DNA from: an alpha proteobacterium AAP81b | GTDB taxonomy: Bacteria; Pseudomonadota; Alphaproteobacteria; Sphingomonadales; Sphingomonadaceae | DNA length: 47,105 bases | Direction of reading: 5' to 3' | Assembly: GCA_001295935.1 (NCBI GenBank) | Contig: LJHX01000031.1 | Coordinates: 1 to 47,105 of the forward strand | Shown here: piece after piece, positions 1 to 47,105 of the stretch | Position numbering within the stretch: the first letter of the stretch is position 1 | How the letters are laid out: the number at the start of each line of letters is the position of its first letter | The notes under the pieces: model-generated | Told to the model about the DNA's origin: nothing | The model's input: only the letters and a program-made list of their open reading frames with translations | Database searches by the model: none | Translations under genes and position numbers: made by a program

Positions 1-222
1 GACCGCCGCCGCCGCCGCCGCGCGCCGCGCGCGCGCCCAGAGCAGCAGCCCGGCGCCCGCCACGCCGATCGCCGCCAGCACCGGCCGCAGCAGATTGACG
101 ATGTCGAACAGCGGCACCGCCGCGCCGAGCGCACCGATGGTGAGGGCCAGCGCCGCCGCCAATGCCAGCGCCGCGCCGGTGCGCCGGGCAATTGTGCGGC
201 GGTGCGGCATGGCTTTCGGCAT
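1..222 (-). CDS. Truncated membrane protein gene, N-terminal part only
   Basis: This is the first 74 codons of a gene that runs off the left edge of the window. It starts at the ATG whose complement is 220-222, and an in-frame stop lies just upstream (232-234). A second ATG at 210 is possible. The translation begins MPKAMPHRR, then has two hydrophobic segments around residues 15-37 and 44-63, followed by a basic, alanine-rich stretch. A short membrane-anchored N-terminus of this kind is seen in membrane-associated endonuclease/exonuclease/phosphatase-fold proteins, but no catalytic part is visible, so that is only a guess. It diverges from the EPS operon, with 53 bp between the two starts. 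Confidence 0.5.
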   Translation of the reverse strand, partial: MPKAMPHRRTIARRTGAALALAAALALTIGALGAAVPLFDIVNLLRPVLAAIGVAGAGLLLWARARRAAAAAAV

Positions 223-264
223 CGCGGTCGGTTATGGCCGCCGCGGGTCGCGCTGGCCAGCACC

Positions 265-270
265 GGGGAG
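265..270 (+). promoter_or_regulatory. Ribosome binding site fixing a GTG start
   Basis: GGGGAG lies 5 nt before the GTG at 276. It supports that codon over an ATG 38 codons upstream, because the protein then begins directly with a clean signal peptide. Confidence 0.6.
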
Positions 271-275
271 ATTTT

Positions 276-1625
276 GTGCCTGTCAAGCTTCGAACTGCCG
301 CGCTTGCCGGCATCCTCGCCCTGGCGCCCGTTGCCGCCGCGGCACAATCGCTGCCGTCGCCCTTCATTTCGGATCAGGCGACGCTTTTCCGTAGCGATGT
401 CGCCGGCGTGCGGCCGGCCCCCGACGCCGGCGAGGAAGGCACCCGCCTCGGCAGCCTGAAACTCACCGCCAGCCTCGGCGCCACCGCTGCCTATGACAGC
501 AACATCCTCAACCTGCCCAACCTTGCCGATGTTCCGGCGCTGGCGCCGCTCGTCGCCGGCACCGGCCTCGACCTGCCGCTCGACGATGCCGTCTTCCAGC
601 TCGATCCCAAGGTCAGCCTGAGCAGCGACTGGGGGCGTCATGCGCTGCAGCTCAGCGCCAATGGCCGGATCGACCGTTATGCCAACAATGGCTTCAACGA
701 TTACGAGACCTGGGCTGTGACGGCGCGCGGTCGCCTCGATATCGGCGCCAGCACCGAACTCCATGCCGATGCCGCCGTCGGCCGCGATGTCGAGGCGCGC
801 GGGCTGAGCGGGCTGTTCTTCCTGTTCGGCGATCCGATCAGCTTCCGCGAGGATCGCGTCGGGCTCGGCCTGCGCACCGAGCGCGGCGCGCTGCGCGCCA
901 GCCTGTCGGGCGGCTGGCTGCAACGCCGCTATGACGATTTTCAACTGCTCGGCGCGGCGCCGATCGCGCTCGATTATCGCGACATCGAAATCTGGTCGGT
1001 GGCGCCGCAACTTGGGCTTCGCGTCAGCCCCGGGCTCGATGTCTTCGTGCGCGGCAATATCGGCTTCACCCGCTCGCTGCGCAGCGCGGCGCAACTCGCC
1101 GCCGTCGGCGCCAGCAACCGCGACGCCGATGGCTATGCCATCGAAGCCGGCGTGCGCGGCGAGATCACCGCACTCGTCGTCGTCGAGATCGCCGCCGGCT
1201 GGCAGAAGCGCGATTTCGCCGGCCAGAGCTTCGCCGACTATGACGGCATCACCTATGACGCGACGCTCGACTGGTATCCGACGCCGCTCATCAGCCTGCG
1301 GCTGCGTTCGCGCCAGGATTTCGAGAACAGCGGCATCGCCGTCGTGCCGGGCATCCGGCTGCGCGATACCTCGGCACAGCTCTACTATGAAGCAACCCGC
1401 GCGTTGCTCGTCTCGGCGGGGGTGGCGTGGCAGAATCGCGACTATCGCGGCGCGGCGATCACCACCGACACCTGGGAGATTTCGGCGCGCGCCGAATATC
1501 GCCTCAATCGCCATCTTTCGGGGGCGTTGTTTGTTCGTTACCGTGACCGGACGAGCAATGATCGCACCATCTTGCCCGCCTTTTCGGGGACCATCGTCGG
1601 CGTCGCGCTCGAAACCCGGCTGTGA
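276..1625 (+). CDS. Outer-membrane beta-barrel protein of the EPS locus (BBP2-like)
   Basis: A 449-residue protein. I chose the GTG at 276 because it follows a good ribosome binding site and gives a typical signal peptide (residues 1-23, cleavage near AAAA-QS). The mature part is rich in alternating hydrophobic/polar beta strands and aromatic girdle residues. It carries YDSNIL (73-78) near the first strand, as in the putative beta-barrel porin-2 family found beside exopolysaccharide genes in alphaproteobacteria. It stands 21 bp upstream of the Wzc-type gene and probably heads the operon. A role in passing polymer across the outer membrane is inferred from position, since no Wza-type protein is in view. 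The family call is moderate; the beta-barrel call is firmer. Confidence 0.7.
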   Translation: MPVKLRTAALAGILALAPVAAAAQSLPSPFISDQATLFRSDVAGVRPAPDAGEEGTRLGSLKLTASLGATAAYDSNILNLPNLADVPALAPLVAGTGLDLPLDDAVFQLDPKVSLSSDWGRHALQLSANGRIDRYANNGFNDYETWAVTARGRLDIGASTELHADAAVGRDVEARGLSGLFFLFGDPISFREDRVGLGLRTERGALRASLSGGWLQRRYDDFQLLGAAPIALDYRDIEIWSVAPQLGLRVSPGLDVFVRGNIGFTRSLRSAAQLAAVGASNRDADGYAIEAGVRGEITALVVVEIAAGWQKRDFAGQSFADYDGITYDATLDWYPTPLISLRLRSRQDFENSGIAVVPGIRLRDTSAQLYYEATRALLVSAGVAWQNRDYRGAAITTDTWEISARAEYRLNRHLSGALFVRYRDRTSNDRTILPAFSGTIVGVALETRL

Positions 1626-1646
1626 TCCGCTTACGCGAGTGCTTGC

Positions 1647-3884
1647 GTGAACCTGCCTGAACCCTATCGCGGCACCGCCGGATTGCCGGCGACCCTGCCG
1701 CCGCCGGGCGCCGTCGGCTATCCGATGGTCGATGGCGCCCCCGACCGCGTCGACACCGGCTCGGTGCTCGGCGCGCTGCGGCGGCGGCGCCTGCTCATTC
1801 TCGGCGTCTTCCTTGCCTGCCTCGGCCTGGCGCTGGCGGTGACGCTGGTGCTGCCGCGCACCTGGACGGCGAGCGCCGACATCATCGTCGATCCGGGCCA
1901 GCGCGAGCTGCGCGTCGTTCCCGGCGAGGACGCGGCGCAGATCGCGCCGGACAGCAGCGGCCTCATCGAAACCGAACTCGAAACCCTGCGCTCGCGCAGC
2001 CTTGCAGGCGCGGTCTTCGACCGCCTCAAGCTGGGGCGCGACTCGGCCTTCATGGCGCTGGTAACGCCGCGGCCGAGCCTGATCGACCGCGTCCAGGCCA
2101 GCCTCGGCGTCTCGCAGCCACTGGCGCCGCCGACCGCCGCCGACCTGCGCGAGCGCGGCATCGACCGGCTGGTGGGCAGTGTCGACGCGGCGCGCGTCGG
2201 CACTTCCTATGTGCTGCGCATCAGCATCGACGACGCGCTGCCGCGCCGCGCCGCGGCGCTCGCCAACGCCTATGTCGCCGCCTATGTCGATCAGAGCATC
2301 TCGGGCAAGGTCGGCAGCAATCGCGACGCCGTGCGGGTGCTGACCGGCCGCGTCGAGGAGCTTCGCCAGCAGGCGCAGGCCGATACCGATGCGGTGCAGA
2401 GCTATCGCATCGCCAACAATCTGCTGAGCAAATCGGCGACCTCGCTGACCGAGCAGGAGATCTCGACCTACAACCAGAGCCTCGCCTCGGCGCGCGCCGA
2501 AGCCGCCGAGGCGCGTAGCCGGCTGGCGGCGGCGCGGGCGCAGCTCGCCGGCGGCGGCGCCGGCAATGTCGGCGAGGGCGCAGTCTCGCCGGTCGTCCAG
2601 TCGCTCAGGGCGCAACGCGCGCAGATTTCGGCGCGCGTCGCCGATCTGTCGAACCGCTATGTCGACAGCTTCCCCGATCTCGTCGCGGCGCGCCGCCAGC
2701 TTGCCGATATCGACACGCAGATCGACGCCGAAGTCACCCGCGCCCTGCAGAATCTCGAAGCGCGGGCGTCGGCGGCGCAGGGGCGGCTCGCCTCGCTCGA
2801 AGGCAGCCTCGGCGGTGCCCGTTCCACCTTGCGCGGCAACAATTCGGCGCTGACCCGCCTCGACGGTCTCGAGCGCCGCGCCGCCGCCAGCCAGGCGCTC
2901 TACGATTCCTACCTCAACCGCTACAAGGAAACCGTTGCCAAATCCGGCGCCGAAACCCCCGGCGCGCGGCTGCTGACCGCCGCCAGCCCGCCGAAGCGCC
3001 CGTCGGCGCCGTCGATGCCGCTCAACCTGGCGCTTGGCGGCATCGTCGGACTGCTGCTCGGCACGGCCGCGGCGATCGCCATCGAAAGCCTTTATCGCGG
3101 GCTGACGGCCGGCGCCGATGTCGAGCGCGTCCTCGGCGTGCGCTATCTCGGCGGGGTGCCGCTGCTGAAATCGCTCGAGCACCGCGCCACGACCGCCGCC
3201 GAGACCATCGCCCGCCACCCCGGCGGCGTTTACGCCGAAGCGCTGCGCGGCGTGCTCGCCGCGACGCGTGCCGGCGGCACCGACCGCCTGAAAGTCATCG
3301 CGATCACCTCGGCCTTCCCGGGCGAGGGCAAGAGCACCCTGGCACACGGGCTGGCGCGCGTCGCGGCGCTGGGCGGCGAGCGTACCATCCTCGTCGATTG
3401 CGACGCCGTCAAAAGCCGCATCGCCGCCGATCTCGGCATCGCGCGCGATCGTCCCGGCATGGCCGAAGCGATCGCCGGCGGCGAGGCATCTGGGGCGGTC
3501 TGGACCGATCCCGTCGGCGGCGCCGACATTCTGGCCTTCACCAAGCCGCTCGCCGATGGCGAACGCCTGCTCGATCGCGGCCGGCTGCAGCGGCTGGTGG
3601 CGCGACTGCGCGAGAGCCATGACGTCATCATTCTCGACTGCGGGCCCTTGCTGGCGATCGCTGAGACGCGCGAGATCGCGACGCTTGCCGATCATGTCAT
3701 CGTCGCGGCGAAGTGGCGGACGACGCGCGGCGACATCGTGCTGACGGCATTGAAGATGCTGCCCTGGGGGGCGATCCGCTCGGTCGGCGTCACGCTGACC
3801 ATGGTCGATCTCAAGCGCCAGGCGCGGCTGGGCGGCAGCGACGCCACCGCCTTCTACCGCAAATACGCCCAGTATTACGGGTGA
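1647..3884 (+). CDS. Polysaccharide co-polymerase with fused tyrosine autokinase (Wzc/ExoP type)
   Basis: A 745-residue inner-membrane protein controlling EPS chain length and export. It has an N-terminal Wzz domain with a first membrane segment near residues 50-70, a long periplasmic coiled coil (about 230-420), a GNR-like and proline-rich stretch before a second membrane segment (about 455-480), then a cytoplasmic BY-kinase. Walker A is GEGKST (559-564), Walker A' is ILVDCD (581-586) and Walker B is VIILDCGP (660-667). The tail has four tyrosines (737, 740, 743, 744), a short version of the autophosphorylated cluster. The arginine usual just after Walker A' is not seen. The GTG at 1647 is used; a later ATG near 1725 is possible. 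The stop overlaps the next start (TGATG). Confidence 0.9.
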   Translation: MNLPEPYRGTAGLPATLPPPGAVGYPMVDGAPDRVDTGSVLGALRRRRLLILGVFLACLGLALAVTLVLPRTWTASADIIVDPGQRELRVVPGEDAAQIAPDSSGLIETELETLRSRSLAGAVFDRLKLGRDSAFMALVTPRPSLIDRVQASLGVSQPLAPPTAADLRERGIDRLVGSVDAARVGTSYVLRISIDDALPRRAAALANAYVAAYVDQSISGKVGSNRDAVRVLTGRVEELRQQAQADTDAVQSYRIANNLLSKSATSLTEQEISTYNQSLASARAEAAEARSRLAAARAQLAGGGAGNVGEGAVSPVVQSLRAQRAQISARVADLSNRYVDSFPDLVAARRQLADIDTQIDAEVTRALQNLEARASAAQGRLASLEGSLGGARSTLRGNNSALTRLDGLERRAAASQALYDSYLNRYKETVAKSGAETPGARLLTAASPPKRPSAPSMPLNLALGGIVGLLLGTAAAIAIESLYRGLTAGADVERVLGVRYLGGVPLLKSLEHRATTAAETIARHPGGVYAEALRGVLAATRAGGTDRLKVIAITSAFPGEGKSTLAHGLARVAALGGERTILVDCDAVKSRIAADLGIARDRPGMAEAIAGGEASGAVWTDPVGGADILAFTKPLADGERLLDRGRLQRLVARLRESHDVIILDCGPLLAIAETREIATLADHVIVAAKWRTTRGDIVLTALKMLPWGAIRSVGVTLTMVDLKRQARLGGSDATAFYRKYAQYYG

Positions 3885-4987
3885 TGGCGGCGATGCACGG
3901 CTTCAGGCGCGTCGCCATCATCCATTATTGGCTGGTCGGCATGCGCGGCGGCGAGCGTGTTCTCGAAAGGCTGATCGGGCTGTTCCCGGAGGCCGACATC
4001 TTCACCCATGTCTATGATCCCGCCGCAATGTCGGCGATCATTCGTGGCCAGCGGGTGCGGACGACCTTCATCGCCAAGCTGCCGGCGGCGACACGGCTCT
4101 ACCAGAGCTATCTGCCGTTGATGCCGATGGCACTCGAAGGCCTCGACCTGCGCGGCTATGATCTGGTGATCAGCAGCGAATCGGGGCCGGCCAAGGGGGT
4201 CATTGCGGCGCCTGACGCGCTGCATCTCTGCTATTGCCATTCGCCGATGCGCTATCTGTGGGATCAATATCACGTCTATCGCGATGCCGCGTCGCCGCTG
4301 CAGAAGCTGATGATGCCGCTGCTTTTTCACGGCCTGCGCAATTGGGACGTCACCTCGGCGGCGCGGGTCGACAGCTTCGTCGCCAATTCGGAGTTCATCC
4401 GCCAGCGTATCCATCGCGCCTGGCATCGCGAGGCGCGCGTCGTCCATCCGCCGGTCGCCGTCGATGCCTTCGCGCCCGTCGCCGAGATATCCGACAGTTT
4501 CCTATGGGTCGGGCAATTGGTGCCCTACAAGCGCCCCGATCTCGCCGTCGATGCCTTCACGCGCCTGGGGCTGCCGCTGACTGTCGTCGGTAGTGGCGGC
4601 ATGGAAAAGGACCTGAAACGCCGCGCCGGCGCCAATATCCGCTTCGTGCCGCGCCTCGATTTCGCGGGATTGCAACACGCCTATGCGACAGCCCGGGCTT
4701 TGATCTTCACCGCCGAAGAGGATTTCGGGATCGTGCCCGTCGAAGCCAATGCCAGCGGCCGGCCGGTGATCGCTTATGGTCGCGGCGGCGTTACCGATTC
4801 GATCGTGCCGGGCCGCACCGGGTTGTTCTTCGCCGACCAGTCGGTTGACGCACTGGTCGCCGCGGTCGAGGCCTTCCCGGCTTTCGAACGCGACTTCGAT
4901 CCGGCGGCGGCGATCGCCAATGCGGCGCGGTTTTCGCCCGAGCGCTTCGACGCGGGCTTCCTGGAGGCAGTGGCATGCGCGCGTTGA
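3884..4987 (+). CDS. Glycosyltransferase family 4 (mannosyltransferase-like)
   Basis: A 367-residue cytoplasmic or membrane-peripheral enzyme that would add a sugar to the lipid-linked EPS repeat unit. Near the N-terminus is IHYWLVGMRGGERVLE, typical of one GT4 subgroup (WbaZ-like), followed by the conserved LCYCHSPMRYLWDQY region. The C-terminal GT-B half carries the EX7E motif in EEDFGIVPVE and the usual GRPVIAYGRGG loop that binds the nucleotide sugar. The ATG at 3884 overlaps the stop of the kinase gene by 1 nt; another ATG 3 codons on is also possible. The donor may be GDP-mannose, given manA in the same locus, but this is inference. Confidence 0.85.
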   Translation: MAAMHGFRRVAIIHYWLVGMRGGERVLERLIGLFPEADIFTHVYDPAAMSAIIRGQRVRTTFIAKLPAATRLYQSYLPLMPMALEGLDLRGYDLVISSESGPAKGVIAAPDALHLCYCHSPMRYLWDQYHVYRDAASPLQKLMMPLLFHGLRNWDVTSAARVDSFVANSEFIRQRIHRAWHREARVVHPPVAVDAFAPVAEISDSFLWVGQLVPYKRPDLAVDAFTRLGLPLTVVGSGGMEKDLKRRAGANIRFVPRLDFAGLQHAYATARALIFTAEEDFGIVPVEANASGRPVIAYGRGGVTDSIVPGRTGLFFADQSVDALVAAVEAFPAFERDFDPAAAIANAARFSPERFDAGFLEAVACAR

Positions 4988-6624
4988 TTGCCGGGCTTTT
5001 GGCGCTGTTTGCCACCGCGACCGCTGCCGCGGCGCCGCCGGCCGGTCCGCCGATGCGCCTCGGCAGCAACGTCCATTTCGCGCAGGGCTGGGGCGAGAGC
5101 GTTCATGGCACGCTGCGCGCCAGCGGCGCCGCCACGGTGCGCGAGGCGCTCGGCTGGCGGGTCGTCGAAAGCAAGCGCGGCGTCTACAGCTTCGGCGCCA
5201 CCACCTCCGGGCAGATCGATCGCCTCTGCGCCGATGGCTATCGCGTCGTGCTGGTCACCTTGATGACCAACCCGCTCTACGACGCCGGCAACACCGTCTA
5301 TTCGACCGTCGGCCGCAAGGCCTTCGCCAATTATCTGGCGGCGGTGGCGCGGCGCTATGTCGATTGCCTCGCCGCCATCGAAATCGGCAACGAGATCAAC
5401 AACAAGCCGGCGTTCACCGGGGTTGCGTCGCGCACCCCGGCGGCAAGCTATGTCGCCATCCTGCAGTCGGTCTATCCCGCCGTGAAGGCGGCGGCGCCCA
5501 ATGTCGCGGTGCTAGGCGGCTCGGCCAATTCGATCGCCACCGGCTTCGAGATCGCCCTTGCCGATGCCGGCATGCTCGATGTCGTCGATGGCATCGCCAT
5601 CCACCCCTATCGCCAGGACCCGAGCAACGTCGATTGGGAACTCGCCCGGCTGCGCGCCGTGCTCGCCGCACGCCGCCCGGCCGGCGCGCCGCCGGTGCCG
5701 ATCTGGATCACCGAATTCAGCAAGGACTTCGCCGCCACCGAGAACCCCGCCAATTTCTTCGCAAAAATGGTGACGATGATGAGCGCCACCGGAGTCAGCG
5801 AGGCGCAATGGTATGCGCTGATCGACCAGGCGGCTTTTCCGACGATGGGGCTCTACACGCCGGGTGGCGCTTCCAAGCCGGCGGGCGACGCCTTCCGCTG
5901 GTTCGGCAGCGACGTGCTGCCGCGCGGTGGCGCCGTGCGGCTTTCGACCGACAACACGCTGTTCCACTATCGCTTCGGCGCCGACCGCCAGATCGTCTGG
6001 GGCGCCGCGCGCAGCATCGTCTATTCCGGGCCGGCGACGGCGCGCGACAGCCGCGGCCGCCCCATAGCGTTGCCGACAACGGTCTCCGAGGCGCCGGTGA
6101 TCATCGAAGGCGATGTCACGCTGAGCTTCGGCGACAGCGCGCTGCTCGCCGACAGCCTATGGGGCTATGGCCGGGCGCCGTGGAGCTATCACGCCCAGCG
6201 CGGCCGCCAGCCCGAACTGACCCTGGCACCGATCGACTGGAACTATGCCAGCTTCATCAGCCACCCGACGCTGCGCCCGGCAACGATCAACCAGTTCGGC
6301 CTGGTCGCCGTCGGCTTTCGCAACAGCACGCGGCTGATCACCCGCTGGACGGCGCCGGCGCCGGGCCGGATCGTCGCGCTCGCCTGCATGCAGCGCCGCA
6401 ACACCACCGGCGACGGCGGCTCGCTGCAGATCCAGCACAATGGCGTTGTCGTGCGCCCGGTCGCCATCACCGGCGCCGACCCGGTGCGCGTCGCCGTGCC
6501 GATCACCGTTGCCAGCGGCGACCGCGTCGATTTCGTCGTGCTGCCCGAATTCGATCCCAAGGGTGACAATTTCGCCAATCGTTTCCAGATCGCCCGCGAG
6601 GGTGTAGAGCCGCCCGACTGCTGA
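4975..6624 (+). CDS. Secreted glycoside hydrolase, clan GH-A (PslG/cellulase-like)
   Basis: A 549-residue protein with a signal peptide (residues 1 to about 20, ending TAAAA). The TIM-barrel domain spans about 25-340. IEIGNEIN places the likely acid/base at Glu140 and WITEFS the likely nucleophile at Glu247, the arrangement of clan GH-A retaining enzymes. Residues about 420-549 look like a beta-sandwich accessory domain. The start overlaps the preceding glycosyltransferase by 13 nt, so the two are translationally coupled. Periplasmic glycosidases of this clan, such as PslG, trim or release EPS in other bacteria, and that role is inferred here. The exact GH family cannot be settled by eye. Confidence 0.8.
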   Translation: MRALIAGLLALFATATAAAAPPAGPPMRLGSNVHFAQGWGESVHGTLRASGAATVREALGWRVVESKRGVYSFGATTSGQIDRLCADGYRVVLVTLMTNPLYDAGNTVYSTVGRKAFANYLAAVARRYVDCLAAIEIGNEINNKPAFTGVASRTPAASYVAILQSVYPAVKAAAPNVAVLGGSANSIATGFEIALADAGMLDVVDGIAIHPYRQDPSNVDWELARLRAVLAARRPAGAPPVPIWITEFSKDFAATENPANFFAKMVTMMSATGVSEAQWYALIDQAAFPTMGLYTPGGASKPAGDAFRWFGSDVLPRGGAVRLSTDNTLFHYRFGADRQIVWGAARSIVYSGPATARDSRGRPIALPTTVSEAPVIIEGDVTLSFGDSALLADSLWGYGRAPWSYHAQRGRQPELTLAPIDWNYASFISHPTLRPATINQFGLVAVGFRNSTRLITRWTAPAPGRIVALACMQRRNTTGDGGSLQIQHNGVVVRPVAITGADPVRVAVPITVASGDRVDFVVLPEFDPKGDNFANRFQIAREGVEPPDC

Positions 6625-6675
6625 GCGCCCCGATCGCGCGTCGCTGGCGGCGCGAGCGGGCAATGAGGGACAGGC

Positions 6676-8136
6676 GTGGTCGTCACCATCTTCGGGGGGC
6701 TGATTCCGCTGCTGGGGGCGCTGCTCCTCTGGCGCGGCTCGCTGACAGCGATGCTGCTCTTCGTCATGGCGACGACCTTGATGGGCGGCTCGGCGGCGTT
6801 CGTGCTGACGGCGCTCGGCAACAGTTCGGTGCCGCCCGCCAATGTCGCGCTGCTGTTCCTGATGCTGCGCTGCCTGGCGCCGGGACGCGAGCCCCACCAT
6901 GGCTTCTGGCCCGCCGCCGACGCCAACCGCTGGCTGGCGCTGTTCGTTCTCTATGGCGCGCTCGGCGCCGTCATCCTGCCGCGTATCTTCGCCGGCGCCA
7001 TCGACCTGACGCCGCTACGGCCGATTCCCGGCCATGGCCTGACCTATGCCGTGCCGCTGCGCTTCTCGAACCAGAATTTGACCGTCGCCGTCTATCTGAC
7101 CGGCACGCTCGCGGCGGCGATCTGCGGCACCATGGCGATGGGGCGGCCGCATGCCTGGCGTGCCGTGGCGCGCGCCGCCGCCGCGATCGGCACCGTCCAC
7201 GCCGTCCTCGGGTTGGCGAGCGTCGTCCTCGCCGGGCCACTGCGGCCGGTGTTCGCCTTCTTCCGCAACGGCTTCTACGCCCAGCTTTCGCACACTCTCG
7301 GCGGCGTCGAGCGGATGACCGGCATTTTCCCCGAAGCCGCGGTCTATGCCGCCTATGGCCTCGTCTGGATGATCTTCCTGATCGAGCTCTGGTTACGCCG
7401 CGTCGAACCGCGCCTCACCGGGCCCGCCGCGCTGCTGCTCAGCCTGACGCTGCTGCTGTCGAGCTCGAGCACGGCTTATGTCGGCTTTGCCGCTTATGGT
7501 GGCCTGCTCGGCCTGCGGCTGCTGTTCGGCGGCGGCGCCATTCGCGGCGATCGGGTCGTCCTCATTGGCCTGCTCGGGCTGGTCGCGGTGGCCGGCGGCA
7601 TGGCGCTGGTCGTCGCCGAGCCGCGGCTTGCCGCCAGGCTCGGCGGGATCCTCAGCCTGCTCACCGTCGACAAGCTCGATTCGGGGTCGGGAATCCAGCG
7701 CGCCTTCTGGGCGCGCCAGGGCTTCGATGCCTTTGCCGCCAGCTATGGCCTCGGCGTCGGCGTCGGCAGCTTCCGCTCGTCGAGCCTGTTGACGGCGATC
7801 CTCGGCTCGGTCGGCGTCATCGGCACGCTCGCCTTTCTGCTGGCGCTGTGGCGCGTCTTCATGGCGGGGCGGCGCTCGACCTGGGTCGAAGTCGCCGACA
7901 AGCGCGCCGCGACCGGCGCCGCGGCGTCCTGGGCGCTGATCGTCAGCCTGGCGCCGGCGTCGGTGGCGGCGCCGTCACCCGATCCGGGGCTGCTCTGGGG
8001 ACTGCTCTCGGGGCTGGCGCTCGGCTTGCGCTGGCTGCCTGATGTTGCGATGCAACAGAAACCCGGCCAAAAGTCGGGGGTGCGCCACGAAACTGTCATG
8101 CCGCTGCGTCATGGCCAGCCCGAGCCCGTGCAATGA
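6676..8136 (+). CDS. O-antigen polymerase/ligase-like membrane protein (Wzy type)
   Basis: A 486-residue polytopic inner-membrane protein with roughly eleven to twelve hydrophobic helices and a larger periplasmic loop in the second half (around SGIQRAFWARQGFDAF), as in O-antigen ligase/polymerase proteins. It probably joins flipped repeat units into the EPS chain. The GTG at 6676 follows GAGGGA at a normal distance. It lies 51 bp after the glycosidase gene and overlaps the next gene by 4 nt (ATGA). Sequence conservation in this family is low, so the call rests on topology and context. Confidence 0.75.
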   Translation: MVVTIFGGLIPLLGALLLWRGSLTAMLLFVMATTLMGGSAAFVLTALGNSSVPPANVALLFLMLRCLAPGREPHHGFWPAADANRWLALFVLYGALGAVILPRIFAGAIDLTPLRPIPGHGLTYAVPLRFSNQNLTVAVYLTGTLAAAICGTMAMGRPHAWRAVARAAAAIGTVHAVLGLASVVLAGPLRPVFAFFRNGFYAQLSHTLGGVERMTGIFPEAAVYAAYGLVWMIFLIELWLRRVEPRLTGPAALLLSLTLLLSSSSTAYVGFAAYGGLLGLRLLFGGGAIRGDRVVLIGLLGLVAVAGGMALVVAEPRLAARLGGILSLLTVDKLDSGSGIQRAFWARQGFDAFAASYGLGVGVGSFRSSSLLTAILGSVGVIGTLAFLLALWRVFMAGRRSTWVEVADKRAATGAAASWALIVSLAPASVAAPSPDPGLLWGLLSGLALGLRWLPDVAMQQKPGQKSGVRHETVMPLRHGQPEPVQ

Positions 8137-9035
8137 CCTCCGCCTCCGAACCCCCGGCCCGTCACGCGGTCATCGTCGCGTCGATCGGCCGAGCCGAGTT
8201 GCTCGCGGCAACGGTGGCGCGGCTTGCCCGCCAGACGCGGCGCCCCAACCTCATCCTGATCGTCTCGGTGACCGAGGCCGATGTCGTCGGCGTCGCCGAG
8301 CGCGCCCGCGCCGTGGGGCTCTCCATCGAAGTGCATTTCGCCCCCAAGGGCCTGCCGGTGCAGCGCAATGTCGGGCTGGCGCGGCTTGGGGACCGCGCCG
8401 ATTACGTCACTTTCTTCGACGATGATTTTGTCGCTGCCGACGATTATCTCGCCATTCTCGACGAGATTTACGCCGCGCGGCGCGATGTCGTCGGCATCAC
8501 CGGACGGCTCGTCGCCGATGGCATCAACAACGCCGGCTACAGCTATGACGACGCGCTGGCGCGGCTCGCCGCCGATGTGCCGCCCGCCGACCCCGGCGAG
8601 CGGACGATGCCGGCGCTCTATGGCTGCAACATGTCGTACCGTTGCAATGCTACCGCCGGCATCCGCTTCGACGAGGCCCTGCCGCTCTATGGCTGGCAGG
8701 AGGATGTCGATTTCTCCTTCCAGGTCGGACAGCGCGGCCGGCTGCTGCGCACCGAGCGCCTTGCCGGGGTCCATATGGGCGCCAAGGGCGGGCGCACCTC
8801 GGGGCGGCGGCTCGGCTATTCGCAGATCGCCAACCCCGTCTATCTGCTGCGCAAACGGACCATCCCCAAGCCGCTGGCGTGGCGGCTGATGCGCCGCAAC
8901 CTCGTCGCCAATCTCGCCGGCAGCCTGTGGTCGGAGCCGCATATCGACCGGCGCGGGCGCTTCGTCGGCAATCTGCTGGCGCTGCGCGACCTCGCCGCCG
9001 GCCGGCTGCATCCGGGCAACATCCTTGCGCTGTAA
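8133..9035 (+). CDS. Glycosyltransferase family 2
   Basis: A 300-residue GT-A fold enzyme. The N-terminal IVASIGRAELLAATVARL is a GT2 start, FFDDD (Asp96-98) is the metal-binding DXD-type motif and WQEDVDF (Glu190-Asp191) is the ED catalytic region. It has no obvious membrane segment, so it should act at the cytoplasmic face of the inner membrane, adding a sugar to the repeat unit. It is coupled to the polymerase gene by an ATGA overlap and followed 27 bp later by the flippase. The sugar donor is unknown. Confidence 0.85.
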   Translation: MTSASEPPARHAVIVASIGRAELLAATVARLARQTRRPNLILIVSVTEADVVGVAERARAVGLSIEVHFAPKGLPVQRNVGLARLGDRADYVTFFDDDFVAADDYLAILDEIYAARRDVVGITGRLVADGINNAGYSYDDALARLAADVPPADPGERTMPALYGCNMSYRCNATAGIRFDEALPLYGWQEDVDFSFQVGQRGRLLRTERLAGVHMGAKGGRTSGRRLGYSQIANPVYLLRKRTIPKPLAWRLMRRNLVANLAGSLWSEPHIDRRGRFVGNLLALRDLAAGRLHPGNILAL

Positions 9036-9062
9036 CCGTCGCGCCGCGCCGGGGCGGCGGCG

Positions 9063-10493
9063 ATGAGCCGGCTGCGCGCCGGCATGGCGAGCGGCGCCAT
9101 CGGCTTTCTGGCGCGCGCCGTCAGCCAGATCGCCGTCCTCGGGCTGACCGTCGTCGCGACCCGCACCCTCGGCACCGAAGCTTTCGGTGCCTATGCGCTC
9201 GCCGTCGCCTTCACCTTTCTCGCCCGCAACCTGCTTTATGTCGGGCCCTATGAATATCTGTTGAAGTCCCCGGCAACGCCGACGCTGGCGGGGTCGTGCC
9301 TTGCCGCCAATTTCGGCCTTGCCAGCCTGCTCGCCGCGCTGACCCTGGCGCTGGCGGCCTTCACCGAGCGGCTGTTCGCCACCCCCGATACCGGCTGGCT
9401 GCTGGTGCGCCTGGCGCCGACCTTCCTGCTCGTCGCGCTGACCAGCTGGTGCGAGGCGATGCTGCTGCGCCGCGGCGAGGTGCGCGGCTATTACCTCGTC
9501 ACGCTGCTCGGCGACGTCCTCGGCGCCGGCGCTGCGGTCGCCGGGCTGCTCGCCGGCTGGGGGCTGGCGGCGCTCGTCCTGCACGCCTGGGTGCGCCTTG
9601 GCAGCATGGCGCTGCTCTATCTCGCCGCCGGCGGCGTGCGCCTCGACACCCGCGCCGCGCGCGCCGAGGTCGCCGCGGTCTTCGCCTGGTCGCGGACGCG
9701 CTATGGCGCCAGCCTGCTCAACTTCAGCACGGCCTATGGCTCGGACCTGCTGCTCGGGCTGCTGCTGTCGCCGGCGGCGACCGGGCTCTACCGCGCCGCC
9801 AACCGCGTCGTTTCGGCGCTGACCGATCTCTTCGCCCAGCCGCTTTTGAAGATCGCCCAGACCCAGGTTTCGGCGCGCCGCGCCGCCGGCGAAAGCCTCG
9901 GCGTCGGCTGGCTGGCGATGTTCGGCGGCATCGCGGCGATCGCCTGGGCGGCACTCGCCGGGCTGGCGCTCGCCGCCGACGATATCGTGCCCTTCGTGCT
10001 CGGGCCGCAATGGCATGCCGCGGCGCCTTTGGTCGTCGTCTTCTGCTTCGCGCGCGGGCTGTCGCTGGTCGATTCGGTATCGACGCCGGTGCTGGTGGCG
10101 GGCGACCAGCAGGCCTTCATGCTGCCGGTGCAGATCGCCGTCGCCGTGGCGATCGTCGTCGCCGGCGTCGTGCTGGCACCGCGCGGCCCGCTGGCGGTGG
10201 CGCTGGCGGCGGCGGCGATTTCGTTCGGCGTCACGGCGATCTACGCCTGGCGGGCGCTGCGGCTGGCCGAAGCGCCGCGCGCCGTTTGGGGGCCGGCGGC
10301 GCGTGTCGCGGTGACGCCGGGGCTGGCGGTGGCGCTCGCCTGGGGGCTGAGCGAGGCGCTGTTCGGCGCGGCACTCCCCCCGCTGGCGCGACTGGCGCTG
10401 ATGGCGGCGGGCGGCGTCGTCGGGCTGGTCGTCGTGCGGCGGCCGTTGGCGCGGTCGCTGGCGGCGCTTGCCGGCCCGCAGGTGGCGGCATGA
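9063..10493 (+). CDS. Polysaccharide flippase, MOP superfamily (Wzx type)
   Basis: A 476-residue protein with about twelve to fourteen membrane helices across its length. Its N-terminal pattern (IGFLARAVSQIAVLG, then TRTLGTEAFGAYALA) is typical of PST/MATE-like oligosaccharide flippases. It would move the lipid-linked repeat unit across the inner membrane to the polymerase. The start is the ATG at 9063. Its stop overlaps the start of the sulfotransferase gene (ATGA), so the sulfotransferase is part of the EPS operon. Confidence 0.85.
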   Translation: MSRLRAGMASGAIGFLARAVSQIAVLGLTVVATRTLGTEAFGAYALAVAFTFLARNLLYVGPYEYLLKSPATPTLAGSCLAANFGLASLLAALTLALAAFTERLFATPDTGWLLVRLAPTFLLVALTSWCEAMLLRRGEVRGYYLVTLLGDVLGAGAAVAGLLAGWGLAALVLHAWVRLGSMALLYLAAGGVRLDTRAARAEVAAVFAWSRTRYGASLLNFSTAYGSDLLLGLLLSPAATGLYRAANRVVSALTDLFAQPLLKIAQTQVSARRAAGESLGVGWLAMFGGIAAIAWAALAGLALAADDIVPFVLGPQWHAAAPLVVVFCFARGLSLVDSVSTPVLVAGDQQAFMLPVQIAVAVAIVVAGVVLAPRGPLAVALAAAAISFGVTAIYAWRALRLAEAPRAVWGPAARVAVTPGLAVALAWGLSEALFGAALPPLARLALMAAGGVVGLVVVRRPLARSLAALAGPQVAA

Positions 10494-11278
10494 GCGCGCC
10501 CGAAGCGCTGAAATGGCTCGCCGGCGGCGCGGTCGCGGCGGTGGCGCCGCAATGCGATCCGCGCCGCGCCGTCTATGTTATCGGCCATATGCGCTGCGGC
10601 TCGACGGCGCTGTCGAACGTGCTGGTCTCGCGCCCCGAGATCAGCGGCTATGGCGAGGCGCATGTGCGCTATTCGGGACGCGCCGCATTGGGCGTGTTGC
10701 TGCTCAACCAATGGCGGCGCGGCGGCTGGCGGCGGGGGGGCAGGCACCTTTTCGACAAGGTGCTCCACGACCGCTACGACGCCGCCGCCTGGCCGGGCTA
10801 TTTCGCCGGGCGGGCGATCTTCGTGGCGCGGCGGCCGGGGCCGAGCGTCGCGTCGATCCGCAATCTCTTCGCGACGCTGGGCTCCGCCGAATATGCCGGC
10901 GAGGGCGAGGCCGAGGCCTATTATGCGGCACGGCTGCGGACGATGCTGGCGCTGTGGCAGCGCTTTCCCGCCGAGCGCCGCCTGGCGCTGACCTATGAAG
11001 GCCTGGTCGCCGCGCCCGACGCGGCGCTGGCGCGCGTCACCGAATTGCTTGGCGTCGATCCGCCGCTGGCCAACGCCTATGATGCCAACGCCGCGTCGCA
11101 GGCGCGCGGCGCCGGCGACCCGCTGACCTCGCACCGTTTCGGGCGGATCGATGCCGCGGCGAGCCGCCAGGCGGCGCAAACGGCAGGCGAAGGCAGCGAT
11201 GCCTTGCTGGAAGTTCTTTACCGTGATTTCGCGGCGCTTGCCGAGGATCGCCCCGATTTTCACCGCATTGCAACATAA
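10490..11278 (+). CDS. Sulfotransferase, probably acting on the EPS
   Basis: A 262-residue cytoplasmic enzyme of the PAPS-dependent sulfotransferase fold. GHMRCGSTAL (32-41) is the 5'-phosphosulfate binding loop. FVARRPGPSVAS (111-122) is the 3'-phosphate binding region with the expected Arg and Ser. The start at 10490 overlaps the flippase stop, so it is the last gene of the visible EPS operon. Being co-transcribed with the flippase suggests that it sulfates the lipid-linked repeat unit before export. The PAPS would come from the CysD and CysNC genes about 8 kb downstream. The acceptor sugar is not known. Confidence 0.85.
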   Translation: MSAPEALKWLAGGAVAAVAPQCDPRRAVYVIGHMRCGSTALSNVLVSRPEISGYGEAHVRYSGRAALGVLLLNQWRRGGWRRGGRHLFDKVLHDRYDAAAWPGYFAGRAIFVARRPGPSVASIRNLFATLGSAEYAGEGEAEAYYAARLRTMLALWQRFPAERRLALTYEGLVAAPDAALARVTELLGVDPPLANAYDANAASQARGAGDPLTSHRFGRIDAAASRQAAQTAGEGSDALLEVLYRDFAALAEDRPDFHRIAT

Positions 11279-11445
11279 GTTTGATTGCGCCACGGCGTCG
11301 TTTACGGTAAAGCCCCGGTAACAAAACGGGACGAGGCAGGCACACCCTGCCCAAATCTGTGTGAAAATCCATAAACGTTCGCTGCCGGCTGGCCCGGTGG
11401 GCGTACCGCGTGTCGAAACGGCCGCGAAACCAAGGGATTGTTGTT
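11279..11445 (+). promoter_or_regulatory. Gap before the first RTX gene, possible promoter or operator
   Basis: A 167-bp gap that is less GC-rich than its surroundings. It contains TTGATT (11281-11286) and the small palindrome TTTACGGTAAA (11301-11311), part of which could be a weak -10. No clear terminator for the EPS operon was seen. The consensus match is poor, so this is only a candidate region. Confidence 0.25.
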
Positions 11446-12303
11446 GTGGCGAGCAGTGCACGAACCGTAATGCAGTTGGCGGCCTTGGCCAATGTGCCGA
11501 CCGTGGGTGACGACACGCTGATCGGGACCCCCGATGGCGACAGCATCAACGGGCTTGCCGGCAGTGACAGCATCGCCGGCCGCGATGGCGACGACACGCT
11601 GACTGGCGGACTCGGCAATGACACGCTCAACGGTGCCAATGGCTTCGATCGTCTGCTCGGCAACGATGGCGACGACGTGCTCGCCGGCGGCGCCGACAAT
11701 GACACGCTGGTCGGCGGCAATGGCAACGATCGCCTGATCGGCGGCGAAGGCGACGACAATCTGCAGGGCGGCGGTGGCAACGATACCATCTTCGCCGGCA
11801 ATGGCTTCAACATTGCCAGTGGCGGCGACGGCGACGACAAGATCTATGGCGGGCTCGACAACGACCGCCTGTCCGGTGGCAATGGCAATGATTTCCTGAG
11901 CGGTGGCTTCGGCAATGATTCGCTGACCGGCGGCGAAGGCAATGACACGCTGACCGCCGGCGACGACAATGACCTGCTGACCGCTGGCGGCGGCAATGAT
12001 CTGCTCGTCGGCGGCCGCGGCACCGACAAGCTGACCGGTGGCGCCGGCGCCGACGTCTTCCGCTTCCTGACCGTCGATGATTCGGGCGTCGGTGCCGGGG
12101 TTCGCGACACCATCCTCGATTTCGCCATCGGCCAGGACAAGATCGATCTGCGCTATGTCCGCGCCCAGGCGAGCGGCATCACCTTCGTCACCCAGGGTGC
12201 CAATGTCATCGTCCAGATCGACCTCGATGGCGATGCCAGTGCCGACATGGAAATCCAGGTGGCGCGCGGCGCCGGGCTCAGCCTGGGCGACTTCCTGCTG
12301 TAA
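11446..12303 (+). CDS. Small RTX calcium-binding protein 1, likely type I secreted
   Basis: A 285-residue protein in which twenty uninterrupted nonapeptides of the form GGxGxDxLx fill residues 27-206. Such repeats fold into a calcium-loaded parallel beta roll outside the cell. A tail of about 80 residues resembles the C-terminus of serralysins and ends GLSLGDFLL, a plausible uncleaved type I secretion signal. There is no Sec signal peptide. I chose the GTG at 11446 because AAGGGA sits 8 nt upstream; a GTG at 11410 and an ATG at 11470 are alternatives. There is no enzymatic or toxin domain, so a structural, matrix or S-layer-like role is inferred. It is a paralogue of the gene at 13082. Confidence 0.85.
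   Translation: MASSARTVMQLAALANVPTVGDDTLIGTPDGDSINGLAGSDSIAGRDGDDTLTGGLGNDTLNGANGFDRLLGNDGDDVLAGGADNDTLVGGNGNDRLIGGEGDDNLQGGGGNDTIFAGNGFNIASGGDGDDKIYGGLDNDRLSGGNGNDFLSGGFGNDSLTGGEGNDTLTAGDDNDLLTAGGGNDLLVGGRGTDKLTGGAGADVFRFLTVDDSGVGAGVRDTILDFAIGQDKIDLRYVRAQASGITFVTQGANVIVQIDLDGDASADMEIQVARGAGLSLGDFLL
11524..12063 (+). repeat. Twenty tandem RTX nonapeptide repeats (27-bp units)
   Basis: Back-to-back 27-bp units encode GGxGxDxLx-type nonapeptides. The units are diverged but keep the GGC..GGC AAT GAC pattern. Several lose the consensus glycines (for example the units GANGFDRLL and AGNGFNIAS). Confidence 0.9.
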
Positions 12304-12327
12304 CAATCTCGCGGCAACGCGCCGCGC

Positions 12328-12888
12328 ATGATTCGTAGCCTTGTTCCCCTCTTGGCGGCGGCCGGTTTCCTGGTCGCCGCCGCCCCGCCGGCGCCATCGC
12401 CGACGCCTGCATCGCCCGCGCCACCGCCGGCGATTCACCCCGATCGCACGCTGACCTGCGACATGCGCCGGGTCACCAACGCCGATCTGTCGCGCGTTCA
12501 GCCTGCCGAGGAATTGCTTTATGAAGGCAATTCGCGGCTGGTGCTGCATCTCGGCGCCGTGGCGGTGCACAGCGGCCCGCCCCCTGAAACCTTCGAAACC
12601 CCCGAAGCGACCGCGCCGACGACGCGCGTGACTGCCGACGACGGCGGCATTCTCGCTGGCGTCCCCCAAAAATTCACCCGTGTTGTCGATCGCTGGCCCG
12701 ACCGCGTCGAGATCGCCACCGAAATCGACGATCAGGTCATCAACGTCATGGTGCTCAACCCCATCGACGTCGCCGCCAATCGCGCGCGATTGTTCATGAC
12801 TTTCAGCAATTATCAATTCGGTTACGATCCGAAACGCATCTACATCGGTGAATGCACCGTCGCGATCGGCGCCGCCGCGCAGCACTGA
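12328..12888 (+). CDS. Small secreted protein of unknown function
   Basis: A 186-residue protein I do not recognise. It has a signal peptide (residues 1 to about 19), then a proline/alanine-rich linker (about 20-37), then a folded-looking domain of mixed strands with two cysteines, one at the start (LTCDMRR) and one near the end (GECTVA), which could form a disulfide in the periplasm. It lies 24 bp after the first RTX gene and on the same strand, so it is probably co-transcribed. A helper or anchor for the RTX proteins is conceivable but not shown. The ATG at 12328 has no strong ribosome binding site. Confidence 0.65.
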   Translation: MIRSLVPLLAAAGFLVAAAPPAPSPTPASPAPPPAIHPDRTLTCDMRRVTNADLSRVQPAEELLYEGNSRLVLHLGAVAVHSGPPPETFETPEATAPTTRVTADDGGILAGVPQKFTRVVDRWPDRVEIATEIDDQVINVMVLNPIDVAANRARLFMTFSNYQFGYDPKRIYIGECTVAIGAAAQH

Positions 12889-13069
12889 CTGGTGCTGTTC
12901 AGGTCCATTTCGGACTTAACGCCGCGCGTTGTCGCAGAATCGTAATATCGATGAAACGCCATTCCGTTAACGAATCGCTAGGGTTCGGGTCGGGCGCGAT
13001 CGACGACAGCAACGGCGCCGGCTGATCCGCACTTTTCGTCCTGGCGTGCCGCCGGGGCGATCCCCTGTC

Positions 13070-13074
13070 GGAGA
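13070..13074 (+). promoter_or_regulatory. Ribosome binding site of the second RTX gene
   Basis: GGAGA lies 7 nt before the ATG at 13082 and decides that start over one 12 codons upstream. The 193-bp gap before it (12889-13081) holds no gene and no clear promoter consensus. Confidence 0.55.
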
Positions 13075-13081
13075 ATTGGCC

Positions 13082-13849
13082 ATGTTGATTACGGGTACCA
13101 ACGACGACAACACGCTTGCCGGGACGGCCGGTAACGACACGATCCGCGCGCTCGATGGCAACGACACCGTCACCGGCGGCGCCGGCAACGACAATATCGC
13201 TGCCGCCGGCGGCGATGATTCGGTGCTCGGCAACGCCGGCAATGACACCGTCAGCGGTTCGGCCGGCAACGACACGCTCAATGGCGGCAACGGCAACGAC
13301 AATCTCGTCGGCGGAACCGAGGACGATCGGATGTTCGGCGGCGCCGGCAACGATACGCTCAACGGCGGCGACGGCAATGACATCCTCAGCGGCGGCCTCG
13401 GCAACGATGTGCTGCTCGGCGGCAACGGCAGCGACGTCATCTCCGGTGGCGCCGGCAATGACAATATCAACGGCGGTGCCGACAATGACACGCTGACCGG
13501 CGGCGATGGCAATGACACGCTCAATGGCGGCGAGGGCGACGACGTCCTCTATGGCGGGCGCGGCCGCGACGTGTTGCTTGGCGGCAATGGCGCCGACAAG
13601 TTTGTCTGGAGCGGCATCGCCGACTTCGGCCTGGGTGCCGCGACGCGCGACATCATCAACAATTATGTCGTCGGCGAGGATCGCATCATCGTCGCGGCGC
13701 TGCGCCTTGCTGCTGCCGACGTGCAATTCTACCGCGAAGGCAACAACGCCATCATCGGCTTCGATACCAATGGCGATGGCGTCGCCGATATCGAAATCGG
13801 TGTGACCGGCCGCGCCGGGCAGCTGAGCCTCGCCGATCTGCTGCTCTGA
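13082..13849 (+). CDS. Small RTX calcium-binding protein 2, likely type I secreted
   Basis: A 255-residue paralogue of the RTX protein encoded at 11446. Nineteen tandem nonapeptides (residues 5-193) follow the start almost at once, then a tail of about 60 residues ends GQLSLADLLL. Both proteins share the tail pattern of a D-G-D calcium-type loop, a -D-I/M-E-I- strand and a final L-S-L-x-D-x-LL, which fits a shared C-terminal signal for the ABC exporter encoded 215 bp downstream. There is no Sec signal, no protease motif and no pore-forming segment. A calcium-dependent matrix or surface-layer role is inferred. Confidence 0.87.
   Translation: MLITGTNDDNTLAGTAGNDTIRALDGNDTVTGGAGNDNIAAAGGDDSVLGNAGNDTVSGSAGNDTLNGGNGNDNLVGGTEDDRMFGGAGNDTLNGGDGNDILSGGLGNDVLLGGNGSDVISGGAGNDNINGGADNDTLTGGDGNDTLNGGEGDDVLYGGRGRDVLLGGNGADKFVWSGIADFGLGAATRDIINNYVVGEDRIIVAALRLAAADVQFYREGNNAIIGFDTNGDGVADIEIGVTGRAGQLSLADLLL
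13094..13606 (+). repeat. Nineteen tandem RTX nonapeptide repeats (27-bp units)
   Basis: Units of 27 bp encode GGxGNDxLx nonapeptides with few breaks. They are more regular than those of the first RTX gene. Confidence 0.9.
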
Positions 13850-13859
13850 TCCGATCGAT

Positions 13860-13895
13860 CGCCTGAACGCCGGGCTGATGGCCGGCGTTCAGGCG
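13860..13895 (+). terminator. Perfect hairpin after the second RTX gene
   Basis: A 14-bp perfect inverted repeat (13860-13873 with 13882-13895) with an 8-nt loop starts 10 bp after the stop codon. No T-run follows, so it may be a weak terminator or an mRNA-stabilising stem that sets RTX expression above the exporter genes. Confidence 0.55.
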
Positions 13896-14064
13896 GCCGT
13901 TGCCCGACCCGATCGATGGCGCCTCGGCCCCGGTCGGCGCCGGCGATCGCTCGGTGGCGATGGACAGCGCCGGTGCCGGCGGCTAAGCGCGGCAGGGTAA
14001 GCGCCGCGGCGATTTCGCCGTAACTTCGGATGCGATCGCGTCGCCGTGACGGCAAGGGACTGGC

Positions 14065-15801
14065 ATGCGTCTTTTCGGACTTGAAATCCCGCCCGAGCTT
14101 GAATCGGCCGGCCGCGCCTGCGGCGAGCATCTGCGGCTCGCGGCCTTTCTGTCGGCGCTGATCAACATCCTCTATCTCGCCCCGACCCTGTTCATGATGC
14201 AGGTCTATGATCGCGTCGTCACGACGGGCGGCATTCTGACATTGGTCTGGCTGACCATCGTCGTCGCCTTCGCGCTCGGCACTTTGTCGGCGCTCGACGG
14301 CATTCGCAGCCGCATCATGATCCGCGCCGGGCTGCGCCTCGATCGCCTGCTCAGCCGCGATATCCTCGACCATGCGCTGCGGATGACGCGCGGCGGCCGC
14401 GCCCCCCAGGTGATGCGCGACTTCGATACCGTCCGCCAGGCCTTCTCCGGCCCGCCGGCGATCGCGCTGATGGATATGCCCTGGGTGCCGATCTATGTCC
14501 TCGTCGCCTTCCTGCTGCACTGGATTCTCGGCGTCGCGGTGATCGTCGGCGCCCTGGTGCTGCTCGGCATCACCATCCTCAACGAACGCGCGACGCGCGA
14601 CGCCACCAAGGCGGCGACGCGCACGCTGTCGCAATCCTATGGCGAGCAGGAGCGGCTGGTGGCGCAGGCCGAGCTGGTGCGCAGCCAGGGCATGCGCGAG
14701 GCGCTTGTCGCCCGCCATGTCGAGCGCCGCGCCACCGGCCTCGGGCTGACCAGCAGCCACCAGTTCGCCAGCGGCCAGTACAGCTCGATCGCCAAATTCT
14801 GGCGCATGTTCCTGCAATCGGCGGCGCTCGGCCTCGGCGCCTATCTCGCCGTCGAGCGCGAGATCTCGTCGGGGGCGATCATCGCCGCCTCGGTGCTGAT
14901 GGGGCGCGCGCTGCAGCCGATCGAGCTGCTCGTCGGCGCCTGGAAGCCGATGACCGACGCGCGCGAGGCGCTGTCCAACCTCGTCGAACTCTATACCGGC
15001 GCGCCGCGCACCAAGGCCTTCCCGCTGCCGGCGCCCGCCGGGCGTATCGAGGCGCGTGGGCTGACGCTTTGGGGCCCCAAGGGCGCGCCGCCGATCCTCG
15101 CCAATGTCGGCGTCGAAGGCGGTCCCGGCGAACTGATCGGCATCACCGGGCCCTCTGGGGCCGGCAAATCGACCCTGATGCGCGTCCTCGTCGGCGCCGT
15201 GGCCCCCGACAGCGGCGAAATCCGCGTCGACGGCTCGGAACTGCGCGACTGGGACCCCGAGACCCTTGCCGGCCATATCGGCTATCTGCCGCAGGATTGC
15301 GCGCTGCTGCCCGGCACCGTCGCCGAGAATATCGCGCGCTTCGCGCTCGCCCGCGGCGACGATCCCGAGGCCGTCAACCGCAAGGTCATCGCCGCCGCCA
15401 CCGCCGCCGGGGTCCACACCCTCGTCACCCAGCTCCCTGAAGGCTATAACCATGTCGTCGGCTGGGGCGGCGAAGGCCTGTCCTATGGCCAGCGCCAGCG
15501 CGTCGCCCTTGCCCGCGCGCTTTACGGCGATCCGGCGATCCTGTTGCTCGACGAACCCAATGCCGCGCTCGACGCCGAAGGCGAGGCGGCGCTGATCGCC
15601 GCGATCGGCAAGGCGCGGGCGCGCGGCGCCACCGTGCTTGTCGCCGCCCACCGCGTCGCCGTGCTGGCGGCGGCGACCAAGCTGCTCGTCCTCGTCGGCG
15701 GGCGTGTCCAGCATTGGGGCCCCGCCGAGGAAGTCCGTCAACGTCTGCAGATCCGCGCGCCCGAGCCGCGGCTGGCCGAGGTAAAAGCGTCCAATGGCTA
15801 G
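14065..15801 (+). CDS. Type I secretion ABC transporter (PrtD/HlyB-like permease-ATPase)
   Basis: A 578-residue inner-membrane exporter half-transporter. The N-terminal half holds six predicted helices, starting with the typical LFMMQVYDRV stretch. The ATPase domain begins near residue 330: Walker A GPSGAGKST (362-370), signature LSYGQRQ (472-478, Tyr in place of the usual second Gly), Walker B ILLLDEP (to 498) and switch His529. AAGGGA precedes the ATG by 5 nt. It overlaps the HlyD-type gene downstream. The two RTX proteins just upstream are the obvious substrates. No TolC-type outer-membrane partner is in the window. Confidence 0.92.
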   Translation: MRLFGLEIPPELESAGRACGEHLRLAAFLSALINILYLAPTLFMMQVYDRVVTTGGILTLVWLTIVVAFALGTLSALDGIRSRIMIRAGLRLDRLLSRDILDHALRMTRGGRAPQVMRDFDTVRQAFSGPPAIALMDMPWVPIYVLVAFLLHWILGVAVIVGALVLLGITILNERATRDATKAATRTLSQSYGEQERLVAQAELVRSQGMREALVARHVERRATGLGLTSSHQFASGQYSSIAKFWRMFLQSAALGLGAYLAVEREISSGAIIAASVLMGRALQPIELLVGAWKPMTDAREALSNLVELYTGAPRTKAFPLPAPAGRIEARGLTLWGPKGAPPILANVGVEGGPGELIGITGPSGAGKSTLMRVLVGAVAPDSGEIRVDGSELRDWDPETLAGHIGYLPQDCALLPGTVAENIARFALARGDDPEAVNRKVIAAATAAGVHTLVTQLPEGYNHVVGWGGEGLSYGQRQRVALARALYGDPAILLLDEPNAALDAEGEAALIAAIGKARARGATVLVAAHRVAVLAAATKLLVLVGGRVQHWGPAEEVRQRLQIRAPEPRLAEVKASNG

Positions 15802-17164
15802 TGTTCCTGCCACAATCTCCCGTGACATCGTCGATATCGCCGCGTCGCGCGGGGTCGCCGACGACGATCTCGGTGGTGATCGTCGTCTCGCCTGGTGGAT
15901 CGGCGGCGCCTTTTTCATCGGCTTTCTCGGCTGGGCGGCACTGACGCCGCTCGATGCCGGCGCCTATGCCAGCGGCGCCGTTGCGGTCGCCGGCAGCACC
16001 CAGGCGGTCCAGCACAAGGAGGGCGGGGTGGTCGCCGCCATCCATGTCAAGGAAGGCCAGCGCGTCGTCCAGGGCCAGCCGCTGATCACCATTTCGCGCG
16101 ATACCATCGTCGCCACCGAGCGCGGCCTGACGCGCGAAACGCTGATGCTCCTCGCCGAACGCCAGCGCCTGCTTGCCGAGCGCGCCGGCCTTGCGACGAT
16201 CGCCGCGCCGCCCGAATTCGCCGGGCTGACCGGCGAGGACGCCGACATCGCCCGCGAGGCGATGCGCGCCCAGACGGCGCTGATGACGGCGCGCCGCGCG
16301 ACGCTCGCCCAGCAGAAGCAGGTGCTCGCCCAACAGGCTGCCCAGGCGAGCGCGCGCATCGCCGGCTATCAGGCCGAACTCGCCGCCAATGCCGAGCAGC
16401 GCAAGTCGATCGATGCCCAGCTCGAAGGCATGCGCGAGCTTGCCGCCAAGGGCTTTGCCTCGAAGAACAATGTCCGCCAGCTCGAGCGCGCCTCGGCGAG
16501 CCTGCAGGGCGATGTCGGCAGTTCGGCGGGCAAGATCGCCGAAGCCCGGGAAGCCGTCGGCCAGGCGCGGATGCAGACGCTGGTGCTGCAGAGCAACATG
16601 GTCGAGGAAGCCGACCAGCGCCTGCGCGAGGTTGCGACGCGATTGAACGAAGTGCTGCCGCAGCGCGCCTCGGCGACCGAACGCCTGTCGCAAACCATCG
16701 TGCGCTCGCCCGCCACCGGGCGGGTTGTGGGCAAGACGGTGACCACCGTCGGCGGCGTCGTCGCGCCGGGGCAGCTGCTGATGAACGTCGTTCCCGAACA
16801 TCGCGAACTCGTCGTCCAGGCGCATTTCTCGCCCGATGACGCCGACGATATTGCCCCCGGCATGCTGACCGAAGTCCGTTTCCCCAGCCTGCGTGACGCC
16901 AATCTGCCGACGATCGACGGCGAGCTGGTGACGGTTTCGGCCGACGCCATGCAGGACCAGAAGACCGGCGCCAGCTATTTCACCGGCGAAATCCATGTTC
17001 CCGCCGCGGCGCTGCGCCGGATCGAAGCGGCGCGCCCCGGCCGCCCGCCGATCGGATCGGGGCTGCCGGTCGAGGTGCTGGTCAAGCTGCAGAAGCGCAC
17101 GGTGCTGAGCTATCTGATCGAACCGCTGATGCGCGCGACCTGGCACACCGGGCGCGAGCATTGA
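15794..17164 (+). CDS. HlyD/PrtE-type periplasmic adaptor of the type I system
   Basis: A 456-residue membrane fusion protein. It has a short cytoplasmic N-terminus, one membrane helix (about residues 33-52), a lipoyl/barrel-sandwich half (AVQHKEGGVVAAIHVKEG), a long coiled-coil hairpin (about 110-290), the second lipoyl half (VRSPATGRVV) and the C-terminal beta-barrel region ending with PVEVLVKLQKRTVLSYL, typical of the family. It bridges the ABC transporter and an outer-membrane TolC-like channel. The start overlaps the ABC gene stop by 8 nt, so the two are coupled. Confidence 0.92.
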   Translation: MASVPATISRDIVDIAASRGVADDDLGGDRRLAWWIGGAFFIGFLGWAALTPLDAGAYASGAVAVAGSTQAVQHKEGGVVAAIHVKEGQRVVQGQPLITISRDTIVATERGLTRETLMLLAERQRLLAERAGLATIAAPPEFAGLTGEDADIAREAMRAQTALMTARRATLAQQKQVLAQQAAQASARIAGYQAELAANAEQRKSIDAQLEGMRELAAKGFASKNNVRQLERASASLQGDVGSSAGKIAEAREAVGQARMQTLVLQSNMVEEADQRLREVATRLNEVLPQRASATERLSQTIVRSPATGRVVGKTVTTVGGVVAPGQLLMNVVPEHRELVVQAHFSPDDADDIAPGMLTEVRFPSLRDANLPTIDGELVTVSADAMQDQKTGASYFTGEIHVPAAALRRIEAARPGRPPIGSGLPVEVLVKLQKRTVLSYLIEPLMRATWHTGREH

Positions 17165-17166
17165 TC

Positions 17167-17224
17167 GAAGGAAGTTTGCCTCCGGCGGGCAGGGGCTGAG
17201 CCCCTGCACCCACTTTCCTTTGGT
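17167..17224 (+). terminator. Nested hairpin after the type I secretion genes
   Basis: The inner stem GCAGGGG/CCCCTGC (17189-17195 with 17201-17207) has a 5-nt loop. Around it AAGGAAGT and ACTTTCCTT form an imperfect outer stem. It starts 2 bp after the adaptor stop. From general memory, similar hairpins with CCTCCGGCGGGC flanks recur in sphingomonad genomes, so this could also be a repeated element. Confidence 0.6.
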
Positions 17225-17241
17225 GGGTGCTCGACCGGATA

Positions 17242-17312
17242 GCGTCAGCGCCTTGGTTCTGACGCAACTTGCTTGAACGCTATCGTCACCCTTGCGCGCG
17301 CGGGGGGTGACG
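17242..17312. terminator. Inverted repeats between convergent genes
   Basis: Two stems lie between the adaptor gene (+) and cysNC (-): GCGTCAG/CTGACGC (17242-17248 with 17259-17265) and CGTCACCC/GGGTGACG (17284-17291 with 17305-17312). Either could end transcription of cysNC. Neither has a clear T-run. Confidence 0.35.
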
Positions 17313-17360
17313 TGTCGATACTGCTGCGATCCGCCCTGGAGAAGCGCGGCGGCGCGGCCG

Positions 17361-19292
17361 TTACCGCAACTGTGGCAGCAACCGATCGAGAATCAACCCC
17401 GCCGCTGCTTCGGGCGCCAGCGCCGTCGTGTCGATATGAATTTCGGCCGCCTCGGGCGCCTCATAGGGGCTGTCGATGCCGGTGAAATTCTTCAGCTGCC
17501 CGGCACGCGCCTTTTTGTAGAGGCCCTTGACGTCGCGCTCCTCCGCCACGCCCAGCGGCGTATCGACGAAGATTTCGACGAACTCGCCTTGCGGCAGCAT
17601 GGCGCGGACCATGGCGCGTTCGGCGCGGAAGGGCGAGATGAACGCCGTCAGCACGACGAGCCCGGCGTCGCACATCAGCTTGGCGACCTCGCCGACGCGG
17701 CGGATGTTCTCGATGCGGTCCGCCTCGGTGAAGCCGAGATCCTTGTTGAGGCCGTGGCGGACATTGTCGCCATCGAGGAGGAAGGTCTTGTGGCCGAGCG
17801 CATGCAGGCGCTTTTCGACGAGATTGGCGATCGTCGACTTGCCGGCGCCGCTGAGCCCGGTGAACCACAGCAGCTTTGGCCGTTGCCCCATGTTGGCGGC
17901 GTGCGCCTCGCGGGTGATGTCGAGCGCCTGCCAATGGACGTTCTGCGAGCGGCGCAGCGCGAAGTGCAGCGTGCCGGCGGCGACGGTGGCGTTCGAATCG
18001 CGATCAATCAGGATGAAGCCGCCAAGGGCGCGATCCTCGGCATAGGGGGCGAAGGGAATCGGGCGGTGCGTCGTCACCGTCGCGACGCCGATGTGATTGA
18101 GTTCGAGCGACTTCGCCGCGAGATGTTCGAGCGTGTTGACGTCGATGGCGTATTTCGGCGCGGCGAGGCTGGCGGGGACGGTGACAGCGCCGGTCTTCAG
18201 CCAATAGGAACGCCCCGGCACCAGCGGCTCGTCGGTCATCCAGACGATGGTTGCCTCGAACTGGTCGGCGAGCTCGGGGGGCGCATCGGCGGCCGAAATC
18301 ACGCTGCCGCGCGAGCAATCGACTTCATCGGCAAGCGTCAAGGTGATTGCCTCGCCGGCGCTGGCCATGTCGCGGTCGCCGTCGAAGGTGACGATGCGCG
18401 CCACGGTCGAGGTGGCGCCGCCCGGCGTCACCCGCACCTTGTCGCCAGGACGGACCTCGCCGCTCGCAATCGTGCCGGTAAAGCCGCGGAAATCGAGATT
18501 GGGGCGGTTGACCCATTGTACCGGCAGCCGGAAGCCGGCGATGCCGGCGGGTTCGACCGGCACCGATTCCAGATGCTCGAGCAGCGCCGGCCCCTGGTAC
18601 CAGGGCATTTCGGCGGCACGCGTGACGATATTAGCACCCGTCAGCGCCGCCATCGGAATGGCGGTGAAGGCGTCGATGCCGATCTGGGCGCGAAAGGCGT
18701 CGAAATCGGCGACGATCGCATCGAATACGCTCTGGTCGTGGCCGACGAGGTCCATCTTGTTGACCGCGAGGACGAAGTGGCGGACGCCGACGAGCTTCGC
18801 CAGAAAGGCATGGCGGCGCGTCTGGGTGAGGACGCCGCGACGGGCGTCGATCAGCAGCACGGCCAAGTCGGCGGTCGACGCGCCGGTCACCATATTGCGG
18901 GTGAACTGCTCATGCCCCGGCGTGTCGGCGACGATGAACTTGCGCCGCGCCGTCGTGAAGAAGCGATAGGCGACATCGATGGTGATGCCCTGTTCGCGCT
19001 CGGCCGACAGGCCATCGACGAGCAGGGCGAAATCGATATTCTGCCCCTGCGTGCCGATGCGCTTCGAATCGCTGGCCAGCGCCGCCAGCTGGTCCTCGAA
19101 GATCATCGCCGTGTCGTAGAGCAGCCGGCCGATCAGGGTCGACTTGCCGTCGTCGACCGACCCGCAGGTGATGAAGCGCAGCAAGGACTTCCTGGCATGC
19201 TGGTCGAGATAGGCGGCGATGTCGCTTTCGATCAGCGCCTCGTCGGCAGGGCGGTAGGCGGTCATCGTCTCGGCGACGTTCAGCGCGGTCAT
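17361..19292 (-). CDS. cysNC: Sulfate adenylyltransferase large subunit fused to APS kinase
   Basis: A 643-residue bifunctional enzyme. The N-terminal elongation-factor-like GTPase has GSVDDGKST (44-52), DTPGHEQF and NKMD motifs. With CysD it couples GTP hydrolysis to making APS from ATP and sulfate. After two beta-barrel domains comes an APS kinase (about 473-643) with P-loop GLSGAGKST (479-487) and the FISPFR motif with the conserved Ser553, making PAPS. The start overlaps the cysD stop by 1 nt (TGATG on this strand). No sulfite-forming genes (cysH, cysI) are beside it, while two sulfotransferases are in the window, so its main job here is probably PAPS supply for EPS sulfation. Confidence 0.95.
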
Positions 19293-20188
19293 CAGAAATA
19301 TCCTTCGCGCTTCTTGCGCTCCATCGACGCCGATTCGTCGTGATCGACCATGCGGCCCTGGCGTTCGGAGGTGCGCGCCAGCAGCATTTCCTGGATGACC
19401 TCGCCGATCGTCGCCGCCTCGCTCTCGACCGACCCCGATAGCGGATAACAGCCGAGGGTGCGGAAGCGCACCGACAATTCCTCGACCGTCTCGCCAGGGC
19501 GCAGCGGCATGCGGTCGTCGTCGATCATCAGCCGCATGCCGCCGCGCACCACCGTCGGCCGCTTCGCCGCCAGATAGAGCGGCACGATCGGAATGTTCTC
19601 GGCGAGGATGTACTGCCAGATGTCGAGCTCGGTCCAGTTCGACAGCGGGAACACCCGGCAGCTTTCTTGCGGCCGCAGCCGCATGTTGTAGAGGTTCCAC
19701 AGCTCGGGGCGCTGGGTCTTGGGGTCCCATTCATGGCTCGCCGAGCGGAACGAAAAGATGCGTTCCTTGGCGCGCGCCTTTTCCTCGTCGCGGCGGCCGC
19801 CACCGAAGATCGCGTCGTAGCGGCCCTTGTCGAGCGCTGCCTTGAGCGACTCGGTGAGCATCCGGCGGGTATAGACGGGGGTCGGGGTATCGATCGGATT
19901 GACCCCCTCGGCGGCGGCTTCGGCATTGTGGTGGACGATGAGATCGAGGCCATATTCGGCGGCAATGCGGTCGCGATGCTCGATCATCGCGCGGAAATCC
20001 CAGCCGGTGGCGACGTGCAGGAAGGGGAAGGGCGGCGGCGCCGGATAGAAGGCCTTGCGCGCCAGGTGCAGCATGACCGACGAATCCTTGCCGATCGAAT
20101 AGAGGAACACCGGCCGCGCCGCCTCGGCGACGACCTCGCGCATGATATGGATGCTTTCGGCTTCGAGCCGCTGGAGATGGGTATGCAT
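19292..20188 (-). CDS. cysD: Sulfate adenylyltransferase small subunit
   Basis: A 298-residue PP-loop ATP pyrophosphatase-type subunit that transfers the adenylyl group to sulfate, in complex with CysN. It carries the [19 protein letters not shown]-loop, [21 protein letters not shown] and the [13 protein letters not shown] region, all conserved in CysD. I chose the ATG at 20188 ([12 protein letters not shown]) with AAGGAAGG just upstream, instead of a start 11 codons earlier. It is the first gene of a cysD-cysNC pair that diverges from manA. Confidence 0.95.
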
Positions 20189-20421
20189 CGTACCTTCCTT
20201 GCCGCCGGCGCCGCTCGGCATCGGTGGCTGTGGCGCCGGGAGACGCCATCACGAAGCGCGGCCTATCGCGCGCCAATGTTGCAATGCAAAGACCGGAATC
20301 TGTTGGAGCCCCAAGCCGGGCTTGTCGATTGCCGCCGAAATGGTGCAGCGCTCATGCGAATGTCATCGAAACTCGGCAAGGCACCGCGGCGGCCGTGGCC
20401 GCGTGACGTTCCGGAGTCTGC
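20189..20421. promoter_or_regulatory. Divergent intergenic region between cysD and manA
   Basis: A 233-bp gap between divergent genes, so it must hold both promoters. It contains the palindrome TTGCAATGCAA (20279-20289) and a second one, CAAGCC-G-GGCTTG (20312-20324). The first is part of a 12-base motif shared with the end of the first sulfotransferase gene. I could not place convincing -35/-10 boxes. Confidence 0.35.
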
Positions 20422-21252
20422 ATGCCTACCCAATTGACCCCGCGCGGAATCGCCAAGCCCTGGGGGGTGCCGAGCCTGCCGCCGGCGCTTGCCGGCCATG
20501 CCGCCGGCGAGCGCACCGGCGAAATCTGGTTCGAGGGGGACGCCGCGGCGCCGCTGCTGGTCAAATGGCTGTTCACCAGCGAACGCCTGTCGGTGCAGGT
20601 CCACCCCGACGATGCCGGCGCGCGTGCCATCGGCCTGCCGCATGGCAAGGACGAAGCCTGGTATGTCGTCGCCGCCGCGCCGGGGGCGACGATCGGCATC
20701 GGCATTGGGGGGGCGCCGGGCCGCGAGGCGGTTGCCGCCGCGGCGCGCGACGGCAGCATCGTCGACATGATGGAATGGCGCGAAGTCGCCGCCGGCGATG
20801 TGCTCTATGTGCCCGGCGGGACGATCCATGCGCTGGGCGGCGGCCTCCAGCTCGTCGAGATCCAGCAGGCGCTCGACCTCACCTGGCGGCTCTACGATTA
20901 TGGCCGGCCGCGCGAGCTGCACCTCGCCGAGGGGCTGGCGGCGGCGCGCCTCGCGCCCTTCGGCGCCAATGCGCCGCGCCGCGCGATCGATCCGCGGCGC
21001 ACGGCGCGCTGCGAAGGCGGCAAATTCGTTATCGAGGAGCTTGCCGGCGCCTGGGCGGGCCAAATCGCCGGGGCGCGCGGCAGCGTCTGGCTGGTGGCGC
21101 TGACGGACGACGGCCAGCTCGGCGACACCGCGGTGGCGGCAGGGTCGGTCTGGCGGATCGACGCCGATACGCCGGCGAGCCTCGCCGCCGACGCGCGCTG
21201 GCTGCTCGCCTATGCGGCGCCGGCGGCCGACCCGGCGCGGCTCGCTGCCTGA
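20422..21252 (+). CDS. manA: Mannose-6-phosphate isomerase, type I, short form
   Basis: A 276-residue cupin-fold zinc enzyme interconverting fructose-6-phosphate and mannose-6-phosphate, feeding GDP-mannose for EPS. The expected metal ligands are visible: QVHPDD (Gln and His), GKDEAWYV (Glu) and GGTIHALG (His), followed by the typical QQALDLTWRLYDYGR stretch. It is shorter than the enterobacterial enzyme (about 390 residues), as in the compact bacterial forms. GGAG lies 5-6 nt before the ATG. Its stop is only 4 bp from the convergent sulfotransferase stop. Confidence 0.9.
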   Translation: MPTQLTPRGIAKPWGVPSLPPALAGHAAGERTGEIWFEGDAAAPLLVKWLFTSERLSVQVHPDDAGARAIGLPHGKDEAWYVVAAAPGATIGIGIGGAPGREAVAAAARDGSIVDMMEWREVAAGDVLYVPGGTIHALGGGLQLVEIQQALDLTWRLYDYGRPRELHLAEGLAAARLAPFGANAPRRAIDPRRTARCEGGKFVIEELAGAWAGQIAGARGSVWLVALTDDGQLGDTAVAAGSVWRIDADTPASLAADARWLLAYAAPAADPARLAA

Positions 21253-21256
21253 AAGC

Positions 21257-22153
21257 TTAGCCTGGCCGCGGGTAGAGCGCGCCGAGCAGCGCGCCGGCCG
21301 CCGGCACCAGCAGGCGATCGGCGGCGCTCTGCTTCGACCAGTCAACGCTGCGTGCCGCGACGCGAATCGGCCCGCGATCGAAGCGATCGGGGTTGCCGTT
21401 GAGCGAGTGATAATGCGCCCCGGCGACGACGCTGTGGCTGTCGGCCCAGGGGATGCCGGCGTCGCCGGCGATGCCCGCCGCGGCGAGCGCCTGCGCCAGC
21501 ACCGGCGCGGGGTCGGCACACAGGCGGTCGTAATCGACCATCGCCACCGGCGCTTCGCGCGCCAGCCGCCGCGCCAGTTGCTCGACCTTCCACCAATCGG
21601 CGGCGGCCGCGGGAATGCCGGGGCGCGCCATCAGGGTGCCGAGCCCCTGATCGAACTTCTTCGATCGCCAGGAGGCGATGACCGCGGTCGGGTGGCGCCA
21701 CAGATGCACGCTGTGGCTGGCGGCGAGCGTCGCCATGACAAAGGCGCGCGGGCCGGCCTTCGACGAATCGACGACGATGTCGCGCCCGGCGGCGCGTGCC
21801 ACCGCAGCAAGGATCGCCAGCTGCGGCGCCAGAAAGGCCGTCACCTCGGGGTCGTCGCGCAGCCGGTCGAGCGAGAAGCCGGCGGCGGCGATGCGCCCCG
21901 TGCGGGCGACACGGGCTTCGAGACGGGCGAGCTCGGCGATTTCGGGCGCGCCGATCCCGGCGCTGGCGAGGACCGGTTGCCAGAAGGGGTCGTCGGGCAG
22001 GCGCGCGCCGCAGCTGCAGGTGATCTGATCGTGCGGCAGCCGCCACAGCACATGGAATTCGCCGACGGCGACGAAGCGCTGCGAGGCGTGGAGCAGGCGC
22101 TCGACGAGCGTCGATCCGCTGCGTCCCGAGCCGGAAATGTAGAGAAGGTCCAC
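21257..22153 (-). CDS. Second sulfotransferase
   Basis: A 298-residue PAPS-dependent sulfotransferase-family protein. The 5'-phosphosulfate loop is SGSGRSGSTL near the N-terminus. LWRHPTAVIASWRSKK is the 3'-phosphate region. A CSCG motif before a conserved DPFW is typical of one bacterial subgroup. I chose the GTG at 22153, which starts right before the first strand; a TTG 6 codons upstream (22171) is possible. It differs from the EPS-operon sulfotransferase in nearly all but the two PAPS motifs, so it may modify a different sugar or position. It is convergent with manA and divergent from the acyltransferase genes. Confidence 0.85.
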   Translation of the reverse strand: MDLLYISGSGRSGSTLVERLLHASQRFVAVGEFHVLWRLPHDQITCSCGARLPDDPFWQPVLASAGIGAPEIAELARLEARVARTGRIAAAGFSLDRLRDDPEVTAFLAPQLAILAAVARAAGRDIVVDSSKAGPRAFVMATLAASHSVHLWRHPTAVIASWRSKKFDQGLGTLMARPGIPAAAADWWKVEQLARRLAREAPVAMVDYDRLCADPAPVLAQALAAAGIAGDAGIPWADSHSVVAGAHYHSLNGNPDRFDRGPIRVAARSVDWSKQSAADRLLVPAAGALLGALYPRPG

Positions 22154-22277
22154 GCGTCGCCAGCTTAACAACTTGATGTTCCGGCCCTAGCACAGGCTTG
22201 CGCCAGCGTCCGTGGCAGATTCGTGAAATTCATTGCCCCCCGTGGCATGTGCGGAACCGTCTGCTAGAGGCGCCGCC

Positions 22278-23330
22278 ATGGCCCGGCCCGCGTCACGATT
22301 CGGCTATCTCGACAGCCTGCGCTTCATCGCCGCGACGGTCGTCGTCTGGCAGCATCTGACCGACCATCGCGGCGATTTTCTCGGCCGCACCGTCGCCCAG
22401 GTCGGCCTCGGCCATGCCGGCGTGGTGATCTTCTTCTGCATCAGCGGTTTTGTCGTGCCGCTGTCGGTCGGCGGCCGGATGAATTTCGCCTCCTTCATGG
22501 TGCGGCGGATGTTCCGGCTCTACCCGCTCTATCTCGCGGCGCTGGCGCTGCTGCTCGTCGTCGGCGGCAGCGGGCTGCTGCCGCAATGGGCCTTCCTGTG
22601 GAGCGCGCCCCCGCGCGACTGGATCGCCAATCTGCTGCTCGTCCAGGATTTCGCCGGGGCGCGGCCGTTCCTCGGCGTCAGCTGGACGCTCATCATCGAG
22701 ATCATGTGGTACACGCTGTTCGGCCTGTCGGTGACCTTGTTCGGCAAGCGCGCCGGCGACATCCTCGATATCGTTATGCCGGCATCGCTGCTGGCGCTGG
22801 CGGCGGCGTCGCTGCTGCTCGAAAGCCGCATCCCGCTCGGCCGGCCGATGATGCTCTATGCGACCGTCTTCGGTTATCAATGCTATCGCCACGCCACCGG
22901 CGAGACCGATCTGCGCCGCTTCCTGCTGTCGATCGCGGTGTTCCTGACGACGGTGCTGATCTGCACCTATGTCGGCTTTGCCGTCTTCCAGCATGCGGTG
23001 ATGTCGTTCGCCCAGACGCTGGGTCCCTGGCTCGGCGGCATCGCCACCTTCCTCGCCATCGTCTTCTGGCCGCGGCTGCGCGATGCGCCGGTGTTCAATG
23101 CCGGCTGGCTGCCGCTGCTCGGCACCTTCAGCTACTCGATCTACCTGTTGCACCCGATCGCCATCAACGCCGCGACACATTATTTCGAAGGTCCGCTGCG
23201 CATGCCGATCGCCGTGCTGCTGCTCGTGCCGCTCGCCTGGGCGGGCTTCCGCTTCGTCGAAACGCCGGCGATCGGCATGGGGCGCGTCTGGGGTCGCCGC
23301 ATCGACGCGCGCAGCGCGCCCGTTACCTGA
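22278..23330 (+). CDS. Membrane O-acyltransferase 1 (acyltransferase family 3)
   Basis: A 350-residue protein with about ten membrane helices, of the OafA-like acyltransferase family. The N-terminal pattern YLDSLRFIAATVVVWQHL contains the likely catalytic His26, and TFSYSIYLLHP in the C-terminal third is typical. Such enzymes move acetyl or succinyl groups onto exported polysaccharide. The ATG at 22278 with AGAGG 7 nt upstream is preferred over one 15 codons earlier. It is the first of three acyltransferases in one operon and very close to the next one in sequence. Confidence 0.9.
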   Translation: MARPASRFGYLDSLRFIAATVVVWQHLTDHRGDFLGRTVAQVGLGHAGVVIFFCISGFVVPLSVGGRMNFASFMVRRMFRLYPLYLAALALLLVVGGSGLLPQWAFLWSAPPRDWIANLLLVQDFAGARPFLGVSWTLIIEIMWYTLFGLSVTLFGKRAGDILDIVMPASLLALAAASLLLESRIPLGRPMMLYATVFGYQCYRHATGETDLRRFLLSIAVFLTTVLICTYVGFAVFQHAVMSFAQTLGPWLGGIATFLAIVFWPRLRDAPVFNAGWLPLLGTFSYSIYLLHPIAINAATHYFEGPLRMPIAVLLLVPLAWAGFRFVETPAIGMGRVWGRRIDARSAPVT

Positions 23331-23334
23331 CGCC

Positions 23335-24393
23335 ATGGCGAGCGGCGCCCCCGGGCCGACCGGCCGCGTCGGCGCGCTCGACAGCCTGCGCTTGCTGGCG
23401 GCGGGGCTCGTCGTCGTCCAGCATTTGTTCGAAGGCAACGGCGGCTGGATCGATCGCCATATCGTCGCCTTCGAGCCTGGCGTCGCCGGCGTCGCGCTGT
23501 TCTTCTTCATCAGCGGCTATGCCATCGCGCTGGCGAGTGGTGACCGCGTCGCCGTCGGGCCCTTTCTCCGCCGCCGGCTGTGGCGGATTTATCCGCTCTA
23601 CCTCGCCGTGCTGGCGGTGCTGGTGCTGCTCGGGCCGACGGGCGTGCTGCCGAAATGGCGCTTCCTCGCCGATGCCGGCCCGGTGCAATGGCTCGCCAAT
23701 CTGTTGCTCGTCCAGGATTTCGTCCGCCAGCGTGCCTTTCTCGGGGTGAGCTGGACGCTGATCATCGAGCTCGCCTTTTACGCGCTCTTCGCCGCCGGCC
23801 TGGCGCGCCGGGGCGCGCGCGCCGGCGGCCGGCTGATGGTGCTGGCGGCGGCGGCGCTGCTCGCGCTGGCGCTCGCCTCGCTGCTGGTCGGCGTGCGCGT
23901 GCCGCTCGGCCGGCCGCTGATGATCCTGGCGGCGCTGCTCGGCTGGCAGTGCTTGCGTTTCCACCGCGGTGGGCTGTCGGCGCGCGGGCTGGCGGGCCAT
24001 GTCGCGACCTTTGCCGTGGTGGCGACGGTCGTGACGCTGATCGGCTTTGGCCGCTTCCACCACGCCACGCTCGATCTTGCCCAGGTCATGCTGCCCTGGG
24101 CGGCGGCGACGTTGTTGTTTCTCGGCGTCTTGCTGCTGCCGGCGCTGCGCGGCGCGCGCTGGCTCAGCCGTGGCCCGCTGCCCTGGGCGGGGGCGGCGAG
24201 CTATTCGATCTATCTGCTGCATCCCCTCGCCATCGAGGCGGCGAGCGTCCATTTCGCGGCGCAGCGCATCGCCATGGCGCTGCTGCTGACCGCGCTGTTC
24301 GCCGCCGCCGGGCGGGTACTCGTCGAAAGGCCCGGCATCGCCCTCGGCCGCCGGTTTGGCGCGGCGCGGCTGCCGCTGGCGGTGCCGCGATGA
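23335..24393 (+). CDS. Membrane O-acyltransferase 2, tandem paralogue of the first
   Basis: A 352-residue acyltransferase-3 protein. It shares long blocks with its upstream neighbour, for example the LANLLLVQDF block and FLGVSWTLIIE in both, with the catalytic-type His30 in LVVVQHL and AASYSIYLLHPLAIEA near the end. The gene starts 4 bp after the previous stop, which points to an old tandem duplication followed by divergence, probably giving a different acyl position. Its stop overlaps the next start (ATGA). Confidence 0.9.
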   Translation: MASGAPGPTGRVGALDSLRLLAAGLVVVQHLFEGNGGWIDRHIVAFEPGVAGVALFFFISGYAIALASGDRVAVGPFLRRRLWRIYPLYLAVLAVLVLLGPTGVLPKWRFLADAGPVQWLANLLLVQDFVRQRAFLGVSWTLIIELAFYALFAAGLARRGARAGGRLMVLAAAALLALALASLLVGVRVPLGRPLMILAALLGWQCLRFHRGGLSARGLAGHVATFAVVATVVTLIGFGRFHHATLDLAQVMLPWAAATLLFLGVLLLPALRGARWLSRGPLPWAGAASYSIYLLHPLAIEAASVHFAAQRIAMALLLTALFAAAGRVLVERPGIALGRRFGAARLPLAVPR

Positions 24394-25469
24394 CCGCGCT
24401 CGCCGCCATCGCGCCGGCGCCAGCTCCCGCGCCGAGTCCCGCGCCGGTCAGCCGCATCGCCTGGCTCGATATCGCCCGCGGGCTGGGCATCGTCCTCGTC
24501 GTCATCGGCCATTGCCTTGGCGGGCTGATCGATTCGAGCGTCGGCGATGGCGCGCCCTGGCTGCGGCCGGTGTTCTTCGCGATCTACACCTTCCACATGC
24601 CCTTGTTCTTCGTCGCCGCCGGCGTGCTCGTCGACCGCCGGCTGGCGCGCGATCCGATCGCCTTTCGTGACAGCCTGTGGAGCAGCATCGCCTGGCCCTA
24701 TTTCCTCTGGTCGTTCCTCCAGTTCAGCCTGATCTATGCGCTGGGCAGCGCGGTGAATGCCCCGGTCGATCGCTATTGGCCGGTGATCCTGGCGCTGCCG
24801 TGGAAGACCGTCTCGCAATTCTGGTTTCTCCATGCGCTGTTCCAGTTGCACCTGCTGGCGCTGCTGTGCTGGCGGCGGCTCGGATCGGCGGCGTTCCTGC
24901 TGCTGATGCTCAGCCTCAAGCCGCTGGCGGCGCTGCTGCCACTCCCCGACGTGCTGCGCCTCGCCGCCAACCAGGCGCCCTATTATGGCATCGGCGTTGT
25001 CATCGGCACCGCCGGCCTGGCGCGCGCCTTTGTCGAGCGCAGCGTCGCCGTGCGGCTGGCGCTGCTGCCGCTGGCGGCGGTTCTGGTGGTGACCGCCTTG
25101 TGGGTGGTGCCGGGTTTGCGACCGGAAATCCCCTTCGCCAGCGCGCGCGCCGCGGGACTCGCCAATATCGCCTGGTCGCCGGTGGTGCTGCCGGCGGCCT
25201 TTGCCGGGCTCGGCGCGGTGGTGGCGCTCGCCAGCCTCGTCGGCGGACGCCTCGCGCAAATCCTCGGTTTTCTCGGCCGGCGGTCGATGGCGATCTTCAT
25301 CCTCCACATCATGGCGGTCGCCGGCACGCGCATCATCGCCATCAAGCTTGGGCTGGCCTCGGTGCCGCTGCTTCTGGTGCTGACCGCCATCGCCGGGCTG
25401 ACGGCGCCGCTCGTCGCCTATGCGATCTTCGAGCGCTTCGGCCTCGTCAAACGCCTCGGCCTCGGCTGA
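24390..25469 (+). CDS. Membrane acyltransferase 3, distinct subgroup
   Basis: A 359-residue multi-helix protein of the same broad acyltransferase family but not a close copy of its two neighbours. After an Ala/Pro-rich N-terminus comes IAWLDIARGLGIVLVVIGH with His41, then FHMPLFFVAAGVL and FWFLHALF, a pattern seen in EpsH/YcfT-like EPS acyltransferases. Its start overlaps the previous stop by 4 nt. It probably adds an acyl group to the EPS on the periplasmic side. Confidence 0.85.
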   Translation: MTALAAIAPAPAPAPSPAPVSRIAWLDIARGLGIVLVVIGHCLGGLIDSSVGDGAPWLRPVFFAIYTFHMPLFFVAAGVLVDRRLARDPIAFRDSLWSSIAWPYFLWSFLQFSLIYALGSAVNAPVDRYWPVILALPWKTVSQFWFLHALFQLHLLALLCWRRLGSAAFLLLMLSLKPLAALLPLPDVLRLAANQAPYYGIGVVIGTAGLARAFVERSVAVRLALLPLAAVLVVTALWVVPGLRPEIPFASARAAGLANIAWSPVVLPAAFAGLGAVVALASLVGGRLAQILGFLGRRSMAIFILHIMAVAGTRIIAIKLGLASVPLLLVLTAIAGLTAPLVAYAIFERFGLVKRLGLG

Positions 25470-25482
25470 TTACGGAAATTTC

Positions 25483-26565
25483 ATGACCCGGCGTTTCATC
25501 ATCAACGGCAAGTTCCTGCGCGCGCCGATGACCGGGGTGCACCGCGTCGCCGCCGAGCTGGCGCGCGGCCTCGCGCGCCTGCAGGCGGCGCGCGATCCGG
25601 CCGTCGCCGGCATGGCCTTCGAAGTCTGGCACCCGCATGACGCCCGCGAGCCCGCCAGCCTCGGCCTGCCGACCCGGTTGCTGGCGCCGCTGACGCACAT
25701 CCCCTGGGAGCAACTGACCCTGCCGCTGCGCAAGGGCGACGCGACGCTGGTCAATCTCTGCAACATCGGCCCGGCGCTCGCCGCCGACGCGGTGACGATG
25801 ATCCATGACATCCAGGTCCACCAGACCCCCGACAGCTACAGCCGCGCCTTCCGCCTTTGGTATCACGCCATCCAGCCGGCCTTCGCCCGCCGCCACCGCC
25901 GCATCCTCACCGTTTCGCACTTCTCGGCGGCCGAGATCGCGCGGGTCGGGCTGGTGCCCCGCGATCGCATCACCGTCATCCACAATGGCGCCGACCATGT
26001 GCTGGCCGAGCCCGCCGATCCGGCGGTGGTGGCGCGGCTCGGGCTGGCGCCCCAGGGCTTTGTCGTCGCGCTGGCATCGACGCAGGCGCACAAGAACATC
26101 GGCGTGCTGTTGCGCGCCTTCGCCCGTCCCGAACTTGCCGGCCTGCGCCTCGCCCTTATCGGCGGCACCGGCCGCGAGGCCTTTGTCGCGGCGGGGCTGG
26201 TGCCGCCGGCCAATGTCGTCTTCACCGGCCGCGTCAGCGACGCCGAACTGCGCGCGCTCTACGAAGGCGCGCTGTGCCTGGCCTTCCCCTCGACCACCGA
26301 GGGCTTCGGCCTGCCACCGCTCGAAGCGATGACACTGGGTTGCCCGGCGATCATCGCCCCCTGTGGCGCGCTGCCCGAAGTCTGTGGCGACGCGGCGCTC
26401 GCCGTGGCACCCGATGACGTTGCCGGCTGGGCGGCGGCGATCGCGTCGCTCGCCGACGATCCGGCACGGCGCGCGGCGCTGGTGGCGCGCGGCCGGGCGC
26501 AAGCGGCGCGCTTCACCTGGGAGGCCGCGGCACGTGGCCTTGCCGCCACGCTCGCCGGCTTATGA
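25483..26565 (+). CDS. Glycosyltransferase family 4
   Basis: A 360-residue GT-B enzyme. MTGVHRVAAELARGL near the N-terminus, SHFSAAEI and VIHNGAD in the middle, then the EX7E motif in EGFGLPPLE with EAMTLGCPAI after it, are classic GT4 signs. The ATG at 25483 lies 13 bp after the third acyltransferase and probably ends this operon. It likely adds a further sugar to the EPS repeat unit; the donor is unknown. Confidence 0.88.
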   Translation: MTRRFIINGKFLRAPMTGVHRVAAELARGLARLQAARDPAVAGMAFEVWHPHDAREPASLGLPTRLLAPLTHIPWEQLTLPLRKGDATLVNLCNIGPALAADAVTMIHDIQVHQTPDSYSRAFRLWYHAIQPAFARRHRRILTVSHFSAAEIARVGLVPRDRITVIHNGADHVLAEPADPAVVARLGLAPQGFVVALASTQAHKNIGVLLRAFARPELAGLRLALIGGTGREAFVAAGLVPPANVVFTGRVSDAELRALYEGALCLAFPSTTEGFGLPPLEAMTLGCPAIIAPCGALPEVCGDAALAVAPDDVAGWAAAIASLADDPARRAALVARGRAQAARFTWEAAARGLAATLAGL

Positions 26566-26650
26566 TGCGGCGCACAAGACATTGATCGTTATTTCTTCAA
26601 ACTGACATAAACCTAGGGAATAGGGTGCGAGGCGGGGGTCTTGGCCCTTG
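26566..26650 (+). promoter_or_regulatory. Likely promoter region of the two-partner secretion operon
   Basis: An 85-bp gap with a marked AT-rich patch (about 26579-26623) in an otherwise GC-rich window. TTGATC (26582-26587) followed 18 nt later by CATAAA could be a weak sigma-70-type promoter. The next large operon starts here, so a promoter is expected; the exact boxes are uncertain. Confidence 0.35.
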
Positions 26651-28324
26651 ATGGCGTTTCAGTCACTCTTGGTGGGCCTTGCAATGCGCGTGGGGGAGCA
26701 GTTTCGGAGAGGCAAAGGACTGGCAACGGCCTTCTTTGCCACGTCCTCGCTTGCTGCCGTCTTGCTTGCCGCGCCGGCACAGGCGCAGGGCGGCCGTTAC
26801 GAAGTCCAGGCCTATGACGTTATCGGCGTCACGACGCTGTCGGCGGCGGAGATCGAACGCGCCGTCTATCCCTTCGCTGGCCCCGACCGCAGCGACAATG
26901 ATCTCGAAAGCGCCCGCCTCGCCGTCGAGACGGCCTATAAGGCGCGCGGGCTCGAAGCCGTGCTCGTCGAGCTGCCGCCGCAGGATCCTGACCTGCTGCG
27001 CCAGGGCATCATCACCATCCGCGTCAACGAAGTGCCGGTGTCGCGGGTGCGGGTTACCGAATCGAAATATCACACGCCGAGCAATGTCCGCGCCGCGGTG
27101 CCGTCGCTGGTCGTCGGCCGGCCGCTCAACCTGCGCACCCTGACGCGCGATCTCGAGCTCGCCAACCGCTACCCCGATCGCGAGATCAATCCGAGCTTCC
27201 GCCCTGGGCTGATCCCCGGCACCGTCGAGGTCGAGCTGCGCGTCAAGTCGCGGCTGCCGCTGCACGGCTCGGTCGAATTGAACGACGATTCGAGTCCCAA
27301 CACCGACGACCTGCGCCTCGCCGCCAGCCTGCGCTATTCCGATCTGTGGAGCCTCGGCCACACCGTCAGCGCCAATTATGTCGTGTCGCCGCAGGATCGT
27401 AGCCAGCAGGAAGTCTTTGCCGCCTCCTATTCGGCGCCGATCCTCGGCACACCCTGGACGATCCTGGTTTCGGGCTTTTCGTCGAACAGCAATGTCGCGG
27501 CGCTCGGCGGCACCAATGTGCTCGGCGATGGCTATCAGGTCGGCGTGCGCGGCATCTACCGCCTGCCGGGAAGCACCTATCAGACGCTGGGCTTCGGCGT
27601 TGATTTCAAGAATTTCAACCAGGACATCTTCGTCGGCAACGTCAACGCCACCACCTCGCCGATCCGCTATCTGCCCTTGGCGATCGATTACACCGCGGCG
27701 CGCGAAACCGAAAATACCTCGCTCGAAGTCAATGCCGGGGTGACGCTCGGCTTGCGCGTCGTCAAGCGCGCTTTGCTCGCCCAATGCGAGGGCGGCAACG
27801 GCCAGACCATCCCTTGTCTTGTCGACCAGTTCGAAACGCGCACGCCCAACTCCAGAGAGAATTTCCTGCGCTTCACCTTCGGCGCCAGCTACACGCTGAC
27901 CAGCAAGAAGGATTTCATCGGCGTCTTCAAGCTGAACGGCCAGATCGCCGATTCGCCTTTGGTCACCAACGAACAATTCGGCGTCGGCGGCCAGACCAGC
28001 GTTCGCGGTTACCTCGTCTCGGAAGCCGTCGGTGACGAAGGCGTCAACGCCAGTGTTCAGGGTGAAACCCCGTCGTTCTTCGACAGCGGCATCATCGACG
28101 AACTGCGGCTGTTCGGGTACAGCGACTTCGGTTACGTTCGCTCGCAGTTTCCGCTCCCCGGCCAGGACGATGATTTCCGCCTGCTGAGCGTCGGCGCCGG
28201 CGTCCGTATCCGCTTGTTCGAACATTTCACGGGCCAGGCGATGTTCGCGGCGCCGCTGCTCGACGGACCGCTGACCAAGACCGGCCATCCACGCTTTACC
28301 TTCTCGGCCAGGGGCGAATTCTAG
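26651..28324 (+). CDS. TpsB outer-membrane transporter (FhaC/ShlB family)
   Basis: A 557-residue Omp85-superfamily protein that secretes the partner TpsA exoprotein. It has a long signal peptide (cleavage near AQAQ-GG, residue 46), two POTRA domains (about 50-125 and 126-205), then a 16-strand barrel with the conserved SVRGY motif (Val451-Tyr454, the L6-type loop) and a C-terminal phenylalanine. A Cys pair (379 and 389) probably forms a loop disulfide. The ATG at 26651 is used; Met12 (26684) is an alternative that gives a shorter signal. The partner TpsA lies about 5 kb downstream in the same apparent operon, with energy-transduction genes between them. Confidence 0.92.
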   Translation: MAFQSLLVGLAMRVGEQFRRGKGLATAFFATSSLAAVLLAAPAQAQGGRYEVQAYDVIGVTTLSAAEIERAVYPFAGPDRSDNDLESARLAVETAYKARGLEAVLVELPPQDPDLLRQGIITIRVNEVPVSRVRVTESKYHTPSNVRAAVPSLVVGRPLNLRTLTRDLELANRYPDREINPSFRPGLIPGTVEVELRVKSRLPLHGSVELNDDSSPNTDDLRLAASLRYSDLWSLGHTVSANYVVSPQDRSQQEVFAASYSAPILGTPWTILVSGFSSNSNVAALGGTNVLGDGYQVGVRGIYRLPGSTYQTLGFGVDFKNFNQDIFVGNVNATTSPIRYLPLAIDYTAARETENTSLEVNAGVTLGLRVVKRALLAQCEGGNGQTIPCLVDQFETRTPNSRENFLRFTFGASYTLTSKKDFIGVFKLNGQIADSPLVTNEQFGVGGQTSVRGYLVSEAVGDEGVNASVQGETPSFFDSGIIDELRLFGYSDFGYVRSQFPLPGQDDDFRLLSVGAGVRIRLFEHFTGQAMFAAPLLDGPLTKTGHPRFTFSARGEF

Positions 28325-28385
28325 GCCGCCACGACGATTGCCACCGACTCTTGCCAATGACTTTTGCGACCAACGGGGACTGACG

Positions 28386-30137
28386 ATGAGGAAATGGTAT
28401 CTGGCGGCCTTCGCCGCCCTGATGACCCTGGCCACCCCGGCGAACGCCTGGTGGAACAAGGACTGGACGTATCGCAAGCCGGTGGTGATCGACACCTCGC
28501 CGTCGGGCGTCAACGTCGCCGGGCCGATCGGGCGGACGCCGGTGCTGGTCAAGCTGACCAGCGCCAATTTCACCTTCACCGACGCCCTGGACAATGGCGC
28601 CGACATCCGCTTCGTCGATGCCGACGACAAGACGCCGCTGCCCTACCATGTCGACAGCTATGATGCTTCGACCGGCATCGCTTACGTCTGGGTGTCGGTC
28701 ACCAACGTCACCGGCGGCGAGAAGCACCAGGTCTGGCTGTATTTCGGCAACAAGACCGCCGGCGCCGGCAGCGACGCCAAGGCGACCTTCGACGCCGACC
28801 AGAGCTTCGCCTTCCACTTCGCCGAAGCCCCCGGCGCGCCGGCGCTCGATTCGACCGCCTATGCCAACAACGCCGCCGCCGGCGCTGCCGCCGTCAACGA
28901 CGCCGGCATCATCGGCCGCAGCGTCCGCTTCGCCGGCCAGGACGGGCTGACCATCCCCGAAACCGCCTCGCTCGCCATGCCGGCGGCGGCGCCCTTCACC
29001 TTCTCGGCCTGGGTCAAGCCGCTGCAGCTGGGCGGCGAGCAGCGCCTCTTCAGCCGCGGCGCCTTCGTCTTCGGGCTGAACGCCGGTGTGCCCTTCGTCG
29101 GCAACGGCCCGGCGCGCGCCCAGGCGTCGGCGGCGGTGCCGCAGGCGCAGTGGAGCCACCTCGCTGTCGTCGCCGACGGCACGACCTTGAAGATTTATGT
29201 CAACGGCGTCGAAGCCGCCGCCGCCTCGGTGGCACTGCCCGAACTCACCGGGCCGATCGCGCTCGGCGGCGCTGCCGGCGTCCCCGGCCTTATCGGCGAG
29301 CTTGACGAAGCCCGGCTCGCCAAGACGGCGCGCCCGGCGGCGATGCTGCTGACCATGGCGCAGAATGAAGGCCCGACGTCGAAGCTGGTCAGCGTTTCGG
29401 AGAGCGCCGAAAAGGCCGAGGCCGGATCGACCTTCTTCTTCATTCTCGGCAAGGTCGAGGCCCTCGACGCCGGCATCATCGCGCTCTGCCTCGCCCTGCT
29501 GGCGCTGGCGATCTTCGTGATGATCACCAAGTCGAGCTACATCTCGGCCGCCGACCGCGCCAATGCCGCCTTCATGAAGCGCTATCAGTCGATGCGCGAA
29601 AATCTGCAGCCGCTCGACCAGGTTCCCGGCCTGTCGCCGAACGAGCTGAAGTATCTGCGCACCGCGCCGCTCGCCCGGCTCTACGACGCGGCGATCGAGG
29701 AGCGTGACGCGCTGATGGCATTGTCGCGCGGCCGCCTGTCGGGCGAAGCCGTCGAGGCGATGCGCGCCGCGGTCGACGCCCAGCAGGTCGCCGAAAACCA
29801 GAAGCTCGATACCTGGATGGTGGTGCTGACCATCGCCATCGCCGGCGGTCCCTTCATCGGGCTGCTCGGCACGGTGCTCGGGGTGATGAACACCTTCGGC
29901 GGCGTCGCCATCGCCGGCGACGTCAACGTCAACGCCATCGCTCCCGGCATCGCCGCGGCGCTGATGGCGACCGTCGCCGGCCTGACCTGCGCCATCCCGG
30001 CGCTGTTCGGCTACAACTGGCTGTCGGGGCGCATCCAGGCGCTGTCCGACCGCATGCGCGTTTTCGTCGACCGGCTGGTGACCAACGCCGCCGAGCAGAC
30101 GGCGCGTCACCACGAAATGCGCGAGGCGGCGGAATGA
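28386..30137 (+). CDS. ExbB/TolQ proton channel fused to periplasmic DUF2341 and LamG-like domains
   Basis: A 583-residue fusion. It has a signal peptide (1-21, PANA-WW), a DUF2341 domain (about 22-145, with NKDWTYRKPVVID and VWLYFGN), then a concanavalin/LamG-like lectin fold (about 150-330, with PFTFSAWVKP, WSHLAVVADG and LKIYVNG). The ExbB part has three membrane segments (about 360-382, 475-503 and 515-545), with GPFIGLLGTVLGVMNTF and MATVAGLTCAIPAL typical of TolQ/ExbB. The lectin part should face the periplasm ahead of the first helix. It lies 61 bp after tpsB and 28 bp before exbD. Ordinary ExbB proteins have no such head, so this channel may be gated by a carbohydrate or cell-wall ligand. 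Confidence 0.88.
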   Translation: MRKWYLAAFAALMTLATPANAWWNKDWTYRKPVVIDTSPSGVNVAGPIGRTPVLVKLTSANFTFTDALDNGADIRFVDADDKTPLPYHVDSYDASTGIAYVWVSVTNVTGGEKHQVWLYFGNKTAGAGSDAKATFDADQSFAFHFAEAPGAPALDSTAYANNAAAGAAAVNDAGIIGRSVRFAGQDGLTIPETASLAMPAAAPFTFSAWVKPLQLGGEQRLFSRGAFVFGLNAGVPFVGNGPARAQASAAVPQAQWSHLAVVADGTTLKIYVNGVEAAAASVALPELTGPIALGGAAGVPGLIGELDEARLAKTARPAAMLLTMAQNEGPTSKLVSVSESAEKAEAGSTFFFILGKVEALDAGIIALCLALLALAIFVMITKSSYISAADRANAAFMKRYQSMRENLQPLDQVPGLSPNELKYLRTAPLARLYDAAIEERDALMALSRGRLSGEAVEAMRAAVDAQQVAENQKLDTWMVVLTIAIAGGPFIGLLGTVLGVMNTFGGVAIAGDVNVNAIAPGIAAALMATVAGLTCAIPALFGYNWLSGRIQALSDRMRVFVDRLVTNAAEQTARHHEMREAAE

Positions 30138-30165
30138 TCGCGGGCATTTTCAGGAGCATCGCGCC

Positions 30166-30576
30166 ATGAAGGCAGGTCCCGGCGGTCGCAAGGCCTATGA
30201 CGACATCAACATCACGCCGATGCTCGATCTGGCCTATGTGCTGCTCGTCATCTTTATCCTGATGGCGACGGCAAGCGTTCAGGGCATCAAGGTCGAGCTG
30301 CCCAAGGCGTCGTCGTCGGTAAGCTTGGCCCAGCCCAAGACGATCGCGCTGACGGTCAACAACCAGGGCCAGATCTTCATGGATGCCTTTCCGGTGACGA
30401 TCAGCGACCTCGAGACGCGGCTGCGCAACGCCAAGGCGCAGAATCCCGAGGTGCCGATCGTGCTCAAGGGCGACGCTACCGCGCAGTACGGCAAGATCAC
30501 CGAAGTCCTCGACCTGTGCCGCCGGCTCGACCTCAACAAGGTCGGCCTCGTCACCGGCAAGCAGACCGCGGGCTGA
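30166..30576 (+). CDS. exbD: ExbD/TolR proton-motive-force transducer
   Basis: A 136-residue protein with one N-terminal membrane helix. INITPMLDLAYVLLVIFIL carries the essential proton-carrying Asp21. The periplasmic domain has the usual PIVLKGDATAQYGKITEVLD pattern. It works with the ExbB fusion encoded 28 bp upstream and TonB encoded 11 bp downstream to pass proton-motive force to the outer membrane. GGAG precedes the ATG at a normal distance. Confidence 0.93.
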   Translation: MKAGPGGRKAYDDINITPMLDLAYVLLVIFILMATASVQGIKVELPKASSSVSLAQPKTIALTVNNQGQIFMDAFPVTISDLETRLRNAKAQNPEVPIVLKGDATAQYGKITEVLDLCRRLDLNKVGLVTGKQTAG

Positions 30577-30587
30577 GGGCAATTGTG

Positions 30588-31307
30588 ATGGCCGGCATCG
30601 ACGACAGCTTCGAGATCCCGCGGGAAAACGCGCTGATGCGCGTCCTGCCGGCGGTCATCGGGCTGCTGGTGGTGGCGGCGATCGTCTGGTTCGTCTGGAC
30701 CCAGCTCAACAGCGTCGTCGGCGTCAGGAAGGACGAGCCGCCGCCCGTCGTCGCCAATCTCGATTTCCTGCCGCCGCCGCCACCGCCGCCGCCACCACCC
30801 CCCGAGCCCGCCGAAAAGCCACCCGAGCCGAGCCCGGAGGCGCCGACCCCCAATCCTGAACCGTCGCCCAAGCCCGACGCCCCGGCCGAGATGAAGATCG
30901 ACGGTCCGGCGCAGGCGGGGACCGACAGTTTCGGGATTTCGGCGGGCGCCGGCGGCGGCCTCGGCGCGCCTGGCAGCGGCGGCACCTGCGTCGGCACCAA
31001 ATGCGGCGGCGGTGGTGGCGGGGTGTTCAGCGATGCCTTCTACCGTCGCGGTCTCGGCGATGCGCTGCAGCGTGAGATCGACCGCAACGACGAGCTCAAG
31101 CGCAAGACTTTCAAGGCCTATTTCCTGATCACCATTTCGCCGCAGGGGCGGGTGACCAACGTCAGGCTCGACCAGTCGAGCGCCAACAGCGAGGTCGACA
31201 AGCTCCTGCAATCGCTTCTCGAAAGCGTCCGCGGCCTCGATGCGCCGCCGGCTTCCGTGAAATTCCCCCAGCGCATTTTGGTCACCGGCAAACGCTCGGG
31301 CAGATGA
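30588..31307 (+). CDS. tonB: TonB-family energy transducer
   Basis: A 239-residue protein. It has one membrane helix (about 20-40), a proline-rich periplasmic spacer with eleven consecutive prolines (62-72) followed by PEP-type repeats, a glycine-rich linker holding Cys134 and Cys139 (TCVGTKC), and a C-terminal TonB/TolA-like domain (about 155-239, with FKAYFLITISPQGRV). I chose the ATG at 30588, with GAGGG 8 nt upstream. The stop overlaps the next start (ATGA). TonB usually energises TonB-dependent receptors, none of which are in the window. Its placement suggests that the TpsB or the porin-like barrel of this operon is the target. Confidence 0.88.
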   Translation: MAGIDDSFEIPRENALMRVLPAVIGLLVVAAIVWFVWTQLNSVVGVRKDEPPPVVANLDFLPPPPPPPPPPPEPAEKPPEPSPEAPTPNPEPSPKPDAPAEMKIDGPAQAGTDSFGISAGAGGGLGAPGSGGTCVGTKCGGGGGGVFSDAFYRRGLGDALQREIDRNDELKRKTFKAYFLITISPQGRVTNVRLDQSSANSEVDKLLQSLLESVRGLDAPPASVKFPQRILVTGKRSGR

Positions 31308-33115
31308 CAAGGACGATGACGATGCTTCGACACGCCCAGAGGTTCCTGCGAACCCCGCTGCCGGCCGCGGCGCTGGCGCTGCTGCCGTTGGCCATGCCCG
31401 CCGCCGCGCAGGAAGCCGCACCGGCGGCGCCGGCGCCGGCCGCCACCGCGCCGTCCGACAGCGCCATGGTCAATCTGGTTCGCGCGCTGGTCGCCCAGAA
31501 GGCGATCACCGAAGCGCAGGGCAACGCGCTGATCGCCCAGGCCGAAGCCGAAGCCGCCGCGGCGCGCGCGGCGCGCGAGGCGGCCCCTGCCGGGATCGCC
31601 GCGGCGCCCCCCGGCACCATCCGCGTGCCCTATGTGCCCGACACGGTGCGCACCCAGATCAAGGAAGAGCTGAAGCGCGAAGTCCTCGCCGAGGCCAAGG
31701 CCGAGCGCTGGGCCGCTCCCGACGCGGCGGCGCCCGAATGGACGCAGCGCATCACCATCGGCGGCGACCTGCGCGTCCGCTATTATGGCGAATATTATTC
31801 GAACCAGAACAGCAACCAGATCATCGACTTCGAGCAGATCAACCTGCAGGGGCCGTACGACGTCTTCAACAACCCGGTGCTGCCGTTCCTGAACAGCCGC
31901 CAGAACCGCAACACCGCCGACTTCCGCCTGCGCCTCAACATCGGCGCCAAGATCACTGATCGCCTCGCCGTCGACCTGCAGCTGGCAACGGGCGACGATC
32001 GCTCGCCGATTTCGGTGTCGGACAGCCTGGGCGGTGGTCTCCGCCCGCGCAACTTCTGGGTGCAGCGCGCCGCGATCATCGCCAAGCCGACCGACTGGAG
32101 CCGCGTCTGGGCGGGTCGCTTCACCAACCCCTTCACTTCGGCGGCGCTGACCACCGAGCGCGTCACCCTGTTGTTCGACAACGATCTCGCCTTCGACGGG
32201 ATCGCCGCCGAAGCCAATATCGGCAAGGCGCTCGGCCAGGATTTCAACGCGACGGTGCGCGGCGGGCTGTTCCCGATCGATCTCGGCGGCCGTAATTATC
32301 CGTCGACGTCGCAGGACAAGATCGCTTATCCGGCGAAGTATTTCTACTCGGGGCAGCTTGAGCTCGAGCACAAGTTCGGCGGCGTCGATGTCCAGGCGTC
32401 GATCGCCTATCACGACTTCAAGAACATCCAGGGCCAGCTTTCGGAGCCCTGCCTCGTCTATCTCGGCGCCGTCGAATGCTCGACCGACGGCTTCCGCCCG
32501 AACTTCCAGCGCAAGGGCAACACGCTGTCGCCGCTGCGCCGTATCGCCGTCGATCCGACCCTGCCGTCGGGCCAGGTTCAGCCGCAGCCGCAGTTCTTCG
32601 CGCCGACCTTCGGTTTCCGCGTCCTCCACCTCAGCGCCGAAGCCAATGTGCCGGTGTGGGACAAGACCTTCGTCAAGGTGACCGGCCAGTACATCAACAA
32701 TCTGGCCTTCAAGCGCAGCGACATCTGCCGCAACGGCATCGCCGGCCAGCCCTTCAACAACGGCGGCGACGGCGGCGATGGCAATATCTGCTCGGCGACC
32801 AATGCGACGCCGTTCGTCGGCGGCAACCAAGGCTATCAGATCGGGCTGGCGCTCGGCACCGCCAAGATCAAGACGCGCGGCGACTGGTCGCTCAACCTCG
32901 GCTACCGCTACCTCGAATCGGACGCGATCCTCGACAGCCTGACCGATTCGGACTTCCATCTCGGTGGCACCAACAACAAGGGCTTCATCGTCGGCGCCGA
33001 AGTCGGCATCGCCAAGAACCTGGTGGTCGGCGGGCGCTGGCTGAGCGCCAACGAGATCGCTGGCGAGCCCTATGCGATCGACGTTCTGCAGATCGAAATG
33101 GTGGCGAGCTTCTGA
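31304..33115 (+). CDS. Porin-like outer-membrane beta-barrel protein
   Basis: A 603-residue protein with a signal peptide (cleavage near residue 35, PAAA-QE), an Ala-rich, partly helical N-terminal stretch (about 36-135, with NLVRALVAQKAIT), then a beta-barrel domain from about 145 with ITIGGDLRVRYYGEYY as first strand and a terminal Phe. This matches the 'putative porin' family (Porin_5-like). Two cysteine pairs lie in loops. It overlaps tonB upstream and the coiled-coil gene downstream, so it belongs to the secretion operon. It could be an accessory barrel that captures or releases TpsA or a polysaccharide; its true role is unknown. Confidence 0.75.
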   Translation: MTRTMTMLRHAQRFLRTPLPAAALALLPLAMPAAAQEAAPAAPAPAATAPSDSAMVNLVRALVAQKAITEAQGNALIAQAEAEAAAARAAREAAPAGIAAAPPGTIRVPYVPDTVRTQIKEELKREVLAEAKAERWAAPDAAAPEWTQRITIGGDLRVRYYGEYYSNQNSNQIIDFEQINLQGPYDVFNNPVLPFLNSRQNRNTADFRLRLNIGAKITDRLAVDLQLATGDDRSPISVSDSLGGGLRPRNFWVQRAAIIAKPTDWSRVWAGRFTNPFTSAALTTERVTLLFDNDLAFDGIAAEANIGKALGQDFNATVRGGLFPIDLGGRNYPSTSQDKIAYPAKYFYSGQLELEHKFGGVDVQASIAYHDFKNIQGQLSEPCLVYLGAVECSTDGFRPNFQRKGNTLSPLRRIAVDPTLPSGQVQPQPQFFAPTFGFRVLHLSAEANVPVWDKTFVKVTGQYINNLAFKRSDICRNGIAGQPFNNGGDGGDGNICSATNATPFVGGNQGYQIGLALGTAKIKTRGDWSLNLGYRYLESDAILDSLTDSDFHLGGTNNKGFIVGAEVGIAKNLVVGGRWLSANEIAGEPYAIDVLQIEMVASF

Positions 33116-33558
33116 TGCGCAGCCTGATCCTTCTCGCCGTCCTGCTGGCAACGCCGGCGCTGGCGCAGCGCGCCCCGGCAGCGCCGGCCCCGCCCGCAGC
33201 GCCGGCAGCGCCGACCGATGCCGAACTGCTGGCGCGTGCCAACGCCCAGCTCGACGCGGCGCGTGCCGAGATCCAGCGGCTGCGCGCCATCGGCGCCGAA
33301 GCCGAAGCGCTGCAGGCGAGCAGCGCCGAAGTGCGCGCTCGCAACGAGCGGCTGGTCGCCATCGCCAACGAACTCGTCGCGGCGTTCGAGGCGCGCTACG
33401 GCAAGACCGTGCGTTTCGCGCCGTTCAATCGCGCGCGGGTCAAGTTCGAGGCCGAGCTGGCGAAGACCAGCGAACGAATTTACCAGAATCAGGCCGATGC
33501 CGTGGCGGTGCGACCTAACGAGGTTAACGCCGCCGATCCGGCGCCGAAGCCCGAGTAA
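33115..33558 (+). CDS. Small periplasmic coiled-coil protein
   Basis: A 147-residue protein of unknown function. It has a signal peptide (1-17, PALA-QR), a short Ala/Pro linker, then an amphipathic helix of about 60 residues rich in Ala, Glu and Arg (LLARANAQLDAARAEIQRL and onwards) that should form a coiled coil. The conserved-looking YGKTVRFAPFNRARVKFE follows and the C-terminus is polar. It overlaps the porin gene by 1 nt (TGATG) and lies 66 bp before tpsA. A periplasmic chaperone or spacer for the giant TpsA is a fair guess from position only. Confidence 0.72.
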   Translation: MRSLILLAVLLATPALAQRAPAAPAPPAAPAAPTDAELLARANAQLDAARAEIQRLRAIGAEAEALQASSAEVRARNERLVAIANELVAAFEARYGKTVRFAPFNRARVKFEAELAKTSERIYQNQADAVAVRPNEVNAADPAPKPE

Positions 33559-33614
33559 TTGTCACAGGAATGCAGTAACTCTTCGCGAGTGGCTGCATCT
33601 TTGGGGCTGCGAGT

Positions 33615-33618
33615 GGAG
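33615..33618 (+). promoter_or_regulatory. Ribosome binding site supporting the GTG start of tpsA
   Basis: GGAG sits 6 nt before the GTG at 33625. A TTG at 33559 follows directly on the previous stop with no ribosome binding site, and would put 22 extra residues before the signal peptide, so the GTG is preferred. Confidence 0.5.
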
Positions 33619-33624
33619 AGCATT

Positions 33625-36600
33625 GTGAACGCCAAGGTCGAACCCGCCACCCCGCGCCGTGCCTTCCGCTTGCTGGCGGGTGCCAGCGTCGTGGCGCTGG
33701 TGGCCAGCGTGGCGGCCGTGCCGGCGCTCGCCCAGCTTGCCCGGCTGCGTGCCGCCGCCGGGGTTGGCATTACACCCGCGACGGTCGCCGCCGCGGCGGC
33801 GCGCCCGCCGGGCGCCGGCATCGTCCGCCCGGCAACCCGCGCCGAGGCGCTCGCCCGCGCCCAGGCGTTGCGGACGCGGTCCGACACGCTGCGCAGCTAC
33901 ATCGTCAACGCCCGCAACGCGTCGCTGGCAGCGATTGGGCCGCAGCCCGGCAACGGCCTTGTCGCCAATGGTCTCAGTCCGATCCAGGCGATCCGCGATG
34001 CCATTGCGGCCGGCGCAACGAGCGTTCCCGCCGGGCTCACCGCCGACCGCGACGCGTCGGGCGTCGCCACCTGGCAGAACGTCAACCTGCCGACGCAAAC
34101 GACCGAAGGCGGCCGCGTTGTCGTCGGCCTGGTCCAGACCAGCTCGCGCGCCATTGCCAGCTGGGATCGTTTCGACATTGGCGCCAACACGACGCTGCGC
34201 GTCACCCAGAAGGTCGGCGCTGTCGATCAGCCCGGCTGGACGCTGCTCAATCGCGTCGCCAACAACGTCGCGCCGAGCACCATCCTCGGGCGCATCGAAG
34301 CGCCGGGAACGGTGGTCGTGCTTAATCGCGCCGGCGTCGCTTTCGGGCAGGGCAGCCAGATCAACGTCGGCTCGCTGCTGGCGTCGAGCCTGGAGATCGG
34401 TGCGTATCTGACGGCGTCGGTAAATCGCGTCCCGACGCTTGCAAGCCTCGCCGAGCGCAATGCGACATTCCTGCAGAATGGCCTGTTCAGCGGCTTCGAT
34501 CCGGCGAGGAGCGAGCCGACAATTCAACCGATGCTGTTCTCCCCGCAGTTCAGCCTCGACGGGTCGGCCCTGCCGCCCGAAGGCGCGATCACCGTCGATC
34601 GCGGCGCCAGCATCACCGCCGCCGCCGGCGGCCAGATCATTTTCGCGGCGCCCAATGTCGTCAACAATGGCTTGCTGTTCGCCAGCGACGGCCAGGTCAG
34701 CCTGCAAGGCGGTCGCTATATCGGCATCACCAACTCGACGGGCGCCGATGATAGCGCCGATCGCGATGTTCGTGGCTATATCCTCACCAGTTTCCGGCCC
34801 TTGGATCCGGCGCAAAGTCTGACCGGCGGGATCGTGCCGCCGGCGGCGAGCTTCGACGATGGCGCAATTGTCAACGCCGGGCTGATCCAGTCGCTACGCG
34901 GCTATGTCTCGCTCGGCACCACCGAGCGCGGCAGCGTCGCCAACAATGGCCTGATCGAGGCGACGACGAGTGTTTCGCGCAATGCCAAGGTCGCGCTTTA
35001 TGGCGGCACGGTGACGTTCGGCGGCGTTCGCAACGATAGTGGCGTGCTGCTCGGTGGCGGCATTCGCATCCTGCCCGATGGCAATGGTGAAACCCTGCCG
35101 CAGGGCAGCCCCGGCGCGGATTCGACCTTCAAGACCTCGCAGATCAGCATCTCGTCGTTCGCGACCAGCCGACTCGCCAAGGATGACAGTGGCGTGTCGG
35201 GCCAGTTGCCGACAATCGTCGACTTCCAGCAAGGCAGCTTCATCGAAGCGCCGGGCGCGACGGTGCGGATCGGCCGCGATGTCGATAGCGACCTGGCGGC
35301 CAACCGGCTGTTTCCCAGCAGCATTACCCTGGGTGCCGATGTCGTCATCGATGTCAGCGGCAGCAAGGGCGAGCTGTTCGTCACCGAAGACGGCGTGCGT
35401 CGCGCGGTAGGTGTCGATGAATCGGGTATCGCGGTCGACGGCGACCGCAATTTCCTGACGATCACGCCGGTCACGCGCAACGAATTGCGCGACACGCCGA
35501 CCTATCGCGAAGTCGCCGTCGACGGCAATTTCACCTTGAACGCCTCGACCCTGACCGTCGATATCCGCAATTCCGGGGTGCGGTCGGACGGCGTGCGCTG
35601 GGTGGGTTCGCCGCTGCTCGAAGCCGGCAGCGCCGCCGCCCAGATCGCGGTGACCGCCGCCGAATTGCTCAGCACCGGCGGCAGCGTGACGCTTGGCGTC
35701 GTGCCGGTAACGTCGCTGCTTCCGGTAAACATTGCCGATCAGGCGCCGTCGGTGCGGATCGCCACGACGGCGACAATCGATATCTCGGGCGGCTGGCTGA
35801 ATTATTCGGCGTCGAGCAAGGGCACCAGCAAGCTGCGCACCGCCGACGGGCGGGTGGTCGACATCCGTGATGCCGATCGCAACGACAATTTTGTCGCGAT
35901 CGTCGATGGCTTCGTTTCGGAACAGCCGCGCTTCGGGTTGCGCGACGTCTTCAACAGCCCGTTGACGCCATCGGTGGTCGGCGAACCCGGCTATACCGAA
36001 GGGCGAGACGCCGGCGCGCTGATCATCAACGCCGCCGCCGCCGATGTCGGCGGCAAGATCTTCGGCAATGCCTTTGCCGGGCGTGTCCAGATCGCCAACG
36101 GCAGCCGCGGCACGACGGTGTCGTCGCGGGCCCTCGATCCCCGCCGCTTGCAGACCAATCGCACCGATCTGCCGAATGGCGGCTATGTGCGGATCAGCCC
36201 CTTTGCGACCGCGAGCGAGGCGCAAACGCCGTCAGCCGCCGCGATTGTCGTTTACCGCGGCGCGCGCACCGCGATAGCGCCGGGTACTTCGGAGCTTCCC
36301 GAAACCAATCCCAACACCGATGCCGGTTTCTGGCTCCGCGACATCCTGCTCGATGGCGACATGCTGTCGGCGGCCGGCCTTTCGGCGCTGACGCTTGAAT
36401 CGACGGGTGGCATTAGCTTCGCTGGCGCCGGCGACCTTGCCGGGCTGCCGATCACGGCGACCGGCGACGCCGCGCTCGGGCTGGCGCCGGGCGGCAATCT
36501 GACCCTCAGTGCCGGTCGCTCGATCCTGTTCAACGGCACGGTCGTCAGCGCCGGCGGGGTGATTTCGGCGACCACCCGCAGGGGCTTTAGCCCAGGCCAG

Positions 36601-39600
36601 AACCCCAGCATCGATGCGCTCGACGCCACGGGGTCGCCATTCGATAGCGCCGACGATCTGTTGCTTGCCTATGCGCCGGATGCGGTGCTGCCGTCACGGA
36701 CATTCGATATTGTCGTCAACGGATCCCTGTCGACTGCCGGACTTTGGACGAATAGCTTGACCGACACGGATGTGGCGGGTGGCAGGGCCTTCCTCGATGG
36801 CGGCAGCATCAGCCTGACGGTGGCGCCCAAGGCGCTTGTCGCGCAGATCGGCAGCAATGTTGCCACCGATCTTTCCGGCCGCATCGAAATCGCCAGCGCG
36901 GCGCGGATCGACGTTTCGGCGGGCGGCTATGTCGCGACCGATGAGCGCTTCGATCTTTCGGGGCGCGGTGGCAATGTCAGCCTGATCAATCGGACTGTCT
37001 ATGCGTCGCTGATCCGGAATCAGCCGCAGACAGCTTTGGGAACGGAGCTCGGTGACGAACCGATCGACGGTGCGAACCAGTCGGTCGACTTCGATCGCAC
37101 CGGCCTGCCGAACGACCTTACGCCGATGATCATGCCGGCGGTCCGGCGCGCGGCGGTGCTGTTCGACGAAAGCTCGCTGATCGGCTTCGGCTTCACCGGC
37201 GGCGGCCGCTTTGAACTGGTCAGCCCCGATATCCGCTTCAACGAAGCGCCGGCCGCCAATGCTTCGAACGTCTCGCTCGACTTCCTGCAGAAGACCGGCT
37301 TCGGCACGTTGGCGCTGACGACCACCCGGTCGCGCTTCTTCAACGACCTGTTCACCAACGCCCGCGATGGCGTTTCGGCCTTCCTCGATACGACGACCTT
37401 CCGGATTCGCAGCGGCCAGACGCTCGATCTGACCCAGGTCGAATTGCCGCGCTTCCTGAACCAGGGCCAGTCGGACCTGCTGCTGGGGCTGACGAGCGGC
37501 AGCGATGTCGTCGCGGCGCTGCGGCCGACGGTCGACGGCGGTGTGTTCGTCGCGCCGACCGCAGTCTTCGACCAGACCGCGGCGAAGCTGGAATTCGGCG
37601 GGCTTACCGAGCTTGTTGTCGATACCGGCGCGACGATCAGCACGCGGGCACCCGGCGCCGAGATCGACGTCACCAAGCTGCTGGTCCGCCGCGCCGGAAC
37701 GGGACTGCGCGATGACGGGACGATCGGCACGATCGCCAATATCCGCCTGCCGGGCGGCAAGATCGTCCAGCGCGAGCAATTGTTCCCGCTTACCCCTGGC
37801 GCGCAGCTGCGCGGCGTGCGAGCCACGGAAAATGACAATGGCCTGTCGGCGGTGTTCGGCACGCCGGTCGCGGGCGGTCAGTTCGATCTGCAGGCGCCCA
37901 TCGCCGGCGGTCCGTCGATCCAGACCCTGTTGACGGTGATCGACGATCGCGTCGTGTTCGCCGGCGCACTCGATCTCGACGAAGCCGTGCGCCTCGAAGC
38001 CGGCAGCATCACCGATCTCTCCGGCGGCCCGGCGATCTACAATCCGCGCGCGCCGATCAACGTCAACGGCCAGCTGCGCCAGGGGATTCTGCCCGATGGC
38101 GGCTCGCTGTCGACCGCGCCGGCGGACCCGAATGCCGGCGTTTTCCAGCGGCGGTTCACCGCCGAAGCCGGCGCCCTGCTCGATCTCTCGGGCTCGGCGG
38201 GCGTTTTCGACCAGGCGGCGTCGGGCAACCAGCAGATTGCCACGACGGTTCTGAGCAATGGCGGGACGCTGTCGATCCTCGGGGGCGGCACCTTGCGGCG
38301 CGGCGTCGTCCGCGCCGGCGGCGGCGTGGCCCCCGCATCGCCTGGCGCCAATGCGCCGGTCGCCATCGGCGGTACGCTGGAATGGCTGCGCCCGACGTTG
38401 GCGCCCGATGCCACCGACGGCTCGCTGTTGGGTAACAATGTTCTTGCCTCCGGCGCGATCGGCGATGCCGGCTTCGATACGCTGATCACCCGCGGCGGCT
38501 TTACCGTATCGGGGGCGCTCGACCTCCGGCTCGACAAGGCGCTGCTGATCACCTCGGGGCCGAGATTGTCTGAAGTGGGCAGTGCGACCGTGGCACCTGG
38601 CCTTGCCCAGATCGGGGTCGCCCAACAGATCGTCATCAGCGGCGCCGCGGGCGCCAACGCGACGATCAGCGCGCCCTTTATCCGCAGCGAGAGCCTGATC
38701 GGCTATGCCGTGACGAATACGGCAAGCCTGGGCGATGCCAGCCTGCGCCTCGAAGCGGGCAACAACGGCCTCGATGTCGCCGGCGCGGTGCTGTTCGATC
38801 GTTCGCTCGCCAACGTCCGGCTTGGCAGCGCCCGCGACATCCGCCTGATCGGCGTCAACGACATCTTTGTACCCGGGCAGATCGCCGCGCTGAATGGAGA
38901 GATCCTCGGCTTCGGCAATCTGACCTTCGATGCCGTTCGCGTTTATGCGACGACCGGTACCGGCAACCTCCAGCGCAATCTCGAGAATTTCCAGGTGCGC
39001 CCCAACGAGTTGGCAGCGCTGCCCTATCAGATCACGGCGCTGCCGACGGATGTCGTCGGGGCGGCCGCGACGGCGCCCAGCATCACCTTCCTGGGTCGCC
39101 AGGGCGACCGGTCGGTACCGCTGTCGGCGGGCAGCTATCTGCGCGTCCAGGCGCGCACGATCATCCAGAATGGCGCGCTCTACGCGCCGCTCGGCGTCCT
39201 TGAACTCGGCAGCATCGATTCGGCGCCGGTATTCCTCGGCGTGACGCCATTCGTTGCCGGCAACAATGTCGCCCGCACGGTGGCGACCTCGGCCCTGACC
39301 TTCGGCGCCGGCAGCCTGACCAGCGTTTCGGCCGTCGGTGCCAAAATTCCCTATGGTACGACCAGCGACCTCAGGGAGCTGTTCTTCGCGCCCACCGGCA
39401 CCGCCGATCTGTCGGTGCTGCCGTTCGGCCAGCTTCGCCTCGCCGGGCGAGACATCACCTTCGGCGGCACCACGGCGCGGATCGACGGCCGCGGCACCGA
39501 CGATCCGCTGGCGCTGTTCGCCTTTGAATTCGTGTCAGGCGTCGGCGGCTCGCGCGATGTGCTCAGCCGGATCAACACCGACGCGTTCAGCAGCAACAAT

Positions 39601-42600
39601 TTCGATCCGGCAACCGGCCAGGGCCAGCAATATGCCGATGGCCGCCAGGTCTTCGCGCTGCTGCCGGTGGCGGCGGCGGGCAATCTGGCATTCAGCGACC
39701 CGATCTACAGCGCCGATTATGGCAGCGCCGGCCCCGTCGATCTTTATGGCGCCGCCGCCGGGCGCACCGTGCGGCTCGACGCCGCCCCCGGCTTCGCCGG
39801 CGGCGAATATCTCTTGCTGCCCGGCCATTATGCGCTGCTGCCGGGCGCCTTGCGGCTGGTCGAGAATGTCGATGCGCTGGCGCCGGCCGCCGATCAGGCG
39901 CAGACGCTGCGCGATGGCAGCTTCGTCGTCGGCGGCACCTATGCCACCGCCGGGACGAGCTTCAACGAAGCGCAGCGGCATTCGTTCACCGTGCAGAATG
40001 CCGCGACCTTCGGTTCCTATTCGCGGATCGCAGTGACCGGCGGCAGCGCGGCGATCACCGCTGCCGCCACCGCCGCCAACCGCGCGACACCGCGCCTGCC
40101 GCTCGATGCGGCGCGCGTCACGCTGGCGCCGCTGATTTCACTGACCGGCACCGGCTTTTTCGACACCGCCGCGGCGACGGGCGGGCGCGGCAGCGAGGTC
40201 GATATTTCAGGGCAGGGCATCGTCATCGCGCCGAATGGCACGCCGGCGCGGACCGACGCGCTGGTGCTGACGCCGTCGGTCCTCGCCGGCCTCAACGCCA
40301 ACAGCCTGTTCATCGGGGGCGAGCGCCGCGACAACCTCGACGGTACGACGGCGCTGCGGATCACCGCGACCGATCTCACCGTGAGCAGCGGCGTGACGTT
40401 CGAAGCGCCGGAAATCCTGCTTGCCGTCGACGCGCCGACGGTGACGAGCGTTCCGACCTTGCGGATTGAAGACGGCGCCACGATCCGGGCGTCGGGGGTG
40501 CTTTCGGGCGCCCGCACGACCAATTTTGTGATCGAAACCGGAGACTCGGGGATCAACACCGGTATCGGCGCCGTCGTCCGCGTCGCCGACGGCCCCGAGC
40601 GACTGCTCGTGCGGCGCGGCGCGCCCGCCGCCGCCAATTCGACGCGACAAGCCAATCTGATCATCGGGTCGGCGACGCTGCGCGGCGACGCGGTCCTGGT
40701 CGACTCGAGCCGCACGCTGACCATCGAGCCCAATACGGTGCTTGCCGGGCAGTTCCTCGCGCTCGGCGCCGACAATCTGCGGATCGGCGAATTCTACAAC
40801 AGTGACGCGCAGCTCGCCAATTTTGCCGCCGCCGAGCGGCTCACCCTGACATCGAGCGATCGCATCCGCATCTCGGGCGGCGATTATCGCTTCCGCAACC
40901 TGGTGCTCGACGGCCCGGGGCTGGCGCTGCAGACCAGCCCGCCGGCGCAGGCCGCCGGCGATTCGGAAACCGTTACCATCGCCGCCGACAGCGTCAGCCT
41001 TAGGAACAGCAGCGGTATCGCCCGGCCCTGCGGTGTCGCGGCGCTGGCCTGTGCGTCAAGCGCCAATCGGCTGTTCGTCAACGCCGGCGAGATCGTTTTC
41101 GGCGATGGCGACTTCGGTACCTTCGGCTTCGATGGCACCGTGGCACTGGCCGCCTCGCGCGGCGCCTATTATGAGGGTGTCGGCAGCTTCGACACTGACG
41201 CCACCTTCCTGACCTTGTCGACGCCCTTCCTCATCGACCGCGCCAACGCCGGTCGTAGCAGCCAGGCGGCGGTCGATTTCGCGCTGCTCACCGACAACCA
41301 GATCGACATCAACCGGCTCGGCGCCATCGCCGGCGCGACGCCGACCGGCGAGCGTGCCCCCGGCGCGCGGCTGCAGCTCGGCAACGCCGATCGTCCGCTG
41401 CGCGCCCTTGTCGTCGATGGCACGGCGGTAACCGCGACCGCCGGCGTCATCGCCGCGACGGTCAGCGGCGACATCGTCGTCCGCAACGCCGCGCAGCTCC
41501 TTGCCACCGGCTACACCAAGACGTTCGGGGACAATCTCGACGGCTATACCGTTTCGGCATCGGGCGGCACGATCAGCCTGGTGTCGACCCGGGGCAATAT
41601 CCGCCTGACCAGCGGCACGCGCGTCGATGTCGATAACGGCATCGGCAACGCCGGAACGCTGCGCTTCCTCGCCGGCCGCGGCGCGGTCGAACTCAACGGT
41701 GCCCTCAACAGCGCCACCGGCGTTCGCACGGGATCGCTGATCCTGGAAGCGGCGCGCAATTCCTTCGATCTCGCCGGTTTCGTCACCGCGCGCGGCGCCG
41801 GCTTCCAGGGCCGCATCGATATCCGCACCGGGCTCGGCGATCTGACGCTGGCCGACAACCAGCGGCTGCGCGCCACCTCGGTCCGCCTTGTCGCCGATGG
41901 CGGCGCCGTCAATATCGCCGGCACCATCGATACGTCGGGCACCAATATCGCCACCGCGGGGCCCAATGGCACGCGTCTCAGCGACGATGCCGCGCGCCAG
42001 GCCAACCCCGATGGCGGCAACATCGAACTGTTCGGCGAAACCGGCGTCACGCTCGCCGGCGACGCCCGGCTCGATACCCACACCACCGGCTATGCCGCCG
42101 ATGAAGTGCGCGCGCGCACCTTCAACGGTGTCACCCTGGGCGGCGATACCCGCACCGCGACGGCGGGCGATGTCACCATCGGCATCGGCAGCGACGCGGC
42201 GCGGATCGTCATTTCCGCGGACGCCGCCATCGATCTCGGGGCGCGCCGCGCGGGCAACCGTCTGGTCGCCGAACTGACCAAGACCGCGTCGCTGACCGAT
42301 GAAGTCGTCTATCGCTTTGTCGAAGCCGACAAGGGCGGTGCCCTGCTGCTGCGGGCACCGGTGATCGGCGCGACCGGCAATGCGGTCGGGATCGAATTGC
42401 CGGAGACCAGCGTCGTCACCGGGGCGCGCAGCCTGACCGTCGAGGGCGTCCGGACCTATGATCTCGACAATCTCGCCGGGCGTTATGCCGGGGTCAGTCT
42501 CGATCCCGACAGCAACAGCATCCAGCTCAACCTCGCCACCGGCTATAACAATGGCGGCAGCACCGGCAGCAACGCTCTGGCCAACAGCTTTACCGACGGC

Positions 42601-45600
42601 AGCTTCCAGTCGGTGGCCTATTTCGTCCAGAACTTCCGCATTGCTGCCGCGAGTGGCTCGCTCGCCGACTTCGACGCGCGCCCCGGCGTCGAGCTGGTGT
42701 CGACGCGCGCGGTGAACCTTGCCACCAACTGGAATCTCGCCGCCGCCGATATCAATATCGCCGGTATTCTTGCCGCCCAGCAGGCGCCCGGCGCCGTGCA
42801 GCTGCTGCGGCCGGAGCCGGCGCTGACCGCCAATAGCGGCGCGCGCTATTCGGTGGTGCCTGGCAGCGAAGCCGCGCTGCTCGAAAGCAGCTTCACCCGC
42901 TTCGTCTATCGCGTCGACGGGCTCGCGACGGGCGCGGCGCCGGTCCTGACCATTCGCAGTGCCGGCGATTTCACCAACCGCGGTCGCCTGGGCAATCAAT
43001 CGACGGGCAGCAGCATTTCCGACGGCTTCTTCCTGTTCACCGACTTCACCGATCAGGCCTTTGTCAGCGCTCGTCTCGGCGGCGCCGGCGCGGCCGGTGC
43101 GCCGCGCGCGCCGTTCAGCGTCGCCGGCAACCGGCCGGCGGCGCAAGGCACCGTCACCACCAACAACGCCGGGGTGGTGCTTGCCGAAGTGGGCGATCCG
43201 CTCGGCTCGGCGGCGCTGTTCCCCTTGCTCGCGGGCGGCAGCCAGACGATGGCGTCGTCGAGCTATCGCATCGTCGCCGGTGCCGCGCTGGCATCGGCCG
43301 ATCCCTTGCAGGTCGACCGCGGCCGACCCGCCGATCTCGCCATCGGCGGCGAGCGGACTTACAATGTCGACCGAACCACCGGCGCCAATGGTTTGCCCAA
43401 TGCGGGCACCGCTTTGAACGATGCTTATGTCGGCGCCGTGGTGCGAACCGGCACCGGCAGCATCGCGCTGGCGGCATCGCGCGACGTCAATCTGCTGCGC
43501 ACGGCGGCGCCGGTCTATCGAAGCCTCTCGCGGCAAGCCGATTTGACGAGCGTGCAGCAGGTCGGCAGCAGCGCCGTCTATACGGCCGGCGCACGGATCG
43601 TGACCACGACGCGCCTGACCGCGGCGACCTTCGGTGGCGGGACGCCTATCTCGTTCGATTGGGACGCGCTGGTGCCGACCGCGGCACCGTTCGACACGGC
43701 GACCTATGTGCCCCGTCGGAGTGGCCAATATCTGCTCGACCCGGTCCTGGCCGCTGGTGGCGGCGACGTCGATATCGTCGCGCAGCGCGATATCGTCGGC
43801 CGCCGCGATGCCGCGAATGAGTTCTACCTGTCGCGCGACGTGCCGATCGAACAGGCAGACCGGGTCGGCGAGACCGGCCAGGCCTGGCGTGTCGGCCAGT
43901 CGCGCGGGGCGATCGTTGCGGCGGCATTGCCGCACTTCTTCCGGTCGGGTGTCGGCACCCTGGCGGGGGGCGATACCACTGTCGTTGCCGGACGCGACGT
44001 CACCGAACTGACCGTCGTCGCCAACAATGTCGCCGTCAACGCCGACGAACGCAGCACCGCATTGCTCAAGCCGCAAGCCGTGGGCGGCGTGACCCCGCGC
44101 GTGCTGGCGAGCTTCGGCGACGGCGATGTCGTCGTGCGTGCGGGCAATGATGTCGCCGGCGGCCAGATCGATGTCGCTTCGGGCCGTGGCACGATCACCG
44201 CCGACGGCGCGGTTGTCGGTGACGACGTTTTTGCCGGCGTGGGCCGGACCACCACCGTCGCCGCCGATTTGCGGGTTCGCCTCACCGATGCAACGGTCGC
44301 CGTCAGTGGTCGCGGCTCGGTGACGCTCGACAGCGTCACGTCACTCGGTGCCGATGCCCGCTCCGGCCTTGCCTCGACGCTCAGCACCGGGGACATCAGC
44401 GCCGCGTCGGGCCTCAAGGTCCTGACGGCGGGCTTCATCAATTTTACCGCTCGCCAGATTTCCAGTTTCGACGCGCTCAACGCGGCAGTCCCTGTCGATA
44501 TCGGCACCACGTTGCTGACGACCTACTACGACCCGCTGACACCGGGCGGCACATATCAGGTTACGAGGGGCCTGGTCTCGCCGGGATCACTTGAACTGGT
44601 GGCGCTCGGCGGCGATATCGACTTCAGCAATGCTGCCGGTGGCCGCAGTATCTTCATGCTGCCCTCGCGCCTCGGCCAGTTGCGTCTGCTCGCCGACGGC
44701 GACATCAATCGTCTCAGTCTGGCGATGAGTGATGCCGACCCCGGCTTGCTGCAAGGCAATTTCTCGGCCTACGCCGCACCGGACGCACTGCTCGCCGGCT
44801 CGGTGTCGACCGACCGCTTCGGCGTCGAATTCGGCTTCCCCGCCACCTGGCCCGGGCTGGCCGAAAATCGCCTGCGCAACTTCCACAATGAACGGCCGAC
44901 GCACGCCGACAATCCGGACCCGGTCTTCATCGCCGCGGAAGGCAGCCTGCGACGCGCCGTCCTGAACCTGCCCAAACAGGCCCGCATCCGCGCCGGCGGG
45001 GACATCAGCAATTTCTACTTCACCGGCCAGAACCTCGCCGCCAGCGATGTCACCCGTATCGTCGCGGGTCGCGATATCGTCGGCACGCTGGCGCTCGATG
45101 TCGGTATCGTCGGCGCACTGCCCTATGTTGCCGGCAACAATTTCGTCGTTGGCGGCCCGGGTTCCCTGGTTGTCGAAGCCGGGCGCAACCTCGGTCCGTT
45201 CCTGAGTTCGGGCCGGCTCGGCGACCCCAACCAGAGCTTCGCCGGTGGCAGCTATGCCGGTGGCATCCGCACCGTCGGCAACGAACTCAATCCGTGGCTG
45301 GGCAGCGATGGCGCCTCGATCATCGTCGGCTTCGGCATCGGCGGCGGCGCCGATTACGCGGCGTTGCGCGAAGCCTATCTCAACCCCGGCAATTTCGACA
45401 ATCTCGATGGCGATCTCTTCGTCCAATATGTCGACACCCTCGGCAATCGACGCCCCCTCAACCGCACCAATGTCGAGGCGCTGATCGCCGCGGGCGGCGG
45501 CCCGGTGACCATCGAACTGCTCGACAGCAGCGGCAGGCTGGTTCAGGCGACGCTCGACACGCCGGCGGTGCTGCCGGTTCGCGCCGCCACCCTGGCGCAA

Positions 45601-46908
45601 TGGCTGCAAGTCAACGCCCCCGCCGCTTATGAAGCAGCGGTGGCGGGGGCGTCGCCCGGCGTCAGCTTCACCGGCCCGCAATTGAGCGATCCGCAAGCGG
45701 CCGCGGCGCAGCAGGCCGAAATTCGCTTTGCCCTGGCCGCCGGCTTGCGCGCCGGGGCGCTGTACAATGCATTTGTCGATCCGGCGGTTGTTTCGCCGCT
45801 GCAGCAGCAATCCTTCCTCGCCAGCGATCTGCTGTTCGCCGAGTTGCGCGAACCGGCACTGACCAACAGCGCGTCGTCGCAGCAGTTCATCCGCGGTTAT
45901 CGCGCCTTGCAGACGCTGTTTCCGACCAGCCGCGGCTATACCGACAATCTTGCGGAAGCACTTTACGAGACCGACCCCGCCACGATCACCACCGACAATC
46001 CGCAAGGCGTGCCGCGCCGCCGTCTCGATGCCAATGGCCAGCCGGTTGTCGCCGATCGCAAGCTGACCGGCGATGCCGATCTGCGCTTGTCGACCTTGCA
46101 GACCGCGCGGGGCGGCTCGCTGACGATCCTCGCGCCGGGTGGCGACCTGATCGCTGGATCGGTCGTCCGGCTCAGCGAGCAGCTGTCGCGCCGCTACGGC
46201 CTTGGCCGCTCGGCGTCCGAGTTTGGCCTCTTTGTCCCGCCGACCCTGCCGTCGATTGGGTTCGGCGGCGTCGACAGCTTCCCGCGCGGCTTCGAAGGCC
46301 TGCTCACCCTGCGGTCGGGCGACCTGCGCGGCTTCTTCGATGGCGACTTCCGCCTGAACCAGAGTCGCGCCTTCACCTTCGCCGGGGGTAACATCAATTT
46401 CTGGTCGTCGAACGGCGATTTGAACGCCGGCCAGGGCCCGCGGACGGCGGCGAGCTTCCCGCCGATCACGGTACGCTTCAACAACGATGGCGTTGGCGAG
46501 GTCAACAGCATCGGCAGCGTGTCGGGCGCCGGCATCGGTACCTTCAAGCGCAATCCCGAGGACGCCGATTCGGAAATCGTGCTCGTCGCCCCGGTGGGTG
46601 AAGTCGACGCCGGCGACGCCGGGGTGCGCGCTTCGGGCAACATCTTCGTCGCCGCGGCGCGCGTCGCCAATGCCGCTGGCTTTTCGGCCGGCGGCTCGAT
46701 CTCGGGCGTGCCGACCGGCGTCGGGGTTGCCGCGCCGGGGCTGCCGACGGGTGCCAATTCCACCCAGCAGGCGGCGCAGCAGGCGGCGCAGATCGGTAAT
46801 GCCGGCGATCGCCGCTCGGTGATCAACGTCGATGTTCTGGGCGCCGTCGATCCCTGCAGCGTCGATCCGCGCGACCCCAATTGCGTCAGGCCGCCGACCA
46901 ACCCCTGA
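33625..46908 (+). CDS. Giant TpsA exoprotein, filamentous-haemagglutinin type with DUF3739-like C-terminus
   Basis: A protein of about 4,427 residues from the preferred GTG. It has a signal peptide (1 to about 36, VPALA-Q), an Ala/Arg-rich lead, then the TPS secretion domain (about 145-300) with ASWDRFDIG, STILGRIEAPG and QINVGSLLASSL. The expected NPNG-type motif is LNRAGV here (233-238). The rest is mostly beta-helix-like repeats such as GGNISL/GDIxxxA blocks, without long DNA repeats. The C-terminal 500 or so residues (INFWSSNGDLNAGQGP, VAPVGEVDAGDAGVRASG) match the DUF3739 family of such proteins. I see only four cysteines, at 2469, 2476, 4411 and 4420; the last pair lies 8 residues from the end. 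It is secreted by the TpsB encoded at 26651 and probably forms a long surface fibre. Confidence 0.92.
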   Translation: MNAKVEPATPRRAFRLLAGASVVALVASVAAVPALAQLARLRAAAGVGITPATVAAAAARPPGAGIVRPATRAEALARAQALRTRSDTLRSYIVNARNASLAAIGPQPGNGLVANGLSPIQAIRDAIAAGATSVPAGLTADRDASGVATWQNVNLPTQTTEGGRVVVGLVQTSSRAIASWDRFDIGANTTLRVTQKVGAVDQPGWTLLNRVANNVAPSTILGRIEAPGTVVVLNRAGVAFGQGSQINVGSLLASSLEIGAYLTASVNRVPTLASLAERNATFLQNGLFSGFDPARSEPTIQPMLFSPQFSLDGSALPPEGAITVDRGASITAAAGGQIIFAAPNVVNNGLLFASDGQVSLQGGRYIGITNSTGADDSADRDVRGYILTSFRPLDPAQSLTGGIVPPAASFDDGAIVNAGLIQSLRGYVSLGTTERGSVANNGLIEATTSVSRNAKVALYGGTVTFGGVRNDSGVLLGGGIRILPDGNGETLPQGSPGADSTFKTSQISISSFATSRLAKDDSGVSGQLPTIVDFQQGSFIEAPGATVRIGRDVDSDLAANRLFPSSITLGADVVIDVSGSKGELFVTEDGVRRAVGVDESGIAVDGDRNFLTITPVTRNELRDTPTYREVAVDGNFTLNASTLTVDIRNSGVRSDGVRWVGSPLLEAGSAAAQIAVTAAELLSTGGSVTLGVVPVTSLLPVNIADQAPSVRIATTATIDISGGWLNYSASSKGTSKLRTADGRVVDIRDADRNDNFVAIVDGFVSEQPRFGLRDVFNSPLTPSVVGEPGYTEGRDAGALIINAAAADVGGKIFGNAFAGRVQIANGSRGTTVSSRALDPRRLQTNRTDLPNGGYVRISPFATASEAQTPSAAAIVVYRGARTAIAPGTSELPETNPNTDAGFWLRDILLDGDMLSAAGLSALTLESTGGISFAGAGDLAGLPITATGDAALGLAPGGNLTLSAGRSILFNGTVVSAGGVISATTRRGFSPGQNPSIDALDATGSPFDSADDLLLAYAPDAVLPSRTFDIVVNGSLSTAGLWTNSLTDTDVAGGRAFLDGGSISLTVAPKALVAQIGSNVATDLSGRIEIASAARIDVSAGGYVATDERFDLSGRGGNVSLINRTVYASLIRNQPQTALGTELGDEPIDGANQSVDFDRTGLPNDLTPMIMPAVRRAAVLFDESSLIGFGFTGGGRFELVSPDIRFNEAPAANASNVSLDFLQKTGFGTLALTTTRSRFFNDLFTNARDGVSAFLDTTTFRIRSGQTLDLTQVELPRFLNQGQSDLLLGLTSGSDVVAALRPTVDGGVFVAPTAVFDQTAAKLEFGGLTELVVDTGATISTRAPGAEIDVTKLLVRRAGTGLRDDGTIGTIANIRLPGGKIVQREQLFPLTPGAQLRGVRATENDNGLSAVFGTPVAGGQFDLQAPIAGGPSIQTLLTVIDDRVVFAGALDLDEAVRLEAGSITDLSGGPAIYNPRAPINVNGQLRQGILPDGGSLSTAPADPNAGVFQRRFTAEAGALLDLSGSAGVFDQAASGNQQIATTVLSNGGTLSILGGGTLRRGVVRAGGGVAPASPGANAPVAIGGTLEWLRPTLAPDATDGSLLGNNVLASGAIGDAGFDTLITRGGFTVSGALDLRLDKALLITSGPRLSEVGSATVAPGLAQIGVAQQIVISGAAGANATISAPFIRSESLIGYAVTNTASLGDASLRLEAGNNGLDVAGAVLFDRSLANVRLGSARDIRLIGVNDIFVPGQIAALNGEILGFGNLTFDAVRVYATTGTGNLQRNLENFQVRPNELAALPYQITALPTDVVGAAATAPSITFLGRQGDRSVPLSAGSYLRVQARTIIQNGALYAPLGVLELGSIDSAPVFLGVTPFVAGNNVARTVATSALTFGAGSLTSVSAVGAKIPYGTTSDLRELFFAPTGTADLSVLPFGQLRLAGRDITFGGTTARIDGRGTDDPLALFAFEFVSGVGGSRDVLSRINTDAFSSNNFDPATGQGQQYADGRQVFALLPVAAAGNLAFSDPIYSADYGSAGPVDLYGAAAGRTVRLDAAPGFAGGEYLLLPGHYALLPGALRLVENVDALAPAADQAQTLRDGSFVVGGTYATAGTSFNEAQRHSFTVQNAATFGSYSRIAVTGGSAAITAAATAANRATPRLPLDAARVTLAPLISLTGTGFFDTAAATGGRGSEVDISGQGIVIAPNGTPARTDALVLTPSVLAGLNANSLFIGGERRDNLDGTTALRITATDLTVSSGVTFEAPEILLAVDAPTVTSVPTLRIEDGATIRASGVLSGARTTNFVIETGDSGINTGIGAVVRVADGPERLLVRRGAPAAANSTRQANLIIGSATLRGDAVLVDSSRTLTIEPNTVLAGQFLALGADNLRIGEFYNSDAQLANFAAAERLTLTSSDRIRISGGDYRFRNLVLDGPGLALQTSPPAQAAGDSETVTIAADSVSLRNSSGIARPCGVAALACASSANRLFVNAGEIVFGDGDFGTFGFDGTVALAASRGAYYEGVGSFDTDATFLTLSTPFLIDRANAGRSSQAAVDFALLTDNQIDINRLGAIAGATPTGERAPGARLQLGNADRPLRALVVDGTAVTATAGVIAATVSGDIVVRNAAQLLATGYTKTFGDNLDGYTVSASGGTISLVSTRGNIRLTSGTRVDVDNGIGNAGTLRFLAGRGAVELNGALNSATGVRTGSLILEAARNSFDLAGFVTARGAGFQGRIDIRTGLGDLTLADNQRLRATSVRLVADGGAVNIAGTIDTSGTNIATAGPNGTRLSDDAARQANPDGGNIELFGETGVTLAGDARLDTHTTGYAADEVRARTFNGVTLGGDTRTATAGDVTIGIGSDAARIVISADAAIDLGARRAGNRLVAELTKTASLTDEVVYRFVEADKGGALLLRAPVIGATGNAVGIELPETSVVTGARSLTVEGVRTYDLDNLAGRYAGVSLDPDSNSIQLNLATGYNNGGSTGSNALANSFTDGSFQSVAYFVQNFRIAAASGSLADFDARPGVELVSTRAVNLATNWNLAAADINIAGILAAQQAPGAVQLLRPEPALTANSGARYSVVPGSEAALLESSFTRFVYRVDGLATGAAPVLTIRSAGDFTNRGRLGNQSTGSSISDGFFLFTDFTDQAFVSARLGGAGAAGAPRAPFSVAGNRPAAQGTVTTNNAGVVLAEVGDPLGSAALFPLLAGGSQTMASSSYRIVAGAALASADPLQVDRGRPADLAIGGERTYNVDRTTGANGLPNAGTALNDAYVGAVVRTGTGSIALAASRDVNLLRTAAPVYRSLSRQADLTSVQQVGSSAVYTAGARIVTTTRLTAATFGGGTPISFDWDALVPTAAPFDTATYVPRRSGQYLLDPVLAAGGGDVDIVAQRDIVGRRDAANEFYLSRDVPIEQADRVGETGQAWRVGQSRGAIVAAALPHFFRSGVGTLAGGDTTVVAGRDVTELTVVANNVAVNADERSTALLKPQAVGGVTPRVLASFGDGDVVVRAGNDVAGGQIDVASGRGTITADGAVVGDDVFAGVGRTTTVAADLRVRLTDATVAVSGRGSVTLDSVTSLGADARSGLASTLSTGDISAASGLKVLTAGFINFTARQISSFDALNAAVPVDIGTTLLTTYYDPLTPGGTYQVTRGLVSPGSLELVALGGDIDFSNAAGGRSIFMLPSRLGQLRLLADGDINRLSLAMSDADPGLLQGNFSAYAAPDALLAGSVSTDRFGVEFGFPATWPGLAENRLRNFHNERPTHADNPDPVFIAAEGSLRRAVLNLPKQARIRAGGDISNFYFTGQNLAASDVTRIVAGRDIVGTLALDVGIVGALPYVAGNNFVVGGPGSLVVEAGRNLGPFLSSGRLGDPNQSFAGGSYAGGIRTVGNELNPWLGSDGASIIVGFGIGGGADYAALREAYLNPGNFDNLDGDLFVQYVDTLGNRRPLNRTNVEALIAAGGGPVTIELLDSSGRLVQATLDTPAVLPVRAATLAQWLQVNAPAAYEAAVAGASPGVSFTGPQLSDPQAAAAQQAEIRFALAAGLRAGALYNAFVDPAVVSPLQQQSFLASDLLFAELREPALTNSASSQQFIRGYRALQTLFPTSRGYTDNLAEALYETDPATITTDNPQGVPRRRLDANGQPVVADRKLTGDADLRLSTLQTARGGSLTILAPGGDLIAGSVVRLSEQLSRRYGLGRSASEFGLFVPPTLPSIGFGGVDSFPRGFEGLLTLRSGDLRGFFDGDFRLNQSRAFTFAGGNINFWSSNGDLNAGQGPRTAASFPPITVRFNNDGVGEVNSIGSVSGAGIGTFKRNPEDADSEIVLVAPVGEVDAGDAGVRASGNIFVAAARVANAAGFSAGGSISGVPTGVGVAAPGLPTGANSTQQAAQQAAQIGNAGDRRSVINVDVLGAVDPCSVDPRDPNCVRPPTNP

Positions 46909-46935
46909 TCGGCTGACAGCGCCGCGCCAAGGCAG

Positions 46936-46970
46936 CGCCCGCCGGCTCCCCAGCCGGCGGGCGTTTCCTT
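46936..46970 (+). terminator. Intrinsic terminator after tpsA
   Basis: A 12-bp perfect GC-rich stem (46936-46947 with 46952-46963) with a CCCC loop, followed by TTTCCTT, 27 bp after the tpsA stop. This is a classic rho-independent terminator and ends the 20-kb operon. Confidence 0.85.
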
Positions 46971-47027
46971 GTCGCCGGCAGCGGCGGCGCGGCTGCCGCC
47001 CCGCCGGCCAGCGGTCGCTCTCCGCCA

Positions 47028-47105
47028 CTAGAGCGGCTTTCACGGTGGTTGAATCGCCGTCATCGCCCTTCGGGCGACCGCTTCGCGGCGGGGCGCTTTT
47101 GCTCC
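47028..47105. repeat. Possible interspersed intergenic element, cut by the window end
   Basis: CTAGAGCGG, then TTGAATC, is followed by two adjacent short hairpins with TTC loops (CGCCC/GGGCG at 47064-47076 and CCGC/GCGG at 47078-47088) and a GCGCTTTTGC end. From general memory, elements starting CTAGAGC with a TTGAATC block are common between genes in alphaproteobacteria. There is no second copy in this window, so repetition is not shown. Confidence 0.3.

Follow-up and report, generated by a model that had tools for sequence, protein, structure and literature searches.

The run of seven genes at positions 26651-46908 of the window (the whole analysed stretch of 47,105 nucleotides from the alpha proteobacterium AAP81b, contig LJHX01000031.1) is best read as a type Vb, or two-partner secretion (TPS), system of the DUF3739/Pdt type with a built-in proton-motive-force motor. 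Intact DUF3739 TPS members are never without this motor in the genome samples, one interrupted case apart, and the motor very likely serves this TPS system. The features of the locus and its surroundings are as follows.

162..26565, plus strand: polysaccharide cluster (BBP2_2, Wzz, flippase, glycosyltransferases, acyltransferases, RTX-repeat proteins, type I exporter)
26651..28324, plus strand: TpsB, an Omp85-type transporter with POTRA and barrel, POTRA1 directly after the signal peptide
28386..30137, plus strand: ExbB/TolQ-like stator protein with an N-terminal DUF2341 and LamG head (Pfam, NCBIfam)
29955..29957, plus strand: Ala540 codon of the ExbB fusion, at the site of the transmembrane Glu in plain ExbB/TolQ (E. 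coli Glu176)
30166..30576, plus strand: ExbD/TolR-like stator protein (Pfam), proton-path Asp at residue 21
30588..31307, plus strand: TonB-like protein with a TonB_2 C-terminal domain and a proline-rich spacer (Pfam)
31304..33115, plus strand: Porin_5 barrel with an N-terminal extension (Pfam 1.8e-145, AF2 pLDDT 83)
31625..31648, plus strand: VPYVPDTV codons, porin residues 108-115, a candidate docking site conserved in motor-linked porins
33115..33558, plus strand: coiled-coil-like protein of 147 residues, short and helical, with a signal-like start
33625..46908, plus strand: TpsA, a giant exoprotein with an N-terminal TPS domain and a C-terminal DUF3739 (family searches)
46934..46965, plus strand: GC-rich 14-pair hairpin 3' of the TpsA stop (fold z = -4.4), a possible terminator with a weak T tail

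Gene organization of the locus

All seven genes are read from the plus strand in the order TpsB, ExbB fusion, ExbD, TonB, Porin_5, coiled-coil-like protein and TpsA, so that the colinear run described in the initial annotation was borne out by ORF positions and family searches, as was its tight spacing (gaps of at most 66 bp and two overlapping joins), the intergenic distances being 61, 28, 11, -4, -1 and 66 bp when counted from likely start codons. The ORF of the ExbB fusion opens at TTG 28338 with a likely start at ATG 28386, that of TpsA opens at TTG 33559 with a likely start at GTG 33625, and an alternative GTG start is possible for TonB at 30516. The single terminator proposed for the end of the run stood in part, since a strong hairpin does follow the TpsA stop but is without a good T run; a simple terminator scan lists a site at 47079-47095 and misses this hairpin, and its sites are no commoner than in shuffled sequences. 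No sigma-70-like promoter was found within 26300-34000.

The polysaccharide cluster upstream, which we take to be sphingan-like, ends in a glycosyltransferase gene about 85 bp upstream of tpsB, and co-transcription of the polysaccharide genes with the TPS run is therefore possible. Sulphate assimilation genes (a CysN/C-like fusion and PAPS reductase) lie on the minus strand inside this region, at 17361-20218. None of the window ORFs scanned belongs to the YbjN, PpiC, sigma factor or FecR types, and no vreAIR-type sigma, anti-sigma or signalling family occurs among 22 further window ORFs; control from elsewhere is possible. The genome contains 28 matches to TonB-dependent receptors, none of them on this contig, which confirms the earlier statement that no such receptor lies nearby and rejects an overlooked neighbouring one.

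Domain composition of TpsB, TpsA and the accessory protein

TpsB matches POTRA_2 (2.8e-08) and ShlB (1e-16) in Pfam, and its nearest solved folds are CdiB (6wim) and FhaC (4ql0); Pfam, the AF2 model and the fold match all give the POTRA and Omp85-type barrel of a TPS transporter. TpsA, a protein of about 4.4 kilo-residues, contains the TPS domain TIGR01901 (9e-14; residues 200-279) expected of a type Vb exoprotein, and DUF3739 (8.5e-27) at residues 4276-4386. The barrels of type Va and Vb systems are described as plugged by one N-terminal helix (PMC5422565), a feature taken here as typical of type Vb rather than strictly defining, and the window TpsB is without it. In its AF2 model (pLDDT 84.5), residues 1-45 fall below 50 and the first strand begins at residue 51, and this N-terminus without confident structure, followed directly by POTRA1, agrees with a short stretch between signal and POTRA.

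The same holds for the class. The distance from the signal core to POTRA1 has a median of 19 residues in 79 motor-linked TpsBs as against 53 in 40 controls, which were hand-picked among the matches listed, many of them the strongest (L212 was taken by position, the class profile having missed it), and the difference is significant by a Mann-Whitney test that ignores kinship (p 1.2e-13). Gaps of at least 38 residues occur in 13 of the 79 motor-linked proteins, where they are mostly Ala/Pro-rich, versus 37 of the 40 controls. By a home-made composition rule, an H1-like glutamine/charge-rich helical stretch is present in 31/40 controls and in none of the 79 motor-linked TpsBs, that of the window included; the 78 distinct sequences give the same result.

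The coiled-coil-like protein (33115-33558) matches no Pfam family and is the positional counterpart of PA0697 of Pseudomonas aeruginosa. Its relatives were found in 61 of 66 loci with a profile seeded partly with the window protein; a profile iterated without that protein reaches it at 1.1e-08, which the first-round profile of three sequences failed to do.

Motor proteins

The ExbB fusion contains DUF2341 (1e-17), Laminin_G_3 (6e-21) and MotA_ExbB (3e-25) by Pfam, while ExbD matches its family at 3e-30. TonB possesses a TonB-type C-terminal domain, as TonB_2 (2e-06) lies above the cut-off; TonB_C and TIGR01352 are below theirs. Both stator proteins score higher to the TolQ/TolR than to the ExbB/ExbD models (all below the cut-offs), and the best match of the ExbB fusion in a PDB profile search is TolQ. 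The N-terminus of E. coli ExbB lies on the periplasmic side, and the lectin-like DUF2341 and LamG head of the fusion should hence also be periplasmic. PMC12505986 mentions MotA/ExbB-type proteins that carry DUF2341 heads.

The proton-site Asp is found in all 105 ExbD proteins (95 distinct) and the Thr pair in all 99 ExbB fusions. The transmembrane Glu is found in none of the 99 fusions (96 distinct), which have Ala (94), Gly (3) or Ser (2) at this site, and in 18/18 plain ExbB/TolQ paralogues among those listed. E. coli ExbB is reported to require this residue (PMC8599685), so coupling in the fusions, which are without it, may differ from that of the Ton system. In six loci (L065, L133, L140, L142, L148 and L152) a second ExbD gene stands next to the first, both placed between ExbB and TonB.

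The porin and its VPYVP motif

The barrel protein covers nearly the whole Porin_5 profile, and its AF2 model comprises a helical hairpin (residues 54-93), a linker, the VPYVP motif and a helix (residues 113-133), followed by the barrel; the N-terminal extension is expected to lie in the periplasm. The best solved fold is OmpM1 of Veillonella parvula (8bym), and OmpM is described as an outer-membrane tether and nutrient channel (PMC10628300). No plug or barrel family of TonB-dependent receptors was found in this protein, in which Porin_5 alone exceeds the cut-off and the fold is of the porin type; no peptidoglycan-binding family was found by Pfam in either the porin or the ExbB head.

The motif VPYVP, a fairly loose pattern that matches 1/221 other core proteins, occurs in 84 of the 91 porins from motor loci (83 of 90 distinct sequences) versus none of eight motor-less Porin_5 relatives, whereas a hairpin-like N-terminus is visible in motor-less relatives too. 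As the part of the porin that accompanies the motor, VPYVP is the best concrete candidate for a TonB contact.

Co-occurrence of motor and TPS genes

DUF3739 was found in 14 of 398 Pseudomonadota genomes, and the ExbB fusion, sought among the three top-ranking ExbB candidates of each genome, is encoded by the same 14 (E 8.5e-51 or better) and absent from the other 384, the next best matches being plain ExbB/TolQ at 9.9e-23. The linkage of motor and TPS genes proposed initially is thus recovered in related genomes (14/14 with DUF3739, 0/384 others), and these linkage counts reject chance clustering. A Porin_5 protein matched from the profile start occurs in the same 14 genomes and in none of the remaining 384; five further genomes contain a distant relative matching only from profile position 154, and one more is marginal. 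TpsB-like proteins (ShlB) are found far more widely, in 177/398 genomes, 164 of which have neither DUF3739 nor the fusion, and this search catches 13 of the 14 DUF3739 genomes, missing the fragmented G284. The 14 positive genomes span seven families of the sample, and the co-occurrence has a log10 p of about -25 if genomes are assumed to be independent, an assumption that does not hold.

Fusion and DUF3739 lie no more than 25 kb apart on one contig in 11 of the 14 genomes. The genes sit at contig ends in G130 and G284, while in G268 the motor lies well inside contig C17, with about 40 kb on each side, and TpsB, porin and TpsA are on C29; that both halves are retained though unlinked counts against hitch-hiking. 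In G019 and G360 the order is TpsB-TpsA, then the motor.

Within the family of the window, 129 genomes that partly overlap the first sample nearly replicate the linkage. DUF3739 exceeds the cut-off in nine of them (G418 has a weak match below it), and the fusion is found at E 1e-40 or better in eight of these nine and in 0/120 others, the same eight possessing Porin_5 from profile position 6 or earlier. The ninth genome, G400 (L230), encodes an 819-residue DUF3739 frame preceded by an in-frame stop and an open frame of 1,273 residues whose identity is unproven; motor and porin are absent from the 34 kb around it and from the genome searches. This DUF3739 gene looks decayed, with an assembly error as an alternative, and its interruption together with the absence of motor and porin could represent a joint loss. 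G403 is a frameshifted draft, and G438 and G473 contain Porin_5 relatives with the motor absent.

Loci beyond the genome samples

When species genomes were scanned with the alignment of the fusion, 80 loci were kept from 169 relatives among the matches listed, and by their titles these 80 come from Alpha-, Beta- and Gammaproteobacteria, Anaeromyxobacter and Verrucomicrobiota; the nearest named loci to the window run among them are those of Sphingomonas and Sphingobium. As they were baited with the ExbB fusion, these loci test content rather than exclusivity and are silent on TPS loci without the fusion; one contig is doubled in the set (L061 = L149), and distinct counts are given separately. 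Among the 66 loci whose downstream sequence reaches 6.5 kb or more, ExbD was found in 65, TonB in 66, the porin in 65, the coiled-coil-like protein in 61, YbjN in 31 and PpiC in 35. The one ExbD miss (L122) is an effect of ORF labels, and the porin missed in L092 is encoded on the other strand, 1.3 kb past the coiled-coil-like gene. TpsB lies directly upstream of the fusion in at least 54 of 75 loci with enough upstream sequence, a count that is too low because L076, L093 and L121 have an adjacent TpsB overlapped by long frames, and TpsA is present in 41/56 loci having 9 kb on both sides. Gene order is variable and content nearly constant.

The fusion also occurs on 11 plasmid records, two of them from Klebsiella. 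Three of the four plasmids viewed contain TpsB-ExbB-ExbD-TonB-porin, while in that of Methylomagnum neither TpsB nor a porin adjoins the motor. One Klebsiella plasmid (L072), typed as conjugative IncFIB, carries the module with two TpsA and sigma/anti-sigma genes, near IS elements and arsenic resistance. The Methylomagnum plasmid (L074) encodes the ExbB fusion, ExbD, TonB and the coiled-coil-like protein, with TpsA about 17 kb away and RiPP maturation genes and alkaline phosphatases in between.

Relationship to known systems

The P. aeruginosa genes pdtA-phdA-pdtB-exbB2-exbD2-tonB4-PA0696-PA0697-PA0698-PA0699 belong to the VreI regulon; among them PA0696 is a putative porin, PA0698 a YbjN and PA0699 a PpiC protein (PMC2729926, PMC7035377). 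One promoter transcribes phdA to PA0701, including pdtB, exbB2D2 and tonB4 (PMC4971064), and the locus is under phosphate-starvation control (PMC7035377); the latter, a 2020 paper, calls the TonB genes a putative and still uncharacterised system. The arrangement is therefore not new, a point that the initial annotation had left open, as the PA0690-PA0699 gene order and its association in other genera were already printed in papers of 2009-2020 (PMC2729926, PMC7035377, PMC4971064).

The window shares the order tpsB-exbB-exbD-tonB-porin, with a giant TpsA nearby, described for the Pdt type (PMC7035377, PMC4971064). Like the P. aeruginosa Pdt locus (PUMA3/VreI regulon), it encodes a giant TpsA, TpsB, ExbB, ExbD, TonB, a porin and a protein at the PA0697 position, a match drawn from papers and from other Pseudomonas loci rather than from P. 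aeruginosa sequence; these other loci (L094, L105, L112, L120 and L126) have the Pdt order including YbjN and PpiC. Given this shared order, the window contains a sphingomonad-like member of a known, little-studied locus type, differing from the Pdt locus in the position of TpsA, which follows the motor, in the placement of the run behind polysaccharide genes, and in that YbjN, PpiC, sigma factor and FecR-type genes were not found among the window ORFs scanned.

With FhaB/FhaC and CdiA/CdiB the locus has in common a TpsA with a TPS domain and an Omp85-type TpsB with POTRA, but it differs from them in its own motor, porin and coiled-coil-like protein and in a TpsB without an H1-like plug helix. 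The HxuABC haemopexin system likewise ties TpsA and TpsB to a TonB-driven function (PMC5422565), though through a TonB-dependent transporter, whose place is taken in the window locus by a porin and a dedicated motor. TolQR-TolA and ExbBD-TonB resemble this locus in having a periplasmic rod and two stator proteins whose Thr and Asp sites are conserved, whereas the ExbB of the window has a DUF2341/LamG head and no transmembrane Glu, and its contig has no TonB-dependent receptor. The tether porin OmpM is the best structural match to the barrel, which is likewise preceded by an N-terminal extension; no SLH domain was found in the window porin, which has the VPYVP motif instead.

As assumed at the outset, TPS is described as working without an energy source (PMC5422565), and the energy source of TPS has been called unresolved (PMC8151025). 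No paper testing a motor for TPS export was found in the literature searched, which was mostly open-access, and in the same literature the words DUF3739, PF12545, PF16930 and PF10102 are absent. Nor did that literature yield any mention of how strictly motor and TPS genes co-occur, of the absent H1 plug, of a porin motif linked to the motor or of the altered ExbB site.

Proposed mechanism and alternative explanations

The proposition that the TolQR/ExbBD-like motor acts in the outer-membrane export, assembly or display of TpsA is evenly balanced. It draws on the bond of the motor to one TpsA class rather than to TPS generally, on the class TpsB without a self-plug and on the PpiC-type proteins that accompany about half of the loci. 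In such a mechanism, the stator of ExbB fusion and ExbD would move the TonB-like rod across the periplasm, and TonB would engage outer-membrane partners from the same operon, most likely the VPYVP extension of the porin and possibly the POTRA side of TpsB. The force might help the TpsA of about 4,000 residues to cross or leave the outer membrane, or might hold TpsA at the surface and release it, while the lectin-like ExbB head and the coiled-coil-like protein could gate or anchor the assembly and PpiC, encoded in about half of the loci though not in the window, may act as a TpsA chaperone. More tentatively, the loci may form a distinct TPS class combining proton-motor-powered export, an unplugged TpsB and an OmpM-like porin whose VPYVP docking motif serves as the handle of the motor.

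Several observations argue against powered export. In vitro, a reconstituted type V system has carried out translocation with no energy added (PMC5422565), the ExbB fusions are without the transmembrane Glu, and the classical TonB_C is matched weakly; the DUF3739 frame of G400 occurs without fusion or porin, though its gene appears interrupted. P. aeruginosa transposon mutants of tpsA, tpsB, tonB (PA0695) and PA0696 showed parent-like virulence in zebrafish with vreI over-expressed (PMC2729926), a result that does not bear on export.

The presence of the porin in nearly every locus fits equally well the main rival, energised uptake, in which TpsA captures a surface ligand and a TonB-coupled porin imports it, so that the motor serves the porin and not export. 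A precedent exists in HxuA/HxuB with the TonB-dependent transporter HxuC (PMC5422565). The initial annotation had already named a motor-driven barrel as an alternative, and this has gained evidence because full-length Porin_5 is linked to the motor as strictly as TpsA is (65 of 66 loci have a porin 3' of ExbB) and VPYVP, absent from the motor-less relatives examined, is confined to motor-linked porins among those compared. The nutrient-channel role described for OmpM, the nearest solved fold (PMC10628300), the phosphate-starvation control in P. aeruginosa (PMC7035377) and the phosphatase genes near the motor on one Methylomagnum plasmid point the same way. We nevertheless consider uptake unlikely: the barrel has an ordinary porin fold and is no TonB-dependent receptor, there is no phosphatase among the best 25 of 152 and of 136 families (190 of 313 predicted flanking ORFs scanned), which gives little backing to a phosphate-scavenging neighbourhood, the flanking families listed (polysaccharide export, type II secretin, FecR, LysR) give no pointer to a nutrient, and the missing H1 plug of TpsB would be left unexplained.

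A mechanical role, in which a TolQR-like motor and an OmpM-like porin brace or remodel the envelope for a giant surface protein with no direct push on export, would accord with the better scores of ExbB and ExbD to the TolQ/TolR models (all below cut-offs), with the resemblance of the porin to the outer-membrane tether OmpM1 and with the lectin-like ExbB head. It is improbable, however, as no peptidoglycan-binding family was found by Pfam in the porin or the ExbB head and the motor is confined to DUF3739 genomes in the sample, which does not suggest a general envelope system. Mere hitch-hiking, that is, co-regulation and co-mobility of motor and TPS genes without a joint function, could explain the ExbB fusion on the 11 plasmid records and the patchiness of the module, which two same-genus genomes are without, but it is very hard to reconcile with strict co-occurrence over seven families of the sample, with the retention of both unlinked halves in G268, with near-constant content under variable gene order and with class-specific TpsB and porin features.

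Significance

No energy source at the outer membrane figures in descriptions of type V secretion, whose driving force is listed as open in reviews. As motor and export genes co-occur in the loci described here, and their TpsB is without the standard plug, removal of genes could decide whether export is powered. Powered export, if true, would be a large exception to the textbook rule for type V systems, among which, to our knowledge, no route with a dedicated energy source has so far been described. It would also widen the roles of TonB-type motors past nutrient uptake and Tol-Pal.
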